In this document: piece by piece, positions 1 to 64,000 of the stretch
Layout: every line of letters begins with the position of its first letter
Numbering within the stretch: position 1 is the stretch's first letter
Assembly: GCF_000764305.2 (NCBI RefSeq)
Contig: NW_025936416.1
Coordinates: forward strand, 62,001-126,000
Direction of reading: 5' to 3'
Length of the DNA stretch: 64,000 bases
From: Hyalella azteca
Lineage: Eukaryota; Arthropoda; Malacostraca; Amphipoda; Hyalellidae
Notes under the pieces: model-generated
What the model was told of the DNA's origin: nothing
Database searches by the model: none
The model's input: the letters and a program-made list of their open reading frames with translations, nothing else
Program-made: the position numbers and the translations under genes

Positions 1-18
1 CCATTTTTCCAATTCCAG

Positions 19-154
19 GAAGGGGAAGGCGGAGCCATACACTATTCCTTCCCTCATCCTCGTCTCCAGTCCGGAGTCCGGTCCGGACTCCGCCAGACCG
101 TCCCCACGGACCTCCTCTTTATCGACCCAGCAGCCCACTTCTGCCAGCCAGTAA
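19..154 (+). CDS. Candidate coding exon, unrecognised product
   Basis: A pyrimidine-rich stretch ending in CCAG at 15-18 makes a good splice acceptor, and the sequence after it is much GC-richer than anything in the next kilobases. The frame that starts at position 2 runs open to TAA at 152-154. It gives a Ser/Pro/Thr-rich tail (about 44 residues, containing SSPESGPDSARPSP) with mostly G or C third positions. The frame starting at position 1 is also open, to about 189, with slightly weaker third-position bias, so the frame is not settled. GTAAAT at 151 could be a weak donor, which would make 19-150 (132 bp) an internal exon instead of a terminal one. A perfect 10-bp inverted repeat lies inside (72-81 and 83-92). 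I do not recognise the protein. It is probably the right end of a gene lying mainly to the left of the window. Confidence 0.42.
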
Positions 155-1904
155 ATCTCGGTCTAAAAAATATCCATGTTGTTTGGTGCAAATAATCATC
201 CGGTTTTCAAAATTGATGTTGAGCAGAGTGACTAGAAATGTCCGGTAATTGGGAATGATATTCTATTGAAGTTCTCTCATCTTATTAGACAATATTTTTA
301 TTAGTATTATTCTGATTGACATTTACAACTGCGTGCATATCATCATCATCATCATCATCAATTGTTATCGGTATAGGTTATAATTAAACAACACTCAGTG
401 AATATACATGGTTATACGTGTTTCCCTGTAAGTTAGTATAAATAAAATAGTTTGGTATTCGTCAGTCGTTTCCTGATCTTATATACACAAAACGAATCGA
501 GTATTTAACTGCTGCGTTTATGGCAATTATTTTAATTTTCGTGAAATTTCTCAAGTTTTGCTACGTGACGATTACATACCAGAGTTCTCCATCACAAACA
601 TACCAAGTGCCAACGAATGTAGCTATATTTACCACGTAATTTGAGCCGTGACACATGTTCAACTGTTCATGTCAGATCAATCATTGAACGCGAATTCAAC
701 TTCCGCCAATTGCTCTGCCTCAATCATTGACGACACTTTTGGACTGAAAAGAAAAGCTCTGGCACAACGCCCAAACTTATTGTGAATCAAGGAAGTCTAT
801 TGATCCCCGCCGACGGTCTTACCACATGATTGATTGCTATTGAAACTAAAGACTAATTTTCTATTGGTTGTACTCTGCTACGCGGTTGACCGACCACCGC
901 ATTGATAACATAGAAACGGGCGCAATTGCGACATGATTAGTTGGGTTCTATAGCATTTAGCATGTGCTGCACCGGAAGAATTTTATTGATTGGCTTTTCT
1001 AAATGTTACCAATTAACTCATACTGTACAAAGGAAAGTTACGCTCCACGTACACTGAAGAGTGTTAGAAGGTAGGTGTACAGTCAATGCACACGAGATGT
1101 TGATTATTAGTCTATAAATTTATTACATTGCATGGTCGGACAGAGAAAAAAATATTAACCACCAACTGTAAATATTTTCATGCATAGAAAATGATTGTAA
1201 TAATAAATAAAGACATAGTGATCTCGGCGCTGAATTGTAGGCCTGATGTGGCCTCTCGCCGATTCTTTTCCTTTTCGTGCCTTGTTCACAGAAGATCTAA
1301 AATCGTGTCATTTGACCGGATCTTTTCATGAAAAGACTTCTTGACTAGGAGAATGGTATTCATGAAAAATAACTCGGTTGAAGATTAAATTTGAATGAAT
1401 GATTTACAAAATATTATGAAATGGCTAAATGTAGTTTAAGAAGTCAATATCTTTAAAATAAACATAACAGATCATGACCAATTGATAAAAAAATAAATTT
1501 TGCTCCTGATGCCAAACATAATAGGTAAATAGAAGCAACAATTTTTACAACCCTGTAATTTTGTGCTGCAATTGAAATTTTTTCTCGAGAAATTGTAGTA
1601 ATAATATTAATAATAGTAATAATATCAATATTATTATTCTTATTATTATTAATTTTATTAGCGTATCATTTAATCTCATTATTTGTAATTATTAGCGAAT
1701 TTCTTCGAATTAAAACTATCCTAGTTATCCAACCATAAATCTTAAATTCAGAATGACATTAGAATATTTTTTCGCAGTTGCTGAATCTTGGAAAGCTTGT
1801 ATTTTAGTTGTTACCATCGTAGTTATATCCGCATATTTCAGTGAACAGTCTGCATTCTCAGGCTGCTATCGCAGACTTCACTGTTATCGTACCATTTCTT
1901 CGAT
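155..1904. other. AT-rich non-coding stretch
   Basis: No convincing exon is seen here. It contains a run of ATC triplets (339-361) and an A/T trinucleotide-rich segment (about 1592-1655) whose two halves can pair with each other (AATAAT against ATTATT). If 19-154 is a terminal exon, the first few hundred bases are its 3' untranslated region, and an AATAAA hexamer occurs near 440. I see nothing else. Confidence 0.5.
339..361. repeat. (ATC)n microsatellite
   Basis: About seven uninterrupted ATC triplets. Confidence 0.9.
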
Positions 1905-2134
1905 AATCTCAAATGAAATTTGCACCTGATAGTTAAATTTGGAAAATGATGTAGTCATTTACTCGAAGTCAGTTTATTTTCCAGTAATAAATTCAATAAT
2001 TTGATACCCAGATAACGTGGTGGGAGCAATTGGTTTAGCTGGCTAATGAATTGACTCATCGTAAGAACTACCAGCAGCGTGATTATGCTGAGAGTTTGTT
2101 ATGTTTTGTAAAGTGGTGAAAGTAACATCTTGTT
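1905..2134 (+). repeat. Left block of large duplication, copy 1
   Basis: This 230-bp block matches 7213-7446 with scattered substitutions, both beginning AATCTCAAATG and running through GAGAGTTTGTTA. It ends in a single diverged version of the 29-bp unit that is triplicated in copy 2. Visible divergence is clearly higher here than in the 4003-5676 block, so the two parts have different histories or different rates of exchange. Confidence 0.85.
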
Positions 2135-4002
2135 ATCCCTGTTCCAAGTATCTTAAACTGAAATGCACGACAATATTCGTGGAAGTGTTTGCACTTCTTA
2201 CAAACATGTGTAGTGCAGCTACGGTATTAATTCGAGACAACAAAACTGTTTTTTTTTTATAATATGAGGTCGCTAATTATGATATGGTACGGATAACATT
2301 ATCAAATTTTTATTTTTTCATTATTAATTCTAATCCTATGTTAATTAGAACTCATTTCGTGACGTTTGGATCGAATTAGGTACTGGAAAAATTGCCGAGG
2401 GCTAGATTAATCATGGGAAAATGTGGGTAAATCTTTCATCCAAGGAAATCCTCGCCAAATCAGCGTACAAAAAAAAAACAAGTATTTGAGACACGGAGGC
2501 GAGTGATCTCAAGGTTTAGTGGGATTAATAATCTGTTCGCACCATAGCTTTGTCTTCCTCATAATGATTTGAATTCATGATATGCAGCCAGGTGAATTTA
2601 TTATTGAATGATACCATGGCGTGAAAACTTCTTCCACCACAATAATTATAACAATAATCTGTTCGTTCTTCTATGACGAATAATGCGGAAGGCTATTTTA
2701 AATTAACGCTTTTACTCTGCACTTAAGGCAATAAAATTTAGGAACTATAATGAACTTTTGATGGTGTCGATTTTCAATTACGGTTCAACTTCCTAAATAA
2801 ATGTGACATTATGAATTTAGATAATCGTGCAGAAGTAAGAGAATCGTGCAGAAGTAAGAGAATCGTGCAGAAGAGAGAAGTATGGTAGCCAGTGGTACAG
2901 GGCAAGTGCTGGTAGGGAGGTAGGGTGTGTAGGTAGTATGGTAGCCAGGCATGTTGCGTATTAGGTTGTCCTGGTATCGAAGAGTAACTCGGTTGGTTGA
3001 CCAGACGAATCGGGTTAACATGGATTTTCTCTGTTACAGATATTTCTATATTTGTACACCAAAGACGTTGCGGAAAGACATACCAAAGACATCTTATATT
3101 CAAAGACGTTGTGGATTTCAATTTGTCCTCTTCACGTTTATCACGCGATATATGTGCTCACTTATTCACATACATCATTTGAAACGTGCAACTGCATTTG
3201 CGGCTTAACGAATTAAAATGTTATTCGTACTTAGAAAATATAAACATATTTTCCAAAATTATTACGTGGTTCGAGATAGCTGGATTCAAAAATCTGGGAA
3301 AAATCCATCACAAGCAGCGTCGGGTTCTATAGTGTGCTCTGGAGAACGTGTTTGAGGGTGTGTGCATAATAGCATAATATATAATAATAATAATAAAAAT
3401 AGCATAATAGCATAATATATATGGGCTAATCGAGAGCATATCCATATATGGTCTCTGACAGGTAAATTTTTTGGATTTATTAGTTTATCTATTCTGGGCG
3501 ACACCGGAATTCCCCTGCTGACGTTATTTTTATCTTTCATTCAAATGCTTCAATATAGTTCCTAGTTTTAATGATGGATCATTTAATGAATGTCGCTGCG
3601 ATATATAATTTACATCATAATTTGTCTTGAGTAGTTATATTAACCTGACCCATTTTCATGTACGCAAGACAATATTTTTAATTAAATTTGAAAAGATCGA
3701 AAATGTCCACAACCGAACAATAATATTATTCACGGGGGTACTGAAATAAAAAGGCCTAACTTTAGAGACAGGACACTTGCTCTAAGTTAATAATAACTCT
3801 TTTACTTCAGATTAAATTCATTGTCAGAGTGAATGCTAATAAAAAACAATCCGTAGGTTAATTAACTGCATAATCATTTTTCTGTCCTGTTCAGAAAATG
3901 TGCAAATAAGCGACCGGAATCGATGCACTCATCGACGTTGTCCGGCATTTCTCCCTTAATTCCATTGTTGATCAACGTCCCCTGAATATTTGACACCACT
4001 TG
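2135..4002. other. 1.87-kb segment absent from copy 2
   Basis: This segment separates the two homologous blocks of copy 1 and has no counterpart in copy 2, where the blocks are joined through a short tandem repeat. It contains a 19-bp tandem repeat (2823-2878), a repeated GTATGGTAGCCAG (about 2880 and 2936), and an AT-rich run with repeated GCATAATA (3365-3420). Several short open frames overlap on both strands around 2774-3208 and none looks like a protein. No terminal inverted repeat was seen at its edges, so whether it was inserted in copy 1 or deleted from copy 2 is open. Confidence 0.6.
2823..2878 (+). repeat. 19-bp tandem repeat, three copies
   Basis: The unit AATCGTGCAGAAGTAAGAG begins at 2823, 2842 and 2861. 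The third copy diverges at its end. Confidence 0.9.
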
Positions 4003-5676
4003 TGAGGATGCTAGCGGAATCTTATCTGCTGAATCGAACAAGATATTTTAATGCGAGTATACTTTTTTGTTCGGGCTTTCGATGAACATCGATGGCATTG
4101 CACGAATACCTACAACTAAAGTCGCGCTAAAATAGTGATGCTTCGTTTGAGCCGCAAAATGCGGCTGTGGAGATGCCAGATCTAATCCTGGTACAATGAA
4201 TGCATAATGGCGTTAACGAAGTTGAATTATATAGCCAAATTGGTGAAATAACTTGACATAAAGTAGTAATTAAAAGGATAATTGAATTTTTTATTTCAAA
4301 TCAGTTCTATGTATAGGAGAACGGTTGTCGATCATTTGAACCAATCATGTTCAGTTGAATGAGCGATTAGCCGCTGCAAAATCGTTCAGCATCAATTTAC
4401 CAATGAACTTAATAAACTAAAACTAAAATAATTTAGATTTTCCAAGACTGGATAATATTGTTCCAAAATAATTTCTCGTGTTCTCATGATAACTTTGACA
4501 GTGAGTGGGTACTTTCATATTTATAATTTTGAATTTGTCATAAAAATTGAACGTTCTTTGACCAAAATTTGATATGTGATTAAAGATTCAGACACCGCTT
4601 CGAAATTTAAAGCAAATTCTTTTTCATTTGAGGCAACAAAATATAATTTACTTATTTTAGAATGACAATATAATTTCAACTCATATTTTCCATGTTGCGA
4701 TGCCACATGATATCATCAATGTGAACTAGCTTTCCAATTCATGCAACATCTTGATACTTTCTATATTTTGGATATGCCTTCCGAAAACTCCGAAATGTTT
4801 ACAACGGCATGCTCTAACCTCAAAAGGCCTAAAACTTCCTGAAGAATCCAATATATTAAAATGATCATAAAACTCCTTCAAAATTGTTTTGTCCAAAGTG
4901 TAGATAGAAGGTACAGTGCCACTTGAATCACGATATCGCTGACATATCGCGAGTTGTAAATATACTATCAAATATTTTATTTTCAACATCAAAAGACCAT
5001 GTTTCTGCTCACGCGTACCCATAGCATGAATTGCAGTTTTTGTACTGATAGCCGTGTTAGGAACCAGCAACTTCTTTTCCAATTTATTGAGGCAGCAATT
5101 TAACAAGGAGGTCATCCATTTAATGAGGTAAATTTTATCTCATTTACTTGACTGATCATTTGATGGCAACGTTTGTGAATTACTCTCGACTTTTAATTTT
5201 AAGATTAGGTATGTTCTTGTTAATTCCAATTCCAAATAAAAAATGGAGAGTCCCAGAGCGCTTACTTGCTCTTCTCAGTTATGAACAATTTTGTTGTAGG
5301 TCAATCAGCATCAATCAAAACTTGCAAATTATTATACTGGATTAGCTTTACCTGACAGCAATGAAATAAATGCATTCATGTACAATTTTCATCACACAAT
5401 TGCGCAATACAACGCGCTGTCACTAAATTAAGCCTTGAAAAAAATATGCCTTTTATGACCTCCACCATGAATGCAGAATGAATATTTTCGCACTCGTGTG
5501 TAAAAAATCATTTGTCATGCTGTGCCTGCCCATCGTCATTACTGAACTCTTGTTCAAAAAATTCCCTTCCAGGTGCCTACTATATACTACTACCTTCATC
5601 ATGACACTCGTGCACGAAGTAAAAATTTTCTTTTACAGCCTATTTAGCATGGTCATCACACTCGTGTACAAAACCC
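4003..5676 (+). repeat. 1,674-bp duplicated block, copy 1
   Basis: It aligns without gaps to 7514-9187 (offset 3,511). By eye I find only eight substitutions. Five lie between 4799 and about 4885 and three between 5245 and 5260; the rest appears identical. Homology begins at TGAGGATGCTAG and stops after AAACCC at 5676. The 3' third contains loosely repeated CACTCGTG-[T/C]A-AAA motifs. No terminal inverted repeats, target duplication or poly(A) tail mark the ends, so this looks like a segmental duplication, not a transposon copy. Confidence 0.93.
4726..5115 (-). CDS. Hypothetical 129-codon frame in duplicated block, copy 1
   Basis: A minus-strand frame of 129 codons, ATG at 5115 and stop at 4726. 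It is preserved in copy 2. The product is basic, with Cys pairs (NCCLNK near the start, RACRCKHFG near residue 107) and no clear domain, signal peptide or membrane segment. Of the five substitutions against copy 2, three are synonymous and two change a residue (I/S and K/R). That is compatible with constraint but far too few to prove it. A second small minus frame (4521-4706) follows in a different frame, so any larger gene would have to be spliced or broken. I do not recognise a family, and a chance frame remains likely. Confidence 0.25.
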   Translation of the reverse strand: MTSLLNCCLNKLEKKLLVPNTAISTKTAIHAMGTREQKHGLLMLKIKYLIVYLQLAICQRYRDSSGTVPSIYTLDKTILKEFYDHFNILDSSGSFRPFEVRACRCKHFGVFGRHIQNIESIKMLHELES

Positions 5677-7212
5677 TCTTTTGAGCATAAAATTATTGAC
5701 GGAGCAGTAGTTTAATGTTAGAAGCTTCTGAGTGCTCAATAAATTTGTTTAATTTCTATTGCATCACAGAGGAGTAGAGATTTTTTATCTAGAAACCAAT
5801 TTCAGCTATTTTTATTTGAAGTTAAACCGAAAGGAAATTATAGAATGTTTGCCTACATCGATTCTGTATATATAAGATAGAACCCTTTGTTAAAGAATAT
5901 TTAATTAAAAACCTTGTTTTCGCATAGATTACTCTAGGAATCTCGCAGAAAATGCGGCATTTTTTGTATAAAGCAGCCATGTAGGTTAATTTTAGGGACA
6001 AAACAAATCAAAATATGCATTTAAAAAATACTTTTTAATGACATTTTTAGATCGATTAGAGAGGTAGAAGTGTATTAAATATGGATCATAAGATTTGTAG
6101 CAAACAAGCATACCACAAGAAGTGAAGCTAAAGAGAAGTGTTGTGTAAATAAGTCATTTTTTTCTTGCGCGTCATCAATAACCGCTAAATATAACTAATC
6201 GTTTCCCCCCCCATTAATTTCCGGTAAAAATCTCATTTTAAGTTAAACGGAAATTTTTCCAGTTTGACTTTGCAATTACTCTGCGACTTGCAGTTGCAGG
6301 TGAACAAAATAGTTCAATACAAATAAATAAATGAATTCGAACAACGGGATTGAAATCATCCAACATTTTTTTCATATATATAAATCTAGTCCACCATTAA
6401 ACTATTTCCAATTTATTTGAAATTGTTATCTATGACAAATACTTCTGTCATTTATGACAGGATAAGGCTTCATTCTTAAACAAATTAAATGACACAAATT
6501 AATAAACAAATTAAGTATATCAATCAGAGTTACATACATTCTGAATTCAATGTCGTTAAACTCCAACGTAAAAAATAAATATTTAGTTGATCTTTAGACA
6601 ATAATGAAGTCTGTGCTACTGCATTGGTGCAGATGTCCTTGTTGAATATATTTTCCTTGTAACGTGTTGAAATTATTATTATTATATTATAGGGCTAGTG
6701 TAAATAATTTTACTTCTGGTTATGTTAATTGCGTTAATTGGCAAAAAACTTAACAACTAAAGCTTGAATTCATTAAAAAAATTTCATTGAAATAATAAAG
6801 ACATTACTTAGAAAAAATTAGAATTACACTAAAACCCTGATATTACAGCTACCCAGTTGACCTCGAATAAGATTATTTCCTATCTGCTACTTTCCAAATA
6901 CAGAACTGTAGATGCGAGAGGCGTTTTCACAATATTCTCTGCATTGCAAATAGTAACATAAGTTTCACAGTCCCATATGTGCTATCCAACAGGCATAAAT
7001 CCTCGTTATTGTATGGCGGCTAGTGGGAGTTCATAGCAATGATGATAACGGCTATCAGGAGTGAAACTGAAGTCCTGTAAAGATATTCATGCGCCTTCCC
7101 GAAGGCAAATCTGTCCCATATGTTACATGGAGCAGAGGTGCATAATAGCACCTACCTACAGAGGGTCTTGGTTGACTTTTTAGTAAAGTGATATTTGTTT
7201 ATTGATGTTACT
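5677..7212. other. Spacer between the duplicated blocks
   Basis: AT-rich, with a short C run near 6205 and a GC-richer patch around 7010-7110. No protein-like frame, inverted repeat or known element was recognised. Confidence 0.5.
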
Positions 7213-7446
7213 AATCTCAAATGAAATTTGCACCTGATAGTTAAATTAGGAAAATGATGTAGTCATTTAACTCGCAGTCAGTCTATTTTCCAGAAATAAA
7301 TTCAACAATTCGATACCCAGATAACGTGGTGGGAGCAATTGGTTTAGCTGGCTAATGAATTGACTCATCGTAAGAACTACCAGCAACGTGATTATGCTGA
7401 GAGTTTGTTACGTTTTTTCAAGTGCTGGAAGTAACATTACGTTGTG
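7213..7446 (+). repeat. Left block of large duplication, copy 2
   Basis: Counterpart of 1905-2134. It leads straight into the triplicated 29-bp unit and then the 7514-9187 block, with the 1.87 kb found in copy 1 missing. Confidence 0.85.
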
Positions 7447-7512
7447 TCAAGTGCTGGAAGTAACATTACGTTGTGTCAAGTGCTGGAAGTAATATTACGT
7501 TGTGTCAAGTGC
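7418..7512 (+). repeat. 29-bp tandem repeat at duplication junction
   Basis: Three full units, each beginning TCAAGTGCTGGAAGTAA, start at 7418, 7447 and 7476. A fourth partial unit at 7505 breaks off at the first base of the 1,674-bp block. Only one, diverged, unit exists at the equivalent place in copy 1 (about 2106-2134). The repeat sits exactly where copy 2 lacks 1.87 kb, as expected of slippage during end joining. Confidence 0.92.
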
Positions 7513-7513
7513 A

Positions 7514-9187
7514 TGAGGATGCTAGCGGAATCTTATCTGCTGAATCGAACAAGATATTTTAATGCGAGTATACTTTTTTGTTCGGGCTTTCGATGAACAT
7601 CGATGGCATTGCACGAATACCTACAACTAAAGTCGCGCTAAAATAGTGATGCTTCGTTTGAGCCGCAAAATGCGGCTGTGGAGATGCCAGATCTAATCCT
7701 GGTACAATGAATGCATAATGGCGTTAACGAAGTTGAATTATATAGCCAAATTGGTGAAATAACTTGACATAAAGTAGTAATTAAAAGGATAATTGAATTT
7801 TTTATTTCAAATCAGTTCTATGTATAGGAGAACGGTTGTCGATCATTTGAACCAATCATGTTCAGTTGAATGAGCGATTAGCCGCTGCAAAATCGTTCAG
7901 CATCAATTTACCAATGAACTTAATAAACTAAAACTAAAATAATTTAGATTTTCCAAGACTGGATAATATTGTTCCAAAATAATTTCTCGTGTTCTCATGA
8001 TAACTTTGACAGTGAGTGGGTACTTTCATATTTATAATTTTGAATTTGTCATAAAAATTGAACGTTCTTTGACCAAAATTTGATATGTGATTAAAGATTC
8101 AGACACCGCTTCGAAATTTAAAGCAAATTCTTTTTCATTTGAGGCAACAAAATATAATTTACTTATTTTAGAATGACAATATAATTTCAACTCATATTTT
8201 CCATGTTGCGATGCCACATGATATCATCAATGTGAACTAGCTTTCCAATTCATGCAACATCTTGATACTTTCTATATTTTGGATATGCCTTCCGAAAACT
8301 CCGAAATGTCTACAACGGCAAGCTCTAACCTCAAAAGGTCTAAAACTTCCTGAAGAATCCAAGATATTAAAATGATCATAAAACTCCTTCAAACTTGTTT
8401 TGTCCAAAGTGTAGATAGAAGGTACAGTGCCACTTGAATCACGATATCGCTGACATATCGCGAGTTGTAAATATACTATCAAATATTTTATTTTCAACAT
8501 CAAAAGACCATGTTTCTGCTCACGCGTACCCATAGCATGAATTGCAGTTTTTGTACTGATAGCCGTGTTAGGAACCAGCAACTTCTTTTCCAATTTATTG
8601 AGGCAGCAATTTAACAAGGAGGTCATCCATTTAATGAGGTAAATTTTATCTCATTTACTTGACTGATCATTTGATGGCAACGTTTGTGAATTACTCTCGA
8701 CTTTTAATTTTAAGATTAGGTATGTTCTTGTTAATTCCAATTCCAAATAAAAAATTGAGAGTTCCAGAGCACTTACTTGCTCTTCTCAGTTATGAACAAT
8801 TTTGTTGTAGGTCAATCAGCATCAATCAAAACTTGCAAATTATTATACTGGATTAGCTTTACCTGACAGCAATGAAATAAATGCATTCATGTACAATTTT
8901 CATCACACAATTGCGCAATACAACGCGCTGTCACTAAATTAAGCCTTGAAAAAAATATGCCTTTTATGACCTCCACCATGAATGCAGAATGAATATTTTC
9001 GCACTCGTGTGTAAAAAATCATTTGTCATGCTGTGCCTGCCCATCGTCATTACTGAACTCTTGTTCAAAAAATTCCCTTCCAGGTGCCTACTATATACTA
9101 CTACCTTCATCATGACACTCGTGCACGAAGTAAAAATTTTCTTTTACAGCCTATTTAGCATGGTCATCACACTCGTGTACAAAACCC
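7514..9187 (+). repeat. 1,674-bp duplicated block, copy 2
   Basis: Near-identical copy of 4003-5676. Right after its end, the sequence diverges into a unique 100 bp and then a foldback-family element (9286-9450). Confidence 0.93.
8237..8626 (-). CDS. Hypothetical 129-codon frame in duplicated block, copy 2
   Basis: Second copy of the 4726-5115 frame, intact and of identical length, with two amino-acid differences (Ser for Ile, Arg for Lys). The small downstream minus frame (8032-8217) is unchanged from copy 1. It has no recognised domain. Its preservation may simply reflect how recent the duplication is. Confidence 0.25.
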   Translation of the reverse strand: MTSLLNCCLNKLEKKLLVPNTAISTKTAIHAMGTREQKHGLLMLKIKYLIVYLQLAICQRYRDSSGTVPSIYTLDKTSLKEFYDHFNILDSSGSFRPFEVRACRCRHFGVFGRHIQNIESIKMLHELES

Positions 9188-9285
9188 CGCTCTTTTGGGG
9201 TGCGCCACACAAGTGTATGTATGCGATCAATTTTCTGGAAGCACTTACAAAGAGTCGTCGTCCTTTTATACTTCTATGGACACAT

Positions 9286-9450
9286 AAAAAATATAACTCA
9301 GGACTCACTGCAGTGAGTGACAGAGCGCATTTTCTCGTCGACGAAAACTTGAGGTCACGGACGGACGAACAGACGGACAGACAGACAGACAGACGGACAT
9401 GGCGGGCACAATAGTGCATTTTTTCCTTAAATGAGAAAATGCGCTAAAAA
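9286..9450 (+). mobile_element. Foldback/microsatellite family, copy A
   Basis: Order of parts: an A-rich start with ATAACTCA, the 16-bp palindrome ACTCACTGCAGTGAGT, the arm AGCGCATTTTCTC (9324-9336), GTCGACGAAAAC, a GACA/GACG tetranucleotide tract, ATGGCGGGCACAATAGTG, and the inverted arm GAGAAAATGCGCT (9433-9445). No coding capacity. The ends behave like those of a short non-autonomous element, but I could not identify a target-site duplication. Confidence 0.85.
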
Positions 9451-12400
9451 TGTTGTTTAATTGGTGCAATAGGTAAAACATACTTAGGCCTCTGACAGAA
9501 CTGCGGCGCGTGTGATTGATCATTTAGGTGAGCCAAATTTCCTCCCTTTCCTTAGAGGTAAAATAAACTGGCTATTGAACTGAATGGGAGCTTGGTGTAA
9601 TGTATTAAATCGAAATGAACGCAATTAGAATTTGATTTTGTAAATTATTTTATTATTATTTTTTGCTATATTTTTCTTAATGCGTTTCATGCGAGAGAAC
9701 AGTAGAGGATGACAGGCATTGTTCAAGCAAGTCGGAATAATGCATTTGAATTTTAAGAAGATTTGTGATACACGTTTGCAGCAAAAATTGGTAATTTTAT
9801 TAGCTATTCCTAATATTTTCACCAAAAATCAGAAAAAATAGCTTTTATTATTAAGATTCAATAGTGAAACGTCGTTTTACTCTCATGAAGTTTAAGCTTT
9901 TTGATATTCGATCTCATCTTACTATCGTACATCGGTATATCATTCCAAATGAAAATTCAAAGATGAAAACTTCACAAGCTTGTATTTTTGAATTTATTTA
10001 AGATTTTCAGGCTAGTTGAGAAATTTTATTTTTGATCATTGAGTCTAAGAATTTTGATGGTAAAACTAATTTAGTATTCTATAAGTATATTTAACTAAAG
10101 GTAATTTAAAGGCTGTTTAAAATAGTCAATGCATTATTATTTCAGTATTATTAATCATTATTTAATTCATTTTTAACAAATATATTATGTTCCCTATTCG
10201 AGATAATTTATGAGCGAATAACTTCGTAATTAATTCAGCTTCACTTATTAAAGTTAATCTTACAAATTGCCCATCATGATCAAAATAAATGTGAACATCA
10301 TTTCGGGAGACCATGGATAACGCTAAATTTTGTATTACGGTTGCGTTAAATACATTATTTCCATGGTCGAATGATTGAGGATGTGAGGACGAATACATTC
10401 AAGTATAAGGATACATAATTAAAAGTTTATACATAAGATCTTATATTGGTAGTACGGACTGAGGCAAATGTTATTCCAAAATTGTTTATTTAATTTCATG
10501 TTCTTCCCTCATTATATATATAAGCATTATTATGTGGACACCTGATATATTCAGAAAGAAAGAAACCTGAAAGATTCAGAAAGAATATGATCAAGTCTAT
10601 CAGCTCAAGAACATGATACAAACACAAAACAACAAACACAAACGAAATAACAAAAGCATATTTAATTGCTCTAAATCGTGTCAGAGTGAAGCGGCTATTT
10701 CATAAGGTAGAACAAATAATACAAATGGTTTGGACTGGAGAGCTCCAGGACCTGCCCAAGAGATGCTAATTCAAGAAATTTTATGGTATAGCTTGAAGAA
10801 TGCAGACTGGCTGAGCGAGTCTCTGCCAGATACTGCGCAAGAAATGAAACTTGTATCAAGGAATGTTACCCACACTCCTGCACAGGTAGACGATGGAAAC
10901 ACGCGTTGGAGGGGTTACTGCGATAGTGTGGCTAGACGCACAAACAATTCAAGGTCAGAGACCTCGCAACTCCGGCAGCAAAAAAAATATATATTTTTTC
11001 ACCTGATTTTTTTTTGTGCGGTTTGAGCTAAAAGATAAATTATAGATATGCAGATATATTCCTGCTTATATTCATCTTGAGTTGAATTGTATTGTGTGGA
11101 AATTCAAGATTCTGATTCTGAAATTTTTCGTTTTCTCGCATTTTTATTTAATTTAATTTCCTCCCAGGTATATCCATTCTTACTAAAAAACATTTTTAGA
11201 TAAATTGAACAAATGATCGCAGATTAATCGTCCCAACGGAAAATGCATATGCCGTTAAGTGCATTCTTGACATGTTCGATTTTTGTAAAACAATTCCGTT
11301 GCCGAAAAGTTCAATGAGAACATTTTACATTCCAATAAGCAATCGACTCAGTTGCACTTTGTCACCTTGCAGACGGTGGCTGAATCTCTGGTATAGTAGG
11401 AGATTCAAATCATATACTGAATAGCAATGACGTTATAAACTACTATTGAATCAATAATCCGCTATAGTGCCTAATTATCAATATCATATTAGTTTATTTC
11501 GTTTAGAATTTCGATAGAGAGTGAAACGGCAATAATTGTACAGATTAATTCAGCGGTTACTACTCATGATCCTTCAGATACGTACTGGTCCTATTTAAGC
11601 AAAGTTTATTAGTTGTCTTCACCAGACCTTAAACTTTGTTAAATTTGTCCCGTATTTTAAAAAATCGGAAATCCTTCGTTTAATCCGTTAATGACATCAA
11701 TCCCCAAATATTGCCGTTAAAGTTTGAATTTTTTTGAATGCTATTAATTTAGTTTGTGAAGCTTATGTGGCAAGTTTAATTCATTTCAAAATAGATTACT
11801 GCAATTTTACTATTAAGTATTCTGAGTTAAATTTTTCAATGTAAAATCAGTGATAATTTTATATGCACTAATTATTGGTTAATGTAATTATTTTGAATGC
11901 CAAAATACAAACAAACAATTCCATAAAACCAACAAATAATTGGGCAAAAATAAAAATATAAGTACCTGTTACTAGAAAAAAAATGTGCAGCACTAAGTAC
12001 AAAATTATTCACATGTAATCGTCTACTTTAGACTATATTAATTCGTCTTCCGAAGATGCTCGTTAAATAAATATGATGAAAGGTACTGGCACATCAAAAC
12101 TAAAAACAGAATATTCATAACTCTTATTTATAGCCCGATAAGTGAAATTAAATTCGCAAATATCAAACATTAACTGAAAAAAGTGATGATTTCAGATGTT
12201 TACACCTATTCTGCTCCATATTACTGCTCCTCCGTTAAAACGATAAGAACGGTATTCAAGAACCAAAGAAATTTCCTGTTGCAATAAAGATAACTCGATC
12301 ATTTTAGTGAGCAGCTTTTAATTAAAAGATTTCTATAACGACCATACTTTCTGTTGTAAAACATCGCAGCTGAGGATCGCATGTCCCGATACGGTGCATA

Positions 12401-12469
12401 GCATGCGAAGTTAACATCATTAGTTTGCCACACAATGACTGCAGCTTCCTTTATCTTTGTGAAAAAAGC
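9451..12469. other. Mostly featureless AT-rich stretch
   Basis: The only notable part is a locally GC-richer open segment on the plus strand (about 10730-11026, roughly 98 codons without a canonical ATG at its start) that ends in an A run near 10980. It could be a decayed retroposed sequence, but I recognise no protein. The rest shows nothing. Confidence 0.4.
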
Positions 12470-13283
12470 TGAAGGCTGTGGAAAAAGTACAACTATTTTG
12501 GTCAAATTTAGTGAAGGGTAATTTTGTTGATTTGTTTCCGCAAGTTCGGAGGGAATGAGAGAATTCCTTTTTAATATAACTCTAAATTTCACTTTGGCGC
12601 AGTATAGTTTCGATGGTGAAGGCTGTGGAAAAAGTACCACGGTTTTGGTCAAATTTGGTGAAGGGTAATTTTGTTGATTTGTTTCCACAAGTTCGGAGAG
12701 AATGAGAGAATTCCATGTCAGTATAACTATAAATTCAACTTCGGCACAGTAGCATCGATGGATATTCAACCCGTGGCACTTTTGAAGGTGAGATTCTGTT
12801 CCGATTCCCTATAAATTTTAACGGGAAAATCTTTGTTTTCGTTGAAAATGTAAACAAAGATTTTTTCAACCAACTGTTTACATCGAAAATCAATGCAAAC
12901 AGATGGTCTCAGCGCTAACACAACAGGTTGAATCGGACAATCAAAGAACTACGCAAAGAACCAGCTCAACCGAGCTGTGGAAAAAGTACCATGATTTTGG
13001 TCAAATTTGGTGAGGGGTGAATTTGTAGGTTTGTTTCCTCAAATCCGGAGAGAATGAGACAATTCCATTTTATTAAAACTCTAAATTTCAGCTTGGCTTA
13101 GTAGTATGCATGGATATTTAACCCGTGGCCCTTTTGAAGGTAAATCTCGGTTTCGACTCCCTATAAATTTTACAGGAAAAATAATTGTTCACCATATTGT
13201 AAACAGTTGGTTTCAGAGCCAATCCAACAGGTGGAATTAGTCAATTAAAGAGCTACGCAAAGAACCAGCTCAACCGCTCCAGT
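12470..13283 (+). repeat. Three-copy diverged tandem repeat (147-352 bp units)
   Basis: CTGTGGAAAAAGTA begins at 12476, 12623 and 12975. Each is followed by TTTTGGTCAAATTT, a TTGTTTCC segment and GAGAATGAGA. The second and third units extend further through CCCGTGG-CTTTTGAAGG, CCCTATAAATTTTA and CTACGCAAAGAACCAGCTC; the first is truncated. The first spacing is 147 bp, a multiple of three, so the minus strand stays open for 156 codons (12299-12769) with a repeated block of about 49 residues. That frame is best read as a by-product of the repeat. Confidence 0.88.
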
Positions 13284-13761
13284 AGCCTTGCATGCTTGAC
13301 AGCATGAATAACTGTTAGTGAGGTCTCAACAGGGCAATCTAGGGATTTGTACATTCCTGTGCTGTATCGGGGTCGTTTCTCATTTCCATAACAAGTTTAG
13401 GAGCCTAGAAACCTGAAGACCTTGCATATGTTGCGGAGAACCTGAAGTTCTTATTGCGCAGTCACATTATCCACATTTGCTTCGCTAAATTACCAATTAT
13501 CAAGTAACAATGAGCCATTGACAGATAATTTTAATTTATCTCCTTCGGAGTTATCGGCAAATTTTAAAATGGCAGGCTGTTATGTTTGAAGAAGTATACT
13601 TCAGAAATTCAGAATTACGTCCATAATGAGAACGTTGGGATTCAATAATACAGGTGCACATGGCTGAGTTTGAGTGATTTTCAGTTAAGTTCATTCATAT
13701 GCAGCAAGAATTCGATCAAATTGAATTTTAAAGACATCATTGAACGCCTAATAGTTATCAC

Positions 13762-14567
13762 AGCGCTAGTTCACTCATGGTACAGGTGTGTGCTACGTGT
13801 TACAACTCGCTCAGATACCCGACAAGAAACGAAGGCATTAGACAAAAATAGACTTAACATAAATGCCTACAATGCCCTTGTAGACAGACGCCATCAGGAG
13901 CTTTGTGCAGCAATATCTGGTCAAGGCAATATGGATGTTGCTGCCTGATGATACAAAAGGATTAATTTTCTTCATTTTCAACGGACTGATTTTCCTTTTC
14001 CTTCGTGCAATTTTTTAAACGGTTTCCTCATCGCCGTTACACTAAAATCTTGCTTAATATCAACATGATTAATGTTGAATCAGTAGCGTACGTATTTTCA
14101 CCTAAAACATCAAGCAAAATTTTCTCTTCGTGAGTGCAGCAATAGTACACTCGTGGTGCACGTGTGTGCTACATGTAACATCTGGCTCAGATACCCAGCA
14201 AGAAACGAAGGCATTAGACAAAATATATGGAACGTAAATGCCTTAAAAGCCCCTATATATAGAGATGGACACCATCAGGAGCTTTGTGCAGCAATATATG
14301 GTCAAGGCAATATGGTTCTTGCTGCCTGATGATACAGATGGATTCATTCATTGAATCCATTTTCAAATGAATGAATCCATTTGAATCCATTCCTGATTCA
14401 TTTTCTTCATTTTCAACGGCCTGGTTTTCCTTTCTCCTTCGTGCATTTCTTAAACGGTTTCCTCATCGCCGCTACACTAAAATCTTGCTTAATATCAACA
14501 TGATTAATGTTGAATCAGTAGCGTACGTATTTTCACCTAAAACATCAAGCAAAATTTTCTCTTCGTG
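13762..14567 (+). repeat. Tandem duplication, about 376 and 430 bp
   Basis: Copy 1 (13762 to about 14135) and copy 2 (14138-14567) share GTGTGTGCTAC, GACAAGAAACG-type sequence, CATCAGGAGCTTTGTGCAGC, TGGTCAAGGCAATATGG and a long conserved end from AAAATCTTGCTT to AAAATTTTCTCTTCG. Copy 2 carries about 55 extra bases (14340-14395) made of repeated GAATCCATT/AATGAATC. The conserved end can fold: ATCAACAT pairs with ATGTTGA, and AAAATCTTGCTT with AAGCAAAATTTT. Confidence 0.9.
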
Positions 14568-15477
14568 TAGTTTGTAGGCATATGTGCACGTGCTTAACTA
14601 AGAAATTGGATAAGTCTATAATTTTTAAAACGGACATTTAAACAAGAAATCACGGCAAAAATAATCGATCCGAAGCCTAAAACTAGATAAAAAAATTACG
14701 AAAAGTCATTTGGAATTCATCTTTGCTTGTAATTCCACCTGCTTTGAGAGATCCAGAAACGTAATATAAATCACAGAAAAACTCATTGGGCCTAATAAAA
14801 AAAATTGTCTAAATTTTGACTGAAAATTCTATAATATTCATAAAAATACGAGTGAGTCTTTCTCTCTCAGTCGCATTACTAATAAAGTTTTGGAAGTATT
14901 TCGGAATATATTCAAGCCATAAGAACATAATTAGGTACAGAGGTGCCTATCGACTAATTTTCTAAATAAAATCTGCAGGTTAATTCGTGGTACGACATAT
15001 TAGTATGCAAATTAGACATATTTAGAAATTATCATCTGAAAAAAATGAAGCGGATCTACCACGTAAGAGTTTAAGACAAACTAGGCTATTCATCATTAGG
15101 TGGAGTCTGAACGCATTTAAGCTGCACTTTTGATATTCGAACAGCATTTGAAAAATGTAAACACAGTGTGTAAAGTCGCAATTCTGGAGAGTGTTTCCTC
15201 AAATCAAAGTGATGAGTTAAATTTGAGCTACTTTATTTTAGCAAATATCACAAAATAATAAAATACCATAAATGATTCGCAGTTCGACGACTCTACTTTG
15301 AGAGAGGACGTAGGGGAACAGAATTTTAACAACTTCAAAACATTACCAATACAACCAAACGCCTTTATATCGCTGATTCTTCACCATAGATGGTCACCAT
15401 GGAAATACCAGCCAAATTTTGGAGAGCTGCAGTCATTGTAGAGGGAGAAATATACGCTCCATACAACGACGTTACTG
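14568..15477. other. Non-coding stretch
   Basis: AT-rich. I see no repeat, protein-like frame or signal. Confidence 0.5.
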
Positions 15478-16030
15478 GGGCCTATACTTTCAAAAAAATT
15501 TATGAGATCGTAAGTTCATTAGCCAATCATTGACGGCCTTTCAAGCAAAATCCACCAATCATAGACAATAAAATAGAACGTAGGTACTTACGGGTCTCTA
15601 ACATTCGAGGATTATCAAAGAGGTTCAGCAAATTTCCAGAGACCACAAGGTATATATAATTTGTCGGGTTACAATGTAACCCCGCAGCCACGACATAGGA
15701 CTATAAACCTAATTCATTTAGGTTAAGTATTTCAAGGTTAAGTATTTTTTTACTTAAACTTTGTTTTTTTTTTTATTTTTAGGTTAAATATTTTTTTTAT
15801 TAAGTATTAAGTACAGACATTATACAGACATTTAGACGCAGATATTTAGAGACATTACAGACATTACAAAGTGTAATGACACAGGCAAAAGTCGGCTGCT
15901 TACTCTTAATCAGCTGCTTCTCGAGGAAACAATCTACTCATACTTTTTCTCCTTAGTCTTAGTCAGAGAGGTGCGGCGGCTGAAGAAAAGTAACAGCGTT
16001 TTAAGTTCGGCCACAAGGCTGGCCCGCTAC
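15478..16030 (+). repeat. Dispersed repeat, reference copy
   Basis: The left part (15478 to about 15600, CCTATACTTTC to TACTTACG) matches 24230-24355 in inverted orientation. The right part (about 15590-16030, GGGTCTCT to GGCTGGCCCGCTACA) matches 36885-37215 in direct orientation. Shared words in the right part include CAGCCACGACATA, CAGACATTACA/GAAGTG, GGCAAAAGT-GGCTGC and GAGAGGTG-GGCGGCTGAAGAAAA. No coding capacity is visible. The composite arrangement suggests one longer dispersed repeat, of which the other two sites keep different portions. Confidence 0.8.
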
Positions 16031-17820
16031 ATCATGATGATTCCTAAATTCAGGACCACTGAAGATGTTTCTCTAGCAAGTCCGAGTCGAGCACTGCGAG
16101 AGTTGCATGTCGTTCAACCACGACTCAAGATTTCCAATCGCGGCACAGCGTCTCAATTCAGGTTGTTTATGCAAGCCTAAATATGTCAGGCACACAGAGT
16201 TTTGCAGGCATATACTCTCTTAACAAAGACGGGGAAATAAATCCAAACTCTTAACACAAATGTGCGTCGTAAATTTGGACAGCGTTTGCAGACTCGATTC
16301 CTTAATTCTCATGTTAATCGAACTCGTTCGGATAGCGCTTGCAGGCTGGCAGTAATGGTCTTAGTGTTTGGCTTACGTCGCTTTTGACATGAAATTTCTC
16401 CAACAGCGAACAAAAATTGTGTTGAATTCTTACCGATTTCTCATTTACCAACTCCGAGCAGATTGAATTGTTCTTCTGTTTGCAAAAAACTAAGTTCTCA
16501 TGAAATTTTAGGAGGAAGGCCTTTCAGCTCAGCACTCATAAAAATAAACAATAAAAAATTAATTTTAAAATGCAGAAAGTGTTATCGTAATAGCATTTTA
16601 GAATTGTATTCAGCAGGTGACATGTAGCTCAGCTCCATAAGTCTCTCATAGACGTGGAATGACTCGGTAGACTTGCCTTATTTGTAACTCTCATAGACGA
16701 GAACACAAAAGCTGGCTGCCATTCACTTCTTCATTTTATTATGTCCCCGTTCTGCAACTAGTAAATTGAACCTTCCTAAATCCAGCAACAACTCTCAGGT
16801 CACTGATGAATATTTACAAACAATATTGCTCAATAACTGCTTGCTTCAAAAATTCGTTGGTTTTCTGCTCGCTAATTTGCACAAAATAAGTTTTTTTTTG
16901 TTCAAGTCGTTTCGCCTTTAATAAAACTCTCAATAAGCGAAAGCCCAATTATGTAAATTCGTAGAAAACTTTTTGAAAGTTAAACCTAAGCGTGAATCTG
17001 AACTTGCACAATTATAGTATTAAATATTTTTTCTCCTGAGTGTACTTTCATCAAACTTTTAATTAAGATGACTTTTTAAAGTCATATGTAACACTGGATC
17101 AAGTTTTGAATAACTGGCCGATAACGCAGCCCAGGAAAATTTAAGATGATATTTAAAAGATGATATTAGTTTTCGTCTCATTTTCATGTTTTTATTAGAA
17201 AGTTTCTCTGCACATTGTGAGGAAATCTTCATATTGGATTAAATATATAGCTAAAATAAGTACGCTATAGGTAATGACAATAATAATATTTATCTAGGCA
17301 ATTATGTGAAACGTGGCCATTTCACACCAGAGAAGATCGAATCTTGTTTACAATTTCGTGAAGCGCTCCAATCAATTCTGCCTTCTGGATTATTTTTTCC
17401 CCTCTTCACAGTTTGATACAGATTGTTCAATGTTGATAGACTATTACCATATTTTCTACGAAAAATTTAACCTCAAATGTTAATAAGAAAAAAATATTGG
17501 TAATACAATATTAGAAATCATTTATTATAGTTTGTTTTAAACCTTAATATTACCAGACACATCTATTATTTTCTATCCTTCATCAATTTTTACAAAACGT
17601 TTAAACCCTCAATAACCACACGAAGCTGATTTCCCTTTCTTAATTATATCCTTCAATAAGCGTGTGTTCCCCAGGCCGTTGTTTCTTGTCAACCATCTTA
17701 TGATGAATTATTAACGCATCGCAGCTTGTGAATTAAATTTTTGGGGATAATTTTCGTTTTTTAATGAAATGCAGTCCTCGAACGAAATCCCCTTTTACGG
17801 TTAAGTTGGGGAAGTAGCTA
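16031..17820. other. Non-coding stretch
   Basis: No supported gene or repeat. The open plus-strand frame at 15971-16180 begins inside the dispersed repeat and is not protein-like. Confidence 0.45.
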
Positions 17821-17821
17821 C

Positions 17822-17955
17822 GCGAACAACACTGCTCGTGACATATTAAAAATTCTGCACGTATCACACGAATATCGCTGCTCGTAACACACGATCAACG
17901 CTGCTCGTAATACACGAACAACGCTGCTCGTAACACACGAACAACGCTGCTCAAC
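17822..17955 (+). repeat. About 24-bp tandem repeat (CGAACAACGCTGCTCGTAA unit)
   Basis: Four to five units of CGAACAACGCTGCTCGTAACACA. The first ones (17822-17890) are diverged and the last ones nearly perfect. Confidence 0.85.
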
Positions 17956-18877
17956 AAAGAAGCAGATTCAGATCATAAGCGAACTGATTGCCTGGTTGGA
18001 ATTTTGTAGCTGTGATTATCGCCTTTGTCTGCTTAGCTGCCCTGAATTTCATGACAGAGTGTTCAAGAAGATGGACGTTCGAGTTTCTTTAATAATAAAG
18101 ACTAACCGGCATTTTTGATGCTTTGACCTTGGCATCTCAAACAAGAAAAATTTTCAAGCCATCATTTTACATATGCTTAGTGAAATGAGATTTTGTTATC
18201 CTACAAGAGAATGATGGAAAATAGCACTATGAAATTAATGTTTAAAATAATAAAGTTTTATTGGCTGTAAACTTTGCCTAAAATGTTGCACTGGCACATA
18301 AGTAGAGCCCGTCAAGAGAATTTTAGTTCATTCGTAACTATGCGAACTTCGAGTCCAAGTGTAAATAAAAAATTGCCATATGGGCAATTTTTCAAATTGA
18401 TATTTCCATCAATTACTGTTGATAAAATTACAAATTAATATTTCATAATTATTTCAGTTTGAGTGGGTACAATAATATCTTGAGATCGTTCGGAAGTTAC
18501 TGATTTCAAATTTAAGAGAGAATTATATTAGAATATTTATTTAAGGGTAGTGATTGTTTGGTTCGATGCAATTTTTTGTCTCTTTCACCTAGAAATAACT
18601 TTCATGATAATTTTTAGCTCAAATGAAACATTTGAATATTGCTGTGAATAAACTTCACGCTGTTATTTGAAAAGAAATTAACAGAAATATACATGAGTTT
18701 CAAGCGAGGTATGAACTATATTCAAATTCGATAAAAGAATAATTTAACATTACTATAAAAATCATAGATCCTTGGGAGGATAATAAATCACAATTTAAAA
18801 ATATCCAGAATATATTTTTTAATCATTTCAAAATAGAATTAATCTCAGGAATTTTACAATAGAGGATCTTAAATTAG
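17956..18877. other. Non-coding stretch
   Basis: AT-rich. I see nothing that stands out. Confidence 0.5.
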
Positions 18878-19015
18878 GAATGTAATGCTAGAGTGCCAGC
18901 TGAGTGTCACTGTCCTGCTGAGCGTGACCGACGCAACAGTCGCGCTCCCGCTGCTACAGAGCCCAACACGGAGCTTCTGACGCCGACCCTGGACCTGACA
19001 TTTCTGAAATATTAG
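18878..19015 (+). CDS. Candidate terminal exon, unrecognised product
   Basis: This is an abrupt GC-rich island in very AT-rich DNA. The plus frame is open from 18878 to TAG at 19013-19015. From 18893 it gives about 40 codons with strongly G/C-biased third positions, an Arg-rich start (AERDRRNSRAP) and an end like ELLTPTLDL. Several AATAAA-like hexamers follow (19080-19115), as in a short 3' untranslated region. The weak point is the acceptor: CAG at 18898-18900 and TAG at 18890 lack a pyrimidine tract. The opposite strand is also open here. The downstream half is duplicated at 19149, where an extra base creates a stop. Confidence 0.33.
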   Translation, partial: ECNARVPAECHCPAERDRRNSRAPAATEPNTELLTPTLDLTFLKY

Positions 19016-19310
19016 CTAATGCTTTCTAGTAAATGATGCATTTTATTAAATTCCAGTGACGAAGATAGAATTAACCAAAATAAATTATTATGAAATTATA
19101 CAAAATAAATAAATTTAAAAATTTGTTTCGGTTTCCCACCATTGCTTCAGAGCCCAACACGTGAGCTTCTGACGCCGTCCCTCGACATTTCTGAAATATT
19201 AGCCTATGCTTTCTAGTAAATAATGCATTTTATTAAATTCCAGTGACGAAGATTGAATTAACCAAAATAAATTATTATGAAATTATACAAAATAAATTCA
19301 AAAATTTGTT
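18958..19310 (+). repeat. 191-bp tandem duplication
   Basis: AGAGCCCAACAC begins at 18958 and at 19149, and homology continues through TTTCTGAAATATTAGC, GAATTAACCAAAATAA and ATTATACAAAATAA. Copy 2 has lost several bases near CTCGACATTTC. The first copy overlaps the candidate exon at 18878-19015. Confidence 0.92.
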
Positions 19311-20157
19311 TTTGTTCATCGATATAGTTTGAATGACGTTTGATTATCAAAAGCTGACTATTGTTTATACTATATACTATATTGTTTATACTTATAATAC
19401 TTTAGTTTTAGAAGAAAAAAGCTTTTACAATAAGCATAAGAATGGTTGCAAATTATCGATGAAATTGGACTTGAAAATATAATTTCTATAAGAACAATAT
19501 TGAGCGGGAGCCAGTAATAAAAATTTTTTTTTCATCTATAATATAGTAGAACTTCAGAAGTGAATTTGTCGGAAAAATGCATTTTACCGCAAACACGTGT
19601 TGTGTAAGTTAATTGTTTAGTATTCATGAAAATATATCGAATTTGCACAGTTTGAGCTAAGATGGGACATAAATTTAACGAGAACATGTTATAAATATTG
19701 AAATCAGTTTTTATTTCTTTTCACTGTATTGATATTATTTTGAACCATAAAATTTCCATATGAAAGACATCGAATTTAGATGAGTCTAAGATCTAATATA
19801 GATCATTGCAGATAAAATAGTATTGCCTAACTTATTGCAAGCATATGAAACTCCACGTTTTCTTGAAGGGTCAATATGAATATTACGGTCCTGGTGAAAG
19901 GCGTCGATACAAAAGATATTCAATAATCTCAATGAATCTATCGTATATTATTAGTGGTTTTTCTAAAAAACGGCAATAGAACAATCAACTGCCGGGATGA
20001 CGCCGACTCTGCAGCAATCAAGTCCAGAATTCCCGTGATTCAGCTACACTAATAACGTCGTATTGTTGGGGCTCCCAAACTCACCAACTAGGCCTACATG
20101 ATCGTATAGGGTTCAATCACTGGTACATCTTTGAAACACTTTATTACACCGTAGTTT
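19311..20157. other. Non-coding stretch
   Basis: No repeat longer than short AT words (TATACTATATACTATATTG near 19370) and no credible frame. Confidence 0.5.
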
Positions 20158-21026
20158 TTAAGGGGAGCGTCTGGGGTAAAATTTTGAATTTTGGCTTTTC
20201 CGGTTTTTAGTCTCATCTTAAAGCTGACATTCTGCTCTATCCAACGGTACCAAAATCATCTCTGTACGTTGATTTATGCGTTCACGACAGCTTGCAAAAG
20301 GGGGGGTTCGGGGGAGTTCTTTCACATTTTAGGTGGGCGATAATTCCCGGTAGCATGCATAAATAGCTAGTCCACATCAAGGAGGTTAGATGACTGGAGG
20401 CGGCGCAGCCAGTTTTATTAACGCGGGAGGGCGAAGCCGAGCCATCTCAGTAAGCCACATGGCGGCAGCCAGTGCAAGGGTCAGTTGACTAGCGGAGAGA
20501 TCGGAGAGTAATTCACTCTTTTCGCTATTATCTTCCTCGGACCTACTGAATTATTTATTTATTGCTATCATGTTTGTAGGAAACACTGATGGTTCGGGTT
20601 AGAGAAAAATTGTGTTCCTGAAACTGTTTATTACTCCATTTGAACACTTATACTGAATATAGAAAAGAGNGGGGGTGGCGGGGGGGAAAATCAAAAAATT
20701 TTCGAAAAATTTACGAAAAATGCTCCCACACCCACAAAAATGAGAAATCCTAAAAACCCTCGTGTTACGTTTTAGATATGGTTTTTACGCATCAAATGAT
20801 ATGTGTCTCGATGTTGTAGCTTGAAAATCCTAGGAGGAGATAGATTTCTACAGTACCCCCTTTTTTGGCCGTTTTCTAATAATTTCACGTTTTATTTTAT
20901 TTTTTTTCGAAAAATTCACACGAACAAAAATGTCTTAGAATTCTGTTTTACATATGTGTACCAAGTTTCAGAGTGATCCGTCTGTGAATAGCCGAGATAA
21001 ATTTTACCCCCAGACGCTCCCCTTAA
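20158..21026 (+). mobile_element. TTAA-flanked terminal-inverted-repeat element
   Basis: TTAA at 20158-20161 and again at 21023-21026 bracket an 861-bp element. Its ends are inverted copies of GGGGAGCGTCTGGGGTAAAA; the right end has one extra G. A TTAA duplication is the signature of piggyBac-type integration, so a non-autonomous element mobilised by such a transposase is the natural reading. No transposase frame is present. The right half holds pyrimidine- and A-rich runs and TTTTTCGAAAAATT. A GC-rich patch (about 20380-20500) is unlike the rest and may be captured or nested sequence. One ambiguous base lies at 20670. A partial relative lies at 54637-54985. Confidence 0.82.
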
Positions 21027-22664
21027 TGCACAAACAAATTATTAATGAACCGTTACTATATGGCCTATTGAACACTTATACGTATGTTAACACTTAGGTG
21101 CTCCACGTCAAACTTCAGGCTTGAGGTTGAATTTCTGGGCTCGAGGTTGAGGCTTTCCTAAAAGAACCAAGTAGAAATAGATCAATAACTACTAATAAAA
21201 TAAACTATACACGATACACATACCTAAAATGTGAAATCAATTATTTACACAATCTGTTCACATCATTATTTACATATCTACAATACATCGGATCCTATTC
21301 TCACACATACCTCCGCTCCGGCTTTCCACAGCACAATAACAATTTCACCCTAACATTCCGCACCTTTCCTCCGGTTCACTCTAAACTAAAATGACAATGT
21401 AATATTTTGGCAAATAAACAATATTACCTTAAAGTTGCTATATATCCCTTACAGTATTTCTATCCATGCCAAAATTTCAGTTGGATTTGTTAGATTCTCT
21501 TGACTATATGCACCGCCTGGCAGTTATAACTGAAGTCGGTGCTCGGAGCAGCTAACGTTCAATACTGACCGACCTTAGCTCATTGCCGACAACTCATGAT
21601 CGATTGCAAGAGCTCTATCTTGAAAAATACTTCTCTCTCTATTACTAAGCTCAAAAACTCAAACATATGTTGTTCGTGTACAGCACGAATGTAAATTCAT
21701 TATATCTCTACTAATGAAGAAGCGCATCAGTTTCTTTTTACCACTCTTAAGTTCTACGAAATGTTATCTATTTCGGTATAGGATTCGGTGAATCGAACGA
21801 ATGTGTTGTGTTTAATTCATGTTGTGAGTTATTTATTGGTGAGGAACAACGTGTCAAATAACGTTAAATGCATTAAACATAAACGTGTTCTCGAGCTCGT
21901 TAACTTTTAACAGACATGTTTAAAGAACCAGACAATGCATCAATTAACTCTTGACTGCATGCATGCTTACTTTACGGTTTACTTACGAAGTAACTTGGCT
22001 ACAAGCTCTAAATTTGTCTGCAGATGTAATAAAGGGTTATTCTTTGAGCGAAATCGTGATAATTTAGGCCTTGAGAAGTACTCAAGCGGTCACCTGACTT
22101 CGTGCGTGAATATTAAGGCTAAAGCTTTATTTACTACCATTTTTGCTTAAAAAAATGCTGGGCAAAGATGATGCAAGGAGTCATAGACACGGTGTTGTTT
22201 GCATCGCTAATTCTAGAATTATGCTAGTCTCGTATGAGTATCGTAAAGAATTGGTCATCAACGTCCAACCTAATAGACCATATTGGAAAATTGTTATACC
22301 GCAAGACACTTCCTTTAAATTCTGAAGAGTGAGAATCTTTAGTTCCTTGTAATAATATTTGGCCGTCTGAACCCTGTAAAATAAATCCCCATTTCAAGGA
22401 AAACCAGTTCCTTCTAGCCTTGCTCAAAATTCGCAAGGAAATGCCGTGTAAAATATCTTCAAAATTATTAAGTTTTTGCAAGTTTACTTAACAAATATTT
22501 GTTCGAAAAATGATTTGGTTATTAAGTGTAAAACTGAGAAACTATGTTCATTGAAGACTGTATAAGTTGTCGGCAGTATAAGCACTATCAGCTGAGATTT
22601 ATATTAAGCTTTCATTTTATTTGCAGTTCAATTAATTTTTTCGATATTAATTATTTTAAGTTAG
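21027..22664. other. Non-coding stretch with short open frames
   Basis: Short plus-strand frames (21935-22150, 22143-22325) overlap and show no recognisable domain. GAGGTTGA is repeated near 21123 and 21142. No supported feature. Confidence 0.4.
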
Positions 22665-22935
22665 ATATATGACTTTTCGTGCCAGTATTTGGTAGCCCAA
22701 CTAAAGAGAGAGTCTAACTCGGCATCATACCCAAGCTTTTTTCATCATTTATACATTTCAGATGTATATATGACACTATTCTTGCCAGACACATCATAGC
22801 TACAATGAGAGTCTGACCAGGCATCATACACATGTTTTTTCATTATATATAAATTTCAGGTGAATATATGACACTATTCTTGCCAGTCTCATCTTTAGTT
22901 AACTCAACTACACGAAGAGTCTGACCCGGCAGCAA
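22665..22935 (+). repeat. About 100-bp tandem repeat, three diverged copies
   Basis: ATATGAC-CT...GCCAG recurs with GCCAG at 22681, 22784 and 22882. AGAGTCT recurs at 22709, 22808 and 22916, each time followed by a CGGCA or AGGCA word. The spacing is 98-108 bp. Confidence 0.85.
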
Positions 22936-24229
22936 ATAAATTATGCCTATGAACCAGTCCAAGGTCTCGGAGGTTAGCTTCATGTCGGCGAGAAAGGAAT
23001 TCTGCAGAACTTTTTCCTCTACTTTTTACACTACTATCAACTTACCAACTATATTCAAGAAACTAGGTCTAATAAAATATTTTCGTGAAAATACTAATGA
23101 CAATCGTGGCATGGTTTTATTTAGGAAGTTTATACTTTAGTTACACTTGAAAAAATGTCCAAATATTATCACTGAATTATTTATTCATTCATTAACTATT
23201 ATAGTTACCTCTTTCGGTTTATGATATGAGATTTTGAATAATTATTTCTTATATTCAACTTTGCCGAATTAAATGTAAAACCAGTTGCGTACTATCGTCA
23301 TGAGATCAATTACGAAGAAAATTTGCGGTGTTACTAGTGATCAGTCCTTCAGTCGGACTGAATTAAGTCTGTTTGTTCTTCATTTTCATTGCACTTCCTT
23401 TGCATGTAGGTAAAGAAAGTAAATACCGTGTTTACTGACGGACCGAGCCATGCAATTTTACTTCATTTGTCTTAAAAATGTTGGTATCTAATTTAATAGA
23501 ATATAAAATTAAAGTGATTTCGATGAATTTGAAAGATTCAGTAGAACTTTTATGGGAAATCAATCATCATTTCAAGTTCCATCCGANCAGTTCGATGCTC
23601 AATGTGAGTGTGTCCTTGGTTCACATTAATTAACATTAATGGGATCCTTCTTGATTCATTAATTAACATTACATTAATTAAGGATCCTTCTTGATTTACA
23701 TTAATATAGTATGAAAAATGTCACGGAGATGCGGATTTGCGGGATTCGTACAACTGGGATTGAATCTTTTAAGTGAAGAAAAATTTAAAATTCAAAGTAC
23801 AGAATTATTCTTTTCCCGGAGATCAACGACAAACCGATTTCTATTGTTGGTTCAGAGTGAACTCCCATGAACAAATTTACTTTAGTTCCATCATTAGTAA
23901 CGGAATGCTGGTGACTATAACCATACTAGAGTATTTAGTATGACGAGGTTCGGGATGATAACTTAATAAGCGATATAGAGAGCTTCTCCATACTAGATAG
24001 CTATTTATCCCAGGTACAGCCGGTTAAGATCATGTATAAGAATCTTTCATTGATTCCAGCAGAATTTTGGTAACATTTTAATATCCAAAACCCAAATTAT
24101 TTTAGCTCAAAAATTTACAGAAAATAATGTCGATTTTAAGTATATACGCTTAAGGTGCATGCCTCTCTTGCATTGAAAGAAGCATATGCATGTGCCTACT
24201 TGGCGGCCTGCTGGGGCCATACTCGCTAA
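22936..24229. other. Non-coding stretch
   Basis: Contains a short direct repeat (GGATCCTTCTTGATT near 23642 and 23687, each beside ATTAATTAACATTA words), an ambiguous base at 23587, and one member of a short dispersed repeat (24076-24150; see 44266). No gene supported. Confidence 0.45.
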
Positions 24230-24355
24230 GTGAAACTCGTACTTACGCTCCATTTTCTTGTCTATGATTGTTGGATTTTGCTTGGAAGGCCGTCAATGAT
24301 TGGCTGATGAACTTACGATCTCTTAACTTTTTTTGAAAGTATAGGTCCTGGAATT
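24230..24355 (-). repeat. Dispersed repeat, inverted partial copy
   Basis: The reverse complement of this segment matches 15478-15600. Shared words include AGCCAATCATTGACGGCCTT, AAGCAAAATCCA and AATCATAGACAA. It abuts the start of the 298-bp tandem pair at 24360. Confidence 0.85.
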
Positions 24356-24359
24356 TTAT

Positions 24360-24940
24360 TTACGACTCACATTTCAATCCCTAGTTGAAATGTGAAGAAC
24401 GTGGGAAGGTTTGAGTGCCAAGAAGATTTCTTGGCAAGGTTTGTATAATTTGCTAATGAATAATTTTTTATTTTAAATCTCTTTCGTTCCCTCCTCCGAC
24501 AATGTTTCGCAATGCTTGTTACGGTTCCGATAGTAAAAATTAAAGTTTAGGTCCTTGTAATATCCTTACTTTGTAGGTATTGGCATAGGTAACCCAATTG
24601 CCTCTATATATTAATAAACAGAGCCAGGCAGAAAACAAATCAACGAAGACGCGTATATTACGACTCACATTTCAATCCCTAGTTGAAATGTGAAGAACGT
24701 GGTAAGGTTTGTGCGAAGAAGATTTCTTGGTAAGGTTTGTATAATTTGCTAATGAATAATTTTTTTATTTTAAATCTCTTTCGTTCCCTCCTCCGACAAT
24801 GTTTCGCAATGCTTGTTACGGTTCCGATAGTAAAAATTAAAGTTTAGGTCCTTGCAAAATCCTTACTTTGTAGGTATTGGCATAGGCAACCCAATTGCCT
24901 CTATATATTAATAAACAGAGCCAGGCAGAAAAAAAACAAA
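24360..24940 (+). repeat. 298-bp tandem duplication with internal palindrome
   Basis: TTACGACTCACATTTC begins at 24360 and 24658. The two copies are almost identical through TATTAATAAACAGAGCCAGG and part at an A-rich tail (24931 on). Each copy opens with a hairpin: CACATTTCAA, a 7-base loop, TTGAAATGTG (24368-24394 and 24666-24692). Confidence 0.93.
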
Positions 24941-25180
24941 CAAAAACCCGAAAACCCAAAAAAACCCCTTTTTCCTGAATAACGTATAAATTTAAATAAC
25001 TAGAAGAATTTACTTAATAAATGAACAAATACAACGTAACTGTTTTCTTATATTGGAATATTTTAGCTGGACGTAGTAATAAAAGTACTTATTTCTACCA
25101 ATGGCTGAGATACTCAATGTATCTGCCGCAACTTTAGTCCCCAAAGTGTATTTTTTATTCAAATCTGGGTATAAAGGCGT

Positions 25181-25441
25181 TTGATACGTGTTTGTTTCCA
25201 AAGCTTATTTTGCCGTTGCCTCTTCAAAGTAACTTATTTAAATGACGTTTTATTAGACAGTTCTCTAGTTCCAGTTCTTAGCATCATCACGGATTTGCTG
25301 CTCACAATCGCCGTTAATTTGGCCTCGATATACTTGTTTATCCCGTCGAAGCGCAATGCTTGTCTCGTACGGCCGAAAATGATCCCTCCCATTTTGTACC
25401 CAGAAAGATTTCAAAAAGTCCTTTCATGCCGGTCAAATTAA
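25181..25441 (+). CDS. Open segment with one hydrophobic stretch, uncertain
   Basis: An open plus-strand segment, GC-richer than its surroundings. It encodes one clear hydrophobic stretch (about residues 30-53) followed by a basic run (PSKRNACLVRPKM). Small multi-membrane insect proteins often show a helix followed by KRN-type charged sequence, so this could be part of one, but that is only a resemblance. No convincing donor or acceptor bounds it. It ends 100 bp before a foldback-family element. Confidence 0.18.
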   Translation: MIRVCFQSLFCRCLFKVTYLNDVLLDSSLVPVLSIITDLLLTIAVNLASIYLFIPSKRNACLVRPKMIPPILYPERFQKVLSCRSN

Positions 25442-25540
25442 TGGCGCTAGACTCTGCCATCGGTGAATGCGAACCGTCATCAAATCGTCCACAAAACTTC
25501 CCATTCAATTGAATTAAAATTTTCTGCTGTTTGAAGGTGA

Positions 25541-25700
25541 AAAAATATAACTCAGTACTCACTGCAGTGAGTAACAGAGAGCGCATTTCCTCGTCGACGA
25601 AAACGTGAAGTCACAGACTGACAGACAGACGGACAGACAGACGGAGGGAAATATGGCGAGCACAATAGTGTATTTTTCCATATATGAGAAAATGCGCTAA
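25541..25700 (+). mobile_element. Foldback/microsatellite family, copy B
   Basis: Same order as copy A: AAAAATATAACTCAGT, the ACTCACTGCAGTGAGT palindrome, AGCGCATTTCCTC (one change in the arm), GTCGACGAAAAC, a GACA/GACG tract, and GAGAAAATGCGCT near 25686-25698. The tetranucleotide tract is interrupted by GGAGGGAAAT. Confidence 0.85.
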
Positions 25701-26047
25701 GAAGTGCTGCATGCGCATATAAATAAATTATCATTTTATGAGATTTATGTAGAGTTATTAAAAATATTTATTCAAGCACCAACGTACGGAAAGTTAACAC
25801 TCGTGAATTCGCATTCTAAACTCATTTCAATGTATTAAAATAAAAACAATGCAACCTTTGGAGCCTCCCCGAGGCAAGTAAATAATATAAATAGTCATTG
25901 CAATGTGTATATTATTATTTGCTTCATACGGAAATTTTTGGGAGTTGCCTTATCTGACACAATCTCGATTATTCGAGCCACAAATTGTTTTCGACTCAAA
26001 AGCAAGCGGTAATTTCATTGTTTTTATTTTTAACCGTGTAGACTTAT

Positions 26048-26217
26048 AAAAAATATAACTCAGTACTCACTGAAGTGAGTGACAGAGAGCGCATTTTCTC
26101 GTCGACGAAAACTTGAGGTAACAGACGGACGGACAGACGGACGGACGGACAGACAGACAGACGGGCATGGCGAGCACAATAGTGCATTTTTTCCATAAAT
26201 GAGAAAATGCGCTAAAA
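26048..26217 (+). mobile_element. Foldback/microsatellite family, copy C
   Basis: Same structure, only 350 bp from copy B and in the same orientation. The palindrome has one mismatch (ACTCACTGAAGTGAGT). The GACG/GACA tract is longer than in B. Both 13-bp arms (AGCGCATTTTCTC and its complement) are intact. Confidence 0.87.
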
Positions 26218-26393
26218 ACGGAATACTATTACAGCAAGAAAAAGTCGAAAACTATATAAAACATTTGCTCAAATGAATTCCTATTTTAATATGGAATCAC
26301 ATTGACTGAACGAGAATATCATAAATGATATTGTTCACAGTAATACGAATTTTTGGGGTTTTCAGGGTTGCTGAGGCAGAGGAAATTTTTTCA

Positions 26394-26804
26394 GGGCTGG
26401 CAGAGGAAGTGCAGGAGCTCATTTTAGGGCTGGCAGAGGAAATGCAGGAGCTCATTTTAGGGCTGGCAGAGGAAATGCAGGAGCTCATTTTAGGGCTGAC
26501 AGAGGAAATGCAGGAGCTCATTTTAGGGCTGGCAGAGGAAATGCAGGAGCTCATTTTAGGGCTGACAGAGGTAATGCAGGTGCTCATTTTAGGGCTGGCA
26601 GAGGTAATGCAGGAGCTCATTTTAGGGCTGGCAGAGGAAATGCAGGAGCTCATTTTAGGGCTGGCAGAGGTAATGCTGGAGCTCATTTTAGGGCTGGCAG
26701 AGGAAATGCAGGTGCTCCTTTTAGGGCTGGCAGAGATAATGCAGGAGCTCATTTTAGGGCTGGCAGAGGTAATGCAGGAGCTCATTTTAGGGCTGGCAGT
26801 GGAA
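26394..26804 (+). repeat. 33-bp minisatellite, 12 units, open on both strands
   Basis: Twelve consecutive 33-bp units start at 26394, followed by a partial unit. The spacing is an exact multiple of three, so the plus strand reads as repeats of GLAEEMQELIL (open 26325-26888, 187 codons) and the minus strand as repeats of MSSCISSASPK (open 26297-26785, 162 codons). Variation between units is almost all single-base (EEM, EVM or EIM; QEL, QVL or LEL), with no frameshift in any unit. There is no promoter, splice or codon evidence for a gene, and I treat it as a minisatellite. Confidence 0.92.
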
Positions 26805-29762
26805 ACTCATTATCTGTCATCACGTTTTAAATTGGGCTCGGTATGCGTACTTTGGACAGTATCCATACAAAACATGTCGCGGCTATAAATCTGATTCGGG
26901 AATAATGTTAGACCGTATAACTTCGAATCTATATATATGATATTGTGCTTAAATTAGACGAGGAAATTAATTTGGATGATTTTAGATTTACATGGATTGA
27001 AAATTTTTATTTGATTTAAATTATGGAGAATTTCTTAAACATATTAAAATAAAACCGATAGTTCATTTTATTCCTATATTTGCTAGTCCAGAAAAAACTC
27101 AATGACGATAAAATTATAAAATCTTCATGGTAAATCTTCAACACTCTATACGGTATAAAGTTTTGAGTAAATAAAAGCTTAATAGGCTTTTATAATATAA
27201 AAATATAATATAGTATAATAAAAATTATACTATAAGAACACAACGCACAATATCACCTCGCCATACCGGTAGAATAGAGTGTAAAAAATAGATCACCTGA
27301 AATGTTAGTAAGATTTTTCGAAATTCGTAGTGAAGCGTAGATAAATTAAATAATTTTAATACTTAGATGATAATTAAAGCAAAAGCTTTAATCTGTAATG
27401 CAATAGAAAGATTGAGAGATAATTATATATTGTAAATACCTTTACAAATTTTCAAACTTCGTTTCACCAATATGCTAGATTTTCGGAGTACTTAATCTTA
27501 AAAAATCAGGAAACAACAATTTTCTGAATTGTTGAAATTGCCTCCGATGTGGAAATTGAAAGTTACACAGGAGGCGGATTTGCCCTAATACTGTTTTTTT
27601 TTATAATTAACCCCAATGCTGAGCAGAACATGGATAAACACGGCTGGGATGGATGATGAACAAAATCAAATTTTGTTCCAGCTCACATTTCCATACAATC
27701 ACACCATAATAATCACAAATGGCCCTATTTAGTGCCCAAAATCATATTTTGCAGACGTTTTGTGTGCCTATTGAATTATTCAAAAGTTAAGGAAAGTTCT
27801 ATAGTATATATTGAGCATTTCATCTTGTCGTACATAATAGTGGAACGTTCCCAAGTGAAGTTATATGATTGCTCAAGTTAATACGTAAGCACTGGAAGTA
27901 CGTCAATACATATGTATGTATAATTACATATGATCACTCTATACTTAATACATATGTATCATTTTTTCTATACTTCTATGCGTGATCACTATTCTTATAT
28001 ACCTCACTCGAACAGGGTGAATATAAAAAGTAAGCAACGATTAAACTCCACTTCATGAACGTGGTGGGTAATTGGCGAAGAATGTGATACGCGAGCATGA
28101 GACTGACTCTCATCTCTCATTACCTGCTGACTACTCACACGAGTTTAGCTGTTCAATACAGGATTGCGGCGAAATAATTGACTACACTCGGTGACCAAGA
28201 TTTGAGACCGCAATGTCGTAAAGAATTAAGTAATTGTTATTTATTGAGCAAATTCTGGGAATTAGTTGCACTAAAATGATATTTGCGGCAAATTATTTCT
28301 TGGAAGTCATGGTCTCGATCGGATTGCATCGTTACGATAACCGTTGGTTGACCAGACGTGGCTACTGAACTGGAAGTCACCGCACACAATGGTTGACTGT
28401 ATGATTATTGTTTAATCGCCTCCGGGTAACTACAGGTCGAATGCTGTACTCGCTTCAGTTAATGGGCAGCAACCTGCTTGGTGCCTGTAAAACAACGTTG
28501 CAAATCGTAAATTTAACAGAGTAATAGTGTTTTGGATGTCATCATTCTTGTATTGCCCGTTCATTAGCGATAATGACATAGAAAATGATGCCAGCCGATC
28601 GAAGTTATCCTGAAAATCATTAAACATTGTCCGTAGAGTGTTCAATTTAAGTAAAACTACGAACTATGGAATAGAACTGTAAACAATGACTGTTGGAATC
28701 ATCAGGAGTTGATAGCAAGGTTTTGCATCAAAGTATTGGTTTAAAATATTTTACAAGGCTTAAATTCGACGCTACTCGAATCAAGCCCTGCAATCACCGT
28801 TGAACGGTTGTACCGAAATGCGAATATGTGCTAGGCTTTCTCGTCAGAGTTTATCTCCTAGTTTCAGCGTTGCCAGATGGTATATTTCTATACCAAATTT
28901 CACAAATCTGGTATTCTCGCCGAGACAAAACCTGGCCACACTGCCTAGTTTTACTGGTTCTACAGAAACCATTGATGGGTATGCAAGAATCTGTATCCCG
29001 CATGTTCAGCCCGCTGCACTACATCGATGATAGTCTTGATAAAATCCGGAGTCTGGTTCCGTTCTTTTGACGAAGTTTTCTGTTAGAGACGCATGGCTAA
29101 TTTTCGTGGTTGTTCAAGCAAGCAAAATATGTTTCTGCCTTTCATATTAATGCTATTAAGGTAAAAAGTTTGCAAGAATTTCAGTGAGTTTGAAAGTAGA
29201 GAAGGGATGGTTATTTGTATGTGACGTATCAATGAATGGTCTTGATTTGAATGGTCTCGAAAGTGAAATACCGATCATTGATTTGCCCTTTGTCAGTTAG
29301 GTTATAGATGGGACGTTGATAATGTATTTGGCGTATCAGCTGATTGTATTTATTTTCATATACACAACGATTAGCCATATATTAATTTATGCTCAATGGC
29401 TATCATTGAAATATAATCGAATAATTTAATCCTCTTCAAGCTTATATGAAAATTATCTTCAGTGAAGTACATAAGGTGGTATATAGGTAGGGTAATGCTT
29501 CAGTAAAAATAAAAAAATAATGTGTGGTGCGTATCTTGAAAAAGTGTGTTTTTTATCGCTTTTAATTTATTTGTACAAACTAATAATAATGAACATTTGC
29601 ATAAAAGATATGCCTAGGTTTGTAAATTCAGACAAGTGGAAAAAAATCTTACACACTTTTCTTTCGATCAGACGAAGAACTCCCCAATTCGACAAATCAT
29701 CAATTCAATGATGAGCTTCACTCATTCAAGATGTATTGTTCAGGTGCCGACAACATTAATCA
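26805..29762. other. Long non-coding stretch
   Basis: AT-rich, with ACATATGTAT-type words near 27905-27955. A GC-richer segment at about 28800-29070 is open in two overlapping plus frames, neither recognisable. No feature supported. Confidence 0.42.
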
Positions 29763-29927
29763 ACACAAATAGCCAACCACCTCCTGCAATTGTCACTGGA
29801 GTCTCCTGCTTCAATGGACACAAATAGCCAACCACCTCCTGCAATTGTCACTGCAGTCTCCTGCTTCAATCGACACAAATAGCCAACCACCTCCTGCAAT
29901 TGTCACTGCAGTCTCCTATATACATCG
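29763..29927 (+). repeat. 55-bp tandem repeat, three copies
   Basis: ACACAAATAGCCAACCACCT begins at 29763, 29818 and 29873. The copies are nearly identical until the last 10 bases of the third. Confidence 0.95.
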
Positions 29928-29943
29928 ACGTAAAACTTATCAG

Positions 29944-30075
29944 CTCATCGGCTGTCTGCAAGGTTGCGTTGCAGCGTTGCTGCTCATCCAGAATCCTGAG
30001 ACAGTCTCGTATTTGAACAGACTAATTACGATGATAAGTGGAGGTGTCGACCCAACGGACGTTGCGATTCTATGA
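29944..30075 (+). CDS. Candidate terminal exon, unrecognised product
   Basis: Begins after CTTATCAG (acceptor ending at 29943) and runs 43 codons to TGA at 30073-30075. The frame has mixed, protein-like composition: a Cys/Ala/Leu-rich start (LIGCLQGCVAALLL), then NPETVSYLNRL and GGVDPTDVAIL. Third positions are richer in G/C than the surrounding DNA. The pyrimidine tract before the acceptor is poor. It lies immediately after the 55-bp tandem repeat. No family recognised. Confidence 0.3.
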   Translation, partial: LIGCLQGCVAALLLIQNPETVSYLNRLITMISGGVDPTDVAIL

Positions 30076-31420
30076 TAACGACATACTCAAACTTTTCAGA
30101 ACATTTTATAAGCTGCCCTGTGGACTGTGATCATAGATAAGTTCGTTCAATGACAGTCACTATTATTTATCTTATGATTTATATCGACTCCGCTGAGAGG
30201 ACTGCAGCTGTAAAGACAGGTTTTTGGTCTTCCAATATTGTGTCATAGTAATGATGTTTCCTTAAATGTTGCTTTTTCTGGTAGAGATGCACAGTTTTTA
30301 GTGCAATGTTTTTTTAGATTGAGACCTATTTCCATGGAATTATTTCAACATTAAGAATAATAATCCAAAATTTTACTTCAGGTTGGGAAAACAAATGTTT
30401 CGTTAATTATTGCTGAGCTAGCATAAAATTTGAAATTTGTCATAACGAACCAAAAAAATATTCATCGTCATTAGTTTTGGAATCTAATCGAACAAATTAT
30501 TTGAATGAGATCCTTCCATTTTATTTATAACTCAATGAAAAAATTTCGGAAAACTTACATATATATTTATTCATGAACTTACAGAAAATAAAATTAGTCC
30601 AAACGGAAATTGTTGAAATCAGAAGTCTACTAATATTGAGGGTGTGAATTTCCAATGATTTTCAATACGCTAGTTTGAATCCAAAACTCCAACTTCACCT
30701 TGCGTTCTCGGGAGCACAGCAGGAACATATATATAAGAGTCTAATTGGTGAGTCAGTAAAACGAACTCTCTGTTGGTGCTAATGAAACGAAAGCATTACG
30801 CCAAACTTTAGGTCAGGTTCATGTTATCTATAAGATATTTAGTGCCATTTCTCTGACTATAATTGCGACTTTTAGCAGTAAAAGAATTTGAAATACGCAC
30901 CGAAGCTATACTGCCTGACTTGGCTAATATAACCAGTGCCAGCTAGAAGACCTAGAAAAGTATATATGAAGCGGCCGGTAAGTGATGCGCGGGTTATTTT
31001 TCTCCGTTTAACAGAAACGATCGTAACTGATATGGTTGTGCAAATTAATATATATTCACTTGCAAATATTCAGTGAGCATTCGGCTGAAATATTTTTGCA
31101 TCTTTAAGAGCGGGTATTGAAGTATCTTGGAGGTCAAAGTGATTAAAATCTTTACCTCGATGTCATCGATTAACTCAAGAGCGGAGCCGTAAATCTAGCA
31201 CTAAACAGCCTTAACTATCACTGCACAGCCTTAGTTTAAAATATAATAGTCTCAAGTTGATTCAGTTATTGTGAAATGGAATAGAAAAAAATTATTTAAA
31301 ATGTAGCATCTTCCAAAAGTATTTAGAGACATGCGTCTAATAGTCAAGAATCAGTTTACGGTATGAATATTAATTATTGAATAAGGTTTTGATAAGAAAT
31401 TTCATTATCAATAATATTAT
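30076..31420. other. Non-coding stretch
   Basis: AT-rich; I see no gene, repeat or signal. Confidence 0.5.
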
Positions 31421-31720
31421 TTGTTGGGTTGCATTGGTCAACCAAATGAGTCGATGTCAATAAACATGTCGTTGCTGATCGCATATCGTAAACCAAGGTC
31501 GCCACGATATAGGAGAGACGCTGTCTTGCAAGGTCGATCAGGAATAATGAAGCCTCCGTGGCCGTTCTCTGCAGCGCCGCGAGCTCGTAAAAATTCTTTC
31601 ATTAACGGAATCAGTGTCGAGATGAGGACTCGACTCTCAAGAACACCGCAGAAAATGAGACACTCGTTCGTCCACAAAAACACAACTCGACCCTTGCATG
31701 GAAGCGTAAAAAATGTTTAA
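31421..31720. other. GC-rich island open on both strands
   Basis: About 300 bp of markedly higher GC than the flanks, with CpG-containing words (GCAGCGCCGCGAGCTCG) that are rare elsewhere in the window. It is open on the plus strand for 99 codons (31421-31720) and on the minus strand for 81 (31438-31683). The minus frame reads more like a protein (ARGAAENGHGGFIIPD, then YRGDLGLRYAIS). I do not recognise either product. Options are an exon, a recent insertion of foreign DNA, or a regulatory CpG-rich island. Confidence 0.3.
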
Positions 31721-34700
31721 GGAGTGTCTCCGCGTCTCGCTCTTTCTCTGTCTACCGTGCGCTCATTTAACATGTCTCGTCCTAATAATGTTTTTTTAAC
31801 TCAAATATATCGTTAAATGCTCGAAATTAAAATTTAAACACCTGAAAATTAGGTTTTAATATGTGATATTCGAAGTAAGTTTACTGAACAGGACTTCAAT
31901 TATGTCAGTATAAGCATGAAGCACCGTTTTTATATGTTATATATATCGCTTCCTATTTTCATTAACGAGACATCTATCCTACCAAAATATTATTTTATAT
32001 ATTTCATTTTTATTACTATGCCCCATTAGAATTTTTTCATGCATTGGAGGTAGTTCCTTCCTTAACACCTCTATATAGTTGAGCGTAGGTAATTACGTCG
32101 TTGACAAAATGTTTGATTTAGACATTAATTCCAACGTGCACCAGATTATTCATGAGCAAGAAAATTACAAGTGTAGTAAGTGAGAATACTACATGAGGAC
32201 AATGTTCATACCTTGATGCTCGCGTAAAAGTGAACATTTCCTCGTTCAGTTTATTCTATAAGAAAAGGCGTATTTGGAGCTTCGTATTTTATATATATTT
32301 GTGTATGTACGTATGAATTTTTAAAGCCTTGCAGAACAAGTACAAAAAGGCTGCTCGGACGCGAGTCCAGCATATATACCTTGCAGGGATCGCATTAAAA
32401 ATTGAAATATGATATTGCTATTAGTAAATGAAAATTACATTTCAATTAAAACGCAAAATATATTTTTTTGCATTTATAAGCGAAAATAAAATGGGAGTCG
32501 TTTCTGCTTTTAAAAATGTGTTTGAAAGGTTGAATGGATATTTATTTAATTTGAATACACGAAATTGGTAATTGTTGCCAGGAAATTGTTCACGCGAATG
32601 ACGAGATTTATAGAATGACAGGAATCCAAAAACATTTTTTTAATAAATACAAGTGGAATAATTATATCAGTCTCAGCAAAACTTTTTATACCGCGCTGCT
32701 ATATGGAAATTGTTTAATAATTATATTTTTAATTGTTGGGCAATGGAGTTTAGCATTACGAGGGCTGAATTTCAAATTTACGTTTTTTGAACGGAAATTT
32801 GGCACGAATTGTAAAAATGACAGGCTCTTCATGCTTTTTTTCGTTGGAAGTAAGGTTTCTACACAGGATTTTCCAATCTGTGGATCATGTATATCTTTGA
32901 ATTGCCTCCGACGACACAGTATTGCATAATGAAATCATTTGAACAGAAATAAATGCAATCGTCCTTGAATTCTTCCATTCGTTACGTTGTGTTACACCGC
33001 AATTTTGCGCTATTAACTTGTTCGAGGCGTAATATTTTTAGTCACACTCTACCCAGGAAGCTAACCCACACATTTATTCATGTTTATTTTCATCCAACGT
33101 CGTTAAAATGATGTATTTTACACAACCTTGTAATTTCAGATAAGAGGCTAGACTCGATCAATCATGGATCACCACAAATTAAAAAATCGTGTGTCCATAT
33201 TTTAAATATTGAAGATAACCTTAGTCTTACATTTCTCAGCCCTGCTGGCTAAGCGTCAACCACATACCGGACTAAAACATTTCGTGTTGAACCGTATAAG
33301 GAAGTGAAGTACGCTCAAGATACGTCTCTTGATAACACATTACTTAATTGAAAGACGCGCGCGATATTTGAAAGCTTGTTAGGCAGATTGCCGGATACTG
33401 CACAAAATTCCCGAAAACACAGTTTCATGCAAAAATTCCCGAAAACGTAGCTTAATTTGTACAAATCTTGAATGTAATAATTAGCTTTACATGTTCGAAA
33501 GTTATTGAAGCTTAGCAGGTATATGATATAGTTTTACAATTTACAAATAATTTCAGTAATAAATGAACAGTTTGGAAAATCATGAAACTAACACGACATT
33601 CGAGATTGATATCATACACATTTTTGTTGAAATGAAAACTCGGTTTATTAATAAGAATCAACCCAAATGAAAACTCGGTTTATTAATAAAAATCGACGCA
33701 CAAATGCTTTTGTGTGTTTTATGTTGGTCGATCAAGCCATGTGGTCAAGCTGCTTCGCTCGTCATGGAACATTTATCGCCACAATTAAATTCTGTCAGGT
33801 TTTTCTTGAACTTTTTTTTCAATGTTCTTGGAAGCTTGAAGTCTCTCTCTGAATTGTGGTGGCCGAGCCTGAACATTTCGGAGCTTAATAGTTTCTTCTC
33901 CTAAAACGAATCATTATAATTAAACACACGGGATATTATGCCATACGTTGAATTATCGCAACGAAGGTAAGCAGTTAAAGCAAGTAACTACACTAAAATA
34001 ATGTGATGTATAAATTTATGCGATTAGGTAAGTTTCTATTTTTTTTACTTATTTTTGCACTGATTTTATTCACGCAATAAATTTATTTATTCCTAAATAG
34101 TAACATTTAATAGTTTATAATGTCGACTAGCGTGACGGACTCGCGCTAGTTATAACTATCCTGACTACCGACTTGTGTAAATAGTTCGAGTTTTTTCGAT
34201 TTATAGGTAACTAATCTAAGCTCGCATTGACATTTTTTTTGGGTGTATGAACCTTGTGCGTGAGGTGCAGAATTTAGTACGGATTTATTGATTATCCATA
34301 ATTACGATTAATTGATATTTTTCCAATTCTGTGCCCTTAGTATCGTCTTAACAATGAATAGATTGAGGATGTGTGATTAGAAGGTTAAACTAAGACCATG
34401 TGTGGACATACGAATTTATAATGCATGACAAATGGGTTCCTTATTCCGGATAAAAGGAATTTGTTATCAAAATGAGTTCTATGCGGGGAATATTGATTTG
34501 AAGAAAAATTTAATTTTATCATCAATCAATGATATGAGTCATACAATTGTCCTCAACCGAACAAGTCAGATTCTGAGATCAAAACAGTCAGCTGTTCTCT
34601 TTGCATCAATCTAACTTGGGAGATTAGTTTTTAAACAAATATTTCACCACAATATTTAAATATTAATATTTAAATATTATTAAATTAATACCACAATATT

Positions 34701-35746
34701 TAAATATTGTGACTATAACAGACTATTTTAATAAAAAAAATTGTGAGTTGAATGATGCTGAGGGGTGGAGGACACAAGCGAGTTTCATGAGCTTTTTTCC
34801 TGTTTTGGACGCCATAATCAGCTTAGCCTTGTTTTCCGCATCCATGAGGATCTTTAATAGCCTAAGAACAGCAGACTTGTATATGTGCATTGATTACTTT
34901 TTACCTAAACTCTCCTCATTATGAAGCCTATAACTGACTTAAGGATTGCCATTAAAAATAACTACGCATGTACTTACGAATATTTAACGATGAATTCTGA
35001 GTGATTTACATCAAAGTTTGATTTGGGGGCATTCATTACCGCCGCTCAACAAACTTCTTATTGACATTCGGGCAATAAAAAAAACGCATGAATTAAGTCT
35101 TCCTGCAACTGTTCAGTTCAGCTTCCAAGGTGAAACTGAAAAGTTAAGTCTTTCAGTGTTGACCTACTGAGAGAGGCCGAGCTTGTGAGTGTTTAGCAGA
35201 ATATTGGGCAGGAAACTAATCGATTTTAGAATTATTACTAAGCATCCGCAAGATATTGAGCATCAGCAAAATTAAAAATGATTAAACTTTGCGTACACTT
35301 ACTCATGCATTCACATACTCATTCGGTTCAAATATACAGTTTGAGTTATAGTGTTTGATTGGGATGACTGCTTATTGAATGAACATTCATTTGATGAGGA
35401 TTGGCAAATAATTAATCTAAGTGAAGAACCAGAAACTGTGTTTAAAGATTCAACGAAAGATTATTAGAGTTCCGTTATATTCTATGAATTCTGATGCGTC
35501 CATTTTTTAACGCCTCTTAATGCACTTGGACAACAAACGGCTTTGTTGTCTTGTCTCATTATTACTCGGGCGTTATTAACAAACCCATGGGATGGTCTTT
35601 GGCCGCCTCTTCATGAAGATGTTGACATGATCATAAACCTACGACATGAATGCATTTCGCTCCCCGCACTGCATGTCTCACTCGTACGATTATGCTCATA
35701 TGCAGTTTGGTTATCAATACAACAATTATTCATTTGTTAAGTACAG
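31721..35746. other. Long non-coding stretch
   Basis: Includes a 35-bp tandem pair (33630-33698), AT palindromes built from AATATTTAAATATT (34645-34710), and short unconvincing open frames (32615-32929, 33667-33904, 34709-34924). No gene supported. Confidence 0.42.
33630..33698 (+). repeat. 35-bp tandem repeat, two copies
   Basis: AAATGAAAACTCGGTTTATT begins at 33630 and 33665. Confidence 0.92.
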
Positions 35747-35856
35747 AGAGTGTCGAAGAGGCTACTAAACTCCACGAGTTTTCTAACGCACTCGTTTTCA
35801 CCGGGAATTATGCCCACGATGGAATAAAGGTGGCAGGAGCCCGCAAACGGCTGTAA
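35747..35856 (+). CDS. Candidate terminal exon, unrecognised product
   Basis: A pyrimidine-containing stretch ending GTTAAGTACAG (to 35746) is a good acceptor. The following frame is open to TAA at 35854-35856, giving about 36 residues. They begin SVEEATKLHEF, continue FTGNYAHDGIKVAG and end in a basic KRL. The composition is protein-like and GC rises relative to the flanks. The same frame is open upstream to about 35650. I recognise no family. The segment right after it (35860-35930) is also GC-rich but not open. Confidence 0.28.
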
Positions 35857-36018
35857 TATGGGCGTCCCGGCCTATCGCCGGCTGCTCGCACGTCATCGCC
35901 TTGCTCGCTAATGAATCACCGTCGTTGCGACTTGAATTTGTGTCTAGTTGGTTACCTGCAGTTCAATATTGTTATCTTCGAGAGGCAAAATTTCCTAAAT
36001 TTGCACCGGTTGGCATTG

Positions 36019-36046
36019 AGTTTTGTACCTACACAGGTACAAAACT
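36019..36046. repeat. 12-bp perfect hairpin
   Basis: AGTTTTGTACCT, loop ACAC, then the exact complement AGGTACAAAACT. It sits 80 bp before a foldback-family element. No evidence that it is a terminator. Confidence 0.85.
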
Positions 36047-36127
36047 ACATACACGGCACATACCATATGATTCTTCATTAGGACCGAAAGTGTTAGCTCG
36101 ACACGCTGCAACTAACACACAATCAAA

Positions 36128-36296
36128 CAAAAAATTTAACTCGGTACTCACTGCAGTGAGTGACAGAGAGCGCATTTTCTCGTCTACGAAAACGTGAAGT
36201 CATGGACGGACAAACAGACGGACAGACAGATGGACGGACGAACATGGCGAGAACAATAGTGCATTTTTTCCATAAATGAGAAAATACGCTAAAAAT
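36128..36296 (+). mobile_element. Foldback/microsatellite family, copy D
   Basis: AAAATTTAACTCGGT, palindrome ACTCACTGCAGTGAGT, arm AGCGCATTTTCTC, then GTCTACGAAAAC, a GACA/GACG tract, and the right arm with one change (GAGAAAATACGCT). Confidence 0.87.
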
Positions 36297-36884
36297 AACC
36301 AAGAAATCGACATTAAAGCTGATGAATAAATGAATTGCACCAAATTGTCACACTGGTTCCAGCATTGTGGCCTTTTTCAGCCGATTTCTAAGGTTTTATG
36401 TGACCACTTGCCACTATGTACTCTGTTCAATCAGTGAAACTCTCATGCTTAATCATTATGTTAATGAATGAAGAACATTATTTTTTTATTGTGAAAGTTC
36501 AATGATTGATCATCATTTTGAGTTACAATTTGCGCAGTTTTAAAAATCTAGATCAACTATTTCTATAAATTTGATTAAATTGGGACATGATGTTAAATGA
36601 GCATCATATGATGATGTTTAAAATATAACTTTTCGTGCTCGCAATACGTTCATAGTTTTCTTCTGGGCCTCGGTAGAGACTCAAAGAAATTTAATATATT
36701 AACTAAATGAAATTGAATCTGAAATCCGTTCTTATTGACCACTTAATCAATACGTGATATGGGATCACTTTGATATGTAGCGGCCGCTACCACTATCGTT
36801 ACATGCTCTAAATGTACCGCTACAATTGCTTAACTATATAGCGCCGCTGCTGCGGGAAAACTACCCTGCATACCATAAAGTTAC

Positions 36885-37215
36885 TGGGTCTCTGCCTGAG
36901 GGCCCTAATTTGATCAGCGAAGTTTCATAGGCCACAACGTATATTTGAATTACATGGAGAAACCACAGCCACGACATAAGACTTTAAACTTGATGCAAGT
37001 AGGTTCACGAGTGCAGAAAAAATACAGACATCAAATACAGATATGTACAGACATTACGAAGTGGTAAGTCAGGCAAAAGTAGGCTGCCTACTGCATGGCA
37101 ATCTGTTGTTTCCCTAGAAAACTATCTACGCCTTCTTTTTCTCTTCAGTCATTGTTAGAGAGGTGTGGCGGCTGAAGAAAACTAATAGCGCGGCCATGGC
37201 TGGCCCGCTACACCG
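36885..37215 (+). repeat. Dispersed repeat, direct partial copy
   Basis: Matches 15590-16030 from GGGTCTCTG to ATGGCTGGCCCGCTACA with many substitutions and gaps. Immediately beyond its end comes a CCGCTA repeat (37205-37232), and before it lies another CGGCCGCTAC-rich patch (36780-36860), neither present at the 15.6-kb copy. Confidence 0.8.
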
Positions 37216-37764
37216 CTACCGCTACCGCTACATGTTGCGCGCTACTCTGCATATGAGGATATCATTAGCTCTGTTGATGATAACAACAGGTCGACCGCTC
37301 AGCTTGTTGTCAGGCTTACTCGAGTAGTTGGTTATCGGAAAACTTGGCGTGTTGCGCAATAACTTGTTGAACTCTATGCAGCTTTTTATATCATTCCCAT
37401 TATTGGGCGACCGAGAGTTGAATAAGTTGTGGAACTTTTCGATCACATCAAAGCGCGTTTCATTTATAACTTTATCAGAAGAAATAAATGTGAACTGCTT
37501 ATGAGGCTATGCTAAATTTTGTTCATTTACTATGCCATGGCTACTTGACAAAATTTTTAGCAAATAAAATAGAAGCTCAATAAATTTTGTACATATGGCT
37601 TCCAGTCGGCGAATCCTTTGCCCTACCGAATCGAATTTTCCTCAAATATCTCGTAGAGAAAACAGGTTCTTCATCCCATGATTACCAACAAAAGCCCATC
37701 AAATGTACTTTTTAAGGATATGTAGCTGTGGTCTGAAGTTGTATGGCCAACGCTGCACGATGCA

Positions 37765-37950
37765 ATGCAATATATGAACCTTATAGAAGCAAAACCTGCA
37801 GAGTGCAGAGCTCAAGCACAGACCTGTTGGTCAACTGGCGCCAGACAGGGCGCTGTCCGCACCACCTGTCGTGATCCACAAACAGCTGGTCAAACCAGCC
37901 TCTCCCACTGCCAGTCGGTTGACTCAGACACATTTGATGATTCAGAGTAA
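37765..37950 (+). CDS. Candidate terminal exon, unrecognised product
   Basis: A locally GC-rich open segment. After a possible acceptor (GAGTGCAG ending about 37808), about 47 residues follow, rich in Thr, Ser, Gln and Cys (QTCWSTGARQGAV, then CRDPQTAGQTSLSHC). They end in an acidic tail (SDTFDDSE) and TAA at 37948-37950. The last 60 bases are part of a 170-bp tandem duplication; the second copy (38059 on) has small insertions (extra TGCA-type bases) that disrupt the frame, as expected if only the first copy is used. No family recognised. Confidence 0.32.
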   Translation: MQYMNLIEAKPAECRAQAQTCWSTGARQGAVRTTCRDPQTAGQTSLSHCQSVDSDTFDDSE

Positions 37951-38228
37951 TATAATACAATGATGAAGACTTATTATGTTACATATATAATCACCTGAGC
38001 TGATGGATGGTAAATTTGGAAATTCTGTGGAACGAACTCCATGTGCTATGGTCAAACCATGCAGCCTCTCCCATGCAGTGCCAGTCAGTTGACTCAGCCA
38101 AATTTGATGATTCAGAGTAATATAATACAATGATGAAGACTTATTATGTTACATATATAATCGGTTGATTTGATGAATGGTATATATGGAAATTCTGTGG
38201 AACGAACTCCATGTGCTATACATTTGCA
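37889..38228 (+). repeat. 170-bp tandem duplication
   Basis: GATTCAGAGTAATATAATAC lies at 37939 and 38109, and homology runs from GTCAAACCA to CGAACTCCATGTGCTAT in both copies. It overlaps the end of the candidate exon at 37765-37950. Confidence 0.93.
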
Positions 38229-40108
38229 ATTATTATGGTTATCATTCTATACTGGAATAGACCTACTGAGATATTTGTGATGTATTTTTTATCAATTTAT
38301 TTTTCATGAGCATGAATTGTCTAAAACCTATAAGCGAACATATATTATGTATGAATATTTTTGTATTTAGACATGTTATGTCTATATATTGTTATGTATT
38401 TTACACAGTATTGCAAAGGAAAATGTCAAATTTCACCCTTACTGTGATAATCTGGGATATTAAGTTTTAAATTAAAAAAGTTGCGTCGAGTAATTTAATA
38501 CCAGTGTTTGATTCATTAGACGAAGAAGCCGTCTGGGAATAATAATATATGAATGATATAAAATATCATATAAATATTCGTAGCAACTTGCGGTTCAGCT
38601 GAACAGCAGGGAAGTAAGGAACAGTTGGGAGATCAACAGGTTTGATAGATCTTCAGTGGACTTACTGAATAATAGAACAATTTCGAGTTAATGATGATGG
38701 ACACCAACTGTTATAATTATTCGATGGGCGCAATTAATGTTGTAGTCAAGCGAATCGGTTCACGCGGTCGTTTTAAATCCAATTTTAAGAGGAGTTCTTC
38801 AAATGATATTAAATGATTTTCGTTGTACATACCCATTTTATTGCACAAAAACAGTTTGCTGGTCCACTATACAGGTCCGGGTCAAAGTAAACCATATTTT
38901 TAGAGCAAGAAGCCTTCGTTTCCTTCATTACTCTGAAGCAACATCACTTAAATCAAAGGATAATCTCCATCATTGGTTGTATAATTCTGTCGGTTAACTA
39001 TAATTTATAACTTGATAATTTTAAACTTGATGCTTATAGAAATGATGCATTGACTAAATTCAATTGAATCATACGAAGGCAATCAAACGCAACTCTTATG
39101 CTTCGTTATCCCAGAAGCTGGCTGGCTCTATTGCATTTAAATATCAAAAGACATTTGTGGATCAACGTTGCACATTTGAACATATTATTGCGAAAAAACA
39201 AACATAGGCTGAAATTAATTATACAATATGATTTTCAACGCTTGTTCATGGAGGGAAGCTCGCTGTCCATGCAGGGCGTGTACGTGTTTCGCTTGGTCGA
39301 CGATTCGTTTTCCTTTTAAGGAGGCGACGAGACTAGCTGCACCTCATTTAGAAGCTGAAAAGTTTGTGCCCACTCGCTGAAAATGAATTAAGGAACATTA
39401 AGAGTTGTTACCCTCATTCACAAGTGACTGACACGCGCGTAAAAATAGACCTGATTCTCTTAGAGTATTTTTTCAATAACTATACTAGAGTTTAGTTATG
39501 AACAGTGAAAACTACTGGGTTTAGAAAAATATAGTTCATGATTTTACACAACGCGATTCACATCTGAAGTTATTGTGCATTTATATAGATTAATTATCGT
39601 GAATAAATGTTGCCAACACTTGAGAATGTTCTGAACAATATCATAAATTTTTTCCTTAATCTCTTATACAGTCCGGAATACAATTATTGTGCTTATTTTT
39701 CCTCCTTGTTGTTCTCAGATACACTAGAAGGGGGTTAATTTATTGATTGAATTAGTTTCAAAATGATTGTTTTCCAGAATAAATTTAGACAAATTTAATT
39801 CCATTAAATTAATGTACACTTTTAATTTTCGTTAGACACGAATTAGGCGGTTAAAAATACATCTTATATGAACTGAATGCTGTTTATGGGCACTAAAATA
39901 TCAAAGAAAAAATAATAGGTACCTACTAAGTACATATTTCGTTTTTCCTCATGCAGTATTTCCGACGGAAAATACTATAATAGAGTTATAAAAATATTAG
40001 AACTTGGCAAAAATATAGCTAGCGTCCAGTCACTCAGTGCAACGTCATGTTTATGCTTGAATATGGTGAAAATGTCGGGCGAGAAACCAGCTGTACATGA
40101 ACATTTGC
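38229..40108. other. Non-coding stretch
   Basis: A short plus frame ending at 39319 has a protein-like last third (EGSSLSMQGVYVFRLVDD) but no clear boundaries. Otherwise nothing. Confidence 0.42.
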
Positions 40109-40252
40109 TACTGAGCAACCATTGAGCACGCTGAGTGAACAATCATTCAGCAAGAGGGTTGAGTATTGAGCAAGCGGAGTGAGCAACTGTTTAGCATGCG
40201 GAGTAAGAAACCATATATAGAGCATGCGGTGTGAACAATCATAAAATATGCG
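40109..40252 (+). repeat. Degenerate repeat of about 33-40 bp
   Basis: Repeated words GAGCA[A/C/T]GCGGAGTGAGCAAC, separated by TTTAGCATGCGGAG and TAGAGCATGCGGTG, make four to five diverged units. Confidence 0.65.
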
Positions 40253-40697
40253 GGACTAGCAAAGTTTATACTGTCCTATGCAAACAAATTCCTATGAATA
40301 TATCTCGAAAGCCCCTTTTTTAATCTGAAACATTCGAGAGTAACTCATTTAATTCAAATTTTATGTTGTGTAACGCCAGGTATTCATGCCCATGTAGCCT
40401 TACCCTAATTAAACCACCGCAATTGAAGACCCCTGAAAAACTGGCTTGTAACCATGCGTTGCGCACACAAATAACTATACTAGGATTAGCTTCGCAGTTT
40501 ATGCAAGCCTAATTAGGATAAATGCAGTCATTACGAGGAAACTAAATGACCTCAAGAAGCATGTCCACCAACTGAGCATGCAGAGAACCTACCACTCAAG
40601 AGCTGGCACGACAAGTCTTTCTTGCAAGCTCAAAAGCACCGACCAAGCTTTCTTAACACGCGCAAGCTTGGACTTCACATGTGAGTTAAGAACGACC

Positions 40698-40863
40698 GTG
40701 TTGATTGCACAATAGTTTTAGAGTACCTTACTGTGAATGGGGTAGATATACATAATCTATAGCTTACACTCCAAATTGTGCCGTTGATTGCACAATAGTT
40801 TTAGTGTACCTTACTGTGAATGGGGTAGATATACATAATCTATAGCTCACACTCCAAATTGTG
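40698..40863 (+). repeat. 83-bp tandem repeat, two copies
   Basis: CCGTTGATTGCACAATAG begins at 40698 and 40781, with only two differences across the unit. Confidence 0.95.
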
Positions 40864-41107
40864 CCGTAATGGATAGAAATCGTCTAACATTATTACCGCG
40901 GCATTATTTTGCTTTAAAATTGGTTATGGAATTTCCCGATTTGGAAGTTCGCGAGACGAATGTTGAAATATTATTGAGCGGTGGAAAGCCGAAATGGAGG
41001 TGAATGATTTGTATGGATGTGATGTAGATGAATAGAAAAAAATGTACGGATATTTTGTGAATATTTAGGTCTATTGTTGATTTGATTGATTGTTGTGTAT
41101 TGATTGA

Positions 41108-41247
41108 AAATGCGCTAAAAATATAACCCAGTACTCACTGCAGTGAGTTACAGAGAGCACATTTTCTTGTCAACAAAAATGTGGTCATGGATGGATGGAT
41201 GGATGGACGGACAGACAGACGGACAGACGGACATGATGAGCACAATA
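41108..41247 (+). mobile_element. Foldback/microsatellite family, copy E, truncated
   Basis: The left part is typical: ATATAACCCAGT, palindrome ACTCACTGCAGTGAGT, AGCACATTTTCTT, then a GGAT/GACA/GACG tract. It stops at GAGCACAATA, where the right arm should follow, and passes straight into the Gypsy fragment. Unusually, it is preceded by GAAAATGCGCTAAAAA, which is the right-hand end of the family. So the right end of one copy and the left end of another are joined here. Confidence 0.82.
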
Positions 41248-41605
41248 ATCTTAGGAAAATTAGCCGCGGCAGGTGTAACGCTCAATAAGAAGAAATGTTC
41301 ATTTGGGTACAATAGTCTCAAATTCTTGGGATTCATCGTTGGGGAGGGAGACGAGACCTGATCCAGAGAAGGTAGCTGCGATCAGAAACTTTCCTTTGCC
41401 TCAGGATAAGAAATCCCTTCGTTCATTTCTAGGGTTGCTTAATTTTTACCGTCGCCTCATACCAAATGTATCAAATGTCATAGCCCCGTTGACAAGCCTG
41501 TTGCGTAAACCGTTTCCAGATAAACTTGTATGGACAGAGGATGGGCTGAACAATTTTAAACTTGCTGTAAAATTAGTATCAGACCTTTTGTATCCCATTG
41601 GCTAC
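41248..41605 (+). pseudogene. Ty3/Gypsy retrotransposon polymerase fragment, frameshifted
   Basis: About 120 codons of reverse transcriptase, from the end of the palm into the thumb/connection region. The family landmarks are clear: LNKKKCSF, then SLKFLGFIV, then RPDPEKVAAIRNFPLP, then LRSFLGLLNFYRRLIPN and LTSLLRK. The first two lie in one frame (through about 41361) and the rest in the next frame, so there is a one-base frameshift between about 41333 and 41362. The catalytic part of the reverse transcriptase is missing upstream. Similarity fades after about 41605, where RNase H would begin. No long terminal repeat, gag or integrase is seen. It is an inactive fragment joined on its left to a truncated foldback element. 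Confidence 0.93.
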
Positions 41606-41861
41606 AAATTTAACTATTGTTTTCAATTCTTGTGTGTAAGTCTTAATGCTCCGAATGGGAGAGGAGACGGAATTTATATTTTTACACTAAAAAGTTTAGT
41701 TATTTACCAAAGTCCCCACACGGGTGATATTTATTTGTATATTAGGCAGTGGTGCTGCATTAATGCGTTTTTAAGTGTGATGTATATTGTATAAGTTTGC
41801 CATGTGAGAATGCTATACGAACGGAAACTCCCACCAAGCTTTCTCACTCATACTAAAAATT

Positions 41862-41895
41862 CTTCTGATTGTTCATCATGAACATTATCAGAAGC
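41862..41895. repeat. Short interrupted hairpin
   Basis: CTTCTGAT and GTTCAT pair with ATGAAC and ATCAGAAG around a one-base centre. Confidence 0.7.
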
Positions 41896-41924
41896 CCTAA
41901 AATATTTACCTTTGTTGGTGGGTC

Positions 41925-42640
41925 ATTTCTTGGCTTCAATTTAGCTTCCCAGTGGCATTCATTTGTTGACTCCGGTTTCATTCATTTGTAGCAGTTTGGC
42001 TTCATGCTGGTTCCGCTCTAACTTTACTTTTTACCGCTCAATTTGAAGCCTAGTTGAAGAAAAAATTAAGCCACAGTGGCGTGTAACATTTATGGCGTGA
42101 AGCCGAAGTGAAACTAGGTGTAGCCAGAACATATCAGCCACACTGAAGCAGTGTGGCTGATATGTTCTGGCTACACCTAGTTTCACTTCGGCTTCACTCT
42201 TCATTAAGTTTGGTAATACTCATGGTGGACTTCAATGTTACACGCCACTGTGGCTTAAATTTTTTCTTCATTTAGGCTTCAAAATGACTTTGCTTTGGCT
42301 TCATACCTTGGTTTATTTTTAGCTTCACACGGGTTTAACTTGGACTTCATATAGGATTCATTTACATTTCCCTAGGTCTGTTATTCTAGTTTGAAATGAG
42401 GGTTCACGTGGCTGTAATCCTGCTTTTCATTGGGTTCGCTTAGGCTTTATTCTGGCTTTACACAAGGTTTACTTGGCTATCCTCTAGCTTTAAAACGGTT
42501 CAATTGCGCTTAATTGAGGCCTTATATAAGGTTCACTTGTCAGTATAATGGCTTTACATAAATTTCACTTGGTTTGTACTCTGGCATAGGATACTTCATT
42601 TAGACTTCTCTTGACCAGGGTTTGGCTAGGGCCTTGCTCA
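41925..42640 (+). repeat. Degenerate GGCTTCA-rich array
   Basis: Words of the form TTGGCTTCA, TAGGCTTCA, TAGCTTCA and GGTTTCACTTGG recur every 15-35 bases over about 700 bp, with heavy decay. No fixed period could be made out. The hairpin at 42043-42285 is built from this sequence. Confidence 0.65.
42043..42285. repeat. Long foldback: 48-bp perfect arms plus outer arms
   Basis: The inner arms 42097-42144 and 42150-42197 are perfect complements around the 5-base loop GAAGC. After an asymmetric interruption (7 bases left, 37 right), complementarity resumes in 42043-42089 and 42235-42285 (AAGCCACAGTGGCGTGTAAC against its complement, then AAAAAATT-type sequence) with a few mismatches. If transcribed, it would form a hairpin of about 90 base pairs. 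It has no coding potential, and nothing at the outer ends looks like a target-site duplication. Confidence 0.92.
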
Positions 42641-45600
42641 GGCTCCTAAAAAAAATTAGGACAGCTCCAGCACCCAAATTTGATTGGCCTCGATCATTGA
42701 TATTATTGATACCAAATTATTGATCACCTTTTGGAAATCTATTTCAAAATCATTCACAGTCATAAATTAGTTTTTCCTGTCTCGTATGGTCAAAATATTA
42801 CGTCTGCACTAATGTTGACTGTTAACATAGGCATTTTGTTTGATTACAGTTTCAATTCTGTTCACTGAAGCTACATAGACCACATCGTTCAAATTATCTT
42901 GACTGAATGTCAACATAAATTCTCTAGTATGTGTTCCCCGAATGTTTGACTGCACATAAATGTTTACTAGTAAGATAACGCAAATGAGGAAGATTGCATG
43001 GAAAATATTTGCTGTGAACGCAGGTTAAGTACGAGTTTATTCAAGGATGCGGGATTGATGAGTGAACGAGATGGGACATTTAGATAAGCAAACGATTCAG
43101 TAAGCGCGCATAATTGGAACCTAATCTTAATTAATTCTTCCAGAATGACTACTATCCACACAAAAGTTAATGGGAACGAAAATCATTTGAATCCAATGGT
43201 ATCTCACTGAACACTCGTTTGAACACTTCACTCGTATTTAGTTCTTCGTCGAATGGCCATTCGAATGTAGTGGCCATTCATTCGTGGTTTAAAATTGATT
43301 GCGTAAACAAAATGACGGAGAAATTCTGGGGGATCAATATCATTTTCGTCATATTAATAAAAATGTTCGCTAGGCATTTTTTCATTAGTACTTGATAGAT
43401 GTTTTTATCTCAATATGCATTAATAGACATTAGTGGATTACTGTGCAATTATTTCATTAGTCTTCAGTTACACCGCTCAATAAATACTCCATGTACAATT
43501 ATAAAATCACGCTGATGGTATGCAATACCATATCGCTTCATTCAGGCCAAATCCATCTATATAAACAATATAATCGTGATATCAGCATCATGGATCGATT
43601 ATAATAATAAATACAGTACGATTATTGATTTTTTGCAAAATTTAAACACATTTCAAATCGCTCACTCGAATCTTTGCTAATTACCTAATAACTCTGCGAG
43701 AAGTTTTAGTTTTACTTTGTTAAAATAAATAACCTGAACTATTTTCGTTAAAATGGTATTTATCGTTTAATTATCATAACTCTAAATCGTATTGAAAATT
43801 TCATATAATTTATATTACAAATATTTTATAATGAACTATATACTGTTTTAAAAAAATAATTTTTTAAAAACAGTATTCCTTTGAAATGTTCTACGTACAC
43901 GTTCAATCACTAGTCATTTTCCATGCAAATACAAAATTATTATTGGTGCTTAATTTCATTGCATGGCCAAGCTCCGATCCCTGAAAAATAAAATCTAAGT
44001 TATAGGCAGTCTGAATCTGGCATGGACCTTATGTCGGTAAAAAACAAGAAGCTTAAATTGCGTGTTCTGCTTACACGCAAGTGGAAACCATCTATGGACG
44101 AGGAACATAGTTCTGAGATACGAAAAACGAGTTCATATCATATAGATACTTTTATGATTAAAGGGTCAATTTCGATCCGGTGTTGTGTATGTTGTTACAA
44201 CTGACTCAGAATCGAGAATAAGATGATAAAATAACTAAGCGAACGAAAATTGCATTAGGACACAGCCAAAACCCACATTATTTTAGCTAAAAATTGTAGA
44301 GAAAATATTGTTGTTTGTAAATAAATTGTTTGTGTATTTTTTATTTTGATTTTAATATCTTCAGCACGCAAAATAGCTAAAACCCACATTATTTAAGCTC
44401 AAAATTTTCAAGAAAATAATGCCGTTTTTAAGTAAATTTATTATTTATTCTTAATTTTGCCATGATATTTTTATGAAATAAAAATTGTTATATTTTACAT
44501 TGTAACAAAGAAAGATCGATTGGAAAATAAATTGTCGTTGAAAGGCTTAAATTCATGTCGAGTGAAATTTGCTTGCTTTGCAACAATTCGAGCAGAACAG
44601 AATAGAAGAAAATATTTGTAGATAGAATTTCTAAATTCAAGTAACGTATGTCCTCTGATCGAACCTCAATTACTATTATGAAACAGTGCCGAAATTCATC
44701 TAAACGAAATTCTTGCCAAAAGTTCATATCGAAAAATTTCTGTCGTGTTCTTTTCATTGAATTTTCTTTGAACAACGATTGATTTTTATTTGTGAATGTT
44801 TCTGGGCCTGGGTTTGGTAGGAAGTAACTCATCGATTTGACTACATGAATGACTGGCCGTAAAACTCAATCCCATGTGACAAAAGAGTCATTTAGCTGAT
44901 ATATTGCCAAGCTCCAATGACTTCCCAGATTCAGTTTCGTATAAGGTAGAAGTCACTTAAGGTTTATGAATGGCCGGCGACAAATCAACTTAATTAGTTG
45001 ATGACAACGAAGCTTATGTCATTGAGTGTTAATTTGTTCTTAGATTTCTTTATCGGAACAGCCAGTCGAAAATATTGAGGTTGATCCTTGATTTAGCAGT
45101 TCAATTCGAAGGTGTTGCTTCAAATTGACCTTCATTTTCATGCATCTAAGCTTGGCTCATTAACATGAACAAATACAATTACTTTTCTTATGCCACAAAT
45201 TGACGAACGAGTTTCCCAACCTGTTCGAAACGAACGCAGTAGAAAGGCTTGGAATAAAATAAATTTTGGTGACAGTCCTTGTTAGTCCCCCGAATATTAG
45301 TTGGTGCAATGAGCCTGGTAGAAATATCGATTTCTCAAAGTATATAATTTTCTTTAAAATCTGAGTTTCTACGTTAAATGATTGAGTGTCGTTTTTTTAT
45401 AATAAATGTTAAATAAAGTTTTTCACTACAATAAAACAATTTGAGTCTTAATTACTTCTTGTACTTCAGTGATGCCACAACAGAAAAAACTGTGTTATTT
45501 TTCCATGTGAGGATTTACTCTAATAATTCACCAATTTTTATTTCAAGTGGATTAACTGAACGATCTCGTGGAAGGATCCATCTTAAATACCGATTTACCC

Positions 45601-48031
45601 CTACGAAATAAAGTATATTCGTAAGCTTTTCAACATGATTCATTCCACTGCCAGTTCAACATGTCTTTTTATTTTTCCCATGAGCTATGAGGTCACTGTC
45701 GCTCCAGCATGCATATAACAACATAGTATTATGTTACAAATTTTATAAAAAAATTATAAATTGGTCTGTCCAATATGGAGTTAAAAGAACGTTTAGTGGC
45801 TGACCTATTGTGATTTATGTATCAAAATAGCGCAATAGAATAGAAAAGAATTCGGGGACAAGTGGAGCCTAAAAGTATTGTAGAATCCAATATAGAGCTG
45901 GTAATTATCAATTAAGAAAAAAGTTGAATCAAATACAATCGTGTAATCATTATTTTTTATTGGTCAACATTTTTCAATTCTTCTCGAGCCACGTCGGGTT
46001 AACCTGCCTGTTGAATAAATTTAAGACTAGAGGATCATTTGGATTAGATTATAGGAGCTGAGGCTAATATACTACTCATGTCATGTCTGCTATATGGGAG
46101 TATATTATTGTACCATGAACTAGAAAATTGTCATTAAATACTAGTCAGTGATTGGAATAAAGAACTCTGAACTATATAGCAAGTGGTGAGAATACCTTAA
46201 GAGTTTTATTGGATGTTAGCGTTTTGATTATTTCGTTTGTTTAGTCGAAGAAAAATCCCATGCCAAACATATTGAAGCTAAATACTTAGAATTTTAATGA
46301 TAGAGCGGCACGATTTTCATATAAATTAGCTTGAAAAAAATACTTACTATTTCGAAAGAATAAACACTGATCGCTCCATTTCATCAGTAAACTTCGCGCA
46401 TTGCAACAATTATAATTCTCTGCATTGAAAAAATTACATTCAGAGTGGCAAATTAAGGAGCACGCTTAAAGAGAAAAATATGCCTTCAACAACGCACTTA
46501 TTGCTTTTTTAAAATGTATTATAAATTCTTCCGTTTGCAAGGCCTTCTTATTCATATCTTCTCGAATTGATGCCAATATTCAATTGCGGTTAAATTACTT
46601 GGATACGCCACGCTACTGAGAAAAATATATCAGTTACTCAAAGTATCACAAAGTTTTTAGTTGAGAGCTCTAGTACTAATTCTAACAACTCATGCGTGCT
46701 TATTTATTACACTTCAAGATTTATTTTCCCTCTAGAATAATTCTATAAGTGAATCTGATAAGGTCAAGGTTTAACAGCTATAGGGATTATAGATATGGGT
46801 TTTCGATTACGTCAGTCAGCGGCTTCTATTCCAAAGAAATTCCTGGTCGCGGCATTGCGACTCTGCATTACATTTCGACACGCTCGTTCCACCTTAAATT
46901 ATTTTTATATATTTATTTTTGCGCTGAGGCATTTTTGGGGGAGCGAGATGAACAGTTGCGATAGCTGGCTAAGCGCAACGTGAAGTCCGCGTCCAGTGCA
47001 TGTCGCTCGTAATGAACATAATTGAAATGACCCTTGCAAAGGCCTCTTTAGTTCCTTGTTCCAAACTATTGTCCCACCTGCCATTTTGTTTGCAGTCTGC
47101 TGTATCATTTCAGAAAAAAATGTGTTAGAAACAGAGTTTAGCTTCATTAAGCGGTCACAATATTCGAAATATCAATGCTTGCTGTGAAGAATGTCTTTTT
47201 AATGTTAATTAATCCATCCACAAGTTCTTTGTATGTTAGAAATAGACTAAGTCCTTGGTAAAAAACCTAAATTTATAATATTGAACTTCGCTTCATTTGT
47301 CCATCAGCGTGTTGAACAATTAATTAAAATTGGACGATAAGAGTGAAGTCTTTCAAGATGCTTTTCACCGCCTGGGCTCTTGAATTAGTAATGATAAAAA
47401 ATATCAATGCAAATAATTTGCAGAGACTTATATTGACAAGGTTTACATTGGGATCCTTATTTGCATATTCAGTATATTAATTGGCTTCTTCGTTATATCT
47501 ATCGATGCTGACTGGAGTGAAGCTGAGAGAAATCCGACATAATTAAGGTTGCATTGCTCATACGAATCTTGCATCCAAAGTAATAAAAATATTATTTCAT
47601 TTCAGTCAGAAAGTTCACAAACTTTGTGATGAATTTATGGTTTAGTTCTAAAATCGTCTATGATTTATTTATGATTTAATTCTAAAATCGCCTTCAATAT
47701 TTCGCCAAAGACATAAATACCCGGCAGTATTATGTTCACCATTAAAAATTGTGGTTGGTGCATTGAGTGTAAATTGTTCCCGTAGACGATTATTGGGTTC
47801 TCATCACCGATGGACCTACGACTGGGTTCTTACCATGGATTGTTTTGTACGAAAATTCTCATACATACCTACAACGAATGGATATCAATTGACATATGTT
47901 TGACATATTAAGCATTAAAATGCACCGTATCGGTGCTAAAATTATTTTGAAATAGTTGTAGTTTTCAAGCTTACTGGCCTGCTTATATGCAATCGGTTAC
48001 TAATGAGAAGAAGGAATCCAATAATTTTACA
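42641..48031. other. Long non-coding stretch
   Basis: Contains a small palindrome (43250-43263), an AT-rich hairpin (43840-43876, ATACTGTTTT against its complement) and short dispersed repeats at 44266-44450. A minus frame of 114 codons (44488-44832) and overlapping frames near 46750-47150 show no domain or splice support. No gene supported. Confidence 0.42.
44266..44450 (+). repeat. Short dispersed repeat, two tandem-like members
   Basis: AAAACCCACATTATTT is followed by AGCT-AAAATT and GAAAATA-TG in two members, at about 44268-44330 and 44380-44445. A third member lies at 24076-24150. Each is about 65-75 bp and AT-rich. Confidence 0.7.
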
Positions 48032-48195
48032 TTTTTAGCGCATTTTCTCATTTATGGAAAAAATGCACTATTGTGCTCGCCATGTCCGTCTGTCTGTCTG
48101 TCTGTCTGTCCGTCTGTCCGTCCGTGACCTCAAGTTTTCCTCGACGAGGAAATGCGCTCTCTGTCACTCACTGCAGTGAGTACTGAGTTATTTTA
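48032..48195 (-). mobile_element. Foldback/microsatellite family, copy F
   Basis: Reverse orientation: TTTTTAGCGCATTTTCTC first, then CACTATTGTGCTCGCCATG, a GTCT/GTCC tract, GTTTTCCTCGACGAGGAAATGCGCT, palindrome ACTCACTGCAGTGAGT and ACTGAGTTATTTT. The inner arm has one change, as in copy B. It is the longest uninterrupted tetranucleotide tract of the minus-oriented type. Confidence 0.88.
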
Positions 48196-50110
48196 AAACT
48201 CTTTATTGGTGAAAATTGAGAATTTGGTATTGAAGGAAATACTCCCACTTAAATGGCTGCCAATGTAGCATTTATAAGTGTACATTTACCTAATTTACTT
48301 TTTAAATTTGAGTGTGGTAAAATGATATTTTAATTAAATGTGAGAAATCGCAAACTTATGATTTAGCATTAAGACTGTTGAAGCACATCTTTTAACGTGC
48401 TACTGGAAGTATTTTCGCACATACTGCATGGAAAGACGAGGCCAAGATGGCATATCTATGTATGTACCGTCAATAATTATTGTTAAAACAGGTTATCAGA
48501 AGTCGAAGTACATTACTCGCTGTTTAGCATCGGCACATTATACCATGACATTAACCGAACACGCGAAAGACGGTTCATCGATACTCCACCGATGTTCCGC
48601 TGGTATAGCGTCATCAGACCTCCACCCATACACCATCGGTGCTCCACCGGTAATTTGTAATTATACGGCACCGATAAATTACATCGGTAGAAATTGGTTC
48701 AATGGCAAATGTGAGTAACTCATTATTTTGGAGTGAATTATATTCTATTATTGATGGATCTGAATTTAAATTCCACCGATTTCCATTTACTATTGTATCA
48801 ACGTGCATTGAACCTAATTCGTATCAGTGCTCGTGGATTCAGAGTTCAGTTTTCCTGTCTGTTTTGCAACTTGAATAACCCGAAGCGCATAAAACTATTG
48901 AAATCGAGTAGCAGGTCTTCGAAAATATTAGCTAGTAATGCTACTTCATGAATACATTGATTTCTTATGCGAGTATACCGTAAACTTAAAAGTTGTTCAA
49001 ATAGAATGTATCAAGTATAAATTATATTTATAAGTTAACGAGTTTGGGAATTTTTTCTGTACTGCAGAAAAAATTATGTACAATTAACGAGTACAATTCA
49101 ACATATGTACAATTACATATGTTCAACAATTGTTGAATTGTACATATGTACAATTCAACGAGTTTGGGAATTTTTTTCGAAATTTAGATTAAAACATGTG
49201 CTGATGTAGAATCACTAAGCATTTAATTAATAAACTATTGAAAAAATATCGTTTGCTGCAAATTAAGTTTGATTTTTTGGAAAATTCATCATGCCTGGAT
49301 AATTTTCAGTCGAGGTTAAGTGCACGTACGGGGAACACCTACTCGTGAACGATCCGGTGACAGATGAACAGATAGCGAGCTAATCTCATTATAAATACAT
49401 AGATATATATAAATACCGTGACAGATTTTCATCCTTGAAATGAATTGACCCGTCACGTGTATGTGTATAGTTGTAACCAACGTCAAAGTGATCAGGTCTG
49501 GCATACATTAGGCAATGCAACACTACGAAAATTAATTAAATTTTCAGCTGTAGTACAATTTGAAGGCTGGCTACTGTTAATGAACGTTTTCTAATAGAAA
49601 ATAGAAGCGTTTTATCAGAAAATAGAACTTCCTTAGAATAGAAGTTTTCCAGTTATATTTTTATTTTTCAGAGAAATTTTTATTTGAATTGCACTGATTT
49701 ATTAGTCATAAGAAATCGACATGGAATGAGGTAGTGCCTTAGTCGAATAAATTTATCAAGTTTCTTCCTGCTGATGAAGAAGATGGCAATTTTTAAAGGT
49801 TCTAATCATATTGCTTGTCAATTTGTTTAATTGCACGTGTTTGGAGTATCATTTTTGCCAAAAACATAATAGTCTACTCAGCAATCAATTATTGTAACTG
49901 TATTAAATTCTACCAGTAATTTCAACATTAAAAACGAGCATAAATACTTTACGTGCATTCAACAAATTAGTGGCCGACATGCAATAAGTTTATAAACAGA
50001 ACGTCTGATCTGTAACGATATAATTCTCAGTTTTATTAACAGTTCTAATGTTTTCAAATTTAATGAAATGATATGATTTATGAAGTTGTCCCGGAAAACT
50101 GAATAATAAT
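48196..50110. other. Non-coding stretch
   Basis: An open plus segment at 48428-48718 contains repeated CCACCGATG/CACCGGT words and is not recognisable as a protein. AACGAGTTTGGGAATTTTTT is repeated near 49037 and 49157, flanking a strong palindrome. Confidence 0.42.
49132..49159. repeat. 28-bp perfect palindrome
   Basis: GTTGAATTGTACAT is followed immediately by its exact complement. Related pieces (GTACAATTCAAC, ACATATGT) repeat over 49080-49131, and a 20-bp direct repeat flanks the cluster. Confidence 0.93.
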
Positions 50111-50461
50111 GTAAGCGATTATATAGTGTCAATTATTGGTATCATTTAGAGTTAAACTTAAAACATAAAGATGCCAATGTTATCTTTCTTCAGTGATGAC
50201 ATTTCATCCTATTAATTAAAACTGCGAAAAAAAACTATGAATTTAATTCCTACATTCTGTTATTTGCATAGCCTAACTTCTACGTATTGTAAGCGATTAT
50301 ATTGTCAGTTATTAGTATAATTTAGAGTTAAACATAAAGATGCCAATGCTATCTTTATTCATNTTCAGTGATGGCATTTCACCCTCTTAATTACTATTGC
50401 GAAAAAACTATAAATTTAATTCCTAGATCCTGTTATTTGCATAGCCTAACTTCTACTTATT
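50111..50461 (+). repeat. 178-bp tandem duplication
   Basis: GTAAGCGATTATAT begins at 50111 and 50289, with shared AAGATGCCAATG, GATG/GGCATTTCA and TTATTTGCATAGCCTAACTT. The second copy contains an ambiguous base at 50363. Confidence 0.93.
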
Positions 50462-53400
50462 TACTGATTCATACTCTGTATTACTTCAGGCTGAACACAC
50501 AACGCACGAAATTCACGACAAGAAATTCAATTTCTGTGCAAAATTACACAAATCAAGAGCAATGCATTGTGCTAAATTACAAAGAAATGTTTTATAAAAA
50601 TAGTCTGGCAAATAGCGTTTGAACCTATAATTTGATTTAGATCCAAAGAGTGACAGAGTATGAAGTTTAGTAGTTTCAAAGGAATGTCGCGTTGCAAAAA
50701 ATTAAAATCAACCCTCAAGAAGATTGCGCGATCGCCTACAGAGCGGCATGAAAGACTCGTTTAGAGAGCATCTCAGCGCAGTCCATATTTAGCGCTCTTT
50801 ATGGTGCAGATGGAGAGATGAAACGCTGTAAATGGTTCAGGGCTGTAATTTGCGACCTGCCTTAAAATATGGGTCATTACGAAACCATCCTCGATCGGAA
50901 ACTACAGAAGAGATTTTGTAAGCACCATTCATGGCATTAATCTGTAACGTGACGCCCGAGGGCGCCTGTTGGGACAAAGATCGAGTATTCAAAGTCAATT
51001 GTTTTTGATTAGAGGTAAAATTCACCCTGTAATGTGAGTAAAATTGTTTGATTGCACCTACTTCTTAGAGGATCAAAATATTTTAAAGAAATTGAAACAG
51101 GTGATCTGCGCATCTTTCAAGGGTTGAAGCCAACCAATTTTATAATTCTGGTAAAAGTATTTTTGAACATTTATCTTCGAACTGATATTCTAAAATGTCG
51201 GACAGCAATAATGTTCCGTAGGTTTGGAAATACAGCTATTCGAAGCAATAACCCTCAATTAAATTTTATTCGTTCAAAGTTTTCGCTATCTGCAGATGAA
51301 ATAATGAAGTCCATAACATATTATTTAAATTGATTATCTTTTGCTGCGAATTATTTTTAAAGCGAAGTGATCTGCAAGCCACTTCGGGATTACACGGAGG
51401 AAATGTTCATGTATCAGAACTTTATCTGCATAGCGACAATTTAGCTAATTTATGAACAATTTCTCCATGCCCGAACCCCTAGCAAATGGAAGCAATATTA
51501 AAAATGTTCCTTGGTTAAATTTATTTCGGAGTTGTGCGAAAGCCTGCTTCGTATTTAATCTGAGTTTGTTCGGTGGGACGATTTGACTCATCTTTTATAA
51601 AATAAAAAAAAATGTTTACGATAACAATTTTGCGGTCACCAATTAAAAATAGCGATGAATAGAATTAATTTGTAGTCATTAATGATTTAATATATAATAG
51701 TATGCAGTATTCATGCATTTAAATCGTCTTCCGAATAGGATCCTTTGCACGAAAATATTCATTGCACGGTTTAGACCAAAACACTATAATGTTATCGCAT
51801 TCCAGGGTTCACATTTTCTTAACTCAATTTAATTTTATCATTAACTTCATAGATGGCCTACTTAGAATGAGCAATAAAAGAAAAACAACTTTGAACTGAC
51901 TGGTTTACTGATGTCTTCATTTAGCACATTTCTTCTCATAATAATATTTTTGGGGTCATACGAAGATGCGCCGAGCTTCATAAATTGAAATGGGTGCTGA
52001 CCCGATGTTTTTTTAACAACATGGCCATTGTATTCGATATATATCAAAGCCCTATACTGAGAAATGAACCACTTCTGCTCGCTGAATTATTGGTTATACT
52101 CTGATAATTTCTACATCAATCAAATCTGTAAAGGAACTTTACACTTCGCTTTTTTAACTTTAAAAACCAAAGTTTTTTTTAAATCTTTGGTACTTAGCAA
52201 AGATTGAAATTTCCAAACATTAGATAAACAACTATCATTGATCTAATGCCGCACCTGATTTTCTTCCCCGAAATCGATTTTGATAGAGTCGAATCAAGTA
52301 ATTAACATGTTTTTGATAACTCGATGGATAACTGAAAAAAACTCGATGCCACTCGATGGATAACTGAAGTATATTATTGCAGTTAAAATTTCCATCGTGG
52401 TCCTAGACTCGTCAACACAAGAGACGTAACTGGCTGCCGAACTCAAACACAGTTCTCAGAGCGCTCAATATTTGAATAATCCGATTCGTAACAGCTCTTA
52501 GCCTACACATTCACTAATTATTCACTCACTTTGTTTTCTGAGCCTCACGAATAATTCCTCCAGCCTCTATAATGAAATTTGCATCCGAGTTGTTATAGCG
52601 TTTTTTTTTGACGCGCTGTGTGTATCGTGCTTTTTTGCTCGATATCTAATTGCTTAAAGATTTTGTGTGCTATATTAACGCCACCAGGAAGGAGAGCTAA
52701 GATAATTTACAACACTATGGTGGCCATGACGATTAAAATTTTATAAATTTTTATTTAATTCCACATCCCGTCCACAAAGTTTATGTAAATTTTGTTTCTT
52801 TCGTTAAATATTTTATGTTCCGGTATCGAAAACAAATTTAAAAGGTGAATTTATTTACAATGGATATCCAAATTTATTACATTTATCGTTACTACTATAC
52901 CCAAGGCATTCCGTCTCAATCATTTTAAAAACTCAAAAAGGCTAAAACGTAATACAAATTTTCCTTGGGTTTTCCATATACGTCTGGAAAAATGTTTGAA
53001 ATGTAAATTATATTGCGATATTGGGAGCCTTTTTGTTCAAATTATCCTGAAAACATACTTTCGTTGTTGAGTTGTTAGCGGTCGCTCTGGGTTTCATAAT
53101 AAAGCTACGTCATTAAAGATTAACTCCAGATTAAAGATTACTTGGAAGCTGCCAATTAATATTAAAAAACTTTCTGCTTTTAATTAACATACGGGACGGG
53201 ATAGTTATCGTACAGTGGCCACTTTCATGTCAGTCCGCTTTCATATATTCATTTAATTAAATCCTTCGATAAATGAAATTGTGTGAGATTTCGTTCAAAA
53301 GAATGAATCAAATTGACGAATGAAGGTTATGAGGCGTGTGAATTCGACATTTGGTTAGCGTTTTGAGGAGAATATAAAACACTAAATTGAACTAGTTCTG

Positions 53401-54222
53401 CCTGGTCACATTTTTTTCGATTGTATTTGTGAGCGTACATTATTATTATTTTTTCCAGTCGGTTTATTCGCAATTAAACGAGTATTTCAGAATGTGTGAC
53501 TTCTCTCTCTATCTTTTAATTTTTTAACATGGCACGAAAATTTTGTCGGAAAGATCATCGATTCATTGTAAGTTTAGGATTTATTGTGGTTTAAAATATA
53601 ATTTAGTCTGGTTAAAAAAATGGCGCAATTCAGTTGATTGACACAAATTAAGAACTTATTTTATTTTATTTCTTTTCAGCGCAGTCAGCGTATAGCAATG
53701 AAAATATTTCAAACGAAGAGGAATTAGTAGTCCATCCATAGTTATGTCCATTTAAACCTGTGGAAGAAGCAAAATGAAATTTCAATAGTACTGTGTCGGA
53801 GAAGTAGGGAATAATGAACCAAATGAGCAAGCCCATTCGTCACTAATACAATTAGAACAAAAACTACTCGACCCATAAAGAACAGTTTGGAAATCGCGGA
53901 TAGATGGCGAAAACTGAGCTCAGAAAATTTTAATAACACCATGGTTTAATAATTTTTTGCCGTCTAGATATGGCTGGTCCATGACCTCTTCGATGTTTGA
54001 AGATTATTGCCTGCATTGAACCAGCTTGATTATTCGGGGCATTCGAGACGGAAGTTATTGATTAATGTGTTTAAGGTGACATTTATTCTACTCTGGACCC
54101 TTGATAGAGAGCTCATCAAGAGCGTGTTCTTACAAGGAGGGAACATAGCTCGGAGGCCCATACAACACCAAAATATTCAAGAATATTCGCTGAGCTTTAA
54201 ATGACCATTACGGCTCGGAAAC
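50462..54222. other. Long non-coding stretch
   Basis: A minus segment around 50837-51025 is moderately GC-rich and open, following a fair acceptor (CATTACAG on the minus strand). ACTCGATGGATAACTGA is repeated near 52321 and 52353. Nothing recognised. Confidence 0.4.
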
Positions 54223-54528
54223 ATGCTCGCAATGACAAGCAGCATGAGTGAAATGTACCAATTAGAGACTCCGCAGTTCAGGGTAGGACCAACTCCAAAA
54301 AAGCGTTCAGAAAAATAAAACTCAACTGAAGTGGTGGACTTCATGGCTAGGTTAAGTCAAGAAATGTCAGCAGCTGCAACGAAAATGACAAAAATTTTAA
54401 ACAGGAAAGATGGAGAAGGTATTCATCAGCAAAATGGATAGGCCCAAAATGATGACTTGTTTAGACCACCAGGAAAATATGTAAACTCAGAAAATTGTAT
54501 TAGTTATATTATAGTGCATAATGAGTAA
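54223..54528 (+). pseudogene. Decayed coding remnant with two in-frame stops
   Basis: One plus-strand frame carries protein-like sequence for about 100 codons: MYQLETPQFRVGPTPKKRSEK, a stop at 54316, EVVDFMARLSQEMSAAATKM and ILNRKDGEG, a stop at 54439, then DLFRPPGKY and a final stop at 54526. The run of a basic segment followed by an amphipathic Met/Leu/Ala helix resembles the tail of DNA-binding adaptor proteins (Myb/SANT-like or BESS-containing) common in insect genomes and transposons. I cannot assign a family. It lies 110 bp before a fragment of the TTAA element, so a transposon origin is possible. Confidence 0.45.
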
Positions 54529-54636
54529 ATTATTATTCATCATGGCGAAAAATGCTTCCACCGGGATATTATTAATTTTATGTACGTATGACGAACGGCT
54601 CTACAGTTAGTTTATTGCTTAATACAATTATATTAT

Positions 54637-54985
54637 GGGGAGCGTCTACCCCAAAAATGATCTCGGCTATTTACAAACGGATCACTCTGAAACTTGGTAC
54701 ACATATGTAAAATGGAAAAAAACTCGCATTTTGTTCCTGTAAATTTTTCGAAAAAAAAATGAAAGAAAACGTGAAATTCTTAGAGAACGGTCAGAAAAGA
54801 GGGTACTTTTGAAATCTATCTCCTCCTAGGATTTTCAAACTACAACATGAGACACATATTATTCGATGCGTAAAGACCATATCTATAAAACTGCCTTGGC
54901 GTTTTTTTGACATTTTTATTTTGTGGGTGTGGGACCATTTTTCGTAAATTTTTCGGAAATTTTTCGATTTTTTCCCCACTTTTTA
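54637..54985 (-). mobile_element. Partial inverted copy of the TTAA element
   Basis: Begins with the same terminus (GGGGAGCGTCTACCCC) and matches the right 370 bp of the 20158-21026 element in reverse: GATCTCGGCTATT, CGGATCACTCTGAAACTTGG, ATCTCCTCCTAGGATTTT, GTGGGTGTGGGACCA. The other end is missing, and the flanking bases are TTAT instead of TTAA. It is more diverged, so probably an older truncated insertion. Confidence 0.85.
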
Positions 54986-57120
54986 CTGAATAAAATCCAA
55001 ACTATAAAGAAATAGTGAATCAAAAGTGAAACACGTTTTCATGTCACGCAATTCGAGTAATCAACTATTCACCTTTCATTGATTATATTTAATAATAAAA
55101 TCATAATCTTCAAACCGAAAATATATACGGTTTCAACTAGGCAAAATTTAAGTTCGTGCACATAGAGTATAAGCTATTATACGCTATATAATCTTGAGTA
55201 TATATTATAGAATATAAGTTATTGTTTGTCGGCTAACATTCTGTCACATCACACATGTACACATCGTCATATGTGCAGAGAGCTGATCGAATTGACTGTT
55301 GGCTCTATACTGAGTTTAAAATATATATGAAAAGCATTCGAACACCAATCAAAACTTACAAACTAACAATACGGATGAGCAGTAGTATTGATATTCAGCT
55401 AGCCACCATATAATTTAATTATCAGGTGATGAAAATGGTCAGAGACTAAAATTAAAATGCCAAATTTACTGAAATGCACAAAATGCAACGGTGCAGTGGT
55501 GCATTGCTCACAACGAAAAAGTCCTATTTATCATTTCCAGTGAAATTTCTTAATGCACCAGAAACTGATATGCAAATTAACCTACAATATTCCTGCGAAA
55601 GTGGTCTGTGTAATTACCCGACCCAATTCCAATAGAATAGTCTAACTTTCGTGTCTGCGCGATCTTGGCGCAATCCCGGCCGTTTCGTTATATAGCTGCT
55701 GACAGAAAAGTTATATTGCGGGCAACGGTCGGATTATAGGAGGCCGGTGAATATTTTGAGTGTCGGCTGCTAGTGATTGAAATCTGCCTCGCAACAGGAC
55801 TAATGTTACATTACATTAATCGTTTCTGGCTAAACGATAAAACTCAGAAATCCGGTTAGTGTCGAGTGAGTCAGACCTGTTGAGGTGTCTCGACGTGCAA
55901 AACATGTGCCAAGTTACAGGATCGCATGCGTCATTCTTGACATAAAATGATGGATCTATAGGGAATCCTATAGTTTTATTTTGCAGGGGCATTTACATTT
56001 AGTCGTTACATCCAAGAAAATATTGCCTTGACTGTGTAATTGTTTACTCTATAGTACGGTTTAGTATTCGGTAAATAGAAGTCAATGAGTTTGATTTAGA
56101 TTAACAATGCTCCATAATGTTTGGGTGCCTACTAATTTCATGTTTATTTATCAAATTTTGGCGAATTAAAATAATCTTGCACAAACTTCAAGCCAGTATT
56201 TGATAGGGAACTGAATGAATTAATTCAGCATTAAATTTATTTAGTTTTTTGTAACATGTATGTTCTAAAAATTAATATAAAGATAGATTATAAAATCCAA
56301 TGTAACTTGAAAACATCATCCATCCTCACCAGTGTAATTGTTCCTCGATAATATGCCATGACTGATTAATCGCATATTATATAATATGCGCATATTATAT
56401 AATATCCCCAATATCGCAATAAAATGTCATGACTGATCCTCACTCCTTGGCTTTTCAATTTGATGCTCTGTGGACGACAGTTGATATTTGTAATGCATAT
56501 CGACTGGAAATGGACCATTAGTGTACATGAAATTTGTCATTTGTCAAGTATATTATAAATAAATATAGTCTTTCGGATACTTTTAATTCAATTTTTCCCC
56601 TACACATAAAAAAGATATTTAAATATTTAAAACGTAAAAATGAATAAACTTCGCCCGCAGGAGTACAATTAAAATAAATAATTAAAATAAAATATTATAT
56701 CACTCATTTTCGTACTAACGGTATTATATCCAAGTAACTATATTCAAATTTTAAATAAATGCCAATTAAAATGAATGACATGTTCATATTTTTCAATTGA
56801 AAACTGCCCCACTAACTTATTTAGTGCTATAAATGACTTGAAATGTATCAATTCTATCATCATCTTTCATTTTAGTTTATATGTTGCTCGATCAGCTGTA
56901 CATGCGCAATCAAGACTGGTGATGGTAGCTGTCCGTTTTTTTAGAATTCGGCAATCAAGATTATTGTTTTTATGGTTACTTCTTATGGATAGAAAAAAAA
57001 TAATAACTGGACAGAGCTTTAGGGGCTTCTTTCGTCATCTTTGTTGAGCCTACGGACTAGGAAACCATAAAATGCTCGCCTAAGGGACACTTAATAATTC
57101 GGGCTTCTCGATCTTTGCAG
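54986..57120. other. Non-coding stretch
   Basis: Contains a 20-bp perfect AT palindrome (56371-56390) with a second half-copy right after it, and a GC-richer patch near 55655-55760. The acceptor for the next candidate exon ends at 57120. Confidence 0.42.
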
Positions 57121-57306
57121 TGGAAGCCTCGTTTATTGTTGCGGGTGGAGTATAGGGAAGTCGAATGTTTTGAGAGATCTTTTGGTCAAGTTAAAATACA
57201 TAAATTAATTGAAAGGTCATTACAGCTGAATCCTAAAATGGCAAATAGAGATGATCACAGATTGAATTTCGGATATCTGGAACAACGATTGAAGAATTCA
57301 ATGTGA
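57121..57306 (+). CDS. Candidate terminal exon, unrecognised product
   Basis: The best splice acceptor in this half of the window (GGGCTTCTCGATCTTTGCAG, ending 57120) opens a frame of 61 codons to TGA at 57304-57306. The residues are strongly charged and protein-like: WKPRLLLRVEYREVECFE, then GQVKIHKLIERSLQLNP, then NRDDHRLNFGYLEQRLKNS. An AATTTTTAATTTAAAGG 3' region follows without an obvious close AATAAA. No family recognised; chance is possible but less likely than for most short frames here. Confidence 0.35.
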   Translation, partial: WKPRLLLRVEYREVECFERSFGQVKIHKLIERSLQLNPKMANRDDHRLNFGYLEQRLKNSM

Positions 57307-57532
57307 GACTTGCAATTTTTAATTTAAAGGAATATATACATATAAGGGAAATTGTAATTTTGTACAATTATAAATTTCAAGAAGACTATAAATGGATTTT
57401 AAAAAAACTAGATTAAAACTTTAAATACTGACACATGACATATTTTCATCAAATTATGTGAATAAGGATTGAAATTCTGGTTTTCAGATATGAGGCCGAC
57501 ACATCAAAGATATCAAATAACAGCGTGAAAAC

Positions 57533-58008
57533 TCAGGTAAAAATGTATACGGAGAAAAAAACTAGGATGCGAAGGCGAAACAAAAGTACGAATGTAAAGT
57601 AATGATACGAGCGCAAAATTTCGCCTACTTGGTAGAAAAACTGATACGGAAATCGAAGCGTCCGAGTAGCTTCAAATAATGAGACGATCTCCTCATGATC
57701 TTCCGGGGAGGTATTTTCCTTGACCATGTAGCCATCATGTTCAACAGATCAACAGATTGAGAGCAGGGATGATCTTGCATGGGATCTTAGTCCGTGCCGA
57801 ATCGACGATGAAGAAACACTGCGCTACTATCAAAGATCATTAATTTGTTGGTGGATGTAGTTCCGTCATGAAGGTTTTCGTTTGGACTCAATCGCCAACA
57901 ATGCACTTCTTGTTCCTCGATAAAAGACTTGATGCAAGAGATTGTTCCAAGAGAGAGCATTGCAGTCTCAGTACAGGTGTTCCAGGCTTCAAAAAATGTT
58001 CTTTGGAG
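57533..58008 (-). CDS. Minus-strand coding-like segments, unrecognised
   Basis: Two neighbouring minus frames look protein-like. The upstream one is open from about 58008 to the stop at 57787 (74 codons, ATG possible at 57960) and contains IKSFIEEQEVHCWRLSPNE and DSSAVFLHRRFGTD. The downstream one (57727-57533, 64 codons) begins MVKENTSPEDHEEIVSLFEA and turns hydrophobic and aromatic after about residue 45. GTAGGC near 57630 could be a donor after FFYQ. The upstream frame opens right after a six-T run, past which a different frame is open, suggesting a frameshift. It could be parts of one spliced gene or a decayed one. No family recognised. Confidence 0.27.
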
Positions 58009-58651
58009 CTATAGGCTTTAATCATGAATTCAGAGAGGCCCTTGAAGATAACATCTTCCCGGGACCGTTGATGACTTTGCTCCTATTGGTCCTACTGGTA
58101 AAACTATTGGTCCCACTGATAAAACATGAAGTTCCTAACTAAGATTTTTACCCATTCAGTTCAAGAATTTAGTGAGCAACCCGAGTCATTGTCTCGCACG
58201 TTACGAATAATAAAGTAAAAATATAATAGAATTTCAAAGAGTGATAAACTGATTATTTAAAAGTTCGTTTATGGTGACGAAAGTACATTTATGTTTCTCG
58301 TGAGGTCTTGACAAGTAATCGATAACAGAATGGTTTTCCGTAATTTTTTAATCATAATTTCAACAATTGAGCCATAGAAGAAATTTGTTTTGATGACTTT
58401 CATATTGAGCTCTATTTATTCGTGATTAACTATACATATAAGTTTTGACCGTAAGCATGCCTATAAAGCCAGTTTATGAGAATACTACGTCATTTAGTGT
58501 GCTCATATCTGCATGAATTACACAGCATGAATTAGCAGGGTCTGCTGATTACCATACATTTGCCTCGGGGCAAAACTCGCAAAAAGTTCGATTGTTTAGC
58601 ATCGCCGCGTTATAACCTATCACTTTGAGTTAATCTTGCACGCATGGCTAA

Positions 58652-58687
58652 CTAACTAATTTGGATTAACCAATCCAAATTAGTTAG
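58652..58687. repeat. 16-bp perfect hairpin
   Basis: CTAACTAATTTGGATT, loop AACC, then the exact complement. It lies in a short zone (58650-58790) where GGCTAAC[A/T]TA-type words recur five times. Confidence 0.92.
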
Positions 58688-59984
58688 GCTAACATACTAC
58701 TATGGGCTAACATACTACTACGAGTTAAACTTCAACAACAGGCTAACTAACTATTTCGGGTTAACCCTTCAAGCTGGGCTAACTTAATACTTCTGGTAAA
58801 CACCCCCAACACAACCAAGGTTTCCTTGACAAAAGAGTACCAATGTTTCCTTGACAATTAGGTTTGTTAACTAATGAAACAGGGACCTATTTAAGTGAAA
58901 ACGGACATGAATTTTTATTGAAAAGTAAAAACAAAAATTCTACTGTTCCAGTAGATTTTACGTCAATCGTTTTGAAGCAGGTCAACTTTTGGTCTCGTTT
59001 GAACCCTTTGAGTTTGGTTGTAAGCACTGCTGTCGACCGGGCTGAATAAAACAAAAATGTATAAATTATTCCTAGGAAGTACCCGTGAGTGAAGCAATGC
59101 CCGGGCTCCAATCTGGACTGTTTTTATTGACATTTCTGCAACTGCATGTCGCCACATTCCATTTCTGTACATGGTCTCCACAATCTTTGGATTAATAACA
59201 CATATATTGTGCCCATCATACAACTAATAAAATTATCCCTAACACACAAGAACACTCCATAGAGAGATGAATGACAAAATATTCACTTTTTGAAGATAAC
59301 GAACTCGCTTGTAAAGCGGTAGCAGCAATTGAAATTATTACCTATTTGTTATTGATTTCCCTTAATAAAATGAAAGATTTGTGTTGCAGCCCTAATAAAA
59401 TTCGAGGTATGCTTCAGCCGTCGCCCCAGAGTTGCTATGTTCGCGTTAGAGTTATTCAGGGTCTGGTTGGCCACCTGTTTGGCCACCTGAGCGGACATAG
59501 AAAAGCAGATTTACGTTCGGTCCGATCTAGTCCAAGGCGGTTCCTAATTCACGGTCGCCACCAACTCAAAATTTTGATAGGGAGTGAGCAATGAAGGATT
59601 CGACTCTCAGTAGACTCTTCTTCAAATCTCGTGCATAAAAGCTCTCACCATTACCTCGTACCTGAATAAAATACGGCGAACGTGCTGGAAATAATCACAT
59701 CAGATCGCTGGATATCTGTCATGAATGTTGTGCGTACCGGTTGATTCCGTGACGACTGTTGCATCTCACCTGTTTGATTCGTGGATGCCATTCAATGAGT
59801 CTCAGAAATACCTTGTAAAGTAATTGTTTGTAATTGTTTAAAATCTGGCGACTCAAACAAGTTTTGTGACTGTCGGCCAAAATAACCTGGTAGATTTTTA
59901 CTCAAATATTTGAATAAATACCTCATGGAAAACATCCAAGTTTTCTTACCTGACATTACCAGACATTACCTGAATTTTTGTTTC
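58688..59984. other. Non-coding stretch with overlapping open frames
   Basis: Frames on both strands overlap around 58864-59223 (minus frames of 86 and 74 codons, plus frame of 61), and a plus frame covers 59271-59594. GGCCACCTG repeats near 59470 and 59481. None has a recognisable domain, and the overlap of so many frames argues for chance. Confidence 0.35.
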
Positions 59985-60620
59985 ACTTAGTTTTGAAGAT
60001 GACGTCGGACAATGTAGGCCCCCTTTGTGAATGCATTCAGGTAGTCGATTTTTCAAGTTCCGTTCAACTCGCAGAAGCATATTAACGGGTACCTATATGT
60101 GGCGATGGCTTGGCGTATGTTGTTCTTCAAATGAGGTAGGGTCCTTAATTGGACAGTCATTGTAAACAATTGATTTAAGATAACCCCATAAAAAATAACA
60201 CGGAGCCAAGTCGGGGGATCGGGCCGGCCAAAGAAGGTCACATCTCAAGGAGATGAGGCGCTCTGCCATAGGTTGTCTCAGAAGATCCATTGAACATCGC
60301 GCTATGTAGACCGTGGCTCCATTCTGACCTGACTCCTGACCGTGACGATGACAGGAAACTAGGCCCATGAATAGGCTCCATCCTGACTACGCGTGACACA
60401 AAACTTCGTGACCTTGCCTTTCATATAAAATACTTTTCGCCCTTTTTATGGAACATCTGGTTGCTTGGGATGAAATGCAAAACAGGAAGTTTCCGTGAAT
60501 CACCCTGTACAAAATGAGCTCAAAAAACCAAAAAGCGTTCAAAAACAATGGTAAGATAATTCGAAGTATAAAACAGGAAGTTTCCGTGAATCGTCCTGTA
60601 CAAAATGAGCTCAAGAAACA
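59985..60620 (-). pseudogene. Tc1/mariner-type transposase remnant
   Basis: On the minus strand, 60368-60093 encodes the conserved C-terminal half of a mariner-like DDE/D transposase: GATVYIA, LLRQPMAERLIS, then WPARSPDLAPC-YFLWGYLK. The family tail (LKNNIRQAIA) continues in another frame (60241-60053), so there is a frameshift near 60120-60150. By family knowledge the second and third catalytic acidic residues should lie in QDGAT-like and PxDFFLWG-like motifs. Here they read QNGAT and PCYFLWG, so both acids are missing. The N-terminal DNA-binding half is absent. Upstream (60387-60620) is a duplicated CAGG-TGATTCACGGAAACTTCCTG-type sequence that may be the transposon end. It is clearly inactive. 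Confidence 0.88.
60481..60620. repeat. 91-bp tandem pair at transposon end
   Basis: AACAGGAAGTTTCCGTGAAT begins at 60481 and 60572, each followed by C-CCTGTACAAAATGAGCTCAA. Probably a duplicated terminal sequence of the mariner remnant. Confidence 0.88.
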
Positions 60621-60857
60621 ACAAATTTTCCTATTTTTGATCCAGACCCCACCCCCTTTGATTATATGATTAATTTATTTAATACACGGTTCATAAAGAA
60701 GTCTTTTGTGTTAATTAATTTCTTATTTACATCACTACTTTTACCTTTAAAATTAACAAGGTAATAGTTTTTAGATAACACTTAAAACGCGAGGGTCAAA
60801 AAACAATGATTAGCCTAGGCTGATAACTTGCGACCATATAGCTCATCCAAGACTCGT

Positions 60858-61067
60858 TTAATATGACACGGAGAATATCGTGCCTTCAGCCTTAAAGAGA
60901 TGATTGATGATGGTAGCTAGCGCTCTTTTCAGTGCTTTGTAATGGAAAGATATAGCACCGTTACTAAAACCAATTATTACACGGCCATAGATTCTTTTAG
61001 AGTACAGAGGATGTGATGTGAAAATATCGAGGTAGTTTGAGAGCTGCAGGTTCATAGGCCAGTTTGG
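60858..61067 (-). CDS. Candidate terminal exon, unrecognised product
   Basis: On the minus strand, CATATTCACATCTCAG (ending at 61068) is a good acceptor. The frame that follows is open for 69 codons to TAA at 60858-60860, with balanced composition: NWPMNLQLSNYLDIFTSHP, then GRVIIGFSNGAISFHYKALK, then FKAEGTIFSVSY. An internal ATG lies at 61055. I recognise no family. The opposite strand is also partly open from 61075 on. It lies 240 bp beyond the mariner remnant and is not obviously part of it. Confidence 0.32.
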   Translation of the reverse strand, partial: PNWPMNLQLSNYLDIFTSHPLYSKRIYGRVIIGFSNGAISFHYKALKRALATIINHLFKAEGTIFSVSY

Positions 61068-61933
61068 CTGAGATGTGAATATGGCTTTGGAAGATTCAAT
61101 TACTACGGAGGTTTTAAATTTCGTTTCTTACTCTGGTAGCGAAAATCGCGAGCAACGAAAGTTATTGATGGAAAATTTATCGGACACATATGTTCGTGTG
61201 AATCAAACGTTTAAAGTGGAGAAATTATACGTTTTTTTATTGGATTTATTCTGGTGATACTGATGAGAGAGTTTATTTGAATACAATTCCGTAGTTGTGA
61301 ATCATGAGAGTTGTTGATTGAAGCTTCGAATTAATCTGTAATATTGGTACGTACATGCCAATGAGTCGAATATTCCTCTGACATCTTTGGATAAATAAAT
61401 ATTTATGTAGATATATATTCTGTATTTTACTTTTCCATTTCGAAGGATTCATTCGTTATACAAGCTTAAAAAAATTATTAATTAAAGGACTAATAATTTA
61501 ATGCAGATTATTGTCGTAAACGATGCGTGGCGGAAAATGATCATTTCAAAGTTTATTCAATATAACTGCGCGATTCGCAGTTACATTGAGCCGAAATTCG
61601 CATGAATCTTCAAATTACCTCTCACCTCTTAAATTGCAGGGCCGTAGACTCACATTCTTGAAAATTCGTATTGTAAGATTTGATTAGTTTAGTTTCATTC
61701 AAATCAAACGAACAGGTTATCTTTTGAACGTAAAATTGGTCGAGTTTAAATTTAGAAAGTACTGATCGAAGGAATTTTGATGTGATAAACCTCGCTAGAT
61801 ATAAAAAAATTCTTGCCTTTCAAATTGAGTTAGTTATTATGAAAATAATTGTAATTAAAAACTTTTGCCTTGTGATGAAAAAATCTTTCAGCTGGTGAAT
61901 CTTTCAGCTCACTGCACTTGAGAATGTTTTGCT
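61068..61933. other. Non-coding stretch
   Basis: Nothing recognised. A short plus frame (61075-61257) has no splice or domain support. Confidence 0.42.
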
Positions 61934-62255
61934 GTAGGGATGCGATCGTCGCAAAGCGAAGATGTAAAATGTTCATCACATGGCGAAGATGTAAGATGTC
62001 ATCACATGACGAAGATGTAAGATGTTCATCACATGATGAAGATGTAAGATGTTCATCACATGGTGAAGATGTAAGATGTTCGTCGCAAGACGCAGATGTA
62101 AGATGTTCATCACATGACGAAGATGTAAGATGATCGTCGCGAGACAAAGAAGGAAGATTTTCCTAACAGGTTGAAGATGCATGATATTCGACGTACAGCG
62201 AAGATGTAAGATGTCATCACATGACGAAGATGTAAGACGTTCATTACATGGCGAA
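61934..62255 (+). repeat. 27-bp minisatellite, about 12 units
   Basis: The unit GATGTAAGATGTTCATCACA-TGACGAA repeats about twelve times. Two units (about 61988 and 62204) lack one base, and units 7-9 are strongly diverged. Because 27 is a multiple of three, several frames stay open on both strands (minus 62147-61830, plus 61918-62133). The products are low-complexity and not credible genes. Confidence 0.93.
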
Positions 62256-63435
62256 GATTCAATTACTTTCCAGGCAGCGAAAAAAAAAACGACCTAAAAT
62301 GATTGAGGCGAGCTTAGAATGAAATTGTTGTCATAATCTAGAGCTCCAAATATTAGTTGGGCGTTCAGCGGAACTTGGAAACGAATTTGTTTTAGAAAAG
62401 GTTCAAATTGAAATTTGCTGTAAATTTAAGTTATTTTGAAATTTGTTAGGTCAGGTGGTATATTAAATTAATTGACAATTTTCTAAAAAAAAATTTAAAA
62501 AACTATGCCTAAAATTAGATCATTCTAGTGATTATAAAGTGCAAAATCAGGAGTCTGTCTTAAAGAAATTTGTATAACAGGAAGAAAATTGCCAGGAAAT
62601 CATATAAAGCTGCGGTTCAAAGAATGTTTCAGTTTAAACGTAACAACATTACGCTTAGTTATATTAACCGATCTAAAACCCACGAGTTAATACTGATAAA
62701 ATTTGAGGTTGGTTTATGCAATATAATGTCTCTTTATGTTATCGAGACTTAGATCATACAGCACACTATAATATGGCACGAACATTGCGTATAACTTACT
62801 TAAAACGAGCCACTAATTGACAGGTCTGGAAAAAACTCAAACACTTGGGCGATTTTGGCTTTGTGTACTGAAAGTGTGTCAAAATTAGTCTATATTACTT
62901 ATTCGCTGGTTACATAAACTTTTTTACAGGGTAAATATCAATTCATAGGAATTTTATTAATGTTTAAAACAGATAAAAAATCTTTCAACCATACCGAAGT
63001 TAAGATAGTGTAAGGTTATATTCAGTCAATTATCTGTGTTAAAAGAATATCAATGGGTTTTTAATTGGATATAATGTATTATGGACGATCCCAAAGAATC
63101 CTATCTTAAGTAAATTTAAATGATCCAGGATTCAGGAAGCCACATATCCAAGTTTATTAACTGGTTATCCATGGAGACGTGTATAATCTCGAAGGTCGAT
63201 CATATAATGCAAATTTGCATAGCATCTAAATTGACATATTCGGATATTCTGATCCATTGCGATTATTACGATGCATAACGAAATTCTTTCGCAATTACCA
63301 GGTATCTTCGACGAACATATAGTCATTTACTCGTATTATATTGGATTCCACATTTTTTTTATTTCCATGGACCTACCATTATTTCAGGCACTAAGTGAGC
63401 CACGTTTTACAATGCATCGATTCACTGAAATGATA
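62256..63435. other. Non-coding stretch
   Basis: AT-rich with A runs at 62280 and 62485. I see no gene or repeat. Confidence 0.5.
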
Positions 63436-63650
63436 AATTATAGTTTATTATGGTCATTGCAAATATGACCAATTTTTACCGTATTCGCACGAAAATTTGA
63501 AAACTATATGTAACTTACATAACAACCAAGCTGAATTATAGTTTATTATAGTCATTGCAATTATGACTAATTTTTTACCGTATTCGTACGAAAATTTGAA
63601 AACTATACAATATATATATGGTCGAATGTAATTTACATAACAACCAATAC
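63436..63650 (+). repeat. 98-bp tandem duplication
   Basis: AATTATAGTTTATTAT begins at 63436 and 63534. Shared words are GTCATTGCAA, ACCGTATTCG-ACGAAAATTT and CATAACAACCAA. The second copy has an extra ATATAT tract near 63610. Confidence 0.92.
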
Positions 63651-64000
63651 ACATTTACATAGAATGCGCACGTGAAAAAGAAGCTAATATAATGTAGGTT
63701 CAACTCTGGCAAAGAAACTTATGCAACTGAGTGAACTATTGAGGAAACTTTGGAATAAAATTGTTCACCTCTAAAGCTGCTCATGATACCTTTATAAAAA
63801 CTTCAAGAGCACCTTATATGTGACTGCTTCCTTGACCTTTTGAGACGGTCATTTGTAAATTGTAGTAAATTCTGTACTTACATACGAATATTTTAAAGGA
63901 TCTGAGTTTCATGCGAGATAATTTGCAAGCAAATGTAGTGCGCTTATACAATATTCAGCTATGGGGCATGTAATATGTACTACCGGGCCAAATAAAACGC
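63651..64000. other. Non-coding window end
   Basis: Nothing recognised up to the end of the window. Confidence 0.5.

What the first reader, a model, noticed from the sequence alone, without database searches (positions are those of the whole stretch)
9286..48195. Six-copy foldback family with palindrome, inverted arms and internal microsatellite
Copies at 9286, 25541, 26048, 36128, 41108 and 48032 share one architecture: ATAACTCAGT, the 16-bp palindrome ACTCACTGCAGTGAGT, arm AGCGCATTTTCTC, a GTCGACGAAAAC box, a GACA/GACG tract, a GCACAATAGTGCATTTTT box and the inverted arm GAGAAAATGCGCT. Six copies in 64 kb implies a very abundant family. The tetranucleotide tract varies between copies while both flanks are conserved. 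That means the microsatellite travels with the element and seeds new microsatellite loci genome-wide. I do not know a named family with these parts.
Basis: seen in the sequence. Interest (0 to 1): 0.78.

Follow-up and report, generated by a model that had tools for sequence, protein, structure and literature searches.

The report
Small rolling-circle transposon carrying a microsatellite
Six scattered copies of a roughly 165-base non-coding repeat look like an ordinary animal HINE (DINE-1-like) element, a small rolling-circle transposon that borrows another element's enzymes and is already known to carry this kind of four-base microsatellite.

Summary
The repeat is real: five complete copies and one rearranged copy; the 16-bp palindrome occurs 6 times against 0.17 expected. 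It is not a symmetric foldback element. On its transposon strand it reads T-run, 13-bp 5' subterminal inverted repeat (subTIR), partial inverted repeat of that arm, GTCY tract, 13-bp 3' subTIR, short spacer, 16-bp palindrome, GAGTTA, T-rich end. That is, part for part, the published anatomy of HINE/DINE-1 elements, the non-autonomous Helentrons (Helitron2 type), GTCY microsatellite included (passages). A scan for the architecture without its sequence hit only two of these copies and gave nothing in 20 shuffles. The sixth copy (41108) is truncated but keeps a head-to-tail joint of two element ends, as rolling-circle products could leave. The microsatellite does travel with the element: all 5 uninterrupted GACR/GTCY tracts of at least four units in the window lie in copies; such carriage is already published. 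Not tested: genome-wide copy number, empty sites elsewhere, the autonomous partner (genome search did not complete, 11 tries), Repbase/Dfam. Host unknown. New member of a known kind; low interest.

The parts
9286..9450 (-). HINE copy 1 (complete): 5' T-run 9446-9450, 5' subTIR 9433-9445, IR 9413-9426, GTCY tract about 9361-9399, 3' subTIR 9324-9336, palindrome 9303-9318, 3' end with T-run from 9286
25540..25703 (-). HINE copy 2 (complete): 5' run TTCTT 25699-25703, 5' subTIR 25686-25698, 3' subTIR with one change 25580-25592, palindrome 25557-25572
26048..26218 (-). HINE copy 3 (complete, 99.1% to consensus outside the tract): 5' subTIR 26201-26213, IR 26181-26194, GTCY tract about 26121-26164, 3' subTIR 26088-26100, palindrome with one mismatch 26065-26080
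36129..36295 (-). HINE copy 4 (complete): 5' subTIR with one change 36278-36290, IR 36258-36271, interrupted GTCY tract, 3' subTIR 36169-36181, palindrome 36146-36161
41106..41248 (-). HINE copy 5 (81.2% to consensus, rearranged): lacks its own 5' end; 3' subTIR with two changes 41156-41168, palindrome 41133-41148, 3' end joined through TTTTT (41117-41121) to the first 11 nt of a second 5' end (41106-41116)
48032..48194 (+). HINE copy 6 (complete, opposite strand): 5' T-run 48032-48036, 5' subTIR 48037-48049, IR 48056-48069, GTCY tract 48083-48122, 3' subTIR with one change 48146-48158, palindrome 48166-48181

Best explanation
A HINE family: a short non-autonomous Helentron (Helitron2-type, DINE-1-like) transposon of about 165 bp in an animal-like genome. 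Inferred mechanism: a Rep/helicase made by an autonomous Helentron elsewhere in the genome recognises the ends, nicks one strand, peels it off by rolling-circle replication, stops at the 3' subTIR plus palindrome, joins the ends head to tail, and inserts into a T-rich site without target-site duplication. The 3' subTIR can pair with the 5' subTIR in competition with the weaker hairpin that the 5' arm makes with its neighbouring IR; published work proposes that this sets the end point. The GTCY tract is an internal part of the element, copied with every insertion. Shown here: anatomy, common ends, T-rich flanks, dispersed copies on both strands, one head-to-tail joint. Inferred: the enzyme, strand transfer, and that the family was ever active in this host.
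For: Order and spacing of the parts in 5 of 5 complete copies: 13-bp 5' subTIR, 6 nt, IR, GTCY tract, 13-bp 3' subTIR, 5-7 nt spacer, 16-bp palindrome, 9 nt to the end of GAGTTA. Passages of published work list the same parts in the same order: 12-15 bp subTIRs (13 in DINE-1), IR 3-22 bp from the 5' subTIR, microsatellite, 3' palindrome 8-35 bp from the end, T-rich or TT target, variable numbers of T, and Helitron2 ATIRs with two hairpins. GTCY is the published microsatellite of Drosophila DINE-1 and GTCY/GTCC/GTCK that of several Cg_HINEs. At least 4 T in the 5 nt before the 5' arm in 5 of 5 complete copies (random 0.054) and TTTT within 8 nt after GAGTTA in 5 of 5 (random 0.060); these cut-offs were set after seeing the copies. 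Sequence-free architecture scan: 4 overlapping hits, all from two copies, 0 in each of 20 shuffles. One whole copy folded as a strand pairs the two subTIRs and makes the 3' hairpin, z -3.53, 0 of 200 shuffles as stable. Alignments among complete copies end within about 12 nt of the element ends. Identity 90.8-97.3% among the five complete copies outside the tract.
Against: No Rep/helicase was seen, but only 20 of 95 ORFs of at least 70 aa were scanned with Pfam. No empty site in the window, so insertion without duplication is not demonstrated. The modules alone fold only modestly better than shuffles (z -0.43 to -2.48, 11 modules); the full arm-to-IR hairpin is the best structure in 1 of 5 complete copies, the others pairing only its inner five bases. 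Three of five complete copies have one changed base in one arm. The architecture scan missed three of five complete copies. The distance from the 3' subTIR to the end (30-40 nt by where the T are counted) is at or below the 38-60 given for mite HINEs and at or above the 20-30 given for Helitron2. The 2008 DINE-1 paper called these elements MITEs and marks target-site duplications in a figure (abstract and passages); the 2014 paper found none. No long central repeat is present.
Confidence: 0.93

Rival explanations
1. A foldback element or classical terminal-inverted-repeat MITE moved by a DDE transposase.
For: Two 13-bp inverted arms can pair; small, non-coding, dispersed. DINE-1 itself was once called a MITE (listing).
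Against: The arms are asymmetric, about 5 nt from one end and 30-40 nt from the other, with a palindrome outside the second arm only, in 5 of 5 complete copies. No duplicated bases other than T are seen at the ends.
Confidence: 0.04
2. A product of tandem or segmental duplication rather than an independently mobile unit.
For: A 99.5% identical 1.67-kb duplication ends about 100 bp from copy 1; copies 2 and 3 are 0.5 kb apart.
Against: That duplication stops before copy 1 and its other unit has no copy beside it. Copies lie on both strands and their alignments end within about 12 nt of the element ends.
Confidence: 0.02
3. A canonical Helitron (Helitron1) derivative.
For: 3' palindrome near the end, no visible duplication, head-to-tail joint at 41108.
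Against: Ends are not 5' TC / CTRR 3', and the paired subterminal arms and 5' IR are Helitron2/Helentron features in print.
Confidence: 0.01

Closest known systems
DINE-1 / INE-1 / mini-me of Drosophila (non-autonomous Helentrons)
   Same: 13-bp subTIRs, partial inverted repeat beside the 5' subTIR, GTCY-rich microsatellite, stem-loop a few nt after the 3' subTIR, TT or T-rich target, no significant ORF (passages, PMC2374699; PMC4067079)
   Different: The published elements have a conserved core of about 90 bp with a (TA)4 repeat and a variable central repeat region; the consensus here shows neither. The letters of their core were not compared with this family.
Cg_HINE elements of the Pacific oyster
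   Same: subTIR, IR and microsatellite (GTCY, GTCC or GTCK in several) in the left module; subTIR and palindrome in the right; T-rich sites; no TSD found (passages, PMC7492417)
   Different: Cg_HINEs were found through 100-500 bp central tandem repeats; this family has none. Their subTIRs are usually 11-12 bp, here 13.
HINE-Mo of the mite Metaseiulus and HINE-Cq of Culex
   Same: 12-15 bp subTIRs near the 5' end and subterminal at the 3' end, palindrome 8-35 nt from the 3' end, variable T-runs, microsatellites in some copies (passages, PMC4067079)
   Different: Their subTIRs are themselves palindromic and the mite families lack the IR; here the IR is present.
Helitron2 of Bao and Jurka 2013
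   Same: Asymmetric terminal inverted repeats of 8-15 bp, a 5' hairpin built from the 5' arm, a 3' hairpin after the 3' arm, insertion next to TTTT in Chlamydomonas members (passages, PMC3627910)
   Different: No coding part here; autonomous partner not seen.

Membership tests
HINE / DINE-1-like (non-autonomous Helentron) | Subterminal inverted repeats (at least 11 bp), near the 5' end and set back from the 3' end | tested here: met
   13 bp in 5 of 5 complete copies; both arms identical in two, one changed base in one arm in three. About 5 nt from the 5' end and 30-40 nt from the 3' end, depending on how the T are counted; mite HINEs 2-4 and 38-60
HINE / DINE-1-like (non-autonomous Helentron) | Palindrome or stem-loop just after the 3' subTIR, 8-35 nt from the 3' end | tested here: met
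   16-bp palindrome 5-7 nt after the 3' subTIR in 5 of 5 complete copies, 9 nt before the end of GAGTTA; its stem is predicted in 6 of 6 copies
HINE / DINE-1-like (non-autonomous Helentron) | Partial inverted repeat of the 5' subTIR next to it | tested here: met
   GGAAAAAATGCACT or GGAAAAATACACT 6 nt after the 5' subTIR in 5 of 5 complete copies; folding of the module alone is weak, z -1.00 to -2.16, full hairpin best in 1 of 5
HINE / DINE-1-like (non-autonomous Helentron) | Microsatellite between the modules, GTCY-rich in DINE-1 and several Cg_HINEs | tested here: met
   6-10 GTCY units, not always contiguous, in 6 of 6 copies; published motif
HINE / DINE-1-like (non-autonomous Helentron) | Insertion into T-rich or TT sites | tested here: met
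   T-rich at both ends in 5 of 5 complete copies, random frequencies 0.054 and 0.060, cut-offs set after seeing the copies; which T belong to the element is not resolved
HINE / DINE-1-like (non-autonomous Helentron) | No target-site duplication, proved by empty sites | tested here: inconclusive
   No duplicated bases other than T seen at five copies; joined flanks find no empty site in the window; the whole genome could not be searched
HINE / DINE-1-like (non-autonomous Helentron) | Autonomous partner encoding Helentron Rep/helicase with the same ends | tested here: inconclusive
   No such domain in 20 of 95 ORFs scanned; rest of the genome not searchable
Canonical Helitron (Helitron1) | 5' TC and 3' CTRR ends | tested here: not met
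   Ends read TTTTTAGCGC... and ...GAGTTA followed by T-rich sequence
Foldback / TIR MITE | Symmetric terminal inverted repeats | tested here: not met
   Arms asymmetric in 5 of 5 complete copies
Foldback / TIR MITE | Target-site duplications | tested here: inconclusive
   None seen other than shared T; a duplication made of T alone cannot be excluded without empty sites

The most novel reading that the evidence does not exclude
The GTCY tract is not a passenger but an old, conserved cis-acting part of Helentron-type elements: the same motif sits between the 5' subTIR/IR and the 3' module in Drosophila DINE-1, several oyster HINEs and this family (here on the transposon strand in 6 of 6 copies), perhaps as a strand-opening, loading or size-buffer segment for rolling-circle replication, kept by selection although its length drifts. 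Against it: the oyster paper describes the tract as eroding by mutation and reports other motifs of 3-8 nt in other elements, and mite HINEs have microsatellites in some copies only.
Probability: 0.15. Interest if true: 0.5.

Novelty: new member of a known kind. Interest (0 to 1): 0.17.

Why it matters
It puts a name and a mechanism class on an unexplained repeat, and suggests that GACA/GACG (GTCY) microsatellites in this genome may often be multi-locus transposon sequence and so poor markers (inference from one window). If the GTCY tract proves to be kept across phyla by selection, it would point to a functional part of Helentron-type elements that has been treated as a simple repeat.

Tried and rejected
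Tried without result: the genome search on the window's own genome was asked eleven times in the same form and never answered, so copy number, more flanks, empty sites elsewhere and the autonomous partner stayed untested. Exact patterns of the 3' and 5' modules gave 0 matches in viral contigs. Rfam gave 0 matches at gathering score. Pfam on 20 of 95 ORFs gave one RVT_1 match below its cut-off and three weak matches in one other ORF. A text search for four sequence strings gave 33 papers, 20 listed; in the 20 listed only the 10-base palindrome core occurred, in papers whose titles are unrelated; the 13 unlisted were not seen. Seven paper searches were made in all.

Considered and rejected: that the second unit of the 1.67-kb duplication (4003-5676 against 7514-9187) offers an empty site for copy 1; it ends about 100 bp short of the element. 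That a longer HINE with separated modules lies in the window: module profiles found nothing outside the six copies better than E 3.8. That the 33-bp tandem array at 26389-26805 is the central repeat of copy 3: it starts about 170 bp outside that element. That a second head-to-tail joint lies near 6183: the short joint pattern GTTATAT(3-8)AGCG matches there too, but no palindrome, arm or further 5' end surrounds it, so I take it as chance. One search's pairwise identities are not used because its masking of the tract failed for some pairs; one search replaces them. One search failed in its last step after printing the alignment; one search repeated that step.
Full report
WHAT IS THERE. The 16-bp palindrome has six matches (five exact, one with a single mismatch) against 0.17 expected, and none of 100 shuffles reaches six. 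The 13-bp arm has 16 matches with up to two mismatches against 2.08 expected, all in or at the edge of the six copies. A profile built from the copies finds those six and no seventh. Five copies are complete: 9286-9450, 25540-25703, 26048-26218 and 36129-36295 on the minus strand, 48032-48194 on the plus strand. The sixth, 41106-41248, is more diverged (81.2% to consensus against 93.7-99.1%) and rearranged. Among the five complete copies the parts outside the microsatellite are 90.8-97.3% identical.

ANATOMY ON THE TRANSPOSON STRAND. Reading the minus-strand copies as reverse complements, the consensus is: T-run; AGCGCATTTTCTC (5' subTIR); 6 nt; GGAAAAAATGCACT, a partial inverted repeat (IR) of that arm; ATTGTGCTCGCCAT; a GTCY tract; a stretch with GTTTTCGTCGAC; GAGAAAATGCGCT (3' subTIR); CTCTGTC; ACTCACTGCAGTGAGT; ACTGAGTTA; T-rich end. 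Departures: copy 9286 lacks two bases of the spacer, copy 25541 starts TTCTT, copy 48032 ends GAGTTATTTT, copy 26048 has one mismatch in the palindrome, and three of five complete copies have one changed base in one subTIR. The arms are not symmetric: one lies about 5 nt from its end, the other 30-40 nt (30-32 to the end of GAGTTA, 38-40 with the T-rich end), with the palindrome outside it.

ENDS AND TARGET. Alignments among complete copies end within about 12 nt of the element ends, and the flanks beyond look unrelated in the alignment. At least four of the five bases before the 5' arm are T in 5 of 5 complete copies (random 0.054), and TTTT lies within eight bases after GAGTTA in 5 of 5 (random 0.060); the cut-offs were chosen after seeing the copies. 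No repeated bases other than T are seen at the two ends, but which T belong to the element, and whether T is duplicated, cannot be told without empty sites. Joined flanks matched nothing else in the window, and the 1.67-kb duplication near copy 1 stops about 100 bp before the element.

STRAND FOLDING. One whole copy (26048), the only one folded whole, pairs the 5' with the 3' subTIR over 13 bp and forms the 3' hairpin, z -3.53, 0 of 200 shuffles as stable. Eleven separate modules were folded. The six 3' modules all form the palindrome stem but only z -0.43 to -2.48. The five 5' modules give z -1.00 to -2.16; all pair the inner five bases of arm and IR, and the full arm-to-IR hairpin is the best structure in one of five. 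So the 5' hairpin is weak compared with arm-to-arm pairing.

THE SIXTH COPY. At 41106-41248 the element lacks the 5' subTIR and nearly all of the IR, and there runs into sequence whose frame weakly resembles the end of a reverse transcriptase domain (RVT_1, E 0.0052, 17 bits against a cut-off of 29.6). At its other end GGGTTATA-TTTTT is followed at once by AGCGCATTTTC, the first 11 bases of another 5' end. This is a head-to-tail joint of two element ends, as tandem rolling-circle products or a joined-end circle could leave; a second insertion into the T-run of the first copy is also possible. It is one case. The short joint pattern also matches near 6183, with no other element part around it.

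COMPARISON WITH KNOWN ELEMENTS. All papers were seen as passages, not whole. PMC4067079 gives for HINE/DINE-1: 12-15 bp subTIRs (13 in DINE-1), an IR 3-22 bp from the 5' subTIR in DINE-1, microsatellites or tandem repeats, a palindrome 8-35 bp from the 3' end, T-rich or TT targets, variable T numbers, and no target-site modification at empty sites. [quoted passage not shown] that earlier paper called the elements MITEs and marks target-site duplications in a figure. PMC7492417 gives the same parts for oyster Cg_HINEs, several with GTCY/GTCC/GTCK microsatellites, T-rich sites and no duplications found; it could not tie them to an autonomous Helentron. PMC3627910 gives the Helitron2 model in which arm pairing breaks the 5' hairpin and sets the replication end point. 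PMC5148889 reports PCR products with joined ends in a related fungal group, which rolling-circle amplification did not confirm. The family here meets the structural features that could be tested; its 3' arm lies slightly nearer its end than in mite HINEs and slightly further than in Helitron2. Empty sites and an autonomous partner remain open.

SPECIFICITY CONTROL. A scan for the architecture without its letters (T-run, exact 11-bp inverted pair, hairpin within 12 nt after the second arm) gave four overlapping hits, all from copies 9286 and 26048, and none in each of 20 dinucleotide shuffles. It missed the other three complete copies, which have a changed base in one arm. The scan was designed after the family was known.

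THE MICROSATELLITE. The tract holds 6-10 GTCY units, not always contiguous, in the six copies. All five uninterrupted GACR/GTCY tracts of at least four units in the 64 kb lie in copies of this element; copy 36128 has an interrupted tract. So in this window the element is the source of this kind of microsatellite. Carriage of microsatellites by such elements is in print; the mini-me paper on the genesis of microsatellites was seen only as a citation. The same motif in fly, oyster and here suggests that it belonged to an ancestral element; that it is kept by selection is my most novel reading, untested, with evidence against it.

LIMITS. The own-genome search did not complete (eleven calls). Repbase and Dfam are not on hand, so this very family may already have an entry. 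Only 20 of 95 ORFs of at least 70 aa were scanned for domains.

VERDICT. Most likely a new member of a known kind: a minimal HINE, ordinary in structure and in its cargo. Confidence in the class 0.93; interest 0.17.

Noticed in passing
4003-5676 and 7514-9187: A 1,674-bp direct duplication, 99.5% identical, offset 3.5 kb; its second unit ends about 100 bp before HINE copy 1. Recent segmental duplication or an assembly effect.
   Followed up: partly
26389-26805: 33-bp tandem array, 12.6 copies, 94% matches, open in three frames as ORFs of 151-187 aa, about 170 bp beyond HINE copy 3 and outside it.
   Followed up: no
41249-41794: Fragment weakly resembling the end of a reverse transcriptase domain (Ty3/gypsy type is from recall) that starts about where HINE copy 5 breaks off.
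   Followed up: partly
42097-42197: A 101-bp stretch 97% identical to its own reverse complement, candidate for another foldback or palindromic element.
   Followed up: no
20687-21027 and 54632-54971; 15481-15587 and 24239-24345; 15847-15998 and 37036-37190: Further dispersed repeat pairs, the first two on opposite strands, 78-92% identical, not overlapping the HINE copies; perhaps other small transposons.
   Followed up: no
48134-48158 in copy 6: One upstream base change (CGTCGA to CCTCGA) sits opposite the one-base change in the 3' subTIR, giving CCTCG-A-CGAGG. Possibly compensatory; copy 2 has the second change without the first.
   Followed up: no
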